DNA of 64,000 bases from Hymenobacter radiodurans (lineage in GTDB: Bacteria > Bacteroidota > Bacteroidia > Cytophagales > Hymenobacteraceae). The translations under genes and the position numbers were made by a program. This document shows, piece after piece, positions 1 to 64,000 of this stretch; positions within the stretch are counted from its first letter, which is position 1, and each line of letters begins with the position of its first letter. A model generated the notes under the pieces. It was not told where the DNA came from and made no database searches. It was given only the letters and a program-made list of their open reading frames with translations. The stretch spans positions 496,001 to 560,000 of the forward strand of contig NZ_CP037922.1 in assembly GCF_004355185.1 (NCBI RefSeq), written 5' to 3'.

Positions 1-272
1 CTCGACGGCACCTGCCTCGACTTCTCCGAAGAGGAGCAGGCCTCGGGGCGCTGGTCAAGAAAACGGTGAAAGTGCGGGCCGGCATCGACAAAGATACCAG
101 CCGCAAAATCGGCAAGCTCATCAAAGACAGCAAGCTGAAAGTAGATGTGCAAACCCAGGATGAGCAGGTGCGCGTGGCCTCCAAAAAAATTGACGAGCTC
201 CAGCAGGTGATGGCCCTGCTGCGCGGCGCCGACCTAGGCATTCCGCTGCAATTCGTGAATATGAAAAGCTAA
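1..272 (+). CDS. yajQ: YajQ/UPF0234-family nucleotide-binding protein, 3' part, with a frame break
   Basis: This is the C-terminal part of a YajQ-like protein; the 5' end lies outside the window. The first 44 bases read [16 protein letters not shown], and from base 66 the protein continues in another frame through [20 protein letters not shown] to the family ending [14 protein letters not shown]. The two halves join as one protein if the G run at 45-48 has five Gs instead of four, giving [16 protein letters not shown]. YajQ proteins are small cytosolic proteins that bind nucleic acid or cyclic di-GMP in some species; the role here is not shown by the sequence. The frame break is probably an assembly error, because both halves keep family residues on each side of the join. 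Confidence 0.88.
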
Positions 273-290
273 CGCCAGCTTTTGAGAAGG

Positions 291-338
291 GAGCAGACGC
301 CGCTGGTAGCTGAATCGGCGGCCTCTGCTCATTTTTTG
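291..338 (+). terminator. Rho-independent terminator after yajQ
   Basis: GAGCAGA and TCTGCTC form the outer stem and GCCGC/GCGGC the inner stem, separated by one C-C mismatch, followed by a T tract. It lies between yajQ and the terC-like gene. Confidence 0.75.
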
Positions 339-386
339 TTTCTTTGATCCATTGCTTTTCGTTTACTCTGCAAAACCTGCGTTTGA

Positions 387-1151
387 ATGTTCGATATTTC
401 TGTTTTCTCCGATCCTAATACCTGGGTCAGCCTGCTCACGCTTACCTTCATGGAGGTGGTGCTGGGCATTGATAACATCATCTTTATCTCCATCATCGTC
501 AATCGGTTGCCGAAGGACCAACAAGGGCGCGGACGCACCATAGGCCTGATGTTGGCGCTGCTGTTTCGCATCGGATTGCTGTTGAGCATCACCTGGATTG
601 TCAGCCTGAAGGAGCCCTTGTTTACAATCAATCTTCCCTTTCTGGCGGCTGACCACGGCGTATCGGGCCGCGACCTGATTTTGTTCGCTGGGGGGCTTTT
701 CCTGCTGGCTAAGAGCACCACCGAGATTCATACCAAGCTTCAGGGCGAAGAAGAAAGCCACGAAGCGGGCAATTACAGCAGCTTTGCCCGCGTCATTGTC
801 CAGATCATTCTCATCGACATTGTGTTCTCCTTCGACTCGATCCTGACGGCCGTGGGCTTGGTGGATAACGTACTAGTGATGATTCTGGCGGTTATCATCG
901 CTATGGGTATCATGCTGATTTTCGCCAAGATGATCGGCGACTTCGTAAATCAGAACCCAACGATAAAAATGCTGGCCCTGTCCTTCCTGATTATGATCGG
1001 TATTATGCTGGTGATGGAATCCTTTCACCAGGAAATTCCGAAGGGCTACGTCTACTTCGCCATGTTCTTCTCCCTGGGCGTGGAACTGCTGAATCTGCGC
1101 CTCCGCAAAAAGGTGCCACCAGTGGAGCTGCGCGATTCACGCTTCGATTAA
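387..1151 (+). CDS. TerC/Alx-family integral membrane protein
   Basis: A 254-residue polytopic membrane protein with about seven hydrophobic segments. The family signature near the N terminus, MEVVLGIDNIIFISII (about residues 21-36), and the second acidic membrane motif DIVFSFDSILTAVGL (about 147-161) identify TerC/Alx. Members are linked to metal-ion export, including manganese for Alx and MeeF-type proteins, and to tellurite resistance operons; no ter genes are nearby, so a housekeeping metal-homeostasis role is more likely (inference). The start at MFDISVFSDP matches the usual start of this family. A copy of the window-wide G6 motif lies inside at 688-700. A hairpin shared with the converging J-domain gene follows it. 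Confidence 0.9.
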   Translation: MFDISVFSDPNTWVSLLTLTFMEVVLGIDNIIFISIIVNRLPKDQQGRGRTIGLMLALLFRIGLLLSITWIVSLKEPLFTINLPFLAADHGVSGRDLILFAGGLFLLAKSTTEIHTKLQGEEESHEAGNYSSFARVIVQIILIDIVFSFDSILTAVGLVDNVLVMILAVIIAMGIMLIFAKMIGDFVNQNPTIKMLALSFLIMIGIMLVMESFHQEIPKGYVYFAMFFSLGVELLNLRLRKKVPPVELRDSRFD

Positions 1152-1182
1152 GACGCGATTTGAGCGTTTTATTTTTCCTGCA

Positions 1183-1226
1183 GTGCCCTAGCGATATGAT
1201 ACGTCAGAAGCTAGGGCACCGTGTTT
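1183..1226. terminator. Bidirectional terminator between converging genes
   Basis: A perfect 10-bp stem, GTGCCCTAGC (1183-1192) with GCTAGGGCAC (1210-1219), followed on the plus strand by GTGTTTTTAA. It can serve both the TerC gene and the converging J-domain gene. Confidence 0.75.
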
Positions 1227-2033
1227 TTAAGCAGAGATCAATAAATAAAGGGTCACTATCAGTAACACTAGCGTCATTAGACCTGTCCCTAATCGGGCAT
1301 CATTACCGAGCCTTTTTATCTGTGTTAGGCCCGCGCTAATAAAAAGTAGCAATGGCATCACCAACGATTCTGTATACAGGTTCATGGGTATTATATACTG
1401 ACCATTGCTACGTACCACTTGTAAAGCCTTGCCAATGATTGGAGTGCGCTCTACACGTACAGCTTCGCCTAGTGCGATACTTTCATCGCTATCAAAGCGA
1501 CCTTGGTCCGTTCGGTGGTGAAAATAAGTGTGGCGAGTGCCGCGGCTATGCTTAGAACCTCCCGAATAGTACACGTCGAAAAGTGACTCTTCGATGCGCT
1601 CTACCTGTTCGTAGGCTAAAGAATAATCGATTATAAAAGTCAAGCATAATGCTAGGCTACCTAGCATAATAGGGCGCAGCCCACCTAATACGCGTGCATA
1701 TTGGGCTGCATAGCGTTCCTGCAAGCTAACGCGGCGCACAGGACGCGGCATCGGTCCTCGATAAGCCGGATCGGGGTGCCGCGGAACAACAGGGCGAGAC
1801 ACCACCGGCGAAGGCGGATTGCGCAAAGCCCACAACCGGGCATCGTACGCCTTGCGCTTGTCGGGTAAGCTCAATATTTCGTAAGCGCGGTTTACGGCCA
1901 AATAACGCTCGTGCGCGGCCGGATCTTGGGTGCGGTCGGGGTGGGTGAGGAGTACTAAGCGCCGATAAGCCTGCCGGATGTCGGCCGCCGACGCTTGCTC
2001 AGACACCTCCAGCGCCTCATAATGTGTAATCAT
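1227..2033 (-). CDS. J-domain (DnaJ-like) membrane protein
   Basis: A 268-residue protein with an N-terminal J domain (about residues 3-68). The HPD tripeptide at 31-33, needed to stimulate Hsp70 ATPase activity, is intact, and the helix-IV region NRAYEILSLPDKRKAYDA fits the fold. After a Pro/Arg-rich linker there is a membrane segment near 120-140 (IMLGSLALCLTFIIDYSLAY), a polar stretch with histidines, and two C-terminal hydrophobic segments ending in LVLLIVTLYLLISA. This looks like a membrane-tethered co-chaperone rather than classical DnaJ: the Gly/Phe and zinc-finger regions are absent. Its ATG overlaps the stop of the upstream gene by four bases, which suggests coupled translation. Its client is unknown. 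Confidence 0.82.
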   Translation of the reverse strand: MITHYEALEVSEQASAADIRQAYRRLVLLTHPDRTQDPAAHERYLAVNRAYEILSLPDKRKAYDARLWALRNPPSPVVSRPVVPRHPDPAYRGPMPRPVRRVSLQERYAAQYARVLGGLRPIMLGSLALCLTFIIDYSLAYEQVERIEESLFDVYYSGGSKHSRGTRHTYFHHRTDQGRFDSDESIALGEAVRVERTPIIGKALQVVRSNGQYIIPMNLYTESLVMPLLLFISAGLTQIKRLGNDARLGTGLMTLVLLIVTLYLLISA

Positions 2034-2488
2034 TCCCCAGCCGCAGTTCCTTCAGCAAGTAGGGTAGCTAGGGCAGCCACATGGTCCTGCACCCGCCGAA
2101 TAGCCAGCTCCAACAGGCGGCGGTTCAGTTCTGCGCGGTGGGGGCGGTAAAAAGCCAACTCACTCTGCGTCAATAACCCAACCACCGTGCCCACCAGTAG
2201 GTAGCGCAGCTTCACATTGCGCGTGAGCAGCTCCGCCACCACCCGCTGCTGCTCCACTACCGCTGAGGTGAGAAACGGAATGTGGTGTTCCTGAATAAAA
2301 TCGGCCACCAGCAGCAGCAGCAACTCATTTTGTAGCTTCAGCACGGGCCGGAGCGTACGGTGCAGAAAGTCGCCCACGGTGGGGCCATCGGCGGTGGGGG
2401 GCAAAAAGGCCGTTTCAACCAGCGGGCGCGAACTAAGAATGGCAGCGTCGCGGTCGGCGGGAGTAAAAGCGGCAGAAGTCTGGCTCAT
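2030..2488 (-). CDS. Hypothetical protein coupled to the J-domain gene
   Basis: About 152 residues from the preferred start MSQTSAAFTPADRDAA; the frame stays open upstream to 2554. I do not recognise the family. The middle is helical and leucine-rich (LKLQNELLLLLVADFIQEHH) and is followed by a weakly hydrophobic stretch and an amphipathic C-terminal helix ending in TLLAEGTAAGE. There is no clear signal peptide. The four-base ATGA overlap with the J-domain gene downstream suggests that the two products act together. A T-tail copy of the G6 motif (2492-2507) sits directly upstream of the chosen start, in the place of a leader. Confidence 0.6.
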   Translation of the reverse strand: MSQTSAAFTPADRDAAILSSRPLVETAFLPPTADGPTVGDFLHRTLRPVLKLQNELLLLLVADFIQEHHIPFLTSAVVEQQRVVAELLTRNVKLRYLLVGTVVGLLTQSELAFYRPHRAELNRRLLELAIRRVQDHVAALATLLAEGTAAGE

Positions 2489-2575
2489 AAGAAAAAAAGC
2501 CCCCCAGCGGCTTACATGAGGGAATTGAGTGGTGAAAGCTAAGGTAATCAGCAAGGTTTACGCTCTATACCTGCA

Positions 2576-3055
2576 CTATTTGGCCGGCACGGCGCTCTGC
2601 TGCCAGCGGTCAGCTTTTATTAGTTTAATTAATTCTGCTTCTAAGCCTTTGAGAGCCGCCGGAGCGCCGTCATAATCCCGAATACGCTTGCTCTTACCTC
2701 CCTTCCAGTAGGTAATGTACTTCGTAGGATAGTCGAGCTTGGTAGAGGTGTAGCTGTCCTGCAAAGCAAAAAAACTAGCCGCGTCGAACTTGGCGATAAG
2801 CTGCTTCCGCTCGGCCGCCGTCAAGCGCCCCGCATACGTGCCTTGGCGGGGGGCATTTTCGCCGCCTTTATATTCCAAGCGGCCATCGGTGTACACCGTA
2901 ATCTGATCGACGGGGCAAGGACCCATGCAGGCGGTGCGCTCCAATTGCATGAGCTTTTCGGTGGCGGCCTGTACTGGTCGGCAAGCCACCAGGCAAGTAA
3001 CAGCTAACAATAAAAGCAGGCTGGGTAAAGCCCTAATACAAAATAGCTTTGTCAT
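2576..3055 (-). CDS. DUF6438-like lipoprotein
   Basis: A 159-residue protein starting at MTKLFCIRALPS; an in-frame start eight codons upstream is less likely because it would precede the signal peptide. The N terminus is a lipoprotein signal with a lipobox-like LVAC, so the mature Cys is probably lipidated. The mature part contains LERTACMGPCPVDQITVYTD followed by a short Gly-rich turn, the pattern I associate with DUF6438, where two cysteines lie in a CxGPCP motif. The function is unknown; the location is probably the periplasmic or outer leaflet of a membrane. It carries the G6 motif variant with an ATTTT tail at 2848-2858. Confidence 0.72.
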   Translation of the reverse strand: MTKLFCIRALPSLLLLLAVTCLVACRPVQAATEKLMQLERTACMGPCPVDQITVYTDGRLEYKGGENAPRQGTYAGRLTAAERKQLIAKFDAASFFALQDSYTSTKLDYPTKYITYWKGGKSKRIRDYDGAPAALKGLEAELIKLIKADRWQQSAVPAK

Positions 3056-3198
3056 AAAAAGAGCCCAGATTCGGCCCAAATGCCGAAGCCAATAGGAGCA
3101 TACCAGTAAGAAGGGATATTTTTTCGGAAAAATGAGCGTGATACTCTAAATTTAAGGATCTACAGCTTTTATTGGCCGAATACGCCGTTCGTTCATTT

Positions 3199-5769
3199 GT
3201 GAAAAAACTACTCTTACTCTCTTTACTAGCATGCGGAGCGTTGGGCACCGCGCGCGCGCAGCAAAAGCTGGTGTCGCAGGCCGAGCTGCCGCTGGAGTCG
3301 CGGCCCGCGAAACCCATAATATGCTACGCCCGGCCCGAGAACATGCACACCTACGTGGCGCCCCCGGCCCAGTTCCTCAACCGGAGTGCCGGTCGGCCCA
3401 CTGCCGATCAGGCCCGCATTGAGGTTACCTACATTGGCTTCCCGCCTGATGCCCGCGCGGCCTTCCAGAAAGCGGTCGATATCTGGCAATCTTTACTCTT
3501 CTCGCCGGTCGTTATCCGGGTTGAAGCGCGCTGGGAAGCCCTGGATGAAGGCGTGCTTGGCGCCGCCGGTACCACCCAGATTTATCGGAACCTGCCGGGT
3601 GCTCCCAAAAGCAACATCTGGTATCCGGTAGCACTGGCTGAAAAAATTGCCGGCCAGGACCTGAATGGCACTAATGCCGACATCAGCGCCGAGTTCAGCA
3701 GCAACTTCGATTGGTACTTGGGCCTCGATGGTCTGCCGCCCGCCGGCAAATACGACTTGGTAACGGTAGTGCTGCACGAGCTAGGCCACGGCCTGGGCTT
3801 TGTGTCGGCTTCTAGCTACACCGATCCGCCTCCCGTAACAGGGGCAGTAGCCAGCCTAAATAGCTCCGGCTTTCCATGGGTTTTCTCTACCTACATCGAA
3901 AATGGCGGGGGCAGCGGCTGGCTAGCAGCAGTCTGTTTCCAAGCCCTTCCGTGAACCTTGCTGCACAATTCACCAGTAATGACTTGTACTTCGGTAGCCC
4001 CTTAGTTAACGCTGTAACAAATGGGCAGCGCGCCCGCTTGTACGCACCCACCAAATATGATGGAGGCTCCAGCATTTCACACTTGAATGAAACGTCCTAC
4101 CGTGCTGGCGACCCGAATTCTTTGATGACACCCCAGGTTGGAGCCGCCGAGGCCATTCAAAACCCCGGCCCCATTACGCTCAAAATGTTCGACGAAATGG
4201 GTTGGTTTAACACCGCTATTCGTCATAATCCTTCCTTGCGCGACACCGAAACCGCCCAAGACTTTGTAGTGCGGGCGAATGTGGTGAGTGACGGTACTAT
4301 CGTACCGGGCTCTGTGCGCCTCTATTACCGCGTCGACAATGGTACCGACGCGCCGGGTGCCACCGATATTGTGCTGCCCATGACGGCGGCCAGCGGCTCT
4401 ACGCAGTACACGGCCACCATTCCCAATCCAGGCTTAGGCCGGCGGGTAAGCTATTATATCTCGGCCGCTGATGTGGAAACGGGCCGCACATACACGGCCC
4501 CTGGGGTGCTATTGGCTACGGATGCGCCTAATACGCAGCCGCGCTACCAATTCTTCGTTGGTCCCGACGTTGTGCCGCCGGCACTGGTTCATCAGCCAGC
4601 GCCGTTCATCTTTGTCAGCAACCTGCCTTTAGTGCTGACGGCCCAGGCCAGTGATAATATTGGAATAGCATCTGTGTCGGTTGAATACAGCGTAAATGGC
4701 GTGGCCCGACCCACCTTCAACCTAACGCGCCAGGCTGATAACATTACGTATAGAGGCTCCATTGCCAGCACGGGGAGCGCGCCCATTGTGGCCGGTGACT
4801 TAATTTCCTACCGCCTTATCGCCCGCGATGCCTCTTCTAATGCCAACCAAACGGTAAGTCCGGCCAGTGGCGCCTACCGGGTGCCGGTGGTTAGTATAAA
4901 AGCCCCCAGGCTTCCTACGTCAATAATTTCAACGCGATTACAGCAACTACGCCCCCGATTTTGTGGGCAATGGCTTCTCCATCGCGCAGCCAACCGGCTT
5001 TAATGATCTGGCCATCCACTCCGTTCATCCTTACCCTGATGCCGATAATACGCTGATCTATCAGCTGCTCACCCCGATTATTGTCGAGGCTGATCCGGCA
5101 AAGTCTACGATTACCTTCGATGAGGTAGTGCTAGTGGAGCCGGGTACGGACGGTGCTCCTTTCCCTAGTGTCGAGTTCTTCGACTATGTTGTAGTAGAAG
5201 GTAGCAAGGATGGCGGTCAGACCTGGAACCCAGTGGCTGATGGCTACGATTCCCGTGATAAAGAGGAGTGGTTAGCCGTGTATAATAGCACCATTGATGG
5301 AGAGCAAAACTCTACGGCGGTGGGTACGCAGGCGCTCTTTTTGCCCCGTGCGATGAACCTGCGCGACAACGGCTACTTCCTCGCTGGCGACGTAGTGCGG
5401 CTGCGCTTCCGCCTGTTCGCCGATCCGGGTGCGCACGGCTGGGGCTGGGCCATCGACAATCTGCGCATTCAGGATAACACCGTTACCAGCTTAGCTTCTG
5501 AGCTGAAAAAGACTGGCGGCCTGAACGTGTACCCCAACCCAAGTGAAGGCAAATTCACGGTGCAGGCCCGCTTTGCGAAGCCCACTACCAATTTGCAGAT
5601 TATCGTGCGCAACAATCTGGGGCAGGTAGTGCTGCGTCATTCATTGGCTGGTGCACAAACTGAGTTGAAGCAAGCACTCGATTTGAGTGCGCTTTCCGCT
5701 GGCATGTACATGGTGAGTGTGGGCGTAGAAGGCGACGCCGCCATGCGCAAAGTGCTGATCACGAAATAG
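3199..5769 (+). CDS. Secreted zinc metalloprotease with type IX sorting domain; reading frame broken
   Basis: About 857 residues if three single-base losses are repaired. It starts at GTG 3199 with signal peptide KKLLLLSLLACGALGTARAQ. The first segment (to about 3910) holds the zinc motif HELGHGLGF, with two His ligands and a catalytic Glu. The second segment (about 3912-4905) continues the protease and beta-sandwich region; the third (from about 4935) ends in a type A sorting domain starting LNVYPNPSEGKF and closing VGVEGDAAMRKVLITK. The frames join if one G is added to the run at 3907-3911, one C to 4903-4907, and one G near 4934. The product is probably exported by the type IX system that includes SprA encoded at 28-35 kb. 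A nonfunctional gene is possible, but the continuous coding signal argues for sequence error. Confidence 0.82.
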
Positions 5770-5782
5770 CTCTTCGCCAAAT

Positions 5783-5821
5783 AAAAAAGCGGCAGCTCCA
5801 CATTGGGGCTGCCGCTTTTTT
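5783..5821 (+). terminator. Terminator after the metalloprotease gene
   Basis: A perfect stem AAAAAAGCGGCAGC with GCTGCCGCTTTTTT, 11-base loop, and a T run. As it is A-rich on the left, it can also work for the converging trmH gene. Confidence 0.88.
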
Positions 5822-5841
5822 GTGGGCTGTAATCACGGACT

Positions 5842-5856
5842 AAAAAAGCCCCCCAG
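5842..5856 (-). repeat. Intergenic T-tail copy of the G6 motif
   Basis: AAAAAAGCCCCCCAG, read on the minus strand as CTGGGGGGCTTTTTT, lies between the terminator and the stop of trmH. It is a single copy without a partner arm, so it is not itself a hairpin. Confidence 0.7.
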
Positions 5857-5867
5857 CCCGATGCTAG

Positions 5868-6404
5868 CTAGTTGCCAAAACCCATCTTCCGCATGAAGTC
5901 CCAAAGTACCACGCCCGCCGCTACTGATACGTTCAAGGAGTGCTTGGTGCCGAATTGTGGAATCTCTACGGCCGCGTCGCAGAGGGCTAATACTTCGTCT
6001 TCCACTCCAAACACCTCATTGCCCATCACCAGCGCGTAGGGTTTCGTTGGATCAGGTTGGAAAGCACTGAGCGACTGGCTACTATCCGTTTGCTCCACGG
6101 CAATCACCACGTAGCCGGCGGCTTGCAGCTGGCGCACTACATCGGTGGTCTGGGGGGCAAATTCCCACGCTACCGACTCCGTGCTGCCTAAGGCCGTCTT
6201 GGTAATCTCGCGGTGCGGCGGGCGCCCTGTGATGCCGCAGAGCCAGATTTTCTCTACCGCAAATGCATCGGCGGTTCGGAAGGCGGCGCCCACATTATGT
6301 AGGCTGCGCACGTTATCGAGCACGAGGGTTAGGGGGATTTTTTGCGTATTTTTGAAGTCTGCCACCGTCAGTCGGTTCAGTTCTTCCATCGAAAGTTTGC
6401 GCAT
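5868..6404 (-). CDS. TrmH/SpoU-family RNA 2'-O-ribose methyltransferase
   Basis: A 178-residue SPOUT-class enzyme. All three SpoU motifs are visible: motif 1 NVRSLHNVGAAFRTADAF (about residues 31-48), with the catalytic Arg; motif 2 ALVMGNEVFGVEDE (about 126-139); and motif 3 EIPQFGTKHSLNVSVAAGV (about 148-166), which forms the knot and the SAM site. The protein has no N-terminal substrate-binding extension, so it resembles the short TrmH or TrmL-like group; whether it modifies tRNA or rRNA cannot be told from sequence. It starts at MRKLSMEEL, a start shared by Bacteroidota relatives. The minus-strand promoter element TACCTTTG (6409-6416) is only a few bases from the ATG. Confidence 0.92.
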   Translation of the reverse strand: MRKLSMEELNRLTVADFKNTQKIPLTLVLDNVRSLHNVGAAFRTADAFAVEKIWLCGITGRPPHREITKTALGSTESVAWEFAPQTTDVVRQLQAAGYVVIAVEQTDSSQSLSAFQPDPTKPYALVMGNEVFGVEDEVLALCDAAVEIPQFGTKHSLNVSVAAGVVLWDFMRKMGFGN

Positions 6405-6408
6405 AGCG

Positions 6409-6416
6409 CAAAGGTA
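6409..6416 (-). promoter_or_regulatory. -7 promoter element of trmH
   Basis: CAAAGGTA on the plus strand reads TACCTTTG on the minus strand, an exact match to the Bacteroidota TAnnTTTG element. It lies four bases upstream of the trmH ATG, so the transcript should have almost no leader. Confidence 0.65.
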
Positions 6417-6467
6417 GGAACGCGTTCCGGCGCGCTGGCCAAGAGTGGCCCAAAAGCACAGAAACAG

Positions 6468-9263
6468 TTGAAAACAAAAGTCAAAAAAGGCCCAGGTCCG
6501 CGCTCCGAAGCTTACGCCGCCGTGGCGCCTACTCTCGAAACGACGCCCCTCATGCGTCAGTATTACCAGCTAAAGCAGCAGTACCCCGGTGCGCTGCTCC
6601 TGTTTCGGGTAGGCGATTTTTACGAAACCTTCGGCGAGGACGCTGTCACCACGAGTCGTATCGTGGACATTGTGCTCACGAAGCGCGGTGCTGGCACCTC
6701 TTCGGAAGTGGCATTGGCGGGCTTTCCTCACCATTCCCTCGATACGTATCTGCCCAAACTGGTGCGTGCTGGGCAACGCGTGGCCATCTGCGACCAGCTC
6801 GAAGATCCCAAGCAAGCCAAGGGCCTGGTGAAGCGTGGCGTGACGGAGTTGGTAACGCCCGGCGTGTCCTTCAACGATAATGTGCTGGAGCGCAAGTCCA
6901 ACAACTACCTCTGTGCGGTGCATTTTGGCAAACAGGAAGCCGGCATTTCCTTCCTCGACATCAGCACCGGCGAGTTTCTGGTGGCGCAGGGCGACGTACC
7001 GTACTTAGGCAAGCTGCTCCAAAACTTTGGTCCGGCCGAAGTGCTTTTCTGCAAGAAAAGTCGTCAAGAGTTTGAGCAGCATTTCGGCCCCGACTTTTGC
7101 CACTACGCGCTTGATGAGTGGGTATTTGGCTTTGATTACGCCCACGATACACTCACGCGCCACTTTAAAACTACCTCGCTTAAAGGGTACGGCATCGATG
7201 GTCTGCGCGAGGGCATCACGGCGGCGGGCTGCATTCTGCACTATCTGGCCGAAACCAAGCACACCAATGTGGGCCACATTGCCGGCATTGGGCGACTTGA
7301 GGAGGACAAATACGTGTGGCTGGACCGCTTTACCGTGCGCAACCTGGAGCTGGTACAGCCCCAGCACTTGGGCGGTGTGCCCTTAATTGATATTCTGGAC
7401 CAAACAGTAACGCCGATGGGCGCCCGACTACTACGCAAGTGGGTAGTGTTGCCGCTGAAAGAAGCCGCCCAGATTCAGCGCCGGCTGGATACTGTAGAGG
7501 CTTTGTTGGCTGATACCGACCTTTTAGGAGAAATAACCCAAAACCTGCGGCAGATCAATGACTTAGAGCGCCTGATTTCGAAGGTGGCCGTGCGCCGAAT
7601 CAACCCGCGCGAACTCCTGCAATTGAGTCGGGCGTTGGAGGCCATTGGCCCCATTCGGACTGTGCTAGCCGGTTCAGGCATCCGCGCCTTACAGAAGCTA
7701 GCTGATCAGCTGAACGCCTGCGACACACTGCGAACAGATATTACGGCCAAAATTCGGCCCGACGCGCCTGTGCTTACCAACCAGGGAGGCGTGCTGAACG
7801 ACGGCATCGATAAGGAGTTGGACGAGCTGCGCAGTATTGCTTTTTCGGGCAAGGACTATCTGTTGCAGTTGCAGCAGCGTGAGCAGCAGAATACGGGTAT
7901 TTCTTCGCTGAAAGTAGCTTACAATAAGGTATTTGGCTATTACCTGGAAGTGTCGAATGCGCACAAGAACAAAGTGCCAACCACCTGGATTCGTAAGCAA
8001 ACGCTGGTAAACGCCGAGCGCTACATTACGGAGGAGCTAAAGACCTACGAAGAGAAAATTCTGCACGCTGAGGACCGCTTGTTCATCATCGAGCAGAATA
8101 TCTACAACGAGCTCGTGCAAGCTGCTGCCGACTATGTGCCGCAGATTCAGCAGAATGCCCGCGCCATTGGCGTGCTCGATTGCCTGGCCTCGTTTGCGGC
8201 CACCGCGCGCCAATACAACTATGTGAAGCCAACGGTGAATGATGGTGGCATTCTCGACATTCGCCAAGGTCGCCACCCGGTGATCGAGCGACAATTGCCC
8301 CCCGGTGAGGCTTACATTCCGAACGATATTTGTTTGGACCAGGATGACCAGCAGATTGTGGTCATTACGGGTCCTAATATGGCGGGTAAGTCGGCACTAT
8401 TGCGCCAGACGGCTCTTATTGTGCTGCTAGCTCAAATCGGCTCCTTCGTACCCGCTGATGCGGCCACTATTGGTGTCATTGACAAAATTTTCACCCGCGT
8501 AGGTGCTTCCGACAACCTCAGCAAGGGCGAAAGTACCTTTATGGTGGAGATGACTGAAACGGCCAGCATCCTGAACAACCTCTCCGACCGCAGCCTCGTG
8601 CTGATGGATGAAATTGGGCGCGGCACCAGCACGTACGACGGAATCAGCATTGCCTGGGCCATTGTGGAACACCTGCACAATAGCCCAAAAGCGCGGGCCA
8701 AAACACTGTTTGCTACGCACTACCATGAGCTAAACCAGCTCGCCGACGACTGCCCCCGCGTGCGCAATTACAACGTGGCCGTGAAGGAAGCCGATGGGCG
8801 CATTCTCTTTATGCGCAAGCTGGTGGCGGGTGGTTCGGAGCATAGCTTTGGTATTCACGTGGCACGCATGGCGGGTATGCCTACTTCGGTGGTACTGCGA
8901 GCCAACGAGATTATGCACCACTTGGAGCAGGAGCGGGCTCACGCCGGCGATGGCGAAGCAGATGCGCCCACTGAATTTGATGAGCTATTGGCAGGATTGG
9001 AGCCCGAGCAGCAAGGTGGTAAGGTGCTGCCGCTCAACGGCCATACGCACGAAAAAGCCCCCCAGCGCGGCCCACGGGCCCAGCCCGTGGCGGCCGTAGC
9101 TACGGCCCCGCGTCCGAGCCTACAGCTGAGTATGTTTGAGCCCGCCGACCCCGCCTTGGAGCGCGTACGCGAACTTATTCAGCAGCTTGATGTAAATACG
9201 CTTACGCCCATCGAAGCACTGCTGAAGCTGAATGAGCTGAAACTGGCGCTGGGGGGCAAATAA
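6468..9263 (+). CDS. mutS: DNA mismatch repair protein MutS
   Basis: About 931 residues from the TTG at 6468 (MKTKVKKGPG); the frame is open to 6342, but an upstream start would run through the trmH promoter and start. The mismatch-reading Phe-x-Glu lies in VGDFYETFGEDA (about residue 50). The ATPase domain has Walker A GPNMAGKSALL near residue 635 and Walker B LVLMDEIGRGTSTYDG, followed by FATHYHEL. MutS dimers recognise mismatches and hand over to MutL. The variable linker before the C-terminal dimerisation helices contains a T-tail G6 motif copy (9052-9065, encoding KAPQ), and a second, A-tail copy forms the last codons and the stop (GGG GGC AAA TAA). MutL is not in the window. Confidence 0.97.
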   Translation: MKTKVKKGPGPRSEAYAAVAPTLETTPLMRQYYQLKQQYPGALLLFRVGDFYETFGEDAVTTSRIVDIVLTKRGAGTSSEVALAGFPHHSLDTYLPKLVRAGQRVAICDQLEDPKQAKGLVKRGVTELVTPGVSFNDNVLERKSNNYLCAVHFGKQEAGISFLDISTGEFLVAQGDVPYLGKLLQNFGPAEVLFCKKSRQEFEQHFGPDFCHYALDEWVFGFDYAHDTLTRHFKTTSLKGYGIDGLREGITAAGCILHYLAETKHTNVGHIAGIGRLEEDKYVWLDRFTVRNLELVQPQHLGGVPLIDILDQTVTPMGARLLRKWVVLPLKEAAQIQRRLDTVEALLADTDLLGEITQNLRQINDLERLISKVAVRRINPRELLQLSRALEAIGPIRTVLAGSGIRALQKLADQLNACDTLRTDITAKIRPDAPVLTNQGGVLNDGIDKELDELRSIAFSGKDYLLQLQQREQQNTGISSLKVAYNKVFGYYLEVSNAHKNKVPTTWIRKQTLVNAERYITEELKTYEEKILHAEDRLFIIEQNIYNELVQAAADYVPQIQQNARAIGVLDCLASFAATARQYNYVKPTVNDGGILDIRQGRHPVIERQLPPGEAYIPNDICLDQDDQQIVVITGPNMAGKSALLRQTALIVLLAQIGSFVPADAATIGVIDKIFTRVGASDNLSKGESTFMVEMTETASILNNLSDRSLVLMDEIGRGTSTYDGISIAWAIVEHLHNSPKARAKTLFATHYHELNQLADDCPRVRNYNVAVKEADGRILFMRKLVAGGSEHSFGIHVARMAGMPTSVVLRANEIMHHLEQERAHAGDGEADAPTEFDELLAGLEPEQQGGKVLPLNGHTHEKAPQRGPRAQPVAAVATAPRPSLQLSMFEPADPALERVRELIQQLDVNTLTPIEALLKLNELKLALGGK

Positions 9264-9309
9264 GTCCCTGGATTTGATGGTGCGCAAAACAAAGAGTTGA
9301 AGCAGAAGT

Positions 9310-9351
9310 AAAAAAAGTGCCTGACAATGAGGGCGAAGCAACTTTTTTGCA
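9310..9351 (+). terminator. Possible weak terminator after mutS
   Basis: AAAAAAGT near 9311 can pair with ACTTTTTT near 9341 across a roughly 22-base loop. The stem is mostly A-T and the call is tentative. Confidence 0.35.
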
Positions 9352-9382
9352 AGATAAATCAAGAAAAATGTGGCCTCACCTC

Positions 9383-9412
9383 TTGACAAAAGCGAAATAC
9401 GTTGTACTTTTG
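9383..9412 (+). promoter_or_regulatory. Promoter of tRNA-Gly
   Basis: TTGACA at 9383-9388 and TACTTTTG at 9405-9412, 16 bases apart. The second is an exact TAnnTTTG element, placed about 35 bases before the mature tRNA. Confidence 0.8.
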
Positions 9413-9446
9413 TCGCACCATTCGCTGCTTCGGCGGCGTACCTCAA

Positions 9447-9522
9447 GCGAGAGTAGCTCAGTTGGTAGAGCGCGACCTTGCCAAGGTCGAGGTCGCGAGT
9501 TCGAACCTCGTCTCCCGCTCCA
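9447..9522 (+). tRNA. tRNA-Gly (anticodon GCC)
   Basis: A complete cloverleaf with D arm GCTCAGTTGGTAGAGC, anticodon stem CGACC/GGTCG around loop TTGCCAA (anticodon GCC), T arm GCGAG-TTCGAAC-CTCGT, and encoded CCA at 9520-9522. The acceptor stem GCGAGAG/CTCCCGC has one A-C mismatch at the fourth pair, where G would be expected. Confidence 0.95.
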
Positions 9523-9526
9523 AAAC

Positions 9527-9560
9527 AAAAAAGACGCTTCCTGAACGGGGCGTCTTTTTT
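9527..9560 (+). terminator. Terminator of tRNA-Gly
   Basis: Stem AAAAAAGACGC (9527-9537) with GCGTCTTTTTT (9550-9560), directly after the CCA end. Confidence 0.9.
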
Positions 9561-9590
9561 GTTTTTTGTCTGTTCAATACGTGGGCAGGG

Positions 9591-9638
9591 AAACAGGTAG
9601 ACATGTATTTAGCTTGATAAATACATGTCTACCTGTTT
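9591..9638. repeat. Perfect 20-bp inverted repeat upstream of the HNH gene
   Basis: The left arm AAACAGGTAGACATGTATTT (9591-9610) and the right arm (9619-9638) are exact reverse complements around the 8-base spacer AGCTTGAT. The tRNA-Gly gene has its own terminator just upstream and there is no T tract after the right arm, so this does not look like a terminator. The right arm covers the place of the -33 element for the promoter at 9651, which suggests an operator or a protein-binding site, perhaps for the HNH protein itself (inference). Confidence 0.9.
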
Positions 9639-9650
9639 TAGCGATGTGGC

Positions 9651-9658
9651 TATCTTTG
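9651..9658 (+). promoter_or_regulatory. -7 promoter element of the HNH gene
   Basis: TATCTTTG, an exact TAnnTTTG match, 16 bases before the ATG at 9675 and 12 bases after the inverted repeat. Confidence 0.75.
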
Positions 9659-9674
9659 CGCAGACATTTTTTGC

Positions 9675-10160
9675 ATGCGAAGAAAGATATCGGACCAGGA
9701 GTTTAGCGAGGCTGTAGCCCAAAGTTTATCAATAGCACAAGTAATTGTGCAGTTAGGGCTGGTGCCGGCGGGGGGCAATTATAAGACGGTGCAAGCGCGT
9801 ATCGATAAGCTAGCCCTTGATAGAAGCCATTTTACTGGTAAGGGCTGGAATGTGGGCGACCGGTATCAACCATTTGCAAAATGCTTTTCGTGGGAGAATG
9901 TTCTCGTCCAAAATTCTAAGTACACATCGAGCAATCGACTGAAATATCGGTTGTTAAATGCTGGTCTTAAGCTTCATCAATGCGAGCGGTGTAGGATGAG
10001 TGAGTGGCTAAAACAACCCATTCCACTGGAACTCCATCACGTGAATGGCGTAAATAATGATCATAGAATTGAGAATTTACAGTTATTGTGCCCAAATTGC
10101 CACGCTCAAACTCCAACATACCGGGGTAAGAACCAAGCAAGAGCCGGAGTGGTGGAATAG
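9675..10160 (+). CDS. HNH-type endonuclease with N-terminal DNA-binding region
   Basis: A 161-residue protein. The C-terminal half has the HNH/zinc pattern: CERC (CxxC), then LELHHVNGVNNDHRIENLQL with the catalytic His pair, Asn and His, then CPNCH (second CxxC). The N-terminal half (QSLSIAQVIVQLGLVPAGGN followed by ARIDKL and SHFTGKGW) resembles a small helix-turn-helix domain often seen before such HNH domains. The substrate is unknown; small HNH proteins include homing, phage and repair nucleases. The gene lies between two tRNA genes, follows a perfect inverted repeat, has its own promoter, and its last 18 bases overlap the 5' end of tRNA-Leu. A G6 motif copy (9770-9779) encodes GGN near the N-terminal part. 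No partner gene is adjacent. Confidence 0.85.
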   Translation: MRRKISDQEFSEAVAQSLSIAQVIVQLGLVPAGGNYKTVQARIDKLALDRSHFTGKGWNVGDRYQPFAKCFSWENVLVQNSKYTSSNRLKYRLLNAGLKLHQCERCRMSEWLKQPIPLELHHVNGVNNDHRIENLQLLCPNCHAQTPTYRGKNQARAGVVE

Positions 10161-10225
10161 GTAGACACGCAGCACTTAAAATGCTGTTTCCTTTGGAAGT
10201 ACGGGTTCGATTCCCGTCTCTGGTA
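10143..10225 (+). tRNA. tRNA-Leu (anticodon TAA)
   Basis: A class II tRNA with acceptor stem GCCGGAG/CTCTGGT, anticodon stem CAGCA/TGCTG around CTTAAAA (anticodon TAA), long variable arm, and T arm ACGGG-TTCGATT-CCCGT. CCA is not encoded (TACT follows the stem). The first 18 bases are also the last codons and stop of the HNH gene. Confidence 0.95.
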
Positions 10226-10229
10226 CTTT

Positions 10230-10265
10230 AAAAGCCTTCTGCCAACTGTGCAGGGGGCTTTTTTG
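10230..10265 (+). terminator. Terminator of tRNA-Leu
   Basis: AAAAGCCTTCTGC pairs with GCAGGGGGCTTTT (two G-T wobbles) across a 7-base loop, with a T run. Confidence 0.85.
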
Positions 10266-10369
10266 CTTTATATCAGAATCTGTAGGTTGAAATGCGCCCG
10301 GTAGCGTACCTTACTTTTATGATTAGTGTTGGGTGCCTTACTTGCGCCTAAAGGCAGTGCTCCACTTGT

Positions 10370-13300
10370 ATGACCGCAGATTCTGTTGACTATCAAGCCT
10401 TATTCGAAACGCTGCCAGGTAGCTATCTGGCTTGTAGTCCTGAATTGGTTATTGTAGCGGTTTCGGCTGGGCTGGAAAGAGCAACCGGAAAAGCAAAGGA
10501 GCAGCTTCTGGGCAAACCATTAAAAGAGGTTTTGCCCGAGCAAGGAAGCGCGCGGCAAAGCCTGTATGCGTCCTTACGTCATGTGCTGGACCATCACACC
10601 TCCCATGAGCAGACGCTTACTGTAAACCCTGTGGTGGCAGTTTCGATTAATGCATCAGGTGGTGACATACGCAGTTGGCACAGCCGGGCGTGGCCGGTGG
10701 TAGGCGCGGGGGACAAAATACGCTACGTTCTGTATAGTGTGGAAGCTGGGCCGGCACCTGCCTCGCACGAAAACACCAGCCAAACGATCCACTGGAATAG
10801 CGCCGACACGGAAACGGTGCAGAAGCATCAGCAGCCAGTAGTATCCGACCAGCAGCTACAGCAAATCTTACGGCAGGTGCCAGCTCAGATAGCCACCCTT
10901 TTAGGCCCTGGTCATGTGTACGGCTTTATTAATGAGCAAGCCCAACAGCTGTTGGGTGAGGCAGCAACGCTCGGTACGCCAGCTGCCATAGCTCGCCCTT
11001 CGCTGGTTGATTCTGGCTACATCCGCTTGGTAGACCAGGTATACCAGACGGGAATACCGTTTGAGCTGAGTGAAATGCCCACCGAGCAGCCTGCTTCGGC
11101 AACCAACTCCCCCGGCGAAACTTTGTATTTCGACGGAGTGCTGCGTCCCCTAACCGACGACAAGGGACAAACGCAAGGTGTATTGGTATTTGGAATAGAT
11201 GTAACGGAGCGGGTGCGAGCCAAGCAGCGCGCGGCTGAATTGATGGAAGAAGTACGCTTTCAGGACCAACAATTTCATCAGGTAATGGAAGCCCTGCCCC
11301 AAATGGCCTGGGTTTCACGGCCTGATGGGGGCGTAACTTATTACAACAAGCGTTGGTACGACTTTACAGGGAGCAATTTTGAGGAGATGCAGGACTGGGG
11401 CTGGGAAGGATTTGTCCACCCCGCCGACCTTGCAACCACCGTGGAGCGCTGGCAAACGGCCGTGAGCCAAGGAACAGTGTTTGAAACCGAGCACCGCTGG
11501 CGTGATCGGCAAGGAGGCTACCGTTGGTTTTTGGCCCGCGGTGAAGCTATTCGCGCGGCTAATGGCAGCATATTGCGATGGGTAGGCACCAATACCGATA
11601 TTGATGAGCATAAGCGCTTTCAGCAACAGCTAGCGGCAAAGGACGAGCAGCTCCACCAGATTCTGCGCCAAAGTCCGGCCCTCATTGCTACGCTCGAAGG
11701 CGCTGATCATCGCTATGCATTCACCAATCCCGGGTACGACCTATTGGTAGGCTACCGGGCCAAATTGGGCAAACCGGTGGCTGAATGCTTGCCGGAGCTG
11801 GTAGAGCAAGGTATTATCGATAAACTTGATAGCGTTTACCAAACGGGTGAATCGGTGGCTAATCTCCAAACCTACCTTGAATTGGTAGATCCCGTGAGGG
11901 GTGAGCGCCGACCGACTTATCTTGATATTACCTACCAGGCTCTACGCGATGCTGGGGGGCAAATTCAGGGAGTACTGGCCTTTATCGTGGAGGTGACCGA
12001 GCAAGTGCGCTCCCGCCAACGGGCGGAGGCTTTAATGGAGGAAGTGCAGGCTGGCTCCTTGCAGCTGATAGAACAGCGCGAAACGTTTTATCAGCTTTTC
12101 CAGCAAACTCCGGCCAGTATTGCCATTCTGCGCGGCCCAGAGCACCGTTTCGAGTACTTCAATCCTAGGTTTCAAGAGCTGTTTCCGGATCGGGAACTGA
12201 TGGGGCAAGCCATGATTGAGGCGCTGCCTGAAACCGTAGAGCAGGGCTTTATGGAACTGCTTGATCGGGTGTACCACACGGGCGAAACTTTTTTGGGAAT
12301 GAGTTGCCGTTTCAGGTATATGAGCGGTCTGGTAATGGCTCCAGATCCATCTATTTCAACTTCACCTATCAGGCTTTCCGGGAAAATGGAGTTACTGTGG
12401 GCGTTGCCGTATTTGCCTACGATGTAACGGAGCAGGTAAAAGCACGCCGGCAGACCCAGGTGTTGCAGGCCAAAATGAGTCGGCGCGACCGGGAGCTGCG
12501 GATGATGGCCGAGAGCCTGCCGCTTATCACCTTCGTGACCGAAACCGACGGACGGCTAAGCTACATCAGCCCGCAGTCGTTCGCCTATACGGGTATGAGT
12601 GCTGACGCGGCTTTGCAGAGCAGTTGGGCTGATATCGTCCACCCCAACGATCTGGAAGCGCTGCAAAAAGAAATACAAGTCGCCACCAACGAGTTGCGGC
12701 CGTGGCGGTGCGAGTTTCGCATGCTCCGTCACGATGGGCAGTACCGCTGGTATCTGGGGCAGGGCGTTCCCGACCTGGACGTGACCACCGGGCTGCCGCG
12801 GCGCTGGTATGGCTCGAGCACCGACATTCACGACCTGCGCGACCTGCAGGACCAACTGTTGATTAAGGATCAGCAACTGCAGCAGATTCTGAGTCAGGTG
12901 CCGGCGTACATTGCCACCGTAACGGGCCCCGAACACCGCTATGCCTTTGTCAATCCGGGCTATAACGTTCTCATGGGCGGGCGCATAAAACTTGGCCGAC
13001 GAGTGGCCGATTTACTCCCGGAGCTAGTGGAGCAAGGGTTCGTAGCGCTGTTGGACGAGGTGTATACTTCGAAAAAAACATACATAGGGCGCGAAACACC
13101 CATCACCTTGTTTGATCCTGGAACTGGCGGCAACCGGGAATACTACCTCGACTTTGTGTACCAACCGTTGTACGATGCGAAAGGGCAGACTCAGGGTATT
13201 CTCGGCTTTGGAATCGATGTAACGGAGCAGGTGCGGGCCCGCCAACAGACCACGGCGCTGCAAGCGGAGCTACGGGGCCGCGATGAGCAGTTCCGCTTCC

Positions 13301-14382
13301 TCGCCGAGAGTATCCCCCAAATTGTGTGGACGGCTGCGGCCGACGGTGAAGTAGACTACTTCAATCAGCAATTGTGGGATGCCACGGGCTTTCATCCAAG
13401 TGAAAGTTTGGGTTCGGTAGCGTGGCTGAATCTTATTCACCCCGACGACCAGCAACGCTCCCAGGCAGCTTGGGCCGAAGCCGCCCGGACGGGGGGCAAA
13501 TATGAGATTGAGTACCGGTTTGTATCGCGCCAGGGGGGCTACCGCTGGTTTTTGGGCCGAGCCGAGCCCCTGCGTAATACCGCCGGCGAGGTGATAAAGT
13601 GGTTTGGATCGTGCACCGATATTGATGATTTCAAGCAAGCGCAACAGCACCTGCAGACGCAAAACGCTCAATTGATTCGCATCAATCAGGACCTGGACAA
13701 CTTCGTCTATACTGCTTCGCACGACCTCCGGCAGCCCATTTACAATATGGCGGGCATTTTTGAGGAGCTGACCCGCACTACCCATTTCAACGACCCCGAC
13801 ACGGCCGAGCTGATTGCCATGTTTGAAGAAGCGCTACAGCGCATCTATGGCACCATTCAGGACCTGGCCGACCTAGTGCAGGTGCAGCGCCGCCACGAGC
13901 AGGTTCCCGCCGAGGCTGTGGACGTTAAGTTGCTTGCGCAGTCGGTTATTCGCAGTATGCAAGAGCAGGTAGAGGAAGTGGGGGGCAAATTTGATCTGGA
14001 TACCACTGCCGTGCCCACGCTGTGGTTTGTGCGTAGCAACTTGCAAAGCGTGCTCTATAATCTGCTCAGCAACGCGCTGAAGTACGCTATGCCCGGCCGG
14101 CCGCCCTATATCCGGGTGCGCACCGATTTAATCGACGGCGTTCCCGTTCTCACCATAGCCGACAATGGGTTGGGAATTGACATGGTCCGCCATGGTGCGG
14201 AGCTATTTCAAATGTTTCGGCGCTTCCACGACCACGTAGCGGGCTCCGGCATGGGTTTGCACCTCGTCAACCGAATTATTCAGCAGGCTGGCGGCCACGT
14301 GGAAGTGGAAAGCACCGTGGGCCAAGGCACTACGTTTCGGGTATATTTCAGTCCGCAGCACCAAGTGCGCAGCACCAAATAG
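10370..14382 (+). CDS. Multi-PAS sensor histidine kinase, cytosolic; one frame break
   Basis: About 1337 residues if one base is restored near 12289-12297. The first reading frame ends at 12427; the second is open from 12304. Adding one G or T gives TFLGNELPFQVYERSGNG, which matches the sister PAS repeats. I count about eight PAS domains: one N-terminal, then alternating blocks of a QQILRQVPAQIATL-type PAS and a PAS_3-type domain with FVHPADL or LIHPDD and YRWFLAR or YRWFLGR. The C terminus has a HisKA H-box, ASHDLRQPIYNMAG, and an ATPase domain with NLLSNALKYA, DNGLGIDM and GSGMGLHLVNRI. No signal peptide, membrane helix or receiver domain is seen, so it probably senses a soluble ligand or redox state and passes phosphate to an unlinked response regulator. 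Confidence 0.88.
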
Positions 14383-14523
14383 GTGAGGAGTTTAAGAGAA
14401 AATATGGCCGTAGACAGACTAAGGCAGCAAAACCGGAGTTGTAGTACGCTCCCGACCGCAAAATGCTTCGGCCGCTAAGCATCCGAATCACTACTTTTAA
14501 GCCTTTCCTCCTCGCTCTCCCCT

Positions 14524-15522
14524 ATGGCCGCTCCCGATTCTACCGCCTCCGCCGCCGATCAGCTTGCTTATTACCAGGATAAAATCAAGCAGGTGTTTGC
14601 CGAAGTAGGCAAAGTGGTAGTAGGGCAGCAATACATGGTTAATCGGCTGCTGATTGGGTTATTTACGGGGGGGCATATTTTGCTGGAAGGCGTGCCTGGT
14701 CTGGCCAAAACACTGACCATCAGCACGCTTTCCAAAGTGCTGCACCTGCATTTTCAGCGCGTGCAGTTCACACCCGACTTGTTGCCCTCCGACCTGGTCG
14801 GCACCATGATTTACAATCAGAATCAGTCGGAATTTCAGGTTAAGAAAGGGCCTATTTTCGCCAATTTGGTACTGGCCGACGAAGTAAACCGCTCCCCAGC
14901 CAAAGTACAGAGTGCCCTGCTCGAAGCCATGCAGGAAAGACAGGTCACCATCGGCGAGACCACCTACCCGCTTGATTTGCCTTTCCTGGTGTTAGCTACG
15001 CAAAACCCAGTGGAGCAGGAAGGTACATATCCGCTGCCCGAAGCTCAGGTCGACCGCTTCATGATGAAAGTGTATGTCGATTACCTGAAGAAAGCCGATG
15101 AATTGGAGGTGATGCGCCGCATGGCCAACCTCAGCTACGTGGGCGATGTCAGTCCGGTGCTTACCAAGGAAGACGTGTTTGGCGTGCGTGGCCTAATCAA
15201 TCAGGTTCAGATTTCGGAAACCCTGGAGAAATACATTGTGGAGCTGGTGTTTGCTACCCGCAAGCCCGCTGAGTACGATTTGGCCGAGTTTGCGCAGTAC
15301 GTGCAGTTTGGGGTAAGCCCTCGGGCCAGCATTGCTTTGCACCGCGCTGCCAAAGCTGTCGCCTTCTTCGACAGCCGCGACTACGTATTGCCCGAAGACA
15401 TTAAAGAGGTAGCCACCGATGTGCTCAATCACCGCATTTTGCTCAACTACGAAGCCGAAGCCGATGGCATCCGTACGCAGGATTTGATTGAGGCCATTCT
15501 GAAAAAAGTGCCGATCAGCTAG
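14524..15522 (+). CDS. MoxR-family AAA+ ATPase
   Basis: A 332-residue AAA_3 ATPase. Walker A is GVPGLAKT (residues 56-63), Walker B lies in LADEVNRSPAKVQSALLEAM, and the sensor region reads ATQNPVEQEGTYPLPEAQVD. MoxR ATPases act as chaperones that activate or mature partner proteins, often with a DUF58/VWA protein encoded next door; here the neighbour is a methyltransferase, so the usual partner is not visible. The upstream region has TACTTTTA, which misses the -7 consensus by one base. The start MAAPDSTASAADQLAYY is consistent with family members that have a short unstructured N terminus. Confidence 0.93.
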   Translation: MAAPDSTASAADQLAYYQDKIKQVFAEVGKVVVGQQYMVNRLLIGLFTGGHILLEGVPGLAKTLTISTLSKVLHLHFQRVQFTPDLLPSDLVGTMIYNQNQSEFQVKKGPIFANLVLADEVNRSPAKVQSALLEAMQERQVTIGETTYPLDLPFLVLATQNPVEQEGTYPLPEAQVDRFMMKVYVDYLKKADELEVMRRMANLSYVGDVSPVLTKEDVFGVRGLINQVQISETLEKYIVELVFATRKPAEYDLAEFAQYVQFGVSPRASIALHRAAKAVAFFDSRDYVLPEDIKEVATDVLNHRILLNYEAEADGIRTQDLIEAILKKVPIS

Positions 15523-15551
15523 TTTCACGCCTAAACCCGCCCTGCCACACT

Positions 15552-16370
15552 GTGTCTCGCCTTACCAAAACCCTGCGGGCGCTCGGTAGCCTTGTGCGGA
15601 ATCCGTGGTTGCTCAACCATGTACTAGCCGCCGATGAAGTGGCGTGGCAGCGCCAGGCCTTGGCCCACGCCGCCGGCCGCCACAGCCTGACAGCGCAGGG
15701 GTTGCCGACAGTAGCGCTCACGTCGTTTTTGCCCCCCAGCGGCGATACTGTGCAGCCGTTTGCCTTTCGCGACGGTGGCTCGCTACCTACGGACCTGGCT
15801 TTATTGCGTGGTCTGGCCCGTTCTATAACCGGTTGTCGCTACTTCGAAATCGGGACGTGGCGGGGCGAAAGCGCGGCCAATGTGGCGGAGGTAGTCAAGT
15901 CGGTTCATACGCTCAACCTATCGGCAGCCGAAATGCGGGCTATGGGGTTGCCTGCCCGCTACGCCGAGCTACATGGGTTTTTCTCGAAAGACTTGGCTAA
16001 TGTGCAGCATCTCTATGGCAACTCCGCCACTTATGACTTGTCGGGACTGGGCCAGGCTTTTGATTTGATTTTTATTGACGGCGACCACCACTACGAAGCG
16101 GTACGCATGGATACGCGCCGCGTATTTGAACATTTAGTCCATCCCCGCACGATAGTCGTGTGGCACGACGCGGCCCGGCAACCGGGTCAGCCACGCTGGG
16201 AAGTGCTGGCCGGCATCATGGCCGGACTGCCCCCTGACGCTGGGGGGCAACTAGTGCAGGTAGCGAATACGCTCTGTGCCATGTACTTGCCCGAGCCGCT
16301 GCTTGCCTCTGCCCCCAATCCGCTGGCGGATCCAGTGCCCGCATTTTCGGTACACATTCAGCCGCAGTAA
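15552..16370 (+). CDS. Class I SAM-dependent methyltransferase
   Basis: A 272-residue protein starting at GTG (MSRLTKTLRALGSL), 29 bases after the MoxR gene and perhaps in the same transcript. The SAM-binding motif I is YFEIGTWRGESAANVAE, and the DLIFIDGDHHYEAVRMD segment matches the acidic metal/SAM region of Methyltransf_24-type O-methyltransferases; IVVWHDA follows. The substrate is not known; a sugar or small molecule linked to the glycan genes at 16-19 kb is possible (inference). It contains two copies of the G6 motif, at 15727-15739 in the reverse sense and at 16240-16250. Confidence 0.82.
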   Translation: MSRLTKTLRALGSLVRNPWLLNHVLAADEVAWQRQALAHAAGRHSLTAQGLPTVALTSFLPPSGDTVQPFAFRDGGSLPTDLALLRGLARSITGCRYFEIGTWRGESAANVAEVVKSVHTLNLSAAEMRAMGLPARYAELHGFFSKDLANVQHLYGNSATYDLSGLGQAFDLIFIDGDHHYEAVRMDTRRVFEHLVHPRTIVVWHDAARQPGQPRWEVLAGIMAGLPPDAGGQLVQVANTLCAMYLPEPLLASAPNPLADPVPAFSVHIQPQ

Positions 16371-16415
16371 CCCGGCGAAAAAAAGTGCAATGGCGCTTAA
16401 TGAGCTGGTGAAAAT

Positions 16416-17714
16416 CTATTTAACGGCTACTTCTCTTGGGGGCTCAACTTTGCTTTTTTGAAGACGCAGCAGTTGAATAAGGTAGTGCAGCTCAGCTTTT
16501 CCAGGCAATAAATCGCTTAGTGGTAGACCGTTGGCAACTCGGAAAGCCCGCAGCAGATACGCAGTCGAGAAGAGGTAGGACAAGGTAGCCGCCGTTGCTG
16601 CTCCCTCAATTCCCCACTGGGGAATCAGTAGCCAGCACGCCGGAACCGTGACAAAAAGCCCCCCAATGGCCGCCGCCGTATTAACCTGATAGCGTCCTAA
16701 ACCGGCAAAGTAGGAGTTGAGAATAATGCTGACCGCCATGGCCACTACTCCCGGAGCCAGCAGCAGGATAACGGGCCGCGCTTCCCCAAAGTCAGCCCCG
16801 AACACAGCGGCCAGCGCGCTAGCTGGCAGCAGGCATAACCCCAGTACTATAGCCGTCGTGCTTAGCAGTGTGAGGCGAACACCGCGCAGGGTAGGAGCCA
16901 CCTGAGAGCGTTTGTCGGCCGCATAAATTAGGTCGACATATTGGCTTTGCGAAGCACTACGCGCAATCACCCAAACCGCCTCCGTAAGCGCAACCCCCAC
17001 GGACAATACTCCTACGGAATGGGTATCAGCATAATAGGCAACGAAGTAATAGCTGAGGCGGAAGTTGATGAAGGATAGAATGTTGGACAGATGGGCAGCG
17101 CGGCTGTGACGCGCCAACTCGCGTGCCGAAGCGCGCAGCCGACGGCTCATCTGCCAACGGTCGGCTAAGTGGTAGAGTAGCACTAGGCTCAGTAGAAAAG
17201 GAATGCCTTGGGCGATGTAAGCGGCGTAATAGTACGCCTCAACTGCGTGCCAATGGCCCAGCGTAAAAGCCAACAGGAGCAAGCCGCCCTGCAAGCCGGT
17301 AGCTAATAGCAGCAAGGAGTTGTAGGTGCGCTCTTGTCGCCGCCCTAGCAATAGCCCCGCGTTTATCAGGAAAAATGCCTGCAACAGACATACGCCCCAC
17401 AAATGCCCCACGTAGCTGAAGGACACTGTCCGCCACACCCAAATACCCACTGCGCCTATGGTACATACCATTGAGGCCCACATGTAAGCCGGTATCAGTA
17501 AGTTCCAGACGTTGCGGCGCGGCGCCAGATACATAAGTGAAACGCCGCCCACCAGCCCGACGAACAGCAATAGCAACGCACAATCGGTCACGAAAAGGCT
17601 GATAGCGCCGCGGCCGGCTGCCCCTAAATAGCGAGCTGTGAGCCACACAATACCAAAGCTACCTCCGGCCGTCGCTAGTCGCGTGACTATATTTTGGAAG
17701 ACCCGCTTCAGCAT
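16416..17714 (-). CDS. Wzx-like polysaccharide flippase
   Basis: A 432-residue polytopic protein with about 12 membrane helices. The N terminus LKRVFQNIVTRLATAGGSFG followed by ARYLGAAGRGAISLF is typical of MATE/MOP-superfamily polysaccharide flippases, which move lipid-linked glycans across the inner membrane. The gene overlaps the upstream glycosyltransferase gene by seven bases, so the two are probably translated together and act on the same glycan. Only one glycosyltransferase is adjacent and no polymerase is seen. It converges with the methyltransferase gene, with only 45 bases between them. A T-tail G6 motif lies within at 16652-16664. Confidence 0.85.
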   Translation of the reverse strand: MLKRVFQNIVTRLATAGGSFGIVWLTARYLGAAGRGAISLFVTDCALLLLFVGLVGGVSLMYLAPRRNVWNLLIPAYMWASMVCTIGAVGIWVWRTVSFSYVGHLWGVCLLQAFFLINAGLLLGRRQERTYNSLLLLATGLQGGLLLLAFTLGHWHAVEAYYYAAYIAQGIPFLLSLVLLYHLADRWQMSRRLRASARELARHSRAAHLSNILSFINFRLSYYFVAYYADTHSVGVLSVGVALTEAVWVIARSASQSQYVDLIYAADKRSQVAPTLRGVRLTLLSTTAIVLGLCLLPASALAAVFGADFGEARPVILLLAPGVVAMAVSIILNSYFAGLGRYQVNTAAAIGGLFVTVPACWLLIPQWGIEGAATAATLSYLFSTAYLLRAFRVANGLPLSDLLPGKAELHYLIQLLRLQKSKVEPPREVAVK

Positions 17715-18943
17715 GAGACAAGCGCTGAAGGAGTGCTGAGTTGCACCGAATTTTGCCCCCCAGCGGGCCGCAGTATGCTTGCGTATAAAGCCGCGAACTG
17801 GCTGCCAACTCGTGCCGGACTACAGCGAAGCTCAGCATCGTAGCGAAGGAGGTCGGGCTCAAAAGCTGCGCTGCCGCTCAATACCGCTACTAAAGCCGCC
17901 GCTAGGGCAGTTTCATCATCAGGAGCTACGAGTAGACCAAAGCGGCCGGAAGGTTGAAACAACTCCGGAACCCCGCCCGTGTTCGTGGCCACGACGGGGC
18001 AAGCACAAGCCCGGGCCTCTAGCAATACACAGCCAAAAGTTTCGGCGCGGCTAAAGGAAACCAGCGTCGTGGCGCGTTGCATTTGAGTGGCAACGGCGGC
18101 ATGCGAAAGTTTACCTAAGAAAGTAACCGTGCCATCGGTGAGCAACCCTAGTTCCTGGGCCACGCGCCGTACGCGCACTTCATCGGGGCCATAGCCAGCC
18201 AGATGTATGCGCAGGTTAGGCCAAGTTGAGCGTAAGCCAGCCACCACCCGCAGAATGCCGGTCAGATTTTTAACGTCTTCGTGAAAAGCGGCCACGTGCA
18301 AAAGCGTCTGGGGAGCGCGCGTAGCATCTGGGGGGCAAAAAAGCGCCGTATCGACTACGTTAGCAATGACTACGCTGGCGTCATTTCTGAATCCCAGGTT
18401 TTGCATAGCTTGTTGTAGCGCCTTCGATACGGTATGCAGCGCCGCGGCGCGGCGCACAACGACCCGCGTAAGCTGCCGGCGAAGCCAGCCGATAGAATGA
18501 GCCCGAAATGGCAAATACAGCGTCCAATGTTCCGTAATGATGTAAGGAATTCCGTAGCGCCACCGCCACCAAATGGCTGCTAATCCCGTGCGCAGAAGTA
18601 CATGCACGTGCACTAAGTCAGGATTTGCCCCCCAGCGCTTCACCACATGTTGGTAGCCTTGCGCCACGCACCAGTAGTAGAGCAGCAGCTTCAATAGCTT
18701 ATCTACGATAGGCAACCCACTGGGCCGCGCCCGGTAATAGTAGCGTAGCACCGGCACAGCCGCGTTTAGTTCTTCCTCGCGCTCAATCCAGGCTGTTAAC
18801 GGACCGCTGGCTACCGTTGCGAATATGACCACTACGTTCGCGTGGGGCGCAATAGCTGCTACGTGGCGCGCTACGAAGTCACCATCTTGGTCATCGTAGC
18901 GGTTGGGGTACCACTTAGGCAGCATGAGTACGCGCGGCTTCAT
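17708..18943 (-). CDS. GT4-family glycosyltransferase
   Basis: A 411-residue GT-B-fold glycosyltransferase. The N-terminal acceptor half starts MKPRVLMLPKWYPNRYDDQD, and the nucleotide-sugar half has VTFLGKLSH and the family E-x7-E region SFSRAETFGCVLLEARACAC followed by VVATNTGGVPELF. It probably adds a hexose to a surface glycan and is coupled to the flippase gene downstream. Three G6 motif copies lie inside (17751-17763, 18328-18340, 18624-18635), in different reading frames (GGQN, CPPD, WGAN). The sugar donor cannot be predicted. No exact -7 element was seen upstream. Confidence 0.9.
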   Translation of the reverse strand: MKPRVLMLPKWYPNRYDDQDGDFVARHVAAIAPHANVVVIFATVASGPLTAWIEREEELNAAVPVLRYYYRARPSGLPIVDKLLKLLLYYWCVAQGYQHVVKRWGANPDLVHVHVLLRTGLAAIWWRWRYGIPYIITEHWTLYLPFRAHSIGWLRRQLTRVVVRRAAALHTVSKALQQAMQNLGFRNDASVVIANVVDTALFCPPDATRAPQTLLHVAAFHEDVKNLTGILRVVAGLRSTWPNLRIHLAGYGPDEVRVRRVAQELGLLTDGTVTFLGKLSHAAVATQMQRATTLVSFSRAETFGCVLLEARACACPVVATNTGGVPELFQPSGRFGLLVAPDDETALAAALVAVLSGSAAFEPDLLRYDAELRCSPARVGSQFAALYASILRPAGGQNSVQLSTPSALVSC

Positions 18944-18984
18944 GGTGACTAAGCTAAGGACTATTTATCGGCCTACTAATGCAT

Positions 18985-19016
18985 AAAAAAAGAAGCTCCT
19001 ACCGGAGCTTCTTTTT
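18985..19016 (-). terminator. Terminator of the lipoprotein/TonB transcript
   Basis: Stem GAAGCTCC/GGAGCTTC around a 4-base loop, flanked by A and T runs, so it can act on either strand. It follows the minus-strand gene ending at 19053. Confidence 0.88.
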
Positions 19017-19052
19017 CACGGATAATTTACCAAATAATGATAAAGGATAAGC

Positions 19053-20587
19053 TTAGTAATCGGTATTCTGAGGATCAAAATTTGTCCAGCCAGCTAGCCA
19101 GTTATCAGATGAGGCACCGGAGCCCGAGAACGCGCCGATGTAATCCACTTTGGTGAAAAAAGCATCCGAAACCTTAGCATCCGTAAAGTTGGCAGGGGCA
19201 GCTGGTGCCGTGGCCGGGCTCACCGTCACGATTGGGGAGGCGGTGCGGGGCAGGAAGCTAGGCGCAGTCAGATTGAAAGGATTCAACAGCTGCACATTGT
19301 CGGCGGTGGTGTAGCGCCGGTTGCCGTTAGCTTTCAACCACGTAAGCGGACCAACAGCTGAACCCCAGGCGGCTGAGTCGGAGCTCATGGCATTGTTGGG
19401 CGTCAGATTGCTCGGGCCACCCGCTGGGCCAACATAAATAATGTCGCGCTGTCCCCGCACGGAGTTGGAGTTGGTAAGCGAACCAGCTACCAAGTTGTTC
19501 TTGAACACTAGCTCATTAGCCGCGATGCGGGCCGCCGTTACACCATTGTCAATCAGCACCCCGGTTGGATAACCGATAATAACCGAATTTAGAATACTGG
19601 TAGAAGTGTTGCGGCGTAAATGGGCACCAGCTGTGTATTGGTTGCTGATGTTCCCTATTCCGTTAGGGTTTAGGAGAGGACCAACGGCCGTAATGTTAGA
19701 GAAGACTGGTGCAGTCCGGGGCAGGTTATTGGAAGAATTTCCGTCGTTATCCGACTCGAAGGCTTTTGAACCCGATTGGTCGGCCTGCAGTGGGTCGCGC
19801 AGGGATACCCCAAACTGCACTTTGCCTGAGTAGCCAAAGTCGGTATCGAAGTCGTCATCAAAGGCGCGGTGCGACACCAGATACTTCGCGTTCACGGTGC
19901 CCCCAAACCATTCAAAGGAGTCATCGCCATTGTAGCTGATTTGGATATGGTCGATGGTGGTGCCACTACCCACGCCGGCCAAAGTAAGACCGTTCACTTC
20001 GTTATTGGGCGAGAAGGCGATGCCGCTGAACTCGATGCGCACATACTGTAGCGTACCGGAGTTGTCGGCAGCATTGGTACCGCCGTAACGGGTAGTAGGG
20101 CCGCCTTCAATAATAGGGCGGTCAACGGGGTTTACGGGCGCGTTGCCAGCAATGATAAGTCCACCCCAGTCGCCGTAGTTACGGGAGCCTTTGGGTTGGT
20201 TTGAGGTAAAGACGATTGGCTTAGCGGCTGTTCCTTTCGCTTCAATTTTGGCCCCCGGCTCAATTATTAAAGCGCCTTTGGTGTCCTTGTCGCCTTTGAT
20301 GATGGTGCCAGGCTCAATGGTAAGAGTGGCGCCGCTACGCACATATACGAATCCTTTGAGTAGATATTTATTCGTCGCTGTCCAGGTGGTGTTGGTAGTG
20401 ATTTCGCCCTGCACATCCACCGATTGGCCAGTGGGCGGGGTGACGGGAGGCGTGGTGCCGCCGGTGCCGCCCGTGGGGGCGGATTTGGAGCTGGTGTTGT
20501 GTTTTCCTTCTCGCAGGCTGCCAGAGTCAGCATCAGTGCTGCCGAGCAGGCCAGCGGGGTGATGCGTAATAGCTTTTTCTTACTCAT
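19053..20587 (-). CDS. Beta-helix surface lipoprotein paired with the TonB receptor; one frame break
   Basis: About 511 residues if one base is restored. The first frame gives a lipoprotein signal, MSKKKLLRITPLACSAALML, with the lipobox Cys in TLAACEKEN, and then a Pro-rich linker; the second frame carries the body. Adding one G (plus strand) to the run at 20475-20479 turns the linker into NPPPTGGTGGTTPPVTPP and joins the two. The body reads DVQGEITTNTTWTATNKYLL, then LTIEPGTIIKGDKDTKGALI and other repeating turns, a right-handed beta-helix pattern with many Asn, Asp and Gly. It is probably an outer-membrane lipoprotein. The gene lies 50 bases after the TonB receptor, so both may take up or bind the same ligand; none is identifiable. 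Confidence 0.8.
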
Positions 20588-20637
20588 ACAAAAGGTGAAT
20601 TGTTGGCTGATGGGAGTTAGATAAAGCGTTTTGGAGA

Positions 20638-23496
20638 CTAGGGGAGGGGTGTGCGGGGCGCTTTGCCATCGAGGTTGAAGCGCAGGCCAACGGTATAGTA
20701 AGTGCCGCGGCGGTAGCTGCTCAGGGAAGGATCGGCGTCTACCTCATACTTCTTGTCGCGGTTGAAATCCTGGAGCAGGTTCACGCGCTGATTGAACACG
20801 TCCTGAATACCAGCGTTAAGAGACCAGTTTTTGGAGATGGCTTTCGTGAGCGTGAGGTCCACGGTGTGGCGCGGCATCTCCACAACATCGGGGTACTGGT
20901 CGCTGCCAGCAAACAGGATGCGGGGGCCAAATACGTTATAGAGGGCGGCTAGCTGCCAGGTATTATCCGTGGTTTGGTAATACAGACCCGTATTCACTAC
21001 ATAAGGCGACTGGCCTTGCAACGCCCGTTTGCGGTCCCAGGCAACTACGTCGGGGCCTAGTTTTACTTCGCTTTTGATTAGCGACGCATTGAATACGGCC
21101 GTCAGATTGGTGAAGGCATTAGTGCTGAAAGCCTCATCCAAGAAGTTCAGGTTCTTCTTGATGTCTAGTTCCAAGCCGTAGGCATAAGCACTTGGCGCAT
21201 TAGCGAAGGAGTAGGCTAGGTTGGACGTAGCAACTACAATGTTCTCAATCGGATTGCGGAAGTTCTTATAAAAGGCCCCCACGTGAATCAGCTCCCCATC
21301 GGAAGGGTAAAATTCATAGCGCAGGTCCACGTTGTCGATGGTGGCAACTTTCAGGGGGCTTTCTGGGCTCAAATACAGCGACCCGTAGTTGAGGACGTTG
21401 AAATCGAAATCGTAGTAGAAAAACGGTGCCGACTCGCGAAACTCCGGCCGGTTCAGGCTACGACCGTAAGAAGTGCGCACCAGGCTGGTTTCTGAGAAAT
21501 TATAGCTCAGATTGGCCGAAGGCAGCAGGAAATTGGTGGTGTAGTTCTGATTAACTGGTTGCCCATTCAAACCAGTCTGAATTTTCTGCACGTTGCGTTC
21601 AAACCGTGCTCCGGTCAGCAACTTAATCTTTGGCGTCACCGGCACATTCACCGATAAGTAGCCGGCCTCCAGCTCATTGCTGGCTCCGTACTGATAGGTA
21701 GAGTTGATGTCTTCATCCAAACGGAAACCGCCTGATGCGATGTTCTGGGGGGCAAATATGTTACCGATGTGCTGGTTGCGGATTGTCTGATCGGTGGCGG
21801 TGCTGTTGAGCGAATAGCCAAAAGCCCGCGCCTCAAAGTTCCGGTCGCGATATTCCAGATACGTACCTGCGCCTATCTCCACTTCCCGCTCACCCAGCAG
21901 TAGCTTGTGCTTGCCGTTGACGTTAATGGTATAGATGTCCTCGTTCAGCTTCTGGAACAGACGACCTGCATTGTTCACGTCTACCTGACCAGCGGCCGGC
22001 GTCAGCACCGTTTCGGTGGGCGTTTTTGACTCTGTGTTTCCCGCCGGCTGGACAGAGTAAGCTACCCGACGCAAATCGGGCTCGTTGCGGCTGGAGTAAC
22101 CGTAGCCACCTACCCATTCGAGGCTGGTCTTTTCGTCGTTGAAGCTATGCGTGCCTGCCAGTTGGCCCGTGTAAGTGGTGCGGCCCTGATAGCCCATCGC
22201 GTAGCTTTTGCGTACCTGCGTGCCCTCGTTATCGTAGCCGTCGCGGGTAGTGAGCTGGTTGCGACCAAACTGATTGAAGAGGTTGCGAAACTCCAGCTTG
22301 TCCCCATTCTCGAGCATGAGGCTGAAGTTCTGCACTGCTCCCAAGCGGACGTTATTGGTCGATTGATCATCGCGCAAACGGTCCGTGCGTTCACCGCTGG
22401 CATCATACACATTGCGGTCGATGCTGTAGTTCGTGAACGTATTAGAGTAGTTGAGCGAGGAAATGCTACCGATTTCTAAGCCACCTATATTAATCTGATC
22501 CAGGTAGGAGGCGTTGAAGCGCACATCCGGCATCGCCCGGGTTTTGAAGATCGGGAAGGTGTTGTCCAGTTGCTTCGCGTAGAAATCACGCTCGTACTGC
22601 TGGTAGGCCGAACCAAGTACCGGAAAGCCCCCCGGTAGCTCTCGCTGCCAAGCACCAAAGCCTAGCCAGTCGGTATTGCTGCCCTTGTCGGTATAAAAGG
22701 TGTTACCAGTGGTGCCATTGCGGTAGCCGCCGGAGTAGTTCACCGTCAGCAGACGCTCATTAAGTACCGGCTTGCGCAAGTATACTTTCACCAAGCCGCC
22801 CGCGAAATCACCGGGTAACTCCGGCGACGGGTCTTTAAATACTAGCACCCGGTCGAGCAACGCACTCGGTACAATGTCGAAGGAAAATGATTTCTTGTCC
22901 GTTTCGGAGCTGGGGGCGGTTACATCATTCAGCCAAACTGAGTTATATCGCTCACTCAGACCTCGTACCTGAATAAAACGATTATCTACGATGGTCACGC
23001 CCGGAATTCGGCGCACCACCTCAGCGGCGTCACGGTCTTGGGTTTTTACAATTTGCTCCGAGGATATGCCGCTTACTACCTGCGTGGCCTCTCGGATTTC
23101 AGATATAACGGATACCTCTGTATTGGTGCGCCGCACGCCCCGCACAACTACTTCTCCGAGCTGTTTGGTGTCCTCTTCTAAGGTCGAGTTTACCGTCGCT
23201 GTTTCACCCGCTTTCACTACCACCTGCGGTATTTCGCGGTTTTTGTAGGAAACAGAAGTAATAATGACTGTGTAGGTGCCAGCGGGCACGTTCGAGAGAA
23301 TGAAGCTGCCGTCTACATTCGTTTGCTCGGCTAGCGTCGTGCCTGCCAGCCGGACTGTTCCGCCGATAACTCCTTCCTGGGTTGTGGCGTCCTTTATGGT
23401 GCCTTTAAGGATACCGTTTTGGGCAAACCCTACTGTTAGGGTAAAAACGGTGAAGAACAGGGCTATAAAAGCCTTTTTTGAGCAGATGTTTCCCAT
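20638..23496 (-). CDS. TonB-dependent outer-membrane receptor with carboxypeptidase-like N-terminal domain
   Basis: About 952 residues from the ATG at 23496 (MGNICSKKAFIALFF). After the signal peptide there is a CarboxypepD_reg-like beta-sandwich (GTIKDATTQEGVIGGTVRLA), then a plug (VSGISSEQIVKTQDRDAAEV, VQVRGLSERYNSVWLNDV-like region, here FIQVRGLSERYNSVWLND), and a C-terminal barrel ending VGLRFNLDGKAPRTP. It imports a bulky or scarce ligand using energy from TonB-ExbBD. The linked beta-helix lipoprotein gene replaces a SusD gene, so this is not a classical SusCD pair. The -7 element TACTTTTG (minus strand, 23505-23512) starts the transcript very close to the ATG. Confidence 0.92.
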   Translation of the reverse strand: MGNICSKKAFIALFFTVFTLTVGFAQNGILKGTIKDATTQEGVIGGTVRLAGTTLAEQTNVDGSFILSNVPAGTYTVIITSVSYKNREIPQVVVKAGETATVNSTLEEDTKQLGEVVVRGVRRTNTEVSVISEIREATQVVSGISSEQIVKTQDRDAAEVVRRIPGVTIVDNRFIQVRGLSERYNSVWLNDVTAPSSETDKKSFSFDIVPSALLDRVLVFKDPSPELPGDFAGGLVKVYLRKPVLNERLLTVNYSGGYRNGTTGNTFYTDKGSNTDWLGFGAWQRELPGGFPVLGSAYQQYERDFYAKQLDNTFPIFKTRAMPDVRFNASYLDQINIGGLEIGSISSLNYSNTFTNYSIDRNVYDASGERTDRLRDDQSTNNVRLGAVQNFSLMLENGDKLEFRNLFNQFGRNQLTTRDGYDNEGTQVRKSYAMGYQGRTTYTGQLAGTHSFNDEKTSLEWVGGYGYSSRNEPDLRRVAYSVQPAGNTESKTPTETVLTPAAGQVDVNNAGRLFQKLNEDIYTINVNGKHKLLLGEREVEIGAGTYLEYRDRNFEARAFGYSLNSTATDQTIRNQHIGNIFAPQNIASGGFRLDEDINSTYQYGASNELEAGYLSVNVPVTPKIKLLTGARFERNVQKIQTGLNGQPVNQNYTTNFLLPSANLSYNFSETSLVRTSYGRSLNRPEFRESAPFFYYDFDFNVLNYGSLYLSPESPLKVATIDNVDLRYEFYPSDGELIHVGAFYKNFRNPIENIVVATSNLAYSFANAPSAYAYGLELDIKKNLNFLDEAFSTNAFTNLTAVFNASLIKSEVKLGPDVVAWDRKRALQGQSPYVVNTGLYYQTTDNTWQLAALYNVFGPRILFAGSDQYPDVVEMPRHTVDLTLTKAISKNWSLNAGIQDVFNQRVNLLQDFNRDKKYEVDADPSLSSYRRGTYYTVGLRFNLDGKAPRTPLP

Positions 23497-23504
23497 ATCG
23501 GCCA

Positions 23505-23512
23505 CAAAAGTA
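23505..23512 (-). promoter_or_regulatory. -7 promoter element of the TonB receptor
   Basis: TACTTTTG on the minus strand, exact TAnnTTTG match, eight bases before the ATG at 23496. A G6 run (23515-23520) is immediately upstream. Confidence 0.7.
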
Positions 23513-23520
23513 CCGGGGGG

Positions 23521-23730
23521 CTATTAGCTCAATATTTCCTGCATGTTATATAATCGTTAACCACGTCTGCTACTAGCCACTGGGTCGTTCCCATATCTCA
23601 TCATCATCCTTAATCTGAAGCAAGTCTCTGAGATAAGGTTTCTGAACTAGATGGTACCAGATAGAAAATCAGGAAGTTAGTAACGGGTTGGTGCTGCCAA
23701 TAGCTAGCTGGGCATCAATAGTGCGTTCTT
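23521..23730. other. Gene-free stretch between the divergent TonB and yicC genes
   Basis: No coding sequence or RNA gene was found. It holds the upstream regions of both divergent genes. Confidence 0.5.
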
Positions 23731-23738
23731 TACATTTG
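23731..23738 (+). promoter_or_regulatory. -7 promoter element of yicC
   Basis: TACATTTG, an exact TAnnTTTG match, 34 bases before the ATG at 23773. Confidence 0.7.
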
Positions 23739-23772
23739 TGCTCATTCATTCTTTTCTCCCGATTCTCCATCT

Positions 23773-24663
23773 ATGCTTCAATCCATGACTGGTTACGGTA
23801 TCGCGCGCCGCGAAACTGACCACTACTCGGCTACCGTTGAAATCAAATCGCTCAACTCTAAAACCCTGGACCTGAGCCTTCGTCTGCCGCGCTTTCTGCA
23901 GGACCGAGAATTAGAGATTCGCAATCTGGTGACCAAAAGTCTGGTGCGGGGAAAGGTGAATCTGAACTTTGACTTTGCGCGCCCTACCGCTGTGCGTAGC
24001 ACTTCAATGGTTAGTCGACCGGCCTTGATGGCGGCATTTGAAGAGTTGAAAGCTGCGGCGCAGGACTTAGGCGTTCATGCTGGTGAGGAGACGTTTTTGG
24101 CCGCTTTGCGTTTCCCCGGAGTAATATTGTCGGCTAGTGAAATGCAGGCTGAGCCGGAAGAGGAAGTCGCTTGGGAAGAGTTATTGCCCTTAGTGCACGA
24201 GGCATTGGAGCATCTCAACCAGTTTCGCCACAATGAGGGACAAGCGCTGACTATCGAAATTGTTAGTTACGTCGATCGTATCCGTATCCTGCTCGCCGAC
24301 ATAGACCGGCACGATCCTACACGCATCGAAAACGTGCGTCAGCGCTTACAAGCGCATCTTGGTGAGCTAACCAAGCATGAGCAGTTCAATGCCATCCGCT
24401 TCGAGCAGGAGATACTCCATTATATAGAGAAGCTTGATATTGCCGAGGAGAAAGTCCGCCTCATTAGTCACTTACATTACTTTACTGAAACCGTCTACTT
24501 GCCCGAGCATAGCGGCAAAAAGTTGGCATTCATTGCCCAGGAAATGGGCCGCGAGATAAATACCATCGGCTCCAAAGCAAATGACTCAACCGTCCAGCAT
24601 TTGGTGGTTAGTATGAAGGAAGAGCTTGAAAAGATTAAGGAACAGATCAACAATATTCTTTAA
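23773..24663 (+). CDS. yicC: YicC/YloC-family endoribonuclease
   Basis: A 296-residue protein beginning MLQSMTGYGIARRETDHYSA, the invariant start of this family. The middle has EIKSLNSKTLDLSLRLP, and the C-terminal DUF1732 part ends EMGREINTIGSKANDSTVQH, then KEELEKIKEQINNIL. YicC proteins are reported to be endoribonucleases with a role in stationary phase and mRNA decay. In many bacteria the gene is next to gmk; here no gmk follows, only an AT-rich gap. The protein is cytosolic. Length and motifs match the family, so the assignment is firm, while the RNA target here is unknown. Confidence 0.93.
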   Translation: MLQSMTGYGIARRETDHYSATVEIKSLNSKTLDLSLRLPRFLQDRELEIRNLVTKSLVRGKVNLNFDFARPTAVRSTSMVSRPALMAAFEELKAAAQDLGVHAGEETFLAALRFPGVILSASEMQAEPEEEVAWEELLPLVHEALEHLNQFRHNEGQALTIEIVSYVDRIRILLADIDRHDPTRIENVRQRLQAHLGELTKHEQFNAIRFEQEILHYIEKLDIAEEKVRLISHLHYFTETVYLPEHSGKKLAFIAQEMGREINTIGSKANDSTVQHLVVSMKEELEKIKEQINNIL

Positions 24664-24994
24664 GAGATTTAGAGCTATTAAGAAGTTTGAATGCAAGTAA
24701 TTGTATTTTTACGATATTTATTAGTATATAAATTTATTAATAATTAAATGAATCGTAATAGATGATTTGTGACGAAGTTAAAAAAGTTGTTAATGGTCAA
24801 ATCTTTGTTTAAAGCGCAATTTCGAAGATTATCTACTTGAATAAGTTCTAATAACAGGGCTTTAATAATTATTTTTCCATGATTGGCTTGCTTCTTCATA
24901 AATGGTTCGTAAATTGTGTTATCCAAACAGAGTTACTTCTGATTTCACGGATAAGTGCTCTATTTTGAGTTTCACATTTTTTCGGTTCAAGGCT
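24664..24994. other. AT-rich gap between yicC and a secreted-protein gene
   Basis: About 330 bases, clearly more AT-rich than the surroundings, with runs such as TTATTAATAATTAAATG. Short open frames here lack family similarity and I do not call them. No clear hairpin terminator was seen after yicC. Confidence 0.5.
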
Positions 24995-25534
24995 ATGAAA
25001 AAAGTCTTACTATTACCTGTTCTGTGCCTCTTCCTGCTTCTGACGGCAGCACGGCCAGCCGCTGAAGTTGAGCTAATCAAGAAGCGTGTATTAAGTGAGC
25101 GAGTTGAGATCCTTATTCCAAAAGGATTTGAGGTAATGAGCGAGCAGCAGATGGAGTTCAACTACGCAAAGTCGCAGAGCCGGCCGAGCATGATCTTCAC
25201 TAACAGCAAGGAAGCTAGCCTAGCCTTCAACTACACCGATAATGCCGCCGATCAGGATATGATCGAGATGTATGCGGCTACATTCTATAAAACCTATACG
25301 AAGCAGTTCAAGGACGCTAAGTGGTTTGAGAATGGCGTAAAGGAAATCAACGGCCGTAAGGTTGGCTACATGGAGCTGATGAAGCCCGAGCTAGGCCATG
25401 AGGTTTACACCCTGATTTTCTTCACTGACGTGGAAGACAAACTGCTCATGTGCACTTTCACCTGCGCCGACCGTCAGAAGCCAGAGTGGGAAGCAGTGGC
25501 CAAGCAAATCATGGCTTCTGTAAAAACCAACTAG
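24995..25534 (+). CDS. Small secreted protein of unknown function
   Basis: A 179-residue protein starting at MKKVLLLPVLCLFLLLTAAR, a clear signal peptide with probable cleavage before the AAEVELIKKR region. I do not recognise the family. The mature part alternates beta strands and one helix (LIPKGFEVMSEQQMEFNYAK, then IFTNSKEASLAFNY, and a C-terminal TCADRQKPEWEAVAKQIMAS), a layout similar to the small PsbP/DUF1795-like fold, but this is only a resemblance. The upstream in-frame extension to 24902 lies in AT-rich sequence and is not used. It is likely periplasmic or outer-membrane associated, and is transcribed alone, with a strong hairpin after it. Confidence 0.75.
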   Translation: MKKVLLLPVLCLFLLLTAARPAAEVELIKKRVLSERVEILIPKGFEVMSEQQMEFNYAKSQSRPSMIFTNSKEASLAFNYTDNAADQDMIEMYAATFYKTYTKQFKDAKWFENGVKEINGRKVGYMELMKPELGHEVYTLIFFTDVEDKLLMCTFTCADRQKPEWEAVAKQIMASVKTN

Positions 25535-25555
25535 TACGCCTTTCGGCTTACGTAT

Positions 25556-25623
25556 AAAGAACGCCGCCGCTCGGCTGGACTTGCACAATGTGAGTCTAGT
25601 CGAGCGGCTGCGTTCTTTGTTTT
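25556..25623 (+). terminator. Terminator after the secreted-protein gene
   Basis: A long stem, AAAGAACGC and GCCGCTCG on the left with CGAGCGGC and GCGTTCTTT on the right, with small bulges and a T-rich tail. Confidence 0.88.
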
Positions 25624-25734
25624 AACAATAGCTAGATAGATCGTTCGGCTTCGAATGGAGCATCAGCTCTAGCAGCATGAGCATAATACCAAGCTGCTGA
25701 AGCTTTCATTGGTTGTTCTTGAGTATACTTTGCG

Positions 25735-27057
25735 TTATTCCGCAGTAGCACCCAGGCTATTCAAGAACGCGCTTACTAAACCAAAAACCCCAGTAAAAGC
25801 AGAGAGGGGCAGCGTCTCAGCACGATCTTCCACATCATGGTACGCTTTAATCCCGCCTCGGGTGTACAGAAAGAAGGCAGGTACACCACGCTCTGAAAAA
25901 GGGAAATGATCGGAGTTGGCTGCGCGGCCTCGGGCAGCAATGTCCGAAATGAAATGATGCTTTTCGTTGAGGCGCGTTAATGATTGGTAAGCAACAGGCA
26001 GCAGACGGCCATTCACTACAGTTAGGCCCTCATCACCAGTGCCCAGTAAGTCCAGGTTGACCAGAAATTTGATATGCGGGAGTGGCACCAAAGGATGCTC
26101 TACAAAGTAGCGCGAGCCAACAAGTCCGGCTTCTTCTGCCCCAAACGCAATAAATACGACGGAATATGCGGGCCGATTAGCCGATTGCGTGTAATATGCG
26201 GCTAGTTCCAACAGCATAGCTGTACCACTAGCATTGTCATTCGCACCCGGAAAGTAGGCCTGCTTACCCATACGCCCCAGATGGTCGTAGTGAGCAGTAA
26301 CAACGAGAAACGAGTCGGGCTGGACGCGCCCAGGTATATAGCCCACAAGGTTTTGACTACGGTAGTCGCGCTGAAGGTGAGCATCTACCTGAATCGTAGC
26401 CTGGGGGGCTTTTTTGGGCCAACGGTCAGCCAGAACAAGCAGGCGAGGCTGTGGTTCCTGTGATGCGGCCAGGGAGGCCGTAAGCTTGGAAATCAATGTC
26501 ACGCGGGCAGCGGCTTGGTTTAGGTGTTGGGTGAAAGCGTCAGGGAGAGTACGCAGGCGGTCTGCATCGCGCTGGCGCAGAACTACAATTTTGCCCCCCA
26601 GATTCTGTTCCAACCAACGTTGCCCGGCGGTTTCATGGGTGAAGATAAGTGTATCTAAAATCAGAATAGGCCCCGAAATGCGGCCTCCACCGGAGGTAGG
26701 CTCAGCAATAAAGTCGACACCGGGGCGTAGATTTTGCCCCCCAGCCTGAAGCCGTAATGCTCCGGGAAAGGTATTGACATCAAGAGGGAATTGTTGGGTA
26801 AAATCAGGCGCTAATGGCTGAAGCTTGAGCTGCCGGAAACGCTGGCGCAGGTAGTGGGCCGCTTTCTGATCTCCTTGCCGCACGTACCCTCTACCCTGCA
26901 TATCCGGCCCCGTAAGACTGCGGATAGTCTGGCGGACACGTTCCATGTCCTGTGCCAAACCCGAGGCAGAATCATACAACCAGAGAAACGCTAGAAGTCC
27001 TATGTGCCGCGCACGCACCATAAACAGAGAGGTATTTCGTCGTCGGTTAGCCAACAT
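25735..27057 (-). CDS. Secreted M28-family zinc peptidase
   Basis: A 440-residue protein with an N-terminal signal segment (HIGLLAFLWLYDSASGLAQ); an alternative start at 27021 (MVRARHIGLL) would give a cleaner signal peptide. The metal ligands of the M28 fold are visible: the His in VVTAHYDHLGR, the Asp in FPGANDNASGTAM, the catalytic and metal Glu pair in FIAFGAEEAGLVGSRYF, the Asp in LVNLDLLG, and the final His in SDHFPFSERGVP. A protease-associated-like insert lies between about residues 130 and 230. It is probably a periplasmic or cell-surface aminopeptidase. Three G6 motif copies are inside (26401-26414, 26588-26600, 26731-26744). VanZ is encoded upstream on the same strand. Confidence 0.88.
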   Translation of the reverse strand: MLANRRRNTSLFMVRARHIGLLAFLWLYDSASGLAQDMERVRQTIRSLTGPDMQGRGYVRQGDQKAAHYLRQRFRQLKLQPLAPDFTQQFPLDVNTFPGALRLQAGGQNLRPGVDFIAEPTSGGGRISGPILILDTLIFTHETAGQRWLEQNLGGKIVVLRQRDADRLRTLPDAFTQHLNQAAARVTLISKLTASLAASQEPQPRLLVLADRWPKKAPQATIQVDAHLQRDYRSQNLVGYIPGRVQPDSFLVVTAHYDHLGRMGKQAYFPGANDNASGTAMLLELAAYYTQSANRPAYSVVFIAFGAEEAGLVGSRYFVEHPLVPLPHIKFLVNLDLLGTGDEGLTVVNGRLLPVAYQSLTRLNEKHHFISDIAARGRAANSDHFPFSERGVPAFFLYTRGGIKAYHDVEDRAETLPLSAFTGVFGLVSAFLNSLGATAE

Positions 27058-27133
27058 AAGGAGCGTTTAAATACTGCTGAGTTAGCGCTGATGCCCCGTA
27101 TCCTGTCTAATGTAAAGGAAAGTAGCAGGGCAT

Positions 27134-27547
27134 TTATTTCATCCAACGGCCAGCAAAGTGCGCGAAAAAGCCCCCCAGTAGGGCCCCGATACTGTCGCTG
27201 AGCAAATCTGACCATTCACCGTGCCGACCAAGGTTCATGCTGGACTGCAGAATCTCAATCAGACCGCCAAAGAGCGTGCTTCCCATAATAACTATGGGCA
27301 TAGCCATAGACTGTAGCTTTGGAAAGCGACTCTGCCGCCGGATGGAGAAAAAGCTGAGCAACGCCAACACCGCAAATACAAAAGCATGGGCAGCCGTGTC
27401 GAAAGAGAGTAGCTCCCAACGTGGCGTGACCGGCATATCCTTGCTCGGAGTGAGAGTCAGAAGTAAAATGAACGCCGCCCACGTCCCCGGTAAGGCCACA
27501 TAGGCCCGGCGCGGAGATGCAGGCGGCGCTGAAGTAGACACTGCCAA
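27134..27547 (-). CDS. VanZ-like family membrane protein
   Basis: A 137-residue membrane protein with four hydrophobic segments. The VanZ pattern is present: D-x-x-A-H-A-F in FDTAAHAFVFAVLALLSFF, the Glu in LIEILQSSMNLGRHGEWSD, and the final DSIGALLGGFFAHFAGR. VanZ proteins affect glycopeptide sensitivity in some Firmicutes; in Bacteroidota the gene commonly follows gcvH and its role is unknown. The gene begins only 12 bases after the gcvH stop, so they probably share a transcript. A T-tail G6 motif (27165-27178) lies near the 3' end and contributes AFFA-region codons. Confidence 0.85.
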   Translation of the reverse strand: MAVSTSAPPASPRRAYVALPGTWAAFILLLTLTPSKDMPVTPRWELLSFDTAAHAFVFAVLALLSFFSIRRQSRFPKLQSMAMPIVIMGSTLFGGLIEILQSSMNLGRHGEWSDLLSDSIGALLGGFFAHFAGRWMK

Positions 27548-27559
27548 TGCAATAATAAA

Positions 27560-27940
27560 TTAAGCGCCTACAAGCTCGCCGTATGCTTCAGATGTCAGCA
27601 ACGCTTCTACTTCGGCGGGGTTAGCAACGGAGATCTTGATAATCCAGCCTTCACCGTAAGGGTCAGAATTAACGGTTTCGGGACTGCCGTCGAGCTGGCT
27701 GTTTACTTCCAGTACGGTACCCGAAATAGGGCTAAACAGGTCAGAAACGGTTTTTACGGCCTCTACTGTTCCAAATACTTCATTCTGCGCTACCTCTTTA
27801 TCAAGGGTGTCTATGTCCACGTACACAATGTCGCCAAGCTCTTTTTGGGCGTGGTCGGTAATGCCGATATAGGCTACGTCGCCTTCTATACGCACCCACT
27901 CGTGCTCTTTGGTGTACTTCAGATTTTCGGGAAGATTCAT
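27560..27940 (-). CDS. gcvH: Glycine cleavage system H protein
   Basis: A 126-residue protein from [20 protein letters not shown]; an ATG three codons upstream is less likely. The lipoylated Lys lies in [19 protein letters not shown], within the classic hammerhead fold, and the C terminus matches the family ([14 protein letters not shown]). GcvH carries the aminomethyl group between GcvP and GcvT in glycine breakdown and also takes part in lipoate relay. gcvP and gcvT are not in the window. The gene is placed between sprA and vanZ, an order I know from other Bacteroidota. The promoter TACTTTTG (27970-27977, minus) lies 29 bases upstream of the ATG. Confidence 0.97.
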
Positions 27941-27969
27941 AAGGAACAAAATTGAAGAGGTGGAGACGG

Positions 27970-27977
27970 CAAAAGTA
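27970..27977 (-). promoter_or_regulatory. -7 promoter element of gcvH
   Basis: CAAAAGTA on the plus strand, TACTTTTG on the minus strand; exact TAnnTTTG match. Confidence 0.7.
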
Positions 27978-28063
27978 AGAGTTAAATGGTCAAATGACCA
28001 GAATGGTTTTAGTGCTAATCTGCTCTATCCATTCAGGCCGTTCAAAATCCAACTCTCGGTAGA

Positions 28064-31000
28064 CTATTGACCCAGGCTGTAGCGCAATTGTATGCCACCC
28101 TCGGTAGACGACGTTTTGAAGGCATTCTCCACGCGTGGATCGGAGATGTTGCGCGTAAAAAAGAATTGCAGATTCAGGCGCTGATTGAGCACATAGTCGA
28201 TAGTTGGGCGTAGCTGGACCTGCCGGTTGCCATTTGTAGTCAAGCTAACGGGCCGTCCTAAGCTGGCCGTTTGAGTAGGATTGCCGGGGTCAACGACATC
28301 TAGAATAGTGCGCTGAATGGTTGTGTTTTCACGAATGGAAAGATCGAGGCGCGCGGTCAACTCATTGTTGAGTACGCGCTGATTGTTGCCCGAGCCGAAG
28401 GGAAGCTTAAGCCCATTCGTAACGTAGCCAAAACCGATTACCAGCTCCTGCGTGTGCAGTTCCGTGATTTGCGCGTTGGTGGTATTTAAGCCAATGTCAC
28501 GCTCGGTACGGTATTCTACCCGGCCCGTAACCTTCTCCAGCGTCTGGAAATCAACACCAATCAGGGGGCTTAAGCGCTCGGCAATAGTTACCTGCCCAAT
28601 GACGTAATACGGAATAAACTGCCCCAGCCTGTTGATTTCCGTTGATAAATCTTCAGGGTCAAGCCTGTTTTCGTATTGGCTGGCAGTACCGTAGCTACCT
28701 ACGCTATAAATGGAGCTATACGCGTGCCGCAGAGTGATGGAGCGGAAATAACGCTTCACGAAAGCCAGCTCAGCCAGACCATTATAGTCGATACGCCAGT
28801 TAGGAATCGGTATTTTGAGGAAAGGAGTGAACTTTCCGTCGTTCGTATTGCTCGATGACTTACCCCGATACGCATCCAGGAAAGCGGGTAAAAGCACATC
28901 TTGTGAATTATAGCCGTACGTGCCAACGTTAGTGTTAGCCGCTGTTAGCCGCTCCTGGATTGGCCCCCGGTTTTGTACAAAGCGGTTAAAGGCTTTAGAA
29001 ATGGTGCCATTAGCCGTCCGGTCGCCGAAGAAGGTTTGAATCGAAACAATGGATGTGCTGAAAGAGCCCGTACCCAAGCGCCGCAGACGCGCCAAATCGC
29101 CTGTGAAGTTGCCGTTAGTGTCCTGAATGGGCAGAAGCGACACTGAATCGACAGCTAAGCGATAGAATACATCTTCATTTCGCACTCTCTGCCAACGGGC
29201 ATCCAAGCGAATATTGAAATCGCGGAAAGGCTCCAGCGCAGTCTGTACGGTAATGTTATCAGTTCGTAGCGAGCTGAGCGGCGTATTCAACAAGTCGCTA
29301 CGCTGAGTATACCAGCCACGACTAGCAGCACGATCATACAACTCGTCTAGGTCGTACTGGCGACCAAGCAGAAACGGTACACCGGGCGCATCGAAGTCAC
29401 TGTTCAACCCGAAAAACTTGGTTCGGGGCAGGTAGCCGGGCAGTAAGGTTCCGTTGCTGAGCGTATACGTGAAGTTGATAGAGCGAGCAGTCATCAGGGA
29501 GCGCAACACTGCTTTCAGGAAGCGCAGCTCAGGCCCTTTGGCCGAATCTGCGGGAGCAGGAACGGCTCCATTGGCGGGCTGGGGGGCTTTTTGGGTAGCG
29601 GCGCGGGCCGTTGGTGGCTGCGCGTTATTAATAATATTGAGGAAGCGCACTTTGTTGTAGAGCTTCACCAAATCGATGCGGCCGTTGGCGCTAAAGGCAC
29701 CATTATTTTGAATGGTATTGCCCAGGTTAAGCGGTATGGTTGTGGTATCGGCGAAGTTGGATGGATTTACCGGAGCCCGCAAAGCAGTAGAGGCTGCCTG
29801 CCATGTATAGTTGGCTTCATAGCGCGTATCGGCGGTCAGCCAGTCGGTGAGCGGGAACTTGTCCAGCGGCAGCCGATAGGTAAGGGCTATGGTTTGGTTG
29901 AAGTTGGTGGTACGGCCTCCTCTCTCAAATAAGTTGCGGCGCAGCAGTTCCCGGTTACGCTCAGCTTCGGGACTGTCGCCGAGCGTTTGGCCAGGTCCTT
30001 CGTCAATCACGCCACGGTTGGTGGCGGTGTAGTCTAGAATGAGGCTTTTGGTCAAGTCCCACTTCAAATCATAGATTCTATTGAAGAAGAAGCTCTTCAG
30101 GAATACACCCGGAATCCCCTCCGTTGTCGGCACCTGCCCAGGGATAAGCGTACGTTGGAGGAAACGCTCATTATACCGCCTGTCCAGGTCGGCGCGGAAG
30201 GCAAAACGGCTAGGAGTTGGCGTGAAGTTCAACTCCTGGAAAATCTTCAGATACGGTGAATCCAGCGCTTTTACATTAGCCAGCGGCGTGTAGCTGCGGG
30301 GTGTTGTCTGATAGATGTAGGCCAGAGCCCCATTATACGTGCGCGTGAAGTCGCGGTCCGTTACGATGTCGGTGTGGCGGCGCTCCGTAAGCGAATAGCT
30401 CAGGGCTAGGTTCTCGATATCGTAGGGACGCACCTTGCGCTCCGTGTTGGTTCGCTCTTTCCGCACGTTCAGCACGCTGATGCTGCGGCTACTGGTTTGG
30501 TCTACTACTTCTTTTCGGTATGCCGAGCGTTCCGTCTCGTTATCAAACTTTTGCAACGACTGGGTTAGCTCCGTGTCTGGGTCGAGCGGGTCGTACTTCG
30601 GTACGCGGCTTTCCGTGCCAGCCTGAAGCAATACCGGTACGCGCAGGGCAAGCTTTTCGGGGAAGAACTTCTCCGCTGCTATTGTCGCGTTCAAATCGCC
30701 ACGGCTGATGTTGTCCAAAGAGCGTTGGCTGGGCCGGTCTTGCAGGCCGCCAAAGCCCACCGAGGTGAAGCTGCCCGTAGCTGTAATATTAGCTAGGTCG
30801 GCCAACTTGGTATTGAAGCGCGCCGTGGCGGCGTAGCCTGATTCGCGGTCGAAGTCAAACACTCGGAATTCATCGGCCCACAAGCACAGCGACTTCGGAG
30901 CGTTGTCGTCGGTAGGGTTAAGAAGACCAATCATTGCTCCCTGCACCGCGCTGAAATCGGGGTTACCTACAATCGTAATCTGAGCCTCAACCCCATTTTG

Positions 31001-34000
31001 GCCAATGACCGTCTTCACGAACGGCACATTAAACGCCACGCCGGCCGCATTACGCTCCGCTTTGGCATCGATGAACTGTTGCAAAGAAATCTGCACCTCA
31101 TTTTCTAAAGGCCAGATATCACGCTGACCTGTAAGACCGGGGCGCGATAATTTCAACGGTACCGAATACTCGTAATAGTTCTGAGTGTAGTCGGTGCCGA
31201 TGCGAATGAATCCGCGGACCTGACCATCCTGAATGCTCTGGTCTTGGCTTTCAGCGTGCAGAAACAAGCGCAACTGCTTATAGCGCAGCATGTTGATGCT
31301 GATGTTCTTATAGGCAGCTTTGCCGTAGCCATCGCGCAGACCTTCCACGCACAGGCGCAATGACTGCTCGTTCTGCTGACGATTCACGGTGCTGGAGCCG
31401 TATTCGCGGTCGCGCTCAATGCCGGGGGGCAAAACATAAGGAATCTGGTCGGCACCCGCGGCCAGGCCGTTCTCTTCTAAGCTTACCGTGGAAATATCGA
31501 AGGCATCAGCGTCGGTATCGGTGTTGATATTTGGGCGGCCAGGCTCAGCAATCGTCGTCAGGAAACGGCGCCACTGGTTTGCTACAAATTGGAGCTGCAC
31601 TAAGCGCAGCACGGCCGGCTGCTGCCACTGGGTCATATACATCCGCACGAAGCGGATGGATTTGAACCCGAAAGGCTGCCCATTCTGCGTGCCTCGTACC
31701 GCCGAATACTGACGCACCGGCACCCGAAACTGGTACCACGATACATCGTTCCCATTCACCTGCTTGGTGATTTTGTCGATGATATAGTTCTGGCCTACTG
31801 CCAACTGGCCCGGCTGCAGTCGAATACGATACTCGTAGTAGCGTTCCTGATCTGAAATAGCATTGTCGCGGTTGAGGTCTTCTTTGTCGGGAAAGGCAGT
31901 CGAACTTTGCTGCGCGTCGCCGTTCGAGTTACCTTCCATGCCATTGAAATTCTTGTAGCGACCCAGAATCTTCACGTCGCGACCCTCCGAATTGTAATAG
32001 CCATCGAGATGGTGACGGAACCGGTCGGCGGAAGGGTCAGCGAACTGAGAATACACCCCCTGAAAGAAGGCTTTCTCGTCCGTATCATTCAAGCCATCAA
32101 GCCCAACATCTTGGAGCTCACGCCCGCCTGGAGCCGAGCTGAACGCGTCGGTGATAAACTGCTGGCGTGTTACGCGGCCCCAAGTGCCCTGCTGCGCATC
32201 GGCATTCGTAATGCTGGCGCCATCAGGCAGGCCGTTCTCAAACTCGTGCCGCCCATCCTTGAGCACGTCTTCCGACACCGAACCCAGGTTCAGGTACAGA
32301 TCACCACCTGTAGTATTGTTCTGGGGGCATTTTCGGAGTCATTAATTTGTCCGTTGGGCCCGGCAATGAATGGGTCCATCAGCCAAAACTCCAGATACTC
32401 TACGTTAGCATTATCGAAGTCCGTATCGAAGGTGATTTCGCGGCTGATACCACCATACCGCGCAGCATTAGCCGTTGGGGCTTGGTTGGCAAACTTGCGC
32501 TCATCCGTCGTTGATACTTCCGGTGTGTAGTTGTACTGGCCCCGCTCGCCCGGATAATACGCCATATCAAAGCTAAACTCGAAGCTGTTGCCGGTGGCAC
32601 CTAAGTCGCGGTTGGGGAAAATCTCGCTACGCTCAATACCACGCGTATAGTGGTTGCTCAGGCTTGGGTCGTTGCTGGAAATGTTCTGCGGCTTGCTTTG
32701 CCCACTCGTGTAGTAGGTCTGATCGATGGTATACCAAGCCAGCTTTGCCCGGCGATAAGCCGACGAAAGACCGTCCGGATTTGCCCCCTGCAAGGGTAAA
32801 GGGGTAGATGCCAGGCGCCAGGCTGTAGTACCATTCAGGCCCCCAGCGAATAGGGTGTACGCGCCGTTTCGAAGTCATCGATGTAGGAAACGCCGTTCTC
32901 ACCGCGGCCCAGCTGCGAGCGGCCTGGTACCAAGCGGGCAAACTCCCCACTAAAGGCTACCGACGAAGGCTCCTTCGTAGCAATCAGCGGCAGCATATCC
33001 AAGTACTTGGTCAGTACCCGGGAATCACGGCGAATGTTCACGTCGAGGCCGTAAATAGTGTTGTTGCCTGGCTCGTCGCCAATGCTAACGCGGTTGATGC
33101 CAGGTGCTTGGTTCTCGCGCAAGTGCAGTACCGTGGCGCCAAAATTTATGTCTTGGTTCAGCCGGTAATCAAAGCGCGCTCCTACCAACCGGCGCGGCTG
33201 AATCTGCACGACGGCGTCTTTTTCAAATTCTACCCGCAATTCGTTGGCGGAGTTGAGGTAGCTAGGATTGAGAATTTTAACCTTCGCCTGATCGTAGAAA
33301 ACCTGATAGTCGCGCCCTTCTTCCAGCAACGTGCTACCCGAGCGCACCCGCACCGAACCCGGCGCCACCCGAATACCAGGCAACGCAATTTCGTCGGTGG
33401 CCGTGGCTTGGAAGCGTCCTTTAAGGAAGAATTTATCCTTCACCTGTACCTGTTGGGCATCACTCTGCGTCTGCGTATACAGCTCACTGTACACGTACTT
33501 GTCAACTAAAGCAGTTTCGGTAGCTGTGAACTGGGTTTGTAAATAACTGCCGAAGGGCTCTACTACCGGGAAGATTATCTTGCCTTGTTCCGGGTCGATG
33601 GTAATGCCAGGAAAAAAGTCAAAGTTGCCGTCAGGGTTGCGGTCGTTGTTTGGGTTTACGTTATCCAAGTTCAACACCTCAATCAGGGGCCGATTGGCAA
33701 TCCGCTCGCCTTCCTTTAGCGAAATCAAGTCGACACCCGTTTGGTCATCCTTATAGACAACCTGAAGCTGAAAGTTGTCGCGGTTGAGCTGGCTAGCGTT
33801 AAGAGGATAGATGTTTTTCATCATCAAATCCCAGGTAGGCAGGTTGCCGCTGGCCAAGTTTGGGTTACTCGGATTCGCTGCCGGATCGGCCAGGCCCACG
33901 CCGGGATTGGTGGCCTTCAGCATTTTCAGGAAGATAACCTCGTCCTGGCGTACGTTGGCGTAGTCTTCTACGAGCTCGCCTACTTTGTACACCTCGCCGT

Positions 34001-35495
34001 TGTAGAGGTATTCATACGACACCCCCAGCACCTGCTCAGGCAACAAGGCAGTATTCAGGCTTAAATAACCAAGCTGAGCATTGAACGTGTACTCGCGTGG
34101 GTCCAGCTTACGAGCCCGCACCCGCTCAAAGTCCACGGTTTTCACCAGGTTCTGGCCAACCAGGAAATTATCAACGGTTAGCTCACCGCGGGCTTGGGCT
34201 CCGCCATCCGCTAGCGTGTTAAACTCAGTGTTAGCGTTATTAGTAGCTACTACGCGCGGGCTAGGATTTTGGAACTGTCTGCGATATACGCGCGTCGGCT
34301 CTGCCAAGTCCATTAGCGTCACCACGTTGCGCAGGTTATCCGTCGTGCGGTTATCGTTGGTCACGTACACCTCCAGGCGTCGGATTTCTATACCTGACTG
34401 TACCGTAGGTAGGTTGCGCAGGGCTGCATCGTAGCGTTCACGAAAGAAATGCGACAGAAAAAAGTGCCGGTCGCGCTCGTATTGGCTGGCCTTGAGCTCG
34501 AATAGGCGGCTCTGGGCGCCATTTTGAACCCGTACCTCATCGGCAGTGCCGCGCAGAGTACTCGCTACCGCCGTTATGCCTAGCTTACCAAACTGTAGCT
34601 GGGTTTTGATACCGAACAAATTTTGCCCCCCTTGCACTAGGGAGTTGTTTAAGGGCAAGCTTACGTTGCCCAACTCCACCTTGCGAATGATATCGGTTTC
34701 ATAGCCCGTATAGTCGAGCTTCATGTTATTCTCGAAGTCGAAGGCCGCTTTGGTGTCGTAGTTGAAGGTGAGGCGCAGCTTCTCTCCGATCTGACCCGTC
34801 ACATTGAGGTTCAGGTTCTGATCGTACTCGAAGTCACCCACACGCTGCTGGCGCAGAGTAAGCAAGGGGTTACGGTTGCGATTGAAGCGCGCGCCTGCCC
34901 GCAAAGTCACTGCACCTTGAGGCTTGATATCCACGTAGCTACCACCAAAAATGCGGTCAGCAATGGGGCCCAAATAAATGCGCGGAATAAGGCGGCGCGA
35001 GCCCGTTACGCTTTCGCCATCCAAGCCCGCCGAGCGCGTGCGGAAATAGTCGCGCACCACACGCTGCTGCTGATAGCGCGAGTATTCCTCAAAACTCACT
35101 CGTGTTGGGTCGCGAAAATCAATATCTGACCCAATGCTCTCCCGAATATCATAGTTCTGGAGGCTGTCATCGGGCGTCACCTCCACATTCACGTTCGAAG
35201 GCAAATCCAGCAGCAGCGGCGACCGGCGGCGCTGGGGCGAAAGAGGGGAGCCAATCCGATCCTGGGGGGCAATTTTGGGCCGTCGGCTAGAGCGGTATAT
35301 ACTCGTATCGGGTAGAACGGTGCGAGGAGTATCGGGCACTATGGCCAAAGCCGACGGACTAGCCGCTGGTAGCCAATTCCAAAGCTGGCGCAGGGCAAAC
35401 GGGTGGGCTCCGGTAGGTTCAGCCTGCGATAACCAAGTCAGCAATGAAGCGACAACGACTATAGAGGCGGCGAGGGACTTCTTACCGTGGGTCAA
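28064..35495 (-). CDS. sprA: SprA, outer-membrane translocon of the type IX secretion system; two frame breaks
   Basis: About 2477 residues if two single bases are restored. The coding signal runs without loss over three frames: 35495 to about 32841, about 32840 to 32324, and 32323 to 28064. One G (minus strand) added at 32840-32844 gives RTPYSLGGLNGTTAWRLAST, and one C at 32323-32327 gives SENAPQNNTTGGDLYLNLG. The N terminus has a signal-like segment and a motif DVNIRRDSRVLTKYLDMLPL before the break; the rest is rich in beta strands (many Tyr/Phe-Asn-Thr turns) as in this very large barrel. SprA is the secretion pore of the type IX system and is needed for gliding in flavobacteria. This gene lies in the maeB-ruvA-sprA-gcvH-vanZ order. 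The cargo-type proteins at 3 kb and 51 kb carry the sorting domains it would export. Confidence 0.92.
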
Positions 35496-35539
35496 GGGAG
35501 ACTAAAAAAGACGGGCGGGCGAGCAGCCGGAGAGTAAAC

Positions 35540-36145
35540 TTAATTCGACTTCAAGGCAAATTTAATCAATTCCTCCACGCTCAGGTCATTACCGTGACGG
35601 TGCTGGATGGTCTCCAGCGTTTTTTCCGCCGCCGACCGGGCAAATCCCAACGTGACTAGAGCGGCTAACGCTTCGCTACGATTGGTATTGTGTGCTCGTG
35701 CCAGGGGTACCGTATCGATGCCCGCTTTAGCCAATAATTCGTCCTTGCGGAGTTTGTCTTTCAGCTCCAGCACCACTCGCTGGGCCGTTTTTGGCCCTAC
35801 TCCCTTGATACTTTGAATAGACCGTACATCCTCCTGAATGATGGCCTGCCGAATAGCACCCACGCCCATACTCGACACCATCACGATACCTGTGCCCGGC
35901 CCAATACCCGACACCGAAATCAAGAGCATAAACAGCACTTTTTCGTTTGGGTCGAGGAAGCCATATAGGGCTTGTATATCCTCCTTAATGTGCTGGTAGG
36001 TATAAATTTTCGCTTTCTCTCCTTCAGCTGGCAGCTTAGAATAAGTGGCTAGTGAAATCCTGACTTCATAGCCCACGCCGCTAACATCCATAATGGCCAG
36101 AGCGGGGTCTTTATAGGCAAGGGTACCGTCAAGGTATGCAATCAT
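35540..36145 (-). CDS. ruvA: Holliday junction branch migration protein RuvA
   Basis: A 201-residue protein with the family start MIAYLDGTLAYKDPALAIMD. The first domain is an OB fold. Helix-hairpin-helix regions lie at SVSGIGPGTGIVMVSSM and IKGVGPKTAQRVVLELKDKL, and the small C-terminal domain (EALAALVTLGFARSAAEKTL) contacts RuvB. RuvA tetramers grip four-way DNA junctions and guide the RuvB motor. The gene is 44 bases upstream of sprA, with the same strand and no terminator between, so cotranscription is likely. ruvB is not in the window. Confidence 0.97.
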   Translation of the reverse strand: MIAYLDGTLAYKDPALAIMDVSGVGYEVRISLATYSKLPAEGEKAKIYTYQHIKEDIQALYGFLDPNEKVLFMLLISVSGIGPGTGIVMVSSMGVGAIRQAIIQEDVRSIQSIKGVGPKTAQRVVLELKDKLRKDELLAKAGIDTVPLARAHNTNRSEALAALVTLGFARSAAEKTLETIQHRHGNDLSVEELIKFALKSN

Positions 36146-36313
36146 AAAAAAGGATTGAAGTTAGAACCTGTGTGTGCAACAATGCATTGCCACAACACAC
36201 AGACGCTGGATTTACGTCCCCTAAAAAGCAAAATATTTTAGCTATAACCCAACGCCATTAGTAACGCATGGGTGGGATAGTTGACTAATATATCTGAATC
36301 GGGGCGATATACC
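36146..36313. other. Gap between ruvA and the malic enzyme gene
   Basis: A stem CTGTGTGT/ACACACAG at about 36172-36202 is not followed by a T run. I see no gene. Confidence 0.4.
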
Positions 36314-38584
36314 TTATAGAGGCTTATTATATGTCTGGGCGTCCACTACGGCTATAGCAGTCATGTTCACAATTTCGCGAACCGAGGCGCCTAACTGTAG
36401 CACGTGCACTGGCTTGCGCATGCCCATCAGTACTGGCCCTATCACTTCAGCACCACCAATTTCCTGTAGTACTTTGTAGGCAATGTTACCCGACACTACG
36501 TTGGGGAAAATGAGGGTATTAGCCCCTTGCTCTGCCAATTCTGAAAAAGGGTAATGCTCACGCAACAGTTGGGGGTTCAACGCTGTGTTTGCCTGCATTT
36601 CCCCATCCAGAATCAGGTCAGGGTAGCGCTTTTTAGCGAGTTCGGTGGCCAAGCGAGCCTTATCGGGCAAAGTGCCGCGATTAGAGCCGAAGTTGGAGTA
36701 GCTGAGCACCGCAATGCGCGGCTCAGTATCGAAAAAGCGTACACCCCGCGCCGTCAGGCCAATGATATCGACCATCTCTTCAGCCGTGGGGTCGATGTTT
36801 ACGGTGGTATCAGCGAAGAAGAACGGGCCTTTGCGGTGCTGGATAATGTACATACCCGCCACACGCTGCACGCCATCTTCTACCCCAATCACCTGCAAAG
36901 CTGGGGTAATAGACTGACCATAATCTTTAGTTAAACCAGTGATAAAGGCGTCAGCCTGCCCGGTTTCGAGCATCATGGCACCGTAATAATTTCGCTCACG
37001 CAGCAAGCGGCGCCCTTCGTAGAGCGTAATGCCGCGCCGCTTTCGCTTCTGAAAAAGCAGCTCAGCAAACTCAGCCCTTTGATCATTCTCTTCCAGAATA
37101 TCAATAATCTGGCAACCTTCCAGATCGAGGCTATTCGCGCGGGCTATTTCGTCAATTTTTTTGCGATTGCCGAGCAGAATAGGGAAAGCGATACCCTCAT
37201 CGTGCAAAATCTGAGCGGCTTTGAGCACTTTGTATGTGTCGGCCTCCGCAAATACTACGCGCTTCGGGTTGGAGCGGGCGGCACTAGTGATGCGGTTCAT
37301 GAGCTTCTGGTTCACGCCCAAACGAGCGCGCAGATCATCCTCATAGGCATGCCAGTCGGTAATAGACTGGCGCGCCGAGCCGCTTTCCATGGCAGCCCGC
37401 GCCACAGCCGGCGAGATGGTCGTAATCAGACGAGGATCAAGGGGTTTTGGAATCAGATAAGTTCGCCCAAAAGCCAGCGTATTGTCACCATAGGCTTTGT
37501 TTACCATGTCGGGTACAGGCTCCTTAGCAAGGTGCGCCAGTGCCTGAACGGCCGCCAGCTTCATGGCTTCGTTTATCTCGGTAGCGCGCACGTCCAGCGC
37601 CCCCCGGAAGATGTAGGGGAAGCCTAGCACATTGTTCACCTGATTTGGATGGTCGGAGCGACCGGTGGCCATAATCAGATCGGGCCGGGTGGCCATGGCT
37701 ACTTCGTACTCAATCTCAGGGTTTGGGTTAGCCAACGCAAACACAATGGGATTATCGGCCATGCGTAGCAGCAGTTCGGGCGGCAGCACATTAGCCGCCG
37801 ACAAACCCAGAAAGACATCGGCGCCTTCCAAGGCTTCGGCCAGCGAAGTAATGGCACGCTGGGTAGCAAACTGCATCTGCAGGTCGGCCAGATCAGTGCG
37901 CTCTGCGTTGATAACGCCTTTGATATCAAATACAACTACGTTCTCGACCTTGAGCCCGAGCGCTAAATATAAACGCAGACACGAGATAGCCGCTGCCCCA
38001 GCACCACTGACAACCAGCTTAATCTTCTCAATTTTTTTGTCCACGACTTCCAGCGCATTGAGCAGCGCTGCCGACGAAATAATGGCTGTGCCATGTTGGT
38101 CGTCGTGCATGAGCGGGATGTTCATCTTCTCCCGCAACTCTGTCTCAATTCGGAAGCACTCCGGCGCCTTTATATCCTCCAGATTGATGCCGCCGAATGT
38201 GGGCTCCAAGGATTTTACGATGCGAATAAACTCGTCAGGGTCGGTAGCGTCAATCTCAATATCGAAGCAGTCGATGCCCGCAAATTTTTTAAACAGTACG
38301 CCTTTTCCTTCCATCACAGGCTTGGATGCGTCGGGCCCAATGTTACCCAAACCTAGCACCGCCGTACCATTGGAAATTACGCCTACCAAGTTGCCTTTGG
38401 CAGTGTATTTATAAACCTCCTCTTTGTTGGCGGCAATGGCTAAGCAAGGCTCCGCTACGCCGGGCGAATAGGCTAAAGCCAGATCAAGCTGTGTACTGAG
38501 GGGCTTGGTGGGCACCACTTCAATCTTGCCCGCTGGGGTACGGGAATGGTAGTCGAGGGCTTCCTGTTTGTTGATTTTCAGCAT
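36314..38584 (-). CDS. maeB: NADP-dependent malic enzyme with phosphate acetyltransferase-like domain
   Basis: About 756 residues from MLKINKQEALDYHSRTP; the frame is open 13 codons further upstream. The N-terminal half is the malic enzyme (LALAYSPGVAEPCLAIAANK, GNIGPDASKPVMEGKGVLFK, metal-site LMHDDQHGTA and NAD(P)-binding VVSGAGAAAISCLRLYLALG); the C-terminal half from about residue 430 has the PTA-like fold (VFAEADTYKVLKAAQILHDE, QANTALNPQLL), which in this fusion is regulatory rather than catalytic, as known for MaeB. It oxidises malate to pyruvate with NADP+. The gene sits upstream of ruvA-sprA. Confidence 0.96.
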   Translation of the reverse strand: MLKINKQEALDYHSRTPAGKIEVVPTKPLSTQLDLALAYSPGVAEPCLAIAANKEEVYKYTAKGNLVGVISNGTAVLGLGNIGPDASKPVMEGKGVLFKKFAGIDCFDIEIDATDPDEFIRIVKSLEPTFGGINLEDIKAPECFRIETELREKMNIPLMHDDQHGTAIISSAALLNALEVVDKKIEKIKLVVSGAGAAAISCLRLYLALGLKVENVVVFDIKGVINAERTDLADLQMQFATQRAITSLAEALEGADVFLGLSAANVLPPELLLRMADNPIVFALANPNPEIEYEVAMATRPDLIMATGRSDHPNQVNNVLGFPYIFRGALDVRATEINEAMKLAAVQALAHLAKEPVPDMVNKAYGDNTLAFGRTYLIPKPLDPRLITTISPAVARAAMESGSARQSITDWHAYEDDLRARLGVNQKLMNRITSAARSNPKRVVFAEADTYKVLKAAQILHDEGIAFPILLGNRKKIDEIARANSLDLEGCQIIDILEENDQRAEFAELLFQKRKRRGITLYEGRRLLRERNYYGAMMLETGQADAFITGLTKDYGQSITPALQVIGVEDGVQRVAGMYIIQHRKGPFFFADTTVNIDPTAEEMVDIIGLTARGVRFFDTEPRIAVLSYSNFGSNRGTLPDKARLATELAKKRYPDLILDGEMQANTALNPQLLREHYPFSELAEQGANTLIFPNVVSGNIAYKVLQEIGGAEVIGPVLMGMRKPVHVLQLGASVREIVNMTAIAVVDAQTYNKPL

Positions 38585-38681
38585 TACCAAAGAGGGTCGG
38601 GTGAGAGGTGCCGGGCGGGGCAACGAATAAGCAAGTTGGGGCGAATTTGCCCCGAATCAAAGTTGAGGCAAGACAACTATA

Positions 38682-38724
38682 TTCAAAAAAGCCCCCAGCG
38701 CTAAGTCTGGGGGGCTTTTTTGAA
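38682..38724 (-). terminator. Terminator after the lytic transglycosylase gene, made of two G6 motif arms
   Basis: TTCAAAAAAGCCCCCAG and CTGGGGGGCTTTTTTGAA pair around a short loop. The left arm has five Cs (38692-38696), the right six Gs (38709-38714), so the stem has a one-base bulge unless a C was lost. It lies directly downstream of the minus-strand gene ending at 38740. Confidence 0.9.
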
Positions 38725-38739
38725 TAGTATAATAGGCGC

Positions 38740-40788
38740 TTACCGGGCTACAATCAGTTGTTGGCCGGGCTTCACCGCGTCTGACTTCAGGTTGTTGAGC
38801 TTACGCAACTGGTCTACCGTTACGCCTTCGTAACGACGCGAGATGTTGTAGAGCGTATCGCCGGGCTGCACCAGGTGCACCTTCTTGATGGCGGCGCGCG
38901 TGGGCGACGCTTTGGGGCTGGGCTTAGCTGAAGCGACGCGCGGAGCTTTCTCATCGGCGGGCTGGGGGGCTTTTTGGGCTAGGGCTTCCGTGTTGGCTGG
39001 CATATAGAAAACCAACTTCTGGCCCGGTGATAAGCCTACTGACTTCAATTGATTCCAAGCCATGAGCTGCGCCACGCTTACTCCTTTGGTACGAGCCAGC
39101 TTCTCCAGAAAGTCACCTTTGCGCACGATGTACTCGGTGGGCAGGCTATCCTGCGCTGCTTCGGTAGTGGCAGCAAATGTGGTGCCGCTGGCTACTACAC
39201 CCGAATCAACTTTAGCTGTAGTCGCTACCGGCTTCAACGCAACAGCCTTGCTGGTGGGAGTAGCTACATTCTGCTCCACTATAGCTATAATAGCTGGTTC
39301 CTCTTCTTCCTCAACTGCTTCAGCTATTGAAGCTTGAGCAGGCTTCGCTGACGCGGTTTTAGCTACTGTGGGGGGCGTTTTTACACCTATTAACGGCAGC
39401 TTTTCGGGCAACATCAACCGATTAGCTGCTACCATCTTTTTGCTTGGCGCGCCCTTTTCGGCAGTTGGTACAAGAACAACTAATTGTTGCTTTGGCACCA
39501 GCGCTTTACCCCGCTGTAAGCTGTTCCAGCGAGCTAGTTGAGCAGTCGTCACATCATAACGGGCTGCTATGGCTCGTACCGTCTCGCCGCGCTTTACCGT
39601 ATGACGCACTTTGCGGTGACTTGGCTCGGCTGGTGCCGGTTTGTTGATTGCTGCTACAGCAGTAGAGCTGAATCCAAATCCCTGGAAGTCAGGCAAGCGG
39701 GGCGCCAGGGGGGAGGGGGGAGGTACCGATACTTTGCAAAAATCCAGGAATAGGTTTCGGTCCTGCGCAGCCAATTCCTGCCGCACCCGCACGGGTACTT
39801 TTAGGGAATAGTTGCGAAGCGTTTCGGGGATGTAGGGTTTGCGTAACTCAGGGTTGTAGCGCGAAACAGCTGCCGAATCAAGCCCGAACTGAGCCGAAAA
39901 CTTGCGCAAATCCAGCGAACGGCCAGAAATGAGCAACGTATCCATTGGCTCAGGATACTGATACCGCAATGAGTCCGAGTGCAACCTATGCTCCCGTGCG
40001 TATTGCAGGGTATAGAAGGTAGCCGTAAACGTCGGTACGTAGTTGCGGGTCTCTTTAGGCAGATACGAGTAGATAGCCCAGAAATCGCGCTTGCCCCCCG
40101 ACTTAGCAATAGCCCGGCGGATGTTGCCAGAGCCATAATTGTAGGCGGCTAATACAAGCTCCCAGTCGCCAAACATACGGTATAAGTCGCGCAGGTATTT
40201 GCAGGCCGCTTCCGTCGATTTTTCGGGGTCCATGCGCTCATCCACGTACTCATTGCGGGCAAGCCGAAGGTCGCTGGCCGTAGGACCCATGAATTGCCAC
40301 AAACCTAGAGCTCCTACCCGCGACTTAGCTTGCGGCAGCAACGCTGACTCTACCACGGCCAGATATTTCAGATCCTGCGGCAGGTTGTACTTCGCTAGAT
40401 ACTTCTCAAACAGTGGGAAATACAGGTTCTGACGCTCCAGAATGCGCTGGGTATACGTCCGGTTGCGCACCGTAAAATAGTCTACAAAACTCATGACTGA
40501 GTTGTTGAACGTATGCGGCACGTCAGTTTCCAGACAGGCAATACGGTCCGCAACGAGGTCACGAACAGCGGGGGGCTTTTGTAGCCAGCGAAGCCGAGCT
40601 GTATCGGGTAATATGGGTTCGATGAGCACTAGCGTGTCGGGCAGCAGCTCAATAGACACGCGAGTCGTATCATCATTGGTGCGCTGAACGTCCGGTTTCG
40701 GATTAGCGAGCTTTTGGGCCGCCGCTGGGCGGGCAACAGCTAGGGTCAGCAGAAATAGAACGGTAGTGCGCAGCAACGATTTTTTCAT
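38740..40788 (-). CDS. MltD-like lytic transglycosylase with three LysM domains
   Basis: A 682-residue secreted protein with signal peptide MKKSLLRTTVLFLLTLAVAR. The SLT (GH23) domain spans about residues 120-270; the catalytic Glu lies in KYLAVVESALLPQAKSRVGA, followed by LWQFMGPTA and VLAAYNYGSGNIRRA. Three LysM peptidoglycan-binding domains follow (HTVKRGETVRAIAARYDV, YIVRKGDFLEKLARTKGV, HLVQPGDTLYNISRRYEG), separated by Ala/Pro/Thr-rich linkers, one of which has an acidic stretch. It cleaves peptidoglycan glycan strands in the periplasm, for growth or recycling. Its ATG shares a base with the stop of the amidase gene upstream, so the genes are probably translationally coupled. The linker holds two G6 motif copies. 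Confidence 0.93.
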   Translation of the reverse strand: MKKSLLRTTVLFLLTLAVARPAAAQKLANPKPDVQRTNDDTTRVSIELLPDTLVLIEPILPDTARLRWLQKPPAVRDLVADRIACLETDVPHTFNNSVMSFVDYFTVRNRTYTQRILERQNLYFPLFEKYLAKYNLPQDLKYLAVVESALLPQAKSRVGALGLWQFMGPTASDLRLARNEYVDERMDPEKSTEAACKYLRDLYRMFGDWELVLAAYNYGSGNIRRAIAKSGGKRDFWAIYSYLPKETRNYVPTFTATFYTLQYAREHRLHSDSLRYQYPEPMDTLLISGRSLDLRKFSAQFGLDSAAVSRYNPELRKPYIPETLRNYSLKVPVRVRQELAAQDRNLFLDFCKVSVPPPSPLAPRLPDFQGFGFSSTAVAAINKPAPAEPSHRKVRHTVKRGETVRAIAARYDVTTAQLARWNSLQRGKALVPKQQLVVLVPTAEKGAPSKKMVAANRLMLPEKLPLIGVKTPPTVAKTASAKPAQASIAEAVEEEEEPAIIAIVEQNVATPTSKAVALKPVATTAKVDSGVVASGTTFAATTEAAQDSLPTEYIVRKGDFLEKLARTKGVSVAQLMAWNQLKSVGLSPGQKLVFYMPANTEALAQKAPQPADEKAPRVASAKPSPKASPTRAAIKKVHLVQPGDTLYNISRRYEGVTVDQLRKLNNLKSDAVKPGQQLIVAR

Positions 40789-42227
40789 CAGGGCAAAACA
40801 GGCGTAAGCGATTCCGTTACAGATTTGGCGAAGGCCAGTAGATGTTCCTCGCGGAAAGCTCCGCTCAGAATTTGCAGCCCAATGGGCAACCCCGCCGCGT
40901 CGTGTCCGGCTGGTACCGATACGGCTGGCACGCCGGCCAGCGAAGCCTGTACCGTGAAAATGTCAGCTAGGTACATAGCTAGCGTATCCTGCTCGTTCTC
41001 CCCAATCCGGAACGCCGTGGTCGGCGTAGTCGGAAGCACCAGAAAATCATACTGGCGTAACAGTTCGTCCGTTTTCTCTTTGATCAAACGTCGAACCCGT
41101 TGCGCTTTCGTATAATAGGCATCATAATAATCAGCCGATAATACGAAGGTGCCCAGCAAGATACGGCGTTGTACCTCAGGGCCAAAGCCTTGCGACCTGG
41201 TTTTTTTATACAACGACTCCAAATCCGTTGCATCAGAAGCCCGATATCCAAATTTTACACCATCGTAGCGGCTCAGGTTGGAGCTGGCTTCGGCAGTAGT
41301 TAGGATGTAGTAAGACGGAACGATATAGTCGAGGTAAGGAAAGTCTACCGCTTCCACTACATGTCCTTGGCCACGCAATACATCTAAAGCAGCTTCCGTA
41401 GCCGCCTTTATCTCTGGATTTAATCCAGGGCTTTCCAAGCAATCACGAATGTAGCCAATACGTACGTGAGGGGCCGCTTCCAGCAATTCACTGTACACTG
41501 GTACAGGCTTCTGACTGACGGTGCTATCGAAGTTATCGGGGCCTGCCATTACTTCCAGCAGCAAAGCCGCGTCGTCGACGGAGTGCGTTAGCGTGCCAAT
41601 TTGATCAAATGAAGATGCGTAAGCAACTAGCCCGTAGCGGGAAATGCGAGAGTAAGTGGGTTTAAACCCTACTATTCCGCAGAAAGCAGCGGGCTGCCGT
41701 ACGGAGCCACCAGTATCGGAACCAATGGAAGCTAAGCACATATCGGCTTGCACAGCCACGGCGGAGCCACCAGAAGAGCCGCCAGGCACCCGATCCGGAT
41801 CAATAGCGTTGCGAGCGGGGCCGAAATAAGATGACTCGTTGGAGGCGCCCATGGCAAACTCATCGCAGTTTTGCCGACCAATAATGATGGCATCTGCGTC
41901 TAGCAGCCGCTGCACGGCCGTACCCGTGTAAAGCGACTTGAATCCGTCGAGGATATGGCTGCTAGATTGAAGCGCGTGGTCTTTGTAGGCCAGCACGTCT
42001 TTCAAGCCGATAACCATACCCGCCAGTTTTCCGGCAGTACCGGCGGCCAGCTTGGCATCTACAGCGTCGGCCTGAGCCAGCGCCTCATCCGTGAACACTT
42101 CTAAGAAAGCATTCAAGTGGCTTTCTTTCTGAATGTTATCCAGATAATACTCCACGAGCTGACGACAGGTGGTAGTGCCTGCCGTCAGCTCGTCGCGAAC
42201 TTCGGTAAGTGAATGAAAACGTCTCAA
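40788..42227 (-). CDS. gatA: Aspartyl/glutamyl-tRNA amidotransferase subunit A-type amidase
   Basis: About 479 residues from the TTG at 42227 (MRRFHSLTEVRDELTAG); an upstream start at 42293 would overlap the TatA gene. The amidase signature is clear: catalytic Lys in VIGLKDVLAYKDH, and the Ser-cis-Ser region PGGSSGGSAVAVQADMCLAS and GSDTGGSVRQPAAFCGIVGF. The latter two-serine motif and the tRNA-amidotransferase-like NCDEFAMGASNESSYFGPA favour GatA over general amidases. GatA provides ammonia for Gln-tRNA formation in the GatCAB complex; gatB and gatC are not adjacent. The gene is coupled to the transglycosylase gene by an overlapping ATG/stop. Confidence 0.93.
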   Translation of the reverse strand: MRRFHSLTEVRDELTAGTTTCRQLVEYYLDNIQKESHLNAFLEVFTDEALAQADAVDAKLAAGTAGKLAGMVIGLKDVLAYKDHALQSSSHILDGFKSLYTGTAVQRLLDADAIIIGRQNCDEFAMGASNESSYFGPARNAIDPDRVPGGSSGGSAVAVQADMCLASIGSDTGGSVRQPAAFCGIVGFKPTYSRISRYGLVAYASSFDQIGTLTHSVDDAALLLEVMAGPDNFDSTVSQKPVPVYSELLEAAPHVRIGYIRDCLESPGLNPEIKAATEAALDVLRGQGHVVEAVDFPYLDYIVPSYYILTTAEASSNLSRYDGVKFGYRASDATDLESLYKKTRSQGFGPEVQRRILLGTFVLSADYYDAYYTKAQRVRRLIKEKTDELLRQYDFLVLPTTPTTAFRIGENEQDTLAMYLADIFTVQASLAGVPAVSVPAGHDAAGLPIGLQILSGAFREEHLLAFAKSVTESLTPVLP

Positions 42228-42240
42228 GGGATACGGGCAA

Positions 42241-42648
42241 TCAATTGGTTGACTGGTCGAGGCGAGGCCGCTCGGGAGCAGGCTGGGGGGCAATTCCGCC
42301 GTCCATAGGCGGTGCTACACTGGTTTCGGAAACAGGCTCCGTCGATGACATTGACGTAATCGTAGGGTGCTCAGTAGTAGGCTGTTGAGGTGCTACGTCG
42401 TAGCTAGGAGCAGTATAGGCTGTAGACTGCTGATATGGCTGTGGTTGATTCTGCTTTGGCAGACCCGCATTTTCAATCTCGCTGCGGATTTCGCTAGACG
42501 CGTCCTTAAACTCACGAATGCCTTTGCCCAGGCCACGCGCCAGCTCCGGAATCTTATTCGCTCCGAAGAAGATCAGGATAACAACCAGGATCAGCATGAT
42601 CTCGCCGCCGCCGAGGTCGCCTAAGAAGAGGAAAAGAGGAGTACTCAT
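42241..42648 (-). CDS. TatA/E-family twin-arginine translocase subunit
   Basis: A 135-residue protein with a single N-terminal membrane helix (MLILVVILIFFGANKIPELA), the conserved FG hinge, and the amphipathic helix [18 protein letters not shown]. The C-terminal 85 residues are polar, Pro/Gln/Thr rich and probably unfolded. TatA rings form the pore for folded Tat substrates with TatC, which is not in the window. This is one of two tandem TatA-like genes, only nine bases apart; which one is the main pore subunit is unclear. An A-tail G6 motif lies near the 3' end (42283-42295). Confidence 0.92.
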   Translation of the reverse strand: MSTPLFLFLGDLGGGEIMLILVVILIFFGANKIPELARGLGKGIREFKDASSEIRSEIENAGLPKQNQPQPYQQSTAYTAPSYDVAPQQPTTEHPTITSMSSTEPVSETSVAPPMDGGIAPQPAPERPRLDQSTN

Positions 42649-42657
42649 GGCTACAGC

Positions 42658-42876
42658 TTATAGTCGTGGGTTGGTAGGATCATTCGGATTCACCGGCCGG
42701 TCCCGAAACTCAGGCTTATCTTCTTTTGTGGCATCCTTAAACTCGCGGATACCTTTGCCTAGACCTTTGGCCAACTCCGGAATCTTGCGGGCACCAAAGA
42801 GTAAAATGATAGCGAATAAAATCAGCAATATCTCGGTCGTACCGAAGTTGCCAATCAAAAAAAGTGAACCAAATGT
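42658..42876 (-). CDS. Second TatA/E-family protein
   Basis: A 72-residue protein from [20 protein letters not shown]; the frame extends 14 codons upstream. The helix [20 protein letters not shown] and the amphipathic region [20 protein letters not shown] closely match the downstream TatA-like gene, so the two are probably a tandem duplication. It lacks the long polar tail of its neighbour. Two TatA-type subunits (TatA and TatE or TatA and TatB in other bacteria) often coexist. Confidence 0.9.
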
Positions 42877-43220
42877 CATAATGGAGAGGCGCTCAGGCCG
42901 TTTGAAGGAACAAACCAAGTATACGCAAGTCGATATGCGACAGGATTGGTAAAGGTACCGGTTAATTTTAAAAATCGCAGCCGATAGGCGCTTTAGCTGA
43001 GTGCGAGGTGGGGGGCTTTTTTAGTAAACCTAAATCCAATACCTGTGTTTCTGCCGTAGTAAAACGTTAACTGCCGTAAGCATTAAAATTGTTTAACGTG
43101 CAAAAGTCTGATTTCATCGGTTCAAATCTAAGTTTCATAGCCTAACTATGATTACTTTGTAATAGCTAAACGCCTTTGAAATCAGAGTAGTAGTGTCATT
43201 TTTCCCTATGCCCATTCTGT
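42877..43220. other. Gene-free stretch with a G6 motif copy
   Basis: Upstream regions of the divergent tatA and GAF-LytTR genes. At 43007-43022 it holds a T-tail motif, GTGGGGGGCTTTTTT, not paired with a second arm. No exact TAnnTTTG element was seen; TTACTTTG near 43150 differs at one position. Confidence 0.5.
43007..43022 (+). repeat. Intergenic T-tail copy of the G6 motif
   Basis: GTGGGGGGCTTTTTTA in a noncoding region, alone, with no complementary arm nearby. Confidence 0.7.
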
Positions 43221-44189
43221 ATGTCTGCTAAGCCAGCCTCACCCATCAGAGCTTCTTCTCTTCCCTTTGCCGCCTTGGGTAAAGAAAGTGAGGCCGTGCG
43301 GCTGGAAGTACTGCGCAATTATCAGATTCTGGATACGCCCCCCGAACAGGTCTTCGATGATCTGGCTCAATTGGCGGGCTTCATCTGCGGAACACCTATT
43401 TCATTAGTCTCACTAATAGATGCTGATCGTCAGTGGTTTAAGGCTCGAGTGGGTTGGAGTGAAAGTGAAAGCACAAAGCGGGAAATAGCGTTTTGTCAGC
43501 ACACGATATTGGGAGAAGACGTATTTGAAATTGAGGATACCACTAAGGACCCTATGTTCTGCGATAATCCTCTGGTAACGGCTTCTCCCAGTATTCGTTT
43601 CTACGCGGGTGCTCCGCTAATTACGCCCGAAGGGGTTCCCCTAGGTACTATTTGCGCCCTCGATACCGTACCCCATCGCCTCACCGATGCCCAGCGCAAT
43701 GCCTTGCGCATTGTGGCCCGTGAAGTCGTATCGCACCTAGAACTGCGTCGGGCGCGCCAGCAGCTAGAGCAGGAGCAACGCAAACTGGATGGCCTTCTGC
43801 GCATGGCCAACGATGCAGCGGAGTCCTTGTATATGGGTAGCAAGGCCGAGATTTTTATTAAGCAGGATAATAAGCTCCTGCGGGTAGAAACAGCCGATAT
43901 CCGCTATGTAGAAGCCCTTGGCGACTACGTAAATATCTATGTGGCCAAGGAGCGCTATACCGTATACAGCACGATGAAGGAGCTGGAAGCAAAGCTGCCG
44001 TCCCGCGATTTCGTGCGCGTACATCGCAAATATATTGTTCGCCTTGACTGCATTGTGGCTATTGAAGCTGATTCTGCCCTCATTGCTGGCGCCCGCAACT
44101 GGCACTCTGATAGCGGAAGCAATACCTTGGCAATTCCCATCGGCAACTCTTATAAGCCAATTCTGATGAGCCGGCTTAATCTGGTGTAG
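43221..44189 (+). CDS. GAF-LytTR DNA-binding regulator
   Basis: A 322-residue cytosolic protein starting MSAKPASPIRASSLPFAALG. A GAF domain occupies about residues 30-180 (SLIDADRQWFKARVGWSESE, IRFYAGAPLITPEGVPLGTI), followed by a short coiled segment (LEQEQRKLDGLLRM) and a C-terminal LytTR DNA-binding domain from about 215 (IRYVEALGDYVNIYVAKERY, STMKELEAKLPSRDFVRVHR). LytTR domains usually follow a receiver domain; here the sensor is a GAF, so a small molecule rather than phosphorylation may control it (inference). No kinase gene is adjacent. The target genes are unknown. Confidence 0.88.
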   Translation: MSAKPASPIRASSLPFAALGKESEAVRLEVLRNYQILDTPPEQVFDDLAQLAGFICGTPISLVSLIDADRQWFKARVGWSESESTKREIAFCQHTILGEDVFEIEDTTKDPMFCDNPLVTASPSIRFYAGAPLITPEGVPLGTICALDTVPHRLTDAQRNALRIVAREVVSHLELRRARQQLEQEQRKLDGLLRMANDAAESLYMGSKAEIFIKQDNKLLRVETADIRYVEALGDYVNIYVAKERYTVYSTMKELEAKLPSRDFVRVHRKYIVRLDCIVAIEADSALIAGARNWHSDSGSNTLAIPIGNSYKPILMSRLNLV

Positions 44190-44424
44190 CCTGAAAATAG
44201 AAGAGTATACCTGCTGCTTGCCTAACAGTTATACCTTAAAACATAATATTCACCGAGCAAATAGGGAGGTTCGGCGAATAGAATTTTTATACAATTGAAA
44301 AGGGCTTACCTTTCGCCTTGTTATCGGAGTGTTTGACTTGAATATAGGGCTGGAAGAGATTTCTTGACTTACTATTAAGGTCCGATTTTTCGATAGCTAA
44401 GTTTGTTTTCATAGCTCAGAAAGG
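44190..44424. other. Gene-free stretch with a promoter-like element
   Basis: TAAGTTTG at 44398-44405, an exact TAnnTTTG match, with TTGAC at 44374 upstream, is followed only 20 bases later by a strong terminator. It could start a very short RNA, or simply be chance. Confidence 0.4.
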
Positions 44425-44450
44425 CACCGTGCACTGCACGGTGTTTTTTT
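44425..44450 (+). terminator. Terminator between the GAF-LytTR and carboxypeptidase genes
   Basis: Stem CACCGTGCA/TGCACGGTG (44425-44433, 44435-44443) with seven Ts. Confidence 0.88.
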
Positions 44451-44604
44451 ATGCCTGGTTAGTTGCTGAATTAGAGGTGGGCTTGGCTTCTAAGTAATAC
44501 CATGGGTGTTTCTTTCCTAAATCCAAAACGCGGCTAGTATAAGCAGTAGTCAATGCATTAGAAGGAATAGGTAAAGCTGATTCTGGTAAACGCGGGATTG
44601 TCCG

Positions 44605-44612
44605 TAGGTTTG
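44605..44612 (+). promoter_or_regulatory. -7 promoter element of the carboxypeptidase gene
   Basis: TAGGTTTG, exact TAnnTTTG, 25 bases before the ATG at 44638. Confidence 0.7.
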
Positions 44613-44637
44613 CGACCGGTCAAATTTGCCCCCAGCT

Positions 44638-45555
44638 ATGCCTACTACATCACCTGCCCTGCGTCCCGGCGACCGCGTCGCTATTGTGTGCCCTGCCCGT
44701 AAAGTTACCCATCAGGAGTTGGAAGCAGCTATCGCCATTCTGACTGCGTGGGGGCTGGAAGTGATACTAGGAGCTAGCGTAACTGCGCAGCACCATCAGT
44801 TTGCCGGCTCCGACGAAGTACGTCGCCAGGATATGCAGCAGCAACTCGACGACCCAAGCATTCGTGCCATTTTATGCGCCCGTGGTGGCTACGGTACTAC
44901 GCGCATCATCGATCAACTCGATTTTTCGCGCTTCACGGATAACCCCAAATGGATTGCGGGCTTCAGCGACATCACAACACTGAACTGCCACTTGCTGGCG
45001 CTGGGCCACGAGAGTATTCACGGCGTAATGCCGTTGCTCTTTGATCAGGCCGGTGGCGAAGAGGCACTGGAAAGTCTGCGGCGCGCCTTATTTGGTGAGC
45101 CCATTAGCTATTTTGCCCCCCAACATCCTTTTAATCGTTTAGGCAGTGCTAGGGGCGAGTTGATTGGCGGCAATCTGAGCTTGCTCCAAACCATCACTGG
45201 CACTGCTTCCGACTGCTCGTTGGCCGGCCGGATTCTGTTTATTGAAGACATCGATGAGTATCTGTATAACATCGACCGTATGATGGTGCACCTCGACCGG
45301 ACCGGCAAATTGGCTGGCTTAGCAGGCTTGCTCGTAGGGCATTTCACCGATTCAAACGACAACATTATTCCCTTTGGCCAAACACCCTACGAAATCATCC
45401 AAACCTATGCGGCTAAGTATGATTTTCCGGTCGCTTATGGTTTTCCGGTAGGTCATGAGCCCCTGAACATGGCCTTGATTTGTGGCCGCAACTCGCACAT
45501 GGTAGTAGATGCGGCCGGCGTGCGCTTAAACTATGTATATATGCCGCAGTTATAA
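44638..45555 (+). CDS. LD-carboxypeptidase (peptidase family S66)
   Basis: About 305 residues from MPTTSPALRPGDRVAIVCPA; an in-frame TTG four codons upstream is inside a G6-like run. The S66 catalytic elements are visible: ARGGYGTTRIIDQLDFS, the nucleophile Ser in WIAGFSDITTLNCHL, the Glu in LFIEDIDEYLYNIDRMM, and the His in YGFPVGHEPLNM. The family removes the terminal D-Ala from muropeptides during peptidoglycan recycling, in the cytosol; some members cleave microcin C7. There is no signal peptide. A G6 motif copy (45112-45124) encodes FAPQHPF. Confidence 0.9.
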   Translation: MPTTSPALRPGDRVAIVCPARKVTHQELEAAIAILTAWGLEVILGASVTAQHHQFAGSDEVRRQDMQQQLDDPSIRAILCARGGYGTTRIIDQLDFSRFTDNPKWIAGFSDITTLNCHLLALGHESIHGVMPLLFDQAGGEEALESLRRALFGEPISYFAPQHPFNRLGSARGELIGGNLSLLQTITGTASDCSLAGRILFIEDIDEYLYNIDRMMVHLDRTGKLAGLAGLLVGHFTDSNDNIIPFGQTPYEIIQTYAAKYDFPVAYGFPVGHEPLNMALICGRNSHMVVDAAGVRLNYVYMPQL

Positions 45556-45665
45556 GTAGTTAGAGGCGCAAATACCTTAGCTTCAGTGCCACTCGGCTGT
45601 AGCTAAAGCAGTCGCCTAGCTGTTCATTAGGCTGCGTTATTGTACCTGCAATTGCAATAAAACCC

Positions 45666-46271
45666 ATGCATCGTTTTCTAAACTTTGCTCCCTCGCGGCC
45701 GGTAGTACTGCAGCCTTTTCAAGCGGGATGGGCGCATGAGTTTGCTGCGCTAGCCCAACGTCTCCGTACCGCGGTAGGGCCGGGCCTAGTGAAGATTAAT
45801 CATATTGGTTCTACCGCTGTGCCTGGCCTATGCGCCAAAGATGTGCTCGATGTGCAACTCCAGGTATCTAGCATAGCAGATGCGGTCAGCCTTACACAAC
45901 AACTTCGCGCTGTGGGGTTTCAGAAAGGGGAGAGCCTGATTTATGACATGTTTCATGGATTGCCGGCACATTCCCCCGAACTCCACAAATTCTATATGCG
46001 CGAACCTTTGGGTGAGCGGCGCATGCACCTGCATATTCGGGAGGCGGGACGGTTTAACGCGCGCTACGCGCTTCTCTTTCGTGACTATCTGCGGGCCCAA
46101 TCCTCAGCTCGGGACGAATACGGTGAATTTAAACTTCGGGCGGCAGCGTTATTTCCTCATAGTATCGAGGGATACCTGTTCTTGAAAGAGCCGGTTTTCC
46201 ATCTCCTCTACTATGCGGCCGAATTATGGGCTGAAAACGTCCGGTGGAAGCCTGCGGACGAAGACAACTAG
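45666..46271 (+). CDS. GrpB-family (UPF0157) protein
   Basis: A 201-residue protein. The GrpB pattern is clear: the nucleotidyltransferase-like VKINHIGSTAVPGLCAKDVL and DVQLQVSS, followed by MHLHIREAGRFNARYALLF. The start MHRFLNFAPSRPVVLQPFQA follows an AATAAAACCC leader. The family belongs to the nucleotidyltransferase superfamily; the substrate is unknown, and some members are fused to dephospho-CoA kinase. A C-terminal extension of about 35 residues ends AAELWAENVRWKPADEDN. The gene is followed by a hairpin terminator shared with the converging cyclase-like gene. Confidence 0.88.
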   Translation: MHRFLNFAPSRPVVLQPFQAGWAHEFAALAQRLRTAVGPGLVKINHIGSTAVPGLCAKDVLDVQLQVSSIADAVSLTQQLRAVGFQKGESLIYDMFHGLPAHSPELHKFYMREPLGERRMHLHIREAGRFNARYALLFRDYLRAQSSARDEYGEFKLRAAALFPHSIEGYLFLKEPVFHLLYYAAELWAENVRWKPADEDN

Positions 46272-46320
46272 GTGGCCAACTACAAATAGTTGATCTGCAG
46301 CATATTGATTGACAGTATGT

Positions 46321-46350
46321 AAAAAGCCCCATCTGTAAGTGGGGCTTTTT
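46321..46350. terminator. Bidirectional terminator, GrpB and cyclase-like genes
   Basis: AAAAAGCCCC (46321-46330) with GGGGCTTTTT (46341-46350) around a 10-base loop. It resembles the motif-built terminators, but with four G-C pairs. Confidence 0.9.
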
Positions 46351-46372
46351 CTTTTTTAGCTTTCTACGACCG

Positions 46373-47392
46373 CTATTCAGCGTATATCGTCTGCAACACT
46401 GTTTGTCCTACGGCCTTAAGCGTCCGCCGGTCGATGATGCTCATGTTATCCTGCGTGGTGTGATGGTAGGCCGGGAAATAATCGTCGCCAATGGGCAAAT
46501 GGTCGATAATATCGATGGTGCGTACGCCCGCCTGATTGGTGTACACATGGTCGTCGGTGATACCGGGGCTATCCTGAAAAAGGAAAAAATCGGAGTAGCC
46601 GAGGCGAGCGGCTGTATTCCATACCTTATCTACCACGTCGCGGGCTGCCTCACGGGAGAGTTGTTCACGACTAAACTTGGCGTTTTGAGCCCCTACCATA
46701 TCCAGCAGAACGCCATAATTTGGCTTGTAGCCAGTTGGCAATAGGTTTTTTGACCAATACTGCGAGCCTAAGCACCACGTATCGGTGCCTTGAGCGGCCA
46801 GCTTGTTCTGGAGCTTACTCTGCGTAGCGGTGTCGTAGCCATAGTCCTCAGCATCGAAGAGAATAAAATCGACTCCGACAGCCGGAGCCGTGCTATCTGA
46901 CTGCTGACTCAGCACGCGGGCCATTTCCAGGGCTACCGCCACGCCGCTGGCTCCGTCACTGGCTCCATCCAGCGGGGCATTCGGATTTTTTTTGTCTTTA
47001 TCAGCAAAGGGGCGCGTATCCCAGTGGGCGAAAACTGCGACGCGGCGGGCAGCCTGGGGGGCAAATTGGGCAACGATATTGCGGGCGCGCAACATGGTGC
47101 CATCCCAGGCCATTGCCTCAAATGGCTGCTCACGTACTGTCAACCCCATTTGCTTGAACTCCGCCACCAACCAATCGCCACAAGCCACGTGGGCTGGCGA
47201 ATTGGGTACTCGGGGGCCAAAAGCTACCTGCTTGGCCGTAAAAGCAAAAGCCGAATCGGCATTGAAGGCGGGGGCGGCGCGCATAGCGGGCTCTTCTGGA
47301 GTGGTGGCAGTTTCCTGTCGGGTTCTGTCGGGGCAGCCGGTGAGCACCAACAGCGCAACTACAGCAACAGGAGCAAGGCGAAAGAGCTTCAT
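46373..47392 (-). CDS. M28-family glutaminyl-peptide cyclotransferase-like lipoprotein
   Basis: About 339 residues from MKLFRLAPVAVVALLVLTGC; the lipobox Cys is the last residue quoted. The M28 metal site reads VFAHWDTRPFADKDKK, DGASDGASGVAVALEM, ILFDAEDYGYDTAT, and YHHTTQDNM. The pattern WDTRP, DAEDYG and WCLGSQYWSKN is that of glutaminyl cyclases and related M28 proteins, which form pyroglutamate at protein N termini; Bacteroidota use such an enzyme on many exported proteins. It is probably anchored in a membrane facing the periplasm. An A-tail G6 motif copy is at 47053-47066, encoding FAPQ. Confidence 0.88.
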   Translation of the reverse strand: MKLFRLAPVAVVALLVLTGCPDRTRQETATTPEEPAMRAAPAFNADSAFAFTAKQVAFGPRVPNSPAHVACGDWLVAEFKQMGLTVREQPFEAMAWDGTMLRARNIVAQFAPQAARRVAVFAHWDTRPFADKDKKNPNAPLDGASDGASGVAVALEMARVLSQQSDSTAPAVGVDFILFDAEDYGYDTATQSKLQNKLAAQGTDTWCLGSQYWSKNLLPTGYKPNYGVLLDMVGAQNAKFSREQLSREAARDVVDKVWNTAARLGYSDFFLFQDSPGITDDHVYTNQAGVRTIDIIDHLPIGDDYFPAYHHTTQDNMSIIDRRTLKAVGQTVLQTIYAE

Positions 47393-47495
47393 AAGGGGCA
47401 CAATATCAGCAAGATTAGCTTGGCGCGCAGTCTATTAGTCGAGAGGCAGACAGTAGGCAGCGCTGACCTCTGTTTACTGGTAAATAATAATTAAA

Positions 47496-47532
47496 GAAAC
47501 GTTGGGGGCTTTTTATTGCCTTCCAACGTTTC
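47496..47532 (-). terminator. Terminator of cysS
   Basis: GAAACGTTGG (47496-47505) pairs with CCAACGTTTC (47523-47532); on the minus strand the stem is followed by a T-rich CTTTAATTATT. Confidence 0.7.
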
Positions 47533-47555
47533 CAGTAGCAGCATCAGGTATACCG

Positions 47556-49061
47556 TTAGTCTTCGCTGTAGGCCCAGTCGACACCAGTTTTCATGTCTTT
47601 AATGACAATGCCTTGCTGCTTAAGTGCCGCCCGAATCTGGTCTATCTTATCGTAGGCTTTGGTGGCTTTGGCTTCTTGGTAAAAATCCAGAGTCAAGTTT
47701 AGAAGCTGTTCGGCATTGGCGCGCGGCTCATCCTGCAGGCCCAAAATCTCGCTTACCAAAGTGCGGTAAGCAGTAGTTGCTTCTTCCAGCGCCGCTTCGC
47801 TTACCGTAGCTAATGTTGGCAGATTAGCAAAGAACCCATTGAGCTTGCGCAGCAGATTGAACAAGCTGGCGATAGCGCGCGCCGTATTCAAATCATCATT
47901 GAGCCCCACGAAGCAATCGGCGACGAGCTTACGCAGTTCGGCGTCGGCTTTCTCGGTGTCTTGTTGGCGCTCCGTTCCTTCGGGCAGGTTCAGCTTTTCC
48001 AGAAGGCGCAGCCCATTCATGAGCTTGCGGTAGCCTTTGCGAGCCGCCTGCATTGCCTCGTCCGATACATCGACGGGGCTACGGTAGTGTGCCTGCAACA
48101 GGAAGAAGCGAACCACCATAGGCGAGTAGGCCTGCGTAAGCGTAGCCGTGGGCCCCTTGAACATGCTGCCGAGCAGCACGAAGTTGCCTAGGCTTTTGCT
48201 CATCTTGGTACCGTTCACGGTTATCAGATTGTGATGTACCCAAAAGCGCGACTCGTCGGTGTGCGTGTGGCTGCCCTGGCTCTGCGCTATCTCGCACTCG
48301 TGGTGCGGGAACATCAGATCCAGACCGCCACCGTGAATGTCAGAAAGCTGGCCGAGGTACTTGCGGCTCATCGCCGAGCATTCGAGGTGCCAGCCGGGAA
48401 ATCCTTCGCCCCAGGGTGAAGGCCAGCGCATAATGTGCTCAGGCGACGCTTTTTTCCAGAGCGCAAAATCTAGAGGGCTCCGCTTCTCGTCCTGCCCGGC
48501 CAGCGTGTCGCGGGTACCGGCCAGCTGGTCGTCGATGCTACGATTGGAGAGCTTGCCGTAGCGGTCCTGCTCAGCATTATAGCGGGGCACATCGAAGTAC
48601 ACACTGCCGTTCACTTCATAGGCGAAACCATTGGCAATAATTTCCTCTACCATGCTGATCTGCTCCGTGATGTGGCCGCTGGCTTGGGGCTCAATATCGG
48701 GTGGTAAGCAACCCAGCGCTAGCATATTTTGGCGGTAGAGATTCACGAAGTGCTGGGCAATCTGCATGGGCTCTTGCCGCTGAGCGCGGGCGGCCTTTTC
48801 CATCTTGTCCTCGCCCTCATCGGCGTCACTTTCGAGGTGGCCTACATCGGTGATGTTGCGCACGTAGCGCACAGTGTAGCCAAGGTGGCGGAGGTAACGC
48901 GTGAGCACATCAAAAACTACGGGGCCGCGGGCGTTGCCCAAATGGGCCTCACTATATACGGTAGGACCGCATAAGTACACGCCAACGAAAGGCGACCGTA
49001 CAGGTTCGAATGCCTCTTTGCGGCGGCTGAGGGTGTTGTAGAGGGAAAGCGGGTGGTGCAT
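47556..49061 (-). CDS. cysS: Cysteinyl-tRNA synthetase
   Basis: A 501-residue class I aminoacyl-tRNA synthetase. The HIGH-type motif is [10 protein letters not shown], the KMSKS motif is [11 protein letters not shown], and the zinc ligands lie in [18 protein letters not shown] and [10 protein letters not shown]. It charges tRNA-Cys with cysteine. The start [20 protein letters not shown] agrees with family N termini. The anticodon-binding end is complete, ending [14 protein letters not shown] near-consensus -7 element, TACTTTTA, lies just upstream at 49065-49072 on the minus strand, differing at the last base. Confidence 0.98.
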
Positions 49062-49369
49062 GCGGTAAAAGTAAGTACTTACAGCGTGGTAAGCTTAAGG
49101 GATAGCAACTGGTACGTGGTTTAATGGTTATCGATCAACCAGAAACAAAAGCTGCATTTCTAGCCTTAGAGACTACTTTATTGGTACAAAATTCTTCCAG
49201 CTAGTATATAAAGTTCAATAGGTAGTTTAAACCTGAAGCAGATAGTAATAAAATAATGGCCTGTGATTGGTTCTTGTTAAGCCTAAAAAAAGCCCCCCAC
49301 ACCATTATAGACATCATAAAGACCATTCTGCCTGGACGCAAAACAATCTTCTCCGAGCCATCGGTCGCT
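49062..49369. other. Gap of 308 bases between cysS and the EEP-fold gene
   Basis: Contains a T-tail copy of the G6 motif at 49286-49299 (AAAAAAAGCCCCCCAC) and no gene or RNA that I can support. The motif lies downstream of the EEP gene's stop, where a terminator would be, but lacks a second arm. Confidence 0.5.
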
Positions 49370-50479
49370 TTACTTCAGCCGGTATGTGCCCGAGGTAGGA
49401 AAGTGGTCGGAGTATGGAATTTCGTAATGCACCTGAAATTCTTCTACTAGCCAGCGCGGGCCAGCAAACTGGTGGTCGATGCGCACGAAGGGCAGGCGGC
49501 CATTATAAGTAGAGCCCACGCCCGTACCGACGGTAGTCCAAGCGTTTTGAAAATGGTCGGCGAGTTGATCGTAGGTGTAACTGTATGGAAGATCGTTCAA
49601 GTCGGCGCAGAGCAGAATAGGGTAGCGGCACCGTTCAAAACGTCGCATGAGTGTATCGATCTGCACACTGCGCGCAATGAGACCACGCTTGTAGCGGCGC
49701 AGCAGTCCGCGGCCTTCCCGCTTCAGGCCTTCTCGGCTCGAATAGCTATCGACAATGGCTTTTTCCTCCATGCTCATGCTCTGGAGATGAAAGTTGTACA
49801 CCCGAATCGTGTCGCCAGCGGGCAGCCGGACGTCGGCAAACATGGCGTGATTCTGCGTGAGCTTGCCGAAGGAAATGGTGCCTCGCTTTACAATCGGAAA
49901 GCGCGAAAAGATGGCCAGACCAAACTCCGCCCCAATGCTATTGGTCAATGTTTTGGATACAAAAGCCCCCCGGCCGGCTTGCTGCCCAATTTTATCTACC
50001 GAACGGAATACCTGGCCGTCCTCCCGCGAACCGCGGGGCTCGTTGTAAAACTCCTGCAGACACAGCACATCGGCGGAGTTATCGGCCAGCCACTGAATCA
50101 TCTTTTTAGAAGAGGCCAGATCAGGGTCGCGGAGCTGCGGGTATACGTTGAAGATGCGCACGTTAGCACTCAGCAGCCGCAACTGCCGATCAGCTTTGCC
50201 GGTAGGTGCTTGGGCCGTATGCAGCGGATGCAGCGCCATGCCTCGTTGAAAATGCGGCCAGGTTAGCAAGGCGGCCAGCAGGGGCAGCGCCGCCACGCGC
50301 CAGTCGCGCAGAAACCAGTAAACGACAGCAAGCAGATTTAGCGCCAGCGCCACGGGTAAGGTAAGAGCTCCAAACGACGCTGGCCAGAACGTATGAGCCG
50401 GAATCTGCACGCACCCAATAGCTACCAAAAGCCATAGCAATACCAGCAGAGTGCACTTGAAAGCGAAGGAGCGACGCAC
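49370..50479 (-). CDS. Membrane-anchored endonuclease/exonuclease/phosphatase-fold protein
   Basis: A 369-residue protein starting with GTG (MRRSFAFKCTLLVLLWLL). Three N-terminal membrane segments cover about residues 5-75, followed by a periplasm- or cytosol-facing EEP domain: the metal Glu in VLCLQEFYNEPRG, VYNFHLQSM, LLCADLNDLPYSYTYDQL, the active site IDHQFAG, and the final His in YSDHFPTSG. The domain resembles bacterial AP endonuclease or sphingomyelinase-like phosphodiesterases. With membrane helices, a lipid- or surface-related phosphodiesterase is likelier than DNA repair (inference). The -7 element TACCTTTG lies about 30 bases upstream. It carries a T-tail G6 motif at 49961-49974. 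Confidence 0.85.
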   Translation of the reverse strand: MRRSFAFKCTLLVLLWLLVAIGCVQIPAHTFWPASFGALTLPVALALNLLAVVYWFLRDWRVAALPLLAALLTWPHFQRGMALHPLHTAQAPTGKADRQLRLLSANVRIFNVYPQLRDPDLASSKKMIQWLADNSADVLCLQEFYNEPRGSREDGQVFRSVDKIGQQAGRGAFVSKTLTNSIGAEFGLAIFSRFPIVKRGTISFGKLTQNHAMFADVRLPAGDTIRVYNFHLQSMSMEEKAIVDSYSSREGLKREGRGLLRRYKRGLIARSVQIDTLMRRFERCRYPILLCADLNDLPYSYTYDQLADHFQNAWTTVGTGVGSTYNGRLPFVRIDHQFAGPRWLVEEFQVHYEIPYSDHFPTSGTYRLK

Positions 50480-50508
50480 GAATAGTTAACCCTTAATGAC
50501 GGAGCCCC

Positions 50509-50517
50509 CAAAGGTAG
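50509..50517 (-). promoter_or_regulatory. -7 promoter element of the EEP-fold gene
   Basis: CAAAGGTA on the plus strand, TACCTTTG on the minus strand, an exact TAnnTTTG match. The exact base may be off by one. Confidence 0.65.
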
Positions 50518-50566
50518 CGCATGCACCGGGAAAGCCGCTGACACGCTTCCGATATTAAGCGACGCA

Positions 50567-50582
50567 CCGGGGGGCAAATTTC
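50567..50582 (+). repeat. Intergenic A-tail copy of the G6 motif
   Basis: CCGGGGGGCAAATTTC lies between divergent genes, in a noncoding stretch. Confidence 0.7.
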
Positions 50583-50659
50583 CGCTTCTGACCAGACTTG
50601 AACTAGCTGAACCAGCCTCAATAAATCGTAGCTTGCGCTATCCTTATTTAGCTGACAAT

Positions 50660-53600
50660 ATGCTGTATTCTACTGTTCGCTTACTTCTATCTACCGTTCT
50701 GCTTGCAGCTTCTGTCGTAGTGCCAGTGCAGGCCAAGCCTGCCGCATCGGCCCCAACTACCAAATCATTAGAGTTTGTGGAAAATCGGGGTCAGTGGGAT
50801 GCCCGCGCGCACTATATGGCCGAGCTCCCTGGCGGGCGACTGTTCCTCGAAAAAACAGGTTTCACCTACGCCTTCGCTGATCCTCAGGCCTTACGCCACC
50901 ACCAGGAGCACACAACCTCTGGCAGCGGACCCGTCTCGGAAAAACTGCGGGCCCACGCCTACCGCGTCACCTTTGAAGGCGGCAGTTCAGGCACCGTTCT
51001 TACTCCCGATGAGCCAACGGCAGGGTTTCGAAATTACTTTCTGGGTAATGATGCCAAGCATTGGGCCGCCAAGGTGCGGGGGTTTCGGCAGGTTAACTAT
51101 GCCAATGTGTATCCGCGCATCAGCGCCAAAGTGTACGAGAATGCGGGGGGCAATTTGGAGTACGATTTTACCGTGCAGCCAGGCGGCAAGCCATCCAACA
51201 TTCGCCTGCGCTATACTGGCGCCGAGCGTCTGAGCCTGGAGAACGGTCAGCTAGTAGTGCAAACTAGTGTGGGCATCGTTACGGAGCAAATGCCGAAAGC
51301 TTGGCAGGAAATAAATGGGCAGCGGGTACCGGTGACGTGTGCCTTTGTGCTGGAGAAAAACGTAGTCAGCTTCCGATTGGGCACTTATGACTCCCGCCAA
51401 CCTCTCATCATCGACCCCACGGTCATTTTTTCCTCCTTCACCGGCTCCACTGCTGATAACTGGGGCTACACAGCTACTTATGACGCGCAAGGCAACATGT
51501 ACTCCGGCGGTATCGTGTTCGGGCTGGGCTATCCGGCGTCTCCGGGAGCCTTTAGCCAAAGCTTTGGGGGCGGAGTTGATGTCGCTATTATCAAATACAA
51601 CACAAGTGCGCGCGGCAGTGCCGCCCGCTTGTATGCCACGTACCTGGGGGGCAATTTGATTGACGCTCCGCATAGCCTGGTGGTGAACAGTCAGAACGAG
51701 CTGATTATTCTGGGCTCCACGGGTTCCAGCAACTTCCCCGTTTCCCGTACCACGTTCGACGATTCCTTCAACGGCGGGCCCCGGGTTGATCCACAGGCCG
51801 GCGGACCAGGAATGAATTATGATGCGGGAGCCGACATATTTTTGGCCAAGCTCAATAGCACCGGCAGCACGCTGGTAGCTTCCACTTTTATCGGCGGAAG
51901 CGGCACAGACGGTATTATTCAAGGTAATACAGGACTGACCCAAAACTATGGCGACGAATTTCGGGGTGATGTAATTACCGATACGGAAGGAAACGTGTAC
52001 ATCGCCTCTACCACTACGAGCACGAACTTTCCCGCCCGCAATAGTTTTCGCAATGCTCCCTTGGGGGCAATTCTGATGCGGTTGTCTTGAAGCTGTCCGC
52101 CGATTTTCGCACGGTGGTTTGGGCAAGCTACTTGGGAGGTTCCGGAGCCGATGGCGCCTATTCTATCCAGATAGACGACGACCGTAACGTATATGTAAGC
52201 GGCGGCACCACCAGTACAAACTTAGCGGGTACTAGCGGTCGATATCAGCCCCAGCTGCGCGGTGGTGTCGATGGGTTTGTGGCGCGCATCAGCAGCGATG
52301 GCTTGGCTTTAACGCACGCTACCTACGTGGGCACTCCCGAAACGGACCAAACGTACTTCCTGCAATTAGACGCTGTTGCCAACATCTATATATTAGGTCA
52401 GACGCGGGGTAGTTTTCCCCGCACGCCTGGTTTGTACGGTGTCGATAACGGCCGTCAGTTTGTGCAGAAGCTTGACAATACGCTCACCACGAGTTTGTAT
52501 TCGACCACCTTTGGCAGCGGTCGTGCCGCCCCCGACTTATCGCTGACAGCTTTCTTGGTTGATGATTGCGAGCGTATCTACGTGAGTGGTTGGGGAGGTA
52601 GTACTAATTCCAACGGCGGTAATACGCAAGGCTTGCCTACTACCGCCGATGCCTCGCAGCGCACCACCGACGGCTCCGACTTCTACATCGTCCAGTTTAC
52701 GCCCGGTATGAAGGCCATAGAATACGCCACTTTTTTTGGTCAGAATGGCGGCCGGGGCGAACACGTCGACGGCGGCACTTCTCGCTTTGATAAGCGTGGC
52801 GCCATCTACCAAGCCGTCTGCGGGGGCTGCGGAGGCAGTTCTGGCTTTCCCGTGCCACCGGGGGCCAATTATTATAGCACCACCAATAATGCAGGCAACT
52901 GCAATAACGCCGCGTTCAAAATTGACTTTGCGGCCCAGGTTGTAAATCCGGGGCCCAATCGTACGGTGTGCTACAACGCCGGGCCGCAACGCTTGGGCGG
53001 CACTCCAACTGGTGGCATCTGGAGCGGCCCCGGCGTAACAGCCATTGCTGGCGGAGGCTATCAGTTTACTCCCAGTGCTTCCTTAGTGGGCCGCAATACA
53101 CTAACTTATACCGTGAACACAACGGGGGTATGCTTAAGCACTAAGCTGCTGCGCATGACGGTAACCCCCGAAGCGGTTATCACATTTGCCCCCCCGGCCA
53201 TCGTGTGTAGCAATACTACTGCTGTGCCGCTCACCGCTACACCCGCCGGTGGCACCTTCAGCGGGCGCGGCGTCACGGGCAGTACGTTCAACCCAAGCGC
53301 GGCCGGTGTAGGCACCCATGTTCTAACTTACACGCTGGCCGATACGCTCGGCTGCGGCACCCTATCCCGCACCATTGTAGTGGATGCCCAGCCCACCGTA
53401 TCTGCTGGCCGTGATACCACGCTTTGCTCTGATCAGACAAGGGCGTTCCGTCTTTTGCGCGCCTCACCAGCCGGGGGCGTCTGGAGTGGTACCGGGGTGA
53501 CGGCCGATGGAATGTTCACCCCACCTAACACTAATAATCTGGGGGGCATTTTTAGCATCGACTATACTGTAACTGTAGGGGTTTGCAAAATCGTCTCTAC

Positions 53601-54123
53601 TCGTAAAGTAATCATCGCGCCCACTTCATCCACCAACGTAAGTCTGAATACGCCTGAGTGCCAGGCGGCCCCCGAGTACACAGGCTTAGCACCCTTCACA
53701 ATGCAATTTTCGCCCATATTGGCCGGTGGTAGCTTCAGCTGGGATTTCGGCGACGGTACGACTTCTAATGAGGAATCGCCTAGCCATGTATATGAAAACC
53801 CCGGTACGTACCCCGTTCAGCTTACGGCCCGGTACGCGGGGTGCACTGTCGTCACGCAGTTTGCGGCCGTACGAGTAGGGAAGGTGCAAATGCCGAATAT
53901 TTTTACGCCCAACAACGACAACCTAAACGATACATTTGCCCCCCGCATTAGCTGCAAGAACGCCCACCTGACGGTATTTACCCGCTGGGGTAGCAAAGTG
54001 TACGAAGCGGACAATTATCAGAATGACTGGGGCGGCGACAAGCTACCTGATGGTGTGTACTATTATCTGCTGCGCGACACGGAAGGCAAATCAGCGAAAG
54101 GCTGGGTAGAGATAAAACGCTAG
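50660..54123 (+). CDS. SBBP/PKD-repeat secreted protein with type B (gliding-type) sorting domain; one frame break
   Basis: About 1154 residues if one G is restored at 52063-52067; then APLGGNSDAVVLKLSADFRT joins both halves. The signal peptide starts MLYSTVRLLLSTVLLAASVV. SBBP (beta-propeller) repeats follow, with forms such as IKYNTSARGSAARLYATYLG and LKLSADFRTVVWASYLGGSG, then Ig-like repeats with GGxxSGxGV turns (GGIWSGPGVT, GGTFSGRGVT), a PKD domain SFSWDFGDGTTSNEESPSHV, and a C-terminal type B sorting domain beginning VQMPNIFTPNNDNLNDTF. It is probably exported by the type IX system and attached to the cell surface. Several G6 copies lie in the repeats. Confidence 0.86.
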
Positions 54124-54181
54124 GCTACTACCGCTCAAATCATGTCATCGACGCAGCCTTGCATTCAGCCGAATATTGTAC

Positions 54182-54189
54182 TATCTTTG
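54182..54189 (+). promoter_or_regulatory. -7 promoter element of rimP-nusA-infB
   Basis: TATCTTTG, exact TAnnTTTG, just upstream of a terminator-like hairpin. Confidence 0.75.
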
Positions 54190-54207
54190 CACCAGCAATG
54201 AAGTTAA

Positions 54208-54239
54208 AAAGAGGGGACGAGTCGTCCCCTCTTTCTTTT
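54208..54239 (+). promoter_or_regulatory. Leader hairpin of the rimP-nusA transcript, terminator-like
   Basis: AAAGAGGGGACGA (54208-54220) and TCGTCCCCTCTTT (54222-54234) are exact reverse complements, followed by CTTTTG. It starts only about 15 bases after the expected start of transcription and ends about 20 bases before rimP. This could be an attenuator by which NusA or another factor controls its own operon (inference). Confidence 0.7.
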
Positions 54240-54258
54240 GTCACCTAGTTCAGTCTTT

Positions 54259-54732
54259 ATGCACTTTGACCGTACCCAACTGCTCGAAATGCTCCAGGAA
54301 AGCTTATCTGGCCCGGAGTTATTCGTAGTGGGCCTTACTGTGTCCGACTCTGCCGTTCGCCCCAAGATTACGGCTATCCTAGACAGTGAGCAGGGTATGG
54401 GTATTGAAGAATACGCTCGTGTAAGTCGCCGCTTGGCTCACCGTATCGACGAGGCATATGGCGAAGAAGCCAGTTATACTCTGGAAGTTACCTCCCCCGG
54501 GGCCGACCAGCCGCTAGCTGATTCTCGCCAGTACACCCGCCACGTGGGCCGCAAGTTGCAGCTAAAACTCACGGATGGCACTGAGAAGATCGGTGCTCTC
54601 GAAGCGACTGAGACAGAAGGCATCCAACTGGCTGAGGAAATAAAAGAAAAGAGTAAAACGAAGACGCTGCCCACCGCATTTATCCCCTTCTCAACTATCG
54701 CGGAGGCTAGGGTCGTGATTTCATTTAAATAG
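54259..54732 (+). CDS. rimP: Ribosome maturation factor RimP
   Basis: A 157-residue protein starting MHFDRTQLLEMLQESLSGPE; an upstream TTG lies in the hairpin tail and is not used. The RimP signature is PKITAILDSEQGMGIEEYAR followed by VSRRLAHRIDE and YTLEVTSPGADQPLADSRQY. RimP is needed for maturation of the 30S subunit. The C-terminal SH3-like domain ends TIAEARVVISFK. It is the first gene of the rimP-nusA-infB order, which is conserved in most bacteria. A G6 motif copy follows in the gap before nusA. Confidence 0.95.
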   Translation: MHFDRTQLLEMLQESLSGPELFVVGLTVSDSAVRPKITAILDSEQGMGIEEYARVSRRLAHRIDEAYGEEASYTLEVTSPGADQPLADSRQYTRHVGRKLQLKLTDGTEKIGALEATETEGIQLAEEIKEKSKTKTLPTAFIPFSTIAEARVVISFK

Positions 54733-54780
54733 GAATGCAGGTTTTCTTGAATGAAGCCTCTCACCCGGCTTTATTCAACT

Positions 54781-54796
54781 TCTGGGGGGCAAATTT
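54781..54796 (+). repeat. Intergenic A-tail copy of the G6 motif between rimP and nusA
   Basis: TCTGGGGGGCAAATTTCC lies in the 170-base gap, with no complementary arm. Confidence 0.75.
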
Positions 54797-54902
54797 CCAG
54801 CCCTAGCAACTGCTGCTTAACCGGTAATATCTGCTTAAATTGTAACTGCTGCTTGCTTTTCGCATCTGCGCAATCTCTTTAAATCTGCAAAATCTGTGAT
54901 TT

Positions 54903-56186
54903 ATGAACAGCAACGTGCTAATTGAATCGTTCGCCGAGTTCGCCCGCTCCAAGAACATCGACCGTCCCACAATGATGAGCATTCTGGAGGACGTGTTTCG
55001 CACGATGATCCGGAAAAAGTACACGACTGACGAGAACTTCGACGTAATTTTAAACGTGGACCAAGGTGACTTGGAAATTTGGCGTAACCGCGAAATCGTG
55101 GACGACAATTCTGAGGATATCTGGGATTTCGATAAAATTCCGTTGACCGAAGCCCAGAAAATCGAAGCCGACTTTGAAGTAGGCGAGCAAGTAGCCGAAG
55201 AGGTAAAGCTCGAGGACTTTGGTCGCCGTGCGGTGCTCATGGCGCGTCAAACGTTGATTCAACGAGTGAAAGATTTAGAGCGCGACCATCTCTACCAGCA
55301 ATACAAAGACCAGGTAGGCGAAATCGTGACCGGCGAAGTATATCAGGTTTGGAGCCGTGAGGCGCTTATCTTAGATAAAGAAGAAAACGAACTGGTACTG
55401 CCCAAGTCGGAGCAAATCCCGAAAGACCGTTACCGCAAGGGTGACAACGTACGTGCTGTAGTGCACCGCGTTGAAATTATTAATGGTACACCCAAAATCA
55501 TCTTGTCGCGGGCTGCACCAGCCTTTTTGGAGCGTTTGTTTGAGCAGGAAGTGCCCGAGATTTATGATGGTCTAATCACCATCAAGAATATTGTGCGCGA
55601 ACCCGGTGAGCGGGCGAAAGTTGCTGTAGAAAGCTACGACGACCGTATTGACCCGGTAGGTGCTTGCGTAGGTATGAAAGGTGCTCGTATTCATGCTGTT
55701 GTGCGTGAGTTAGAGAACGAGAATATTGACGTTATCAACTACACAGATAACTTAGAGCTATATATTCAGCGGGCATTATCGCCTGCTAAGATTGGCTCGA
55801 TGAAAATCAATGAACAAACTGGTAGGGTTTCCGTGTTCTTAAAGCCCGACCAAGTGAGTTTGGCCATTGGCCGCGGCGGTGCCAACATCAAATTGGCCAG
55901 CCGTTTGGTAGGAATGGAAATTGATGTGTTCCGCGAAGCCGGTGACTACGACGAGGATATCGCCCTCGACGAGTTCCAGGACGAAGTAGAGCCTTGGATA
56001 CTGGCTGAATTGAAAAAAATCGGCCTTGACACGGGCCGCGCCGTACTAGCCGTCAGCAAGGAAGATATCGTGCGCCGCACGGAACTGGAAGAGGAAACTG
56101 TCGAAGACCTCTTCCGCATCATCAAGCAAGAATTCGACGACAACGAAGAACAGGAAGAACAAGCAAATTCCGGCGACGCGCAATGA
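54903..56186 (+). CDS. nusA: Transcription termination/antitermination factor NusA
   Basis: A 427-residue protein starting MNSNVLIESFAEFARSKNID. The N-terminal domain binds RNA polymerase; the S1 domain is at about residues 135-200 (VGEIVTGEVYQVWSREALIL), followed by two KH domains: KH1 with DPVGACVGMKGARIHAVVRE and KH2 with LAIGRGGANIKLASRLVGME. The C-terminal tail is very acidic (EQEFDDNEEQEEQANSGD), unlike the repeat domains of enterobacterial NusA. It modulates pausing, termination and antitermination, and may act on its own leader hairpin at 54208. It ends 35 bases before the next gene's coding frame begins. Confidence 0.97.
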   Translation: MNSNVLIESFAEFARSKNIDRPTMMSILEDVFRTMIRKKYTTDENFDVILNVDQGDLEIWRNREIVDDNSEDIWDFDKIPLTEAQKIEADFEVGEQVAEEVKLEDFGRRAVLMARQTLIQRVKDLERDHLYQQYKDQVGEIVTGEVYQVWSREALILDKEENELVLPKSEQIPKDRYRKGDNVRAVVHRVEIINGTPKIILSRAAPAFLERLFEQEVPEIYDGLITIKNIVREPGERAKVAVESYDDRIDPVGACVGMKGARIHAVVRELENENIDVINYTDNLELYIQRALSPAKIGSMKINEQTGRVSVFLKPDQVSLAIGRGGANIKLASRLVGMEIDVFREAGDYDEDIALDEFQDEVEPWILAELKKIGLDTGRAVLAVSKEDIVRRTELEEETVEDLFRIIKQEFDDNEEQEEQANSGDAQ

Positions 56187-56267
56187 GTGCGCGGCGGCCG
56201 GTCCGGCAAGGGCGTTGAATTGTGCCAAGCGGCGCTATTCAACGCCGTTCGGCAAGATTTAATGTAG

Positions 56268-56275
56268 TACCTTTG
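56268..56275 (+). promoter_or_regulatory. -7 promoter element of infB
   Basis: TACCTTTG, exact TAnnTTTG, 33 bases before the infB ATG. It gives infB a possible separate transcript within the nusA-infB order. Confidence 0.7.
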
Positions 56276-56308
56276 CACCTCAATACGAGTATCGTTCGCG
56301 AGCACAGA

Positions 56309-59300
56309 ATGGCGGAAGTAGCAACTAAACGGCTGAATCAGGCGGCCAAAGACCTGAACGTTGGATTGTCCACTATCGTGGATTTTCTGGCGGGGAAAGG
56401 GCACCAGATCGAGAATAAGCCAACGACCAAGCTAACGGCCGAGCAGGTTTCCCTGCTCGACAAGGCTTTTGAGTCGTCGGCTCAGGATAAGATCGAAGCG
56501 GCCAAGCTCAGCCAGGCCAAGCGCCAGAGCGAGATGGAGGCTTCTGCCCATGCCCGCCCCGAACCCGTGGCTCCTAAGGCCAATGGTACCTCTGCTGCGC
56601 CCGCCCCAGTCGAGGCACCTGTAAAGCCAGCCGAAGAAACCCGGCCAACCGCGCCGGCTCCTGCACCTGTGGTTGCAGAAGCCGCGCCTGCCCCGACTCC
56701 GGTTGCGACTCCCGCTCCAGCGCCGTTAGTCGACGCCCCAAAGGTGCCTGGCTTGAAGGTGTTAGGAAAAATAGAGCTAGATGCCAAAGGACGGCCTGTG
56801 CCTCCGCGGCCAGCCGATGCTCCTACGCCTCCAACTCCTGCTCCTGCTGAGGCAGTAGTTGCGCCGGCCCCGGCTGTAGTTGCTACACCGGTTCCAACTC
56901 CAGCGCCAGAACCAACGCCCGCACCTGCGGCACCAAAAGAAGTTGTTGCGCCTGCACCTGAACCAGTTCCTGTAGCCGAAGTAAAACCTGCGCCATCTCC
57001 AGCACCAGCTACGCCAGTCGAAGCTCCAGTTGCTGCAGTACCAATGGCTGCGACTCCGGTACCTGTTACTCCAGATGAGCCAGTGGTACCCACTGTTGAA
57101 GACAGTACAATCGTAGCTAAAGCCGATCAGCTGAAAGGTCTGACAGTTCTAGGCAAGATTGAATTGCCTATGGATGCTTCACGCCGTGGTGGTCGGGGCG
57201 CCCGTCCTGTTGCGTCGTCAGATGTCCGCAAGAGTGGTATAAATCAAGATAATAAGAAAAAGCGCCAGCGCATTGCTATGCCCGGCTCACCTGCTACTCC
57301 TGGCCAAGGAGGTCAGGGCGGTCAAGGTGGACAGCAAGGCGGTGGTTACCAAGGTACCCGTCCGAATACGCCAGGCCAGCCGCGCCCAGCTGGTGGCCAA
57401 GGACAGGGTGGTCCTCGTCCCGGTGGTCCCGGTCCGCGTCCAGGTCAGCCAGGACAAAATCAAAATGCCCCCCGGCCTGCTCCCGTTGCTAATAACCCTG
57501 AGCAGAACGACAAGCAGATTCAGGAGCAGATCAAGGCTACGCTGGCGAAGCTCAGCGGTGGCCGTGGTGGCAACCAGAATAACCGCGCGAAGTATCGCCG
57601 TGATAAGCGTGCAGGGGTTGCGGAAGACCGCGAAGCCCAACGCGCTCAGAACGAGCTGGATGCTAAAACGCTGAAAGTAACCGAGTTTATTTCGGCTAAT
57701 GACCTTGCGTCCCTCATGGACGTGTCGGTAAACGAAGTAATCAAAGTATGCCTGAGCATGGGCATGTTCGTTTCCATTAACCAGCGTCTCGACGCGGAAG
57801 CCATTACCGTCATTGCTGATGAGTTCGGCTATGATGTGGAATTCCTGTCGGCTGAGGAAGAGGAAACGGATGTTACCGTTGAAGACAACGAAGAGGACTT
57901 AGTACCTCGTGCGCCGATTGTTACCATCATGGGTCACGTTGACCACGGTAAGACGTCGCTGCTGGACTATATCCGAAATGCAACTGTAGCCAAAGGCGAA
58001 GCAGGTGGTATTACTCAGCACATTGGTGCTTATGATGTAATGACTGCCTCTAATAAGCGTGTTACCTTCTTGGATACACCGGGTCACGAAGCCTTTACGG
58101 CCATGCGTGCCCGTGGCGCCAAGATCACGGACATTGCCATTATCGTAATTGCGGCCGACGATTCCGTGATGCCACAAACACGAGAGGCTATCAACCACGC
58201 GCAAGCTGCTGGGGTGCCGATCGTTATTGCAATGAACAAGATTGACAAGCCAGGCGCTAACTCCGAGAAAATTCGGGAGGAGCTATCGGCCATGAATATC
58301 TTGGTGGAAGAGTGGGGTGGAAAATACCAGTCACAGGAAGTATCAGCTAAGTCGGGTCTCGGCGTAGAAGATTTGCTGGAGAAGGTATTGCTGGAAGCCG
58401 AACTATTGGAGCTGAAAGCCAATCCTGACCGCAATGCAGTTGGTACTGTGATTGAAGCTATGCTGGACAAAGGCCGTGGCTACGTAACCACAGTGCTGGT
58501 GCAAACTGGTACGCTGCACGTAGGCGACGTTGTGTTGGCTGGCCCGCACTACGGGCGCGTAAAGGCTATGACCGATCACCGCGGTAAGAAAATGAAGTCG
58601 GCTGGTCCGGCCACGCCGGTGCAGGTACTCGGTCTGACCGGTGCTCCGCAGGCTGGTGATAAGATTCAGGTGATGGAGACCGAGCGCGAAGCTCGTGAAC
58701 TTGCTACCCAGCGTCAGCAGCTCTCGCGTGAGCAGAGCATGCGCACCAAGAAGCACATTACCCTCGACGAGATTGGTCGCCGTTTGGCTATCGGTTCGTT
58801 TAAGGAGCTGAACGTAATTGTAAAAGGTGACGTGGACGGTTCGGTAGAAGCACTGTCGGATTCGCTGTTGAAGCTCTCTACTCCTGAGGTGAAGGTGAAT
58901 ATCCTTGCTAAAGGTGTGGGAGCCATTTCCGAATCGGATGTACTATTGGCTTCAGCCTCCGACGCCATCATCATTGGCTTCCAGGTTCGTCCTTCGCAAA
59001 GTGCCCGCAAATTGGCCGAGCAAGAGCAGATCGATATCCGTCTCTACTCGATTATCTACAATGCTATCAATGAGGTGAAAGATGCCATGGAAGGCATGTT
59101 GGCCCCATCGGTGCAGGAGATAGTGGTAGCCAACGCCGAGGTTCGTCAGGTATTCAACATTACCAAAGTCGGCTCTATTGCCGGCTGTATGGTGACGGAG
59201 GGTACCTTCACTCGCAGAACCCGAGTACGCGTCGTACGCGACGGTATCGTGGTATATGCAGGTGAAATTCAGGACCTCAAGCGTTACAAAGACGATGTGT

Positions 59301-59413
59301 CGGAAGTGCGCCAAGGTTATGAGTGCGGTATTTCGGTGAAGAACTTCAATGATCTGCGTGAAGGCGACAACATCGAAGGATTTGAGGAAAAAGAAGTAAA
59401 GCGGACGCTGTAA
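56309..59413 (+). CDS. infB: Translation initiation factor IF-2
   Basis: About 1034 residues from [20 protein letters not shown]. The IF2-N helical domain is followed by a long Pro/Ala-rich linker (about residues 85-280) and a Gly/Gln/Arg-rich stretch (about 320-400), then the conserved GTPase part: G1 GHVDHGKTS near residue 541, G3 DTPGHEAF near 589, G4 NKIDKP near 641. Domains II-IV include the fMet-tRNA-binding C terminus, ending [18 protein letters not shown]-2 brings initiator tRNA to the 30S subunit. The upstream start at 56222 would read through the promoter element and is not used. A G6 motif variant (57463-57476) lies in the linker. Confidence 0.97.
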
Positions 59414-59439
59414 AAAATAGCGGACAGAATATAGGTCAA

Positions 59440-59475
59440 CAAAAAGCCCCCCAACATACCGTTGGGGGCTTTTTG
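59440..59475 (+). terminator. Terminator of infB, made of two G6 motif arms
   Basis: CAAAAAGCCCCCCAAC and GTTGGGGGCTTTTTG pair around ATACC. The left has six Cs (59447-59452), the right five Gs (59464-59468). Confidence 0.92.
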
Positions 59476-59514
59476 CGTTTAGCCAAAAGCCTCAACGCTC
59501 GTCGCAGAATCACG

Positions 59515-59522
59515 TAGCTTTG
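59515..59522 (+). promoter_or_regulatory. -7 promoter element of the outer-membrane protein gene
   Basis: TAGCTTTG, exact TAnnTTTG, 57 bases before the ATG at 59580. Confidence 0.7.
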
Positions 59523-59579
59523 CGGCAGATTACTTTACTTATCGGCTGGCGCCACTCTGCCAACTGCCCTTCCTACTCT

Positions 59580-60296
59580 ATGAGAGCTTTTTCGCTTCTA
59601 CTGTGCCTTATGCTCTGGCTGAGCTTGACATCCCTAACCTTTGCCCAAACCGCTAGGCGGCCCTCAACTAAGCCAGCAACCAATAAACCGGCTTCAAAGC
59701 CAGTGCCATCAACTGCGGAAACCTCCGCTGATGACGAAATTCCGCCCCTTGATACTCGCTTCCCGGAGTTATTTACCCCCGAGAGTACGCCCACCTTTCG
59801 CAAAGGCTATTCTATTGTAAACTTGGGACTTGGGCTGCTGAGTCCGAATAATGGCTATGATTTATTTGGTAGCCTAAAGAGTTCACCGGCAATCACGCTG
59901 TCTTATGAGCGGGGAGTGGTAGAGGGCATCGGGCCGGGCACTATTGGTCTGGGGGGCATTATTGGCTACAAAGGCTACCGCTACGACTTTCCCAACACCG
60001 ACGCAGACGCCACCTGGACCGACATCGTCTTAATGGGGCGTGGTACTTATCACTACAATTTCACCACCAACCCTCAACTTGATACGTATGGCGGGATTAG
60101 CTTAGGCGTACGAGCTAACTTCTATAAAAACGAGGTTTCCCCTGATCGTGACCGGTACACTGGCGACGGCTTGCACTTGGCATATGGACTATTTGCTGGA
60201 GCGCGCTACTATCTTACCGAGCGGTTTGGGGCTTTTGGAGAAGTAGGCTACGATATGTCTTACCTGAAGCTGGGGCTCACTTATCGATTTCAGTAA
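59580..60296 (+). CDS. Small outer-membrane beta-barrel protein
   Basis: About 238 residues from MRAFSLLLCLMLWLSLTSLT, a signal peptide. A Pro/Thr/Lys-rich segment follows (RRPSTKPATNKPASKPVPST), then a barrel of alternating strands: SIVNLGLGLLSPNNGYDLFG, GGIIGYKGYRYDF, and the C-terminal YLKLGLTYRFQ ending in Phe-x, typical of outer-membrane barrels. I cannot name the family. The barrel has about eight strands, like small OmpA-type or opacity-type proteins. The G6 motif copy at 59949-59963 encodes LGGIIG. It converges with a small basic secreted protein gene over a strong bidirectional terminator. Confidence 0.75.
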   Translation: MRAFSLLLCLMLWLSLTSLTFAQTARRPSTKPATNKPASKPVPSTAETSADDEIPPLDTRFPELFTPESTPTFRKGYSIVNLGLGLLSPNNGYDLFGSLKSSPAITLSYERGVVEGIGPGTIGLGGIIGYKGYRYDFPNTDADATWTDIVLMGRGTYHYNFTTNPQLDTYGGISLGVRANFYKNEVSPDRDRYTGDGLHLAYGLFAGARYYLTERFGAFGEVGYDMSYLKLGLTYRFQ

Positions 60297-60314
60297 GTCA
60301 ATATCAATAAGTCG

Positions 60315-60353
60315 ATAAAAAAGCCCCCCAGATTTACTCTGGGGGGCTTTTTT
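60315..60353. terminator. Bidirectional terminator, made of two G6 motif arms
   Basis: ATAAAAAAGCCCCCCAGA and TCTGGGGGGCTTTTTTAT pair around a 5-base loop. Both runs have six bases, so the stem is perfect. It lies between converging genes. Confidence 0.95.
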
Positions 60354-60376
60354 ATATTAGATCAAAGCTAAAAAGG

Positions 60377-60817
60377 CTAGAAAAACAGGAATCCCTTGCG
60401 CTTCTTATGTTTTAGCGGCTTGCCTTTGGGGTCGATACCGGGCGCGGCCCGCGACAGGCCGCGCTTTTGCTTGGCCGTTCCAATGCGCTTGTCTTTGAAT
60501 TTCTTGACCGTGAAGCCACCCGTACCTTTGTCATACTGACGAGCCGGACCAGTGCCGCGGCCGAAGCTGGTGTTAGCTGTGCTGCCTCCGGAGCGGGCCT
60601 CCAAAATCTCCAGTTGCTGATCACGCTTCGCGTCATCGGGATTCATATTCATGCGGCGCTGCATGCGCGCTACGTCAGCTGACTCGTCCTTCGATTTCTG
60701 CTTACGAGGCTTTGCTCCGGCCTCCTGATCGGGTGCCGGGGGAGTAACCTGAGCGTAAGCAGGCGCAATGAGCAGACCGGAAAGTGCCAGCACTGCGCCA
60801 GCCAGGAAGTTTTTCAT
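60377..60817 (-). CDS. Small basic secreted protein of unknown function
   Basis: About 146 residues from MKNFLAGAVLALSGLLIAPA (signal peptide, likely cleavage after AYAQ); the frame is open further upstream. The mature part is strongly basic and low in complexity: KPRKQKSKDESADVARMQRR, MNPDDAKRDQQLEILEARSG, and a Lys/Gly-rich end, KGKPLKHKKRKGFLFF. I do not recognise the family. The Lys/Arg-rich composition suggests binding to an acidic surface such as peptidoglycan, LPS or nucleic acid outside the cytosol (inference). Its neighbours do not suggest a function. Confidence 0.65.
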   Translation of the reverse strand: MKNFLAGAVLALSGLLIAPAYAQVTPPAPDQEAGAKPRKQKSKDESADVARMQRRMNMNPDDAKRDQQLEILEARSGGSTANTSFGRGTGPARQYDKGTGGFTVKKFKDKRIGTAKQKRGLSRAAPGIDPKGKPLKHKKRKGFLFF

Positions 60818-61000
60818 GCAAAAAGGTAAGAGAAGAATAGCTACTAAACGACCGATGGGCAACTTTCGTACCCGACCCGGCAACGGGGGCTGTGTAAAGT
60901 TAGTTTCAAACGCCAGAAACTTGTAAGCGAAGCTACTAACCTGATTTTCTTTGCATTAGTTGAGTTTCTCCAAGCAGCAAAAGTTGCCGTACAAAACTGT

Positions 61001-61057
61001 GGTACGAAAAAGCCCCCAGCATAAGATTGTCTCTGCACTGGGGGGCTTTTTCGTACC
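61001..61057. terminator. Terminator of mscL, made of two G6 motif arms
   Basis: GGTACGAAAAAGCCCCCAG (61001-61019) and CTGGGGGGCTTTTTCGTACC (61038-61057) form a long stem. The left has five Cs (61013-61017), the right six Gs (61040-61045). Confidence 0.93.
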
Positions 61058-61074
61058 ACGATGAGTAGTCTGGA

Positions 61075-61494
61075 TTAGGAACGACGCAAGGAGTCGCGAA
61101 TTTCCATGAGCAGCGCTTGATCTTTTGTTGGGCCAGGTTCTACGGCTACCACCTCCGTGGGCTGACGGAACCGATTCGCAACGCGCACAATCAAGAAAAC
61201 GCAGAAGGCAATAATGAAGAAGTAAATGACTGCGTTCAAAAACAATCCAAAGTTCAGCGTCGCGGCACCTGCTTCCTTCGCGGCTTCAATGGTAGCGTAC
61301 GACTTGCCATCAAGCGCTACAAACCAGTTTTTGAAGTCGACGCCGCCCGTAGCCAACCCCAGTATAGGCATGAGAATGTCTTCCGTTAAAGAAGTGACAA
61401 TTTTGCCGAAAGCCGCGCCGATAATGACGCCTACAGCCAGGTCGAGTACATTTCCTTTGGCTATAAATTCCTTGAATTCAGAAATTACGCTCAT
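61075..61494 (-). CDS. mscL: Large-conductance mechanosensitive channel
   Basis: A 139-residue protein. The family start [20 protein letters not shown] and the pore helix [20 protein letters not shown] are intact; a periplasmic loop ([20 protein letters not shown]) leads to the second helix [20 protein letters not shown] and a C-terminal helix ([17 protein letters not shown]). MscL pentamers open under strong membrane tension to release solutes after osmotic downshock. The gene is transcribed alone and ends at a motif-built terminator. Confidence 0.97.
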
Positions 61495-61621
61495 AGATGA
61501 ATAGTTAAGTGAGAAAAATTTGAATAAATATATAAGTATTTACTTAAATCAGCTCGACAGTTCCTGTCAGCAGACATAATAGTGTCCGATACCAGAAAAT
61601 AGGCCCCCAGCGGTTTTGCTT

Positions 61622-61629
61622 TATCTTTG
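61622..61629 (+). promoter_or_regulatory. -7 promoter element of the enoyl-CoA hydratase gene
   Basis: TATCTTTG, exact TAnnTTTG, 31 bases before the ATG at 61661. It overlaps the upstream in-frame extension, so the start at 61661 is preferred. Confidence 0.75.
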
Positions 61630-61660
61630 CGGCCTTTCCGTTTTGCCCCGCTTCACCACC

Positions 61661-62449
61661 ATGACTACTTTCGACAACCTACTTCTCGACCTCGATGTCG
61701 CCTCGGGTATTCTGACCATTACCCTAAACAGGCCCACCAAACTCAACGCTTTGAATAGTGCCACCATCAGCGATATTCATGGCGCGATGCAGCAGGCTCT
61801 TGATGATGAGCAGGTGCGCGGAATCATTCTGACGGGTAGTGGCGAAAAGGCATTTGTGGCAGGCGCTGATATTGCTGAGTTGGCGGGGCTAAATGAGATT
61901 AGTGGTCGTCGCTTCGCTGAGCAGGGGCAAGATGCTTTTGCTCTGATTGAGGACAGTACGAAGCCCGTTATTGCCGCCGTCAATGGCTTTGCTTTGGGTG
62001 GCGGTGCTGAGCTAGCTATGGCCTGCCACCTGCGGGTTGCGAGCGAGAATGCTCGTTTTGGCCAGCCTGAGGTGAACCTAGGCTTAATTCCGGGCTACGG
62101 CGGCACGCAACGCCTTGCCCAGTTGGTAGGTAAAGGAAAGGCCCTGGAAATGATGCTCACCGGCGACCCTATTAAAGCTGATGAAGCCCTGCGCTTTGGT
62201 TTGGTAAATCATGTGGTGCCGCAGGCCGAGCTATTGACTTTTTGCCAGCAACTACTCACGCGTATCCTCAGCAAAGCTCCTTTAGCGGTAGGCTTGGTCA
62301 TCGACTGCGTGAATGCTTTTTACGACTCCGAGCGCCACGGCTATCAGACAGAGGCCAACTCCTTCAGCCGGTGCTGCGGCTCCGACGACTTCCGTGAGGG
62401 CACTAGCGCTTTCCTCGATAAGCGCCCAGCCGCTTTTACGGGAAATTAA
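61661..62449 (+). CDS. Enoyl-CoA hydratase/isomerase-family protein
   Basis: A 262-residue crotonase-fold protein starting MTTFDNLLLDLDVASGILTI. The CoA-binding and oxyanion-hole regions read GEKAFVAGADIAEL and NGFALGGGAELAMACHLRVA, and the two catalytic Glu residues of hydratases are present, in GGGAELAMAC and FGQPEVNLGLIPGYGGTQRL. It probably hydrates 2-enoyl-CoA in fatty-acid or butyrate-type pathways. The C terminus ends in GTSAFLDKRPAAFTGN, as in family members. It is followed after 11 bases by the flippase gene, and the two may share a transcript although their functions differ. Confidence 0.94.
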   Translation: MTTFDNLLLDLDVASGILTITLNRPTKLNALNSATISDIHGAMQQALDDEQVRGIILTGSGEKAFVAGADIAELAGLNEISGRRFAEQGQDAFALIEDSTKPVIAAVNGFALGGGAELAMACHLRVASENARFGQPEVNLGLIPGYGGTQRLAQLVGKGKALEMMLTGDPIKADEALRFGLVNHVVPQAELLTFCQQLLTRILSKAPLAVGLVIDCVNAFYDSERHGYQTEANSFSRCCGSDDFREGTSAFLDKRPAAFTGN

Positions 62450-62460
62450 GTTAAGCTAGC

Positions 62461-63981
62461 ATGAGCGTCGCCAAAAAGCTGGCCAGCCAAACGGCTGTGT
62501 ACGGCCTGAGCAGCATATTGGGGCGGGCGCTTACGTTCGCTCTGGTGCCGCTGTACACCGCTCGATTTGTACCCGGTGAGTACGGTATTGTTACGGATCT
62601 GTATGCCTATGTGGCTTTCCTGAATATCGTATTCACCTACGGTATGGAAACGGCGTATTTCCGTTTCGCCAATCGTCCGGGCACCGACCGCCGCCACTTG
62701 TATAGCCAAGTGATGAGCATGCTACTTGTTAGTAGCCTGTTGCTCAGCGGATTTCTGGTGCTACTATCAGGGCCGTTAGCCGACGCGCTCCGCTACCCCG
62801 ACCGCGCCACTTATATCGTGTGGCTTGCCTTGGTGCTGGGCCTCGATGCAATTGTGGCTGTGCCATTTGCCCGTCTGCGGCTGGAAAACAAAGCCAAAAA
62901 ATTTGCTGCCATTCGCTTCACTAATACCTTGGTGAATGTGGGCTTGTCGCTGTTTTTTATCGTTCTCTGCCGCGATGTGTACGAAGGGCGCATGCTTCCT
63001 GAGCTACGACCTTTGGTGGAGCGCATTTACAATCCTGAGCTGGGAGTAGGGTATATCTTTTTAATCAACTTGATAGCCAACGCCTTGTACGTTCCCCTGC
63101 TCTGGCGTGAGCTGCTAGACTTCCGCTTCCGCCTGAATCTGGCGCCGTTGCGGCCCATGCTGCAATATGCCTACCCGCTTATGCTGATGGGTTTGGCTGG
63201 TATGGTAAACGAGGTAATTGACCGAATTCTGCTCAAATACTGGCTCCCCGAAGGCTTTTATCCTGGCCAAAGCAACCTGACCGCCGTGGGGATTTATGGC
63301 GCTTGCTATAAGCTGGCCATCTTTATGTCATTGGTTATTCAAGCTTTCCGATACGCAGCCGAGCCTTTCTTTTTTTCTCAGGCTGCGGATAAGAATTCAC
63401 CGGCTACGTTTGCTGTTGTTCTAAAGTGGTTTACGCTCTGCTGCGCCGTTATTTTCGTGGTTATCAGCGTCTTTATCGAAGACTTTGGCTTATTACTGCG
63501 CAGTCCTGAGTACCGAACGGGCTTAGCAGTAGTGCCAGTTTTGCTGCTGGCGAACTTGTTTCTGGGAGTGTATTATAACTTATCCGTCTGGTTTAAGCTC
63601 ACCGATAGAACCTACTTCGGTACCTATATCAGCGTTGGTGGGGCCATACTCACTGTTGTGCTCAACCTGCTCCTCATTCCGATACTGGGTTATATGGGCA
63701 GTGCCCTTGCCACGCTGGCTTGCTACTTTATGATGGCCGCTATCTGCTGGTGGCTGGGCAACCGCTACTTTCCGATTCCTTATCCGGTGCTCCGTATCAG
63801 CGTGTGGCTACTAGTGGCTGTTGGGTTGGTTGCCGCTACGTGGTTTATCAACATTGAAAACTACTGGCTACGACACGCTTTTCATTTGTTGGTGTGCCTA
63901 AGCTTTGTGGGGGGCATTTTCTTAGTAGAGCGCGCCGACCTGACGCGTAGTAAGCCCCGACCCCAGGTTAAGCAGGCGTAG
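62461..63981 (+). CDS. Wzx-like oligosaccharide flippase
   Basis: A 506-residue membrane protein with about 12-14 helices. The N terminus MSVAKKLASQTAVYGLSSIL followed by GRALTFALVPLYTARFVPGE is typical of the polysaccharide/PST-type flippase group of the MOP superfamily. It probably moves lipid-linked glycan across the inner membrane. It is distinct from the flippase at 16.4 kb, so this genome has at least two such proteins. No glycosyltransferase follows within the window, which ends 19 bases later. An ATTTT-tail G6 motif (63907-63921) is near the 3' end. Confidence 0.9.
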   Translation: MSVAKKLASQTAVYGLSSILGRALTFALVPLYTARFVPGEYGIVTDLYAYVAFLNIVFTYGMETAYFRFANRPGTDRRHLYSQVMSMLLVSSLLLSGFLVLLSGPLADALRYPDRATYIVWLALVLGLDAIVAVPFARLRLENKAKKFAAIRFTNTLVNVGLSLFFIVLCRDVYEGRMLPELRPLVERIYNPELGVGYIFLINLIANALYVPLLWRELLDFRFRLNLAPLRPMLQYAYPLMLMGLAGMVNEVIDRILLKYWLPEGFYPGQSNLTAVGIYGACYKLAIFMSLVIQAFRYAAEPFFFSQAADKNSPATFAVVLKWFTLCCAVIFVVISVFIEDFGLLLRSPEYRTGLAVVPVLLLANLFLGVYYNLSVWFKLTDRTYFGTYISVGGAILTVVLNLLLIPILGYMGSALATLACYFMMAAICWWLGNRYFPIPYPVLRISVWLLVAVGLVAATWFINIENYWLRHAFHLLVCLSFVGGIFLVERADLTRSKPRPQVKQA

Positions 63982-64000
63982 CGCAACATCCAGAAATCAG

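Follow-up and report, generated by a model that had tools for sequence, protein, structure and literature searches.

A word of about 13 bases iterated throughout the genomes of four Hymenobacter species, a possible tag for the recognition of self DNA

The genome of Hymenobacter radiodurans contains a genuine iterated word of the HIP1, Chi or DUS kind, GGGGGGC followed by an A/T tail, which we tentatively interpret as a duplex protein site marking the species' own chromosome, perhaps for the uptake of self DNA. In the window (the whole 64 kb stretch of DNA analysed here) GGGGGGCWWW occurs 53 times, 32 on the forward and 21 on the reverse strand, from a first copy at 690 to a last one at 63909-63918, against a mean of 1.56 and a maximum of 5 in 100 dinucleotide shuffles; the original prediction of some fifty copies on both strands, with one or two expected by chance, is therefore confirmed. 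The matches to GGGGGGCWWW, in window coordinates of H. radiodurans, are listed below (sisters are the three other species sharing the excess).

690..699, forward, GGGGGGCTTT, retained in three of three sisters
2396..2405, forward, GGGGGGCAAA
2496..2505, reverse, GGGGGGCTTT
2848..2857, forward, GGGGGGCATT
5845..5854, reverse, GGGGGGCTTT
6152..6161, forward, GGGGGGCAAA
8294..8303, reverse, GGGGGGCAAT
9054..9063, reverse, GGGGGGCTTT
9251..9260, forward, GGGGGGCAAA, final codons of ORF 6342-9263
9770..9779, forward, GGGGGGCAAT
11954..11963, forward, GGGGGGCAAA
13491..13500, forward, GGGGGGCAAA
13980..13989, forward, GGGGGGCAAA
14668..14677, forward, GGGGGGCATA, in a seven-G run, with a TpA tail; six-G copy among sisters only in G010
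15728..15737, reverse, GGGGGGCAAA
16655..16664, reverse, GGGGGGCTTT
17752..17761, reverse, GGGGGGCAAA
18330..18339, forward, GGGGGGCAAA
18624..18633, reverse, GGGGGGCAAA
21747..21756, forward, GGGGGGCAAA, 18 identical bases across all four species
22624..22633, reverse, GGGGGGCTTT
23515..23524, forward, GGGGGGCTAT
26403..26412, forward, GGGGGGCTTT
26590..26599, reverse, GGGGGGCAAA
26733..26742, reverse, GGGGGGCAAA
27167..27176, reverse, GGGGGGCTTT
29581..29590, forward, GGGGGGCTTT, antisense within a sprA-like gene
31424..31433, forward, GGGGGGCAAA, antisense within the sprA-like gene
34622..34631, reverse, GGGGGGCAAA
35264..35273, forward, GGGGGGCAAT
38709..38718, forward, GGGGGGCTTT, hairpin arm; partner is a five-G copy at 38687 (reverse)
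38964..38973, forward, GGGGGGCTTT
40570..40579, forward, GGGGGGCTTT
42285..42294, forward, GGGGGGCAAT
43010..43019, forward, GGGGGGCTTT
45112..45121, reverse, GGGGGGCAAA
47056..47065, forward, GGGGGGCAAA
49289..49298, reverse, GGGGGGCTTT
49962..49971, reverse, GGGGGGCTTT
50569..50578, forward, GGGGGGCAAA
51145..51154, forward, GGGGGGCAAT, without gaps against both outgroups
51646..51655, forward, GGGGGGCAAT, without gaps against both outgroups
53185..53194, reverse, GGGGGGCAAA, within a seven-G run
53541..53550, forward, GGGGGGCATT, without gaps against both outgroups
53935..53944, reverse, GGGGGGCAAA
54784..54793, forward, GGGGGGCAAA, upstream of ORF 54903-56186, which we take to be nusA from its position before infB
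57464..57473, reverse, GGGGGGCATT, antisense in infB; identical 10-mer in outgroup G060
59443..59452, reverse, GGGGGGCTTT, downstream of infB; hairpin arm, partner is a five-G copy at 59464 (forward)
59951..59960, forward, GGGGGGCATT
60320..60329, reverse, GGGGGGCTTT, left arm of a terminator-like inverted pair with 60341..60350
60341..60350, forward, GGGGGGCTTT, right arm of the same pair
61040..61049, forward, GGGGGGCTTT, hairpin arm; partner is a five-G copy at 61008 (reverse)
63909..63918, forward, GGGGGGCATT

The excess of 53 copies over 1.56 rules out a bias in composition or towards G-runs, and GGGGGGC is rare without its tail (6 of 59 occurrences in the window), both as had been predicted. 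Isolated runs of six Gs (59) outnumber those of five (56) and seven (2) in the window; the four-G variant TGGGGC plus A-tract stays at background (10 vs. 9.55 expected) and the seven-G variant TGGGGGGGC plus A-tract does not occur (0 vs. 0.17 expected), yet two window copies sit in seven-G runs. Counting across the 4.92 Mb genome, a check that had been proposed, yielded 3168 copies (1564 forward and 1604 reverse) vs. 60 for the reversed control word. The predicted spacing of about 1.2 kb thus describes the window, whereas the genome as a whole is sparser, with one copy per 1.55 kb. With increasing mismatch load the excess over expectation declines gradually (494, 12.5, 2.7, 1.3, and 0.97-fold); one of two control cores was mildly in excess in this test (4.9, 2.5, and 2.9-fold at loads 0–2) and the other was not, and the outgroups showed no excess. 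Nor did 80 kb from each of the outgroups G068 and G060 contain iterated words of like strength, the strongest 10-mer in G060 occurring 9 times vs. 0.22 expected. Among the literature matches listed, no title or abstract start names this word or any iterated word of Hymenobacter.

Within the genus Hymenobacter (120 genomes), four genomes hold 2618–3708 copies and the other 116 hold 14–104; the three enriched genomes besides that of H. radiodurans are its nearest relatives, as judged by one protein. A 12-base form is found 447 times in H. radiodurans, and none of the other genomes in a sample of 395 Bacteroidota, which leaves out the three enriched sisters, has more than five copies. With an excess in only 4 of 120 genus genomes, the word is not a feature of Bacteroidota at large. 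Absence from related genomes had been named as grounds for rejecting the word; 116 relatives do lack the excess and three other species have it, which we read as a clade-specific gain and not an artefact. Our best reading is that the word was gained in one ancestor of the four species and then maintained. Because so few genomes carry the excess, the gain is assignable to a single branch, and a comparison of gene content could lead to the reader of the word. The four assemblies differ in fragmentation, with 2, 5, 20, and about 120 contigs.

The consensus is (C)T-GGGGGGC-AnTm, that is, the core plus an A-tract free of TpA steps; the G-run is preceded by T in 75% of copies and, more weakly, by C in 53%, and no consensus extends outside about −3 to +12; the word is some 13 bases long. 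The tail lies directly 3′ of the core and mostly consists of As then Ts, of As alone or of Ts alone. It is A/T, as predicted, but not any A/T: 268 of 295 W4 tails in H. radiodurans lack TpA, vs. 2132 of 4497 after any GC, and so do 58/60, 40/45, and 51/55 tails in the sisters. This rule suggests that the A-tract is read through its narrow minor groove; CTGGGGGGCAAATTT is one form with an unbroken G-run and a TpA-free tail. The word has no palindromic form, and a second AT segment about one helical turn further on is absent (information ≤0.062 bit from +13 to +34). A mobile short repeat (REP/MITE) is ruled out, because no common sequence extends past the word and differences between sisters are mostly substitutions.

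Copies occur in every codon frame and in both orientations. Of 315 sampled copies, 239 (76%) lie inside predicted genes and 76 outside them or at their edges, in agreement with the predicted occurrence in unrelated genes and between genes, and density is higher in intergenic than in genic DNA. Many intergenic or edge copies are arms of terminator-like hairpins; identified by hairpin pattern only, those built from the word number 208–316 per enriched genome vs. 1–8 in 12 relatives.

Comparison among sister species, which are 84–91% identical overall, shows that the copies are under constraint, and we infer selection or biased replacement as its cause. Fourfold-degenerate bases are 94–98% identical within copies vs. 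60–65% elsewhere, and identical 10-mers are found in the three sisters for 42/53, 34/53, and 32/52 copies, vs. 27.9, 20.7, and 24.9% for other S7W3 words. Copy positions, whose comparison between close relatives had been suggested, are largely shared: among 66 scored places a copy is present in all four species at 35, in three at 22 and in a single species at 4. In 10 of the 22 the copy is missing only in G102, the most distant sister; these 10 could be gains. The 19 discordant places between sisters differ mostly by substitutions and a few have small gaps; at several, the substitutions cluster within about 15 bases. In the outgroup tests, which rest on 9–12 alignable copies, 9 of the 53 window copies were alignable in G068 (7 without gaps) and 9 in G060 (6 without gaps). 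The restriction to one clade and the mostly gap-free alignments may point to an origin of the copies by substitution.

We infer a protein reader and a role in uptake. The word would be a double-stranded recognition site by which a putative protein marks the species' own chromosome, making base contacts to the G-run and the C and reading the A-tract via the narrow minor groove. This specificity would have arisen in the common ancestor of the four species; thousands of copies, genic and intergenic, would have been created by substitution and then preserved through selection or biased replacement. The likeliest use may be self-DNA recognition in DNA uptake and recombination, as for the USS of Pasteurellaceae and the DUS of Neisseria, with entry through ComEC by a pilus-independent Bacteroidota competence route. 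Somewhat more guardedly, this could be a new self-DNA tag of Bacteroidota, about 13 bases long, read in base and shape by a putative reader, spread some 3000-fold and serving pilus-independent uptake or a self/non-self system. Should a role in uptake prove correct, we know of no earlier example of such a tag in Bacteroidota, nor of one that works without type IV pili.

To our knowledge, only a few lineages carry iterated words across their genomes, and the origin of such words is debated. KOPS are also G-rich iterated short words, but they point to the terminus, whereas among the 315 copies (444 kb sample) 150 are leading and 165 lagging, relative to an origin set by dnaA at G000:C2:959088 and provisional because GC skew is weak. 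This lack of bias speaks against a replication-oriented signal and disfavours the segregation role, as in KOPS, that had been among the options originally raised. HIP1 is likewise a single short word that abounds across the genomes of its lineage and whose function is debated (PMC4390886); unlike HIP1, which is palindromic and tied to methylases, the word here is non-palindromic. As in USS and DUS, strict copies of our word run to thousands within one clade and occupy both strands, and near matches show a graded excess; PMC1939737 describes a similar mismatch-load gradient for uptake sequences. Inverted pairs in terminator-like hairpins (here by pattern only) are a further likeness to the DUS of Neisseriaceae, for which the portion available of PMC3630211 reports 2245–3603 copies in four named genomes, clade-specific dialects, and inverted pairs at terminators; unlike DUS, which lack a flanking motif according to the text at hand of PMC1626085, our word has a flanking A-tract. 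On our best reading it appears most like the Pasteurellaceae uptake signal: both have a short strict core with As and then Ts just 3′ of it, and most copies lie in genes (76% here vs. 65% in H. influenzae). In USS the core measures 9 bases, and copies arise through substitution rather than insertion (PMC1626085). The core is, however, unrelated to that of USS and the second AT segment is absent. Uptake and self-recognition seem to fit the anatomy of the word best.

The machinery and the distribution of copies bear on this reading in both directions. The DUS receptor is a pilus protein, and its pilus engine was not found in 16 genomes: none had a type II/IV secretion ATPase (PF00437) above cut-off, another difference from USS, with weak sub-cut-off matches in three outgroups and no match at all in the four enriched genomes. 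The known pilus-type uptake engine is thus missing, which counts against uptake, as does the low number of single-species copies, because an active uptake drive should still make copies. Conversely, the sparsity of copies in contig C1 (18 among the matches listed, in 190 kb) counts in favour of self-DNA uptake. Phages showed no enrichment, two viral scans yielding 5 and 12 stretches with 1–2 copies each. ComEC was above cut-off in 16/16 genomes. Competence in Riemerella, also a member of Bacteroidota, depends on ComEC, DprA, ComF and RecA together with uncharacterised proteins, among them a predicted outer-membrane barrel, and the available text does not name type IV pilus genes among the essential ones (PMC8459023). 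Against uptake, no listed match reports competence in Hymenobacter by its title. A clade-specific competence receptor beside comEC was rejected, since the neighbourhood holds no such candidate: when the 19 ORFs of the G119 stretch were compared with 20-kb stretches of nine other genomes, those unmatched in the six outgroup stretches (3239-4087, 4173-5021, and 17769-18236) resembled a short-chain dehydrogenase, a YgjP-like metallopeptidase and a DUF2141 protein.

It is less probable, and on balance unlikely, that the word is a site of chromosome architecture, bound every 1–2 kb by a nucleoid-associated or condensin-loading protein of the clade that folds or spaces the nucleoid, with weak selection per copy. 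Coverage is indeed even (4.5–9 copies per 10 kb in 20/20 stretches of the chromosome sample, window included), the gaps between copies vary slightly less than random ones would (CV 0.88; 30 gaps <200 bp vs. 41 expected), and the lack of strand bias, the mixed base and A-tract readout, and the few single-species copies all agree with it. Nevertheless, no such protein was found, the sample shows no domain-scale pattern of copies, and this explanation does not call for the frequent terminator-like hairpin arms. If the word were a nucleoid site, this would suggest an architecture protein not described before.

We consider quite improbable a Chi-like site of the AddAB helicase-nuclease, at which the word would halt resection and start recombination in the cell's own DNA. 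The Chi words described so far are short, spread over the whole genome and in many cases rich in G, CTGGGGGG is similar to the E. coli word GCTGGTGG, and a protein with an AddB-type PDDEXK_1 domain is present in 10/10 genomes. Nonetheless, E. coli Chi is leading-biased, unlike this word, which at about 13 bases also follows a duplex A-tract rule; recognition of Chi takes place in unwound, single-stranded DNA, which leaves the TpA-free rule unexplained, and the higher intergenic density speaks against it as well. The AddB-type protein of G119 is 79–82% identical to those of four near outgroups and 73–74% to two further ones, so that it has not been replaced; a clade-specific RecBCD is rejected, with RecC in 0/120 genomes. 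In G000 and G010 the reading frame of the AddB-type protein is interrupted, probably through assembly errors.

A neutral mutational or repair drive, with copies as functionless by-products, is a still more doubtful explanation. Such a model, based on methylase-guided mismatch repair, exists for HIP1 (available text of PMC4390886), and the limitation of the excess to one small clade and the clusters of substitutions between sisters would accord with it; against it, fourfold sites are far better conserved in copies, single-species copies are few, and the word lacks the palindromic form of HIP1. An assembly or sequencing artefact of G-runs has a negligible probability: G010 and, in places, the H. 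radiodurans genome seem to undercall G-runs, but undercalling takes Gs away and adds none, and the four assemblies agree on the copies, with matching tails.

The window (C2:496001-560000) contains 53 copies of the word GGGGGGCWWW, against 1.56 expected and a maximum of 5 in 100 dinucleotide shuffles, which bears out the original observation of an iterated word in large excess over composition. GGGGGGC lacking the A/T tail is also as rare as had been claimed (6 of 59 sites in the window). The whole genome (4.92 Mb, two contigs) holds 3168 copies, nearly balanced between strands, and 60 of the reversed word. Among 120 genomes of the genus, the excess expected in related genomes is present in three sister species (2618 copies in G010, 3336 in G102 and 3708 in G119) but absent from the other 116, which contain 14 to 104 copies, of the same order as their reversed-word controls. 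A 12-base form occurs 447 times in the genome of H. radiodurans and at most five times in any other of 395 sampled Bacteroidota, a sample outside which the sisters fall.

The product of ORF 54903-56186, which we take to be NusA from its position before infB, is 99-100% identical to our genome in the three sisters and at most 95% in the next best match (one protein, matched in 119 of the 120 genomes). DNA identity among the four enriched genomes, 84.5-90.6%, agrees with this protein-based kinship; identity to two outgroups, G068 and G060, is 73-74% (19.8 and 18.5 kb alignable), and no word of like strength was found in 80 kb of each. The best 14 named loci in an infB search, from which our own record was possibly left out, are all from Hymenobacter. 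A different 10-mer, GTCCCCTCTT, was found 24 times against 0.13 expected in 15 pooled named Hymenobacter loci (L009-L022, L043).

The anatomy and placement of the word were examined in 444 kb of the H. radiodurans chromosome (19 stretches of 20 kb plus the window; about 9% of the genome outside the window was read). Flanking 342 GGGGGGC sites, T is found at -1 in 75% and C at -2 in 53%, and A/T extends from +7 to +12, with little signal further out. An A/T tail after the C was correctly proposed, but it is mostly a TpA-free A-tract rather than any A/T: 268 of 295 sites with four W carry TTTT, AAAT, AAAA, AATT or ATTT, and 27 contain TpA. The TpA-free share after other GC-ending contexts is 41-56% (2132/4497 after GC, 122/261 after [ACT]GGGC), and the sisters repeat the rule (58/60, 40/45 and 51/55). 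The minor groove of A/T runs lacking TpA is narrow, which makes the tail look like a case of shape readout in duplex DNA. The five-G form is also enriched (TGGGGGC plus A-tract, 92 vs. 2.5 expected), the four-G form with A-tract is at background (10 vs. 9.6), and T plus seven G was not found (0 vs. 0.17 expected); two of the window's copies lie in seven-G runs. Because 3 of 10 five-G sites in the window are six-G in all three sisters, G-run undercalls may form part of the genic five-G excess; 48 of the 125 five-G sites in the sample are intergenic hairpin sites.

As anticipated, copies lie on both strands, within and between genes: of 315 in the 444 kb, genes predicted by simple longest-ORF calls contain 239, intergenic DNA 71 and gene edges the remaining 5, giving densities of 0.61/kb in genes and 1.43/kb outside (edges included). 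Genic copies use all six frames, 135 along the coding strand and 104 against it. The tail is TTTT in 45 of the 71 intergenic copies, and hairpins of the form AAAAGCCCCC-N3-18-GGGGGCTTTT number 308, 316, 208 and 278 in the four enriched genomes vs. 1 to 8 in 12 relatives. Spacing between copies averages 1339 bases (CV 0.88). The strand bias relative to the origin for which a check had been proposed was not seen, with 150 leading and 165 lagging copies (p 0.43) for a half-way terminus and an origin at dnaA, provisional since GC skew is weak; two other terminus placements shift these counts by at most one copy. Contig C1 (190 kb) is sparse, with 18 copies among those listed or, if these are all, 0.95 per 10 kb vs. 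6.66 on C2. Eleven of the 18 lie within about 24 kb (G000:C1:58017-82052), as would suit a segment that came from the chromosome or has been in the clade for longer. At the gathering threshold, Rfam matched nothing in the window besides two tRNA genes:

9447-9519, forward strand, tRNA gene
10143-10225, forward strand, tRNA gene

The three sisters are collinear with the window, and the identical 10-mer stands at the orthologous place for 42/53 (G119), 34/53 (G010) and 32/52 (G102) copies, vs. 27.9, 20.7 and 24.9% for other S7W3 words. Fourfold-degenerate third positions are identical in 93.9, 97.8 and 94.6% of cases inside copies (n = 98, 90, 92) and in 65.2, 60.0 and 63.5% outside (70-73% at positions with G or C in the window); sequence flanking the copies is less conserved than the remainder. 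At least one species has a copy at 83 places; alignment was missing at 17 of these, and the other 66 were scored with five or six G counting as present. All four species have the copy at 35 places and three of them at 22, two species have it at 5 places and a single species at 4. Therefore, most copies are older than the species splits and turnover is slow. The most distant species, G102, alone lacks the copy at 10 of the 22 three-species places, where the remaining species may have gained it. Nineteen discordant places show mostly substitutions, with small gaps at a few; at window 16655 and 26403 and at locus L128 (G102, joined position 37571) multiple substitutions are packed into about 15 bases between better conserved flanks, and may reflect selection, conversion or chance.

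Only nine window copies could be aligned to each outgroup (7 gap-free in G068, 6 in G060), and the 10-mer at 57464 is already in G060. For 12 coding copies that could be aligned to outgroup translations (from a search of 17 outgroup sequences, with 2-16 used for each copy and matches below 40% identity dropped), encoded residues match the outgroups at 50% in copies, 61% in flanks and 70% overall; by this comparison, copies sit in variable spots or have forced amino-acid changes. One-step precursors are scarce in the outgroups: for the 8-mer followed by an exact tail, 160 kb contains 2, and 42 two-step ones. More than one substitution was therefore probably required for each of the thousands of copies.

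The word pairs a fixed G-run and C with the shape of an A-tract; this rule applies in every codon frame and in either orientation, and silent positions within the word are conserved. Its reader is therefore very probably a duplex-binding protein, which would recognise the G-run and C by base and the A-tract by shape. Among possible uses, we favour by analogy a tag that would mark self DNA in uptake and recombination. Like the uptake signal sequence of Pasteurellaceae, whose core has a stretch of As then Ts on its 3′ side and which arises by substitution (PMC1626085), the word is a core followed by a 3′ A/T segment; the DNA uptake sequence of Neisseriaceae makes inverted terminator pairs (PMC3630211). 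The excess by mismatch load is 494-, 12.5-, 2.7-, 1.3- and 0.97-fold, resembling the gradient reported for uptake sequences in PMC1939737; one of two control cores is mildly in excess (4.9-, 2.5- and 2.9-fold at loads 0-2). Counting against uptake, the PF00437 ATPase of pilus-type engines gave no match above cut-off in 16 genomes, and single-species copies are few; nor did the comEC neighbourhood yield a candidate receptor. A pilus-free route is conceivable, as ComEC is present in all 16 genomes and Riemerella transformation uses ComEC, DprA, ComF and RecA together with unknown proteins that include a predicted outer-membrane barrel (PMC8459023). The main rival to an uptake tag is a nucleoid-architecture site. 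A Chi site is less likely, because strand bias is missing and the tail rule concerns duplex DNA.

A sprA-like gene with SprA_N matches (28064-35495, reverse strand) is broken across several frames in the window and forms a single stop-free frame of about 2480 codons in G119 and G102. One of its one-base differences falls inside the copy at 32323 (five G in the window, six in the sisters), and the breaks are probably assembly undercalls in G-runs. An AddB-type protein is open over 796-797 residues of its locus in eight genomes and in pieces in different frames in H. radiodurans (G000) and G010 (addB-like loci L188, L195), likely through indel errors. Five-G forms number 26 in 80 kb of G010 (L119-L122), against 9 and 12 in 80 kb of the two remaining sisters; the window has 10. 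Nine of the 26 have six G in every other enriched genome, and the surplus is probably a systematic homopolymer undercall.
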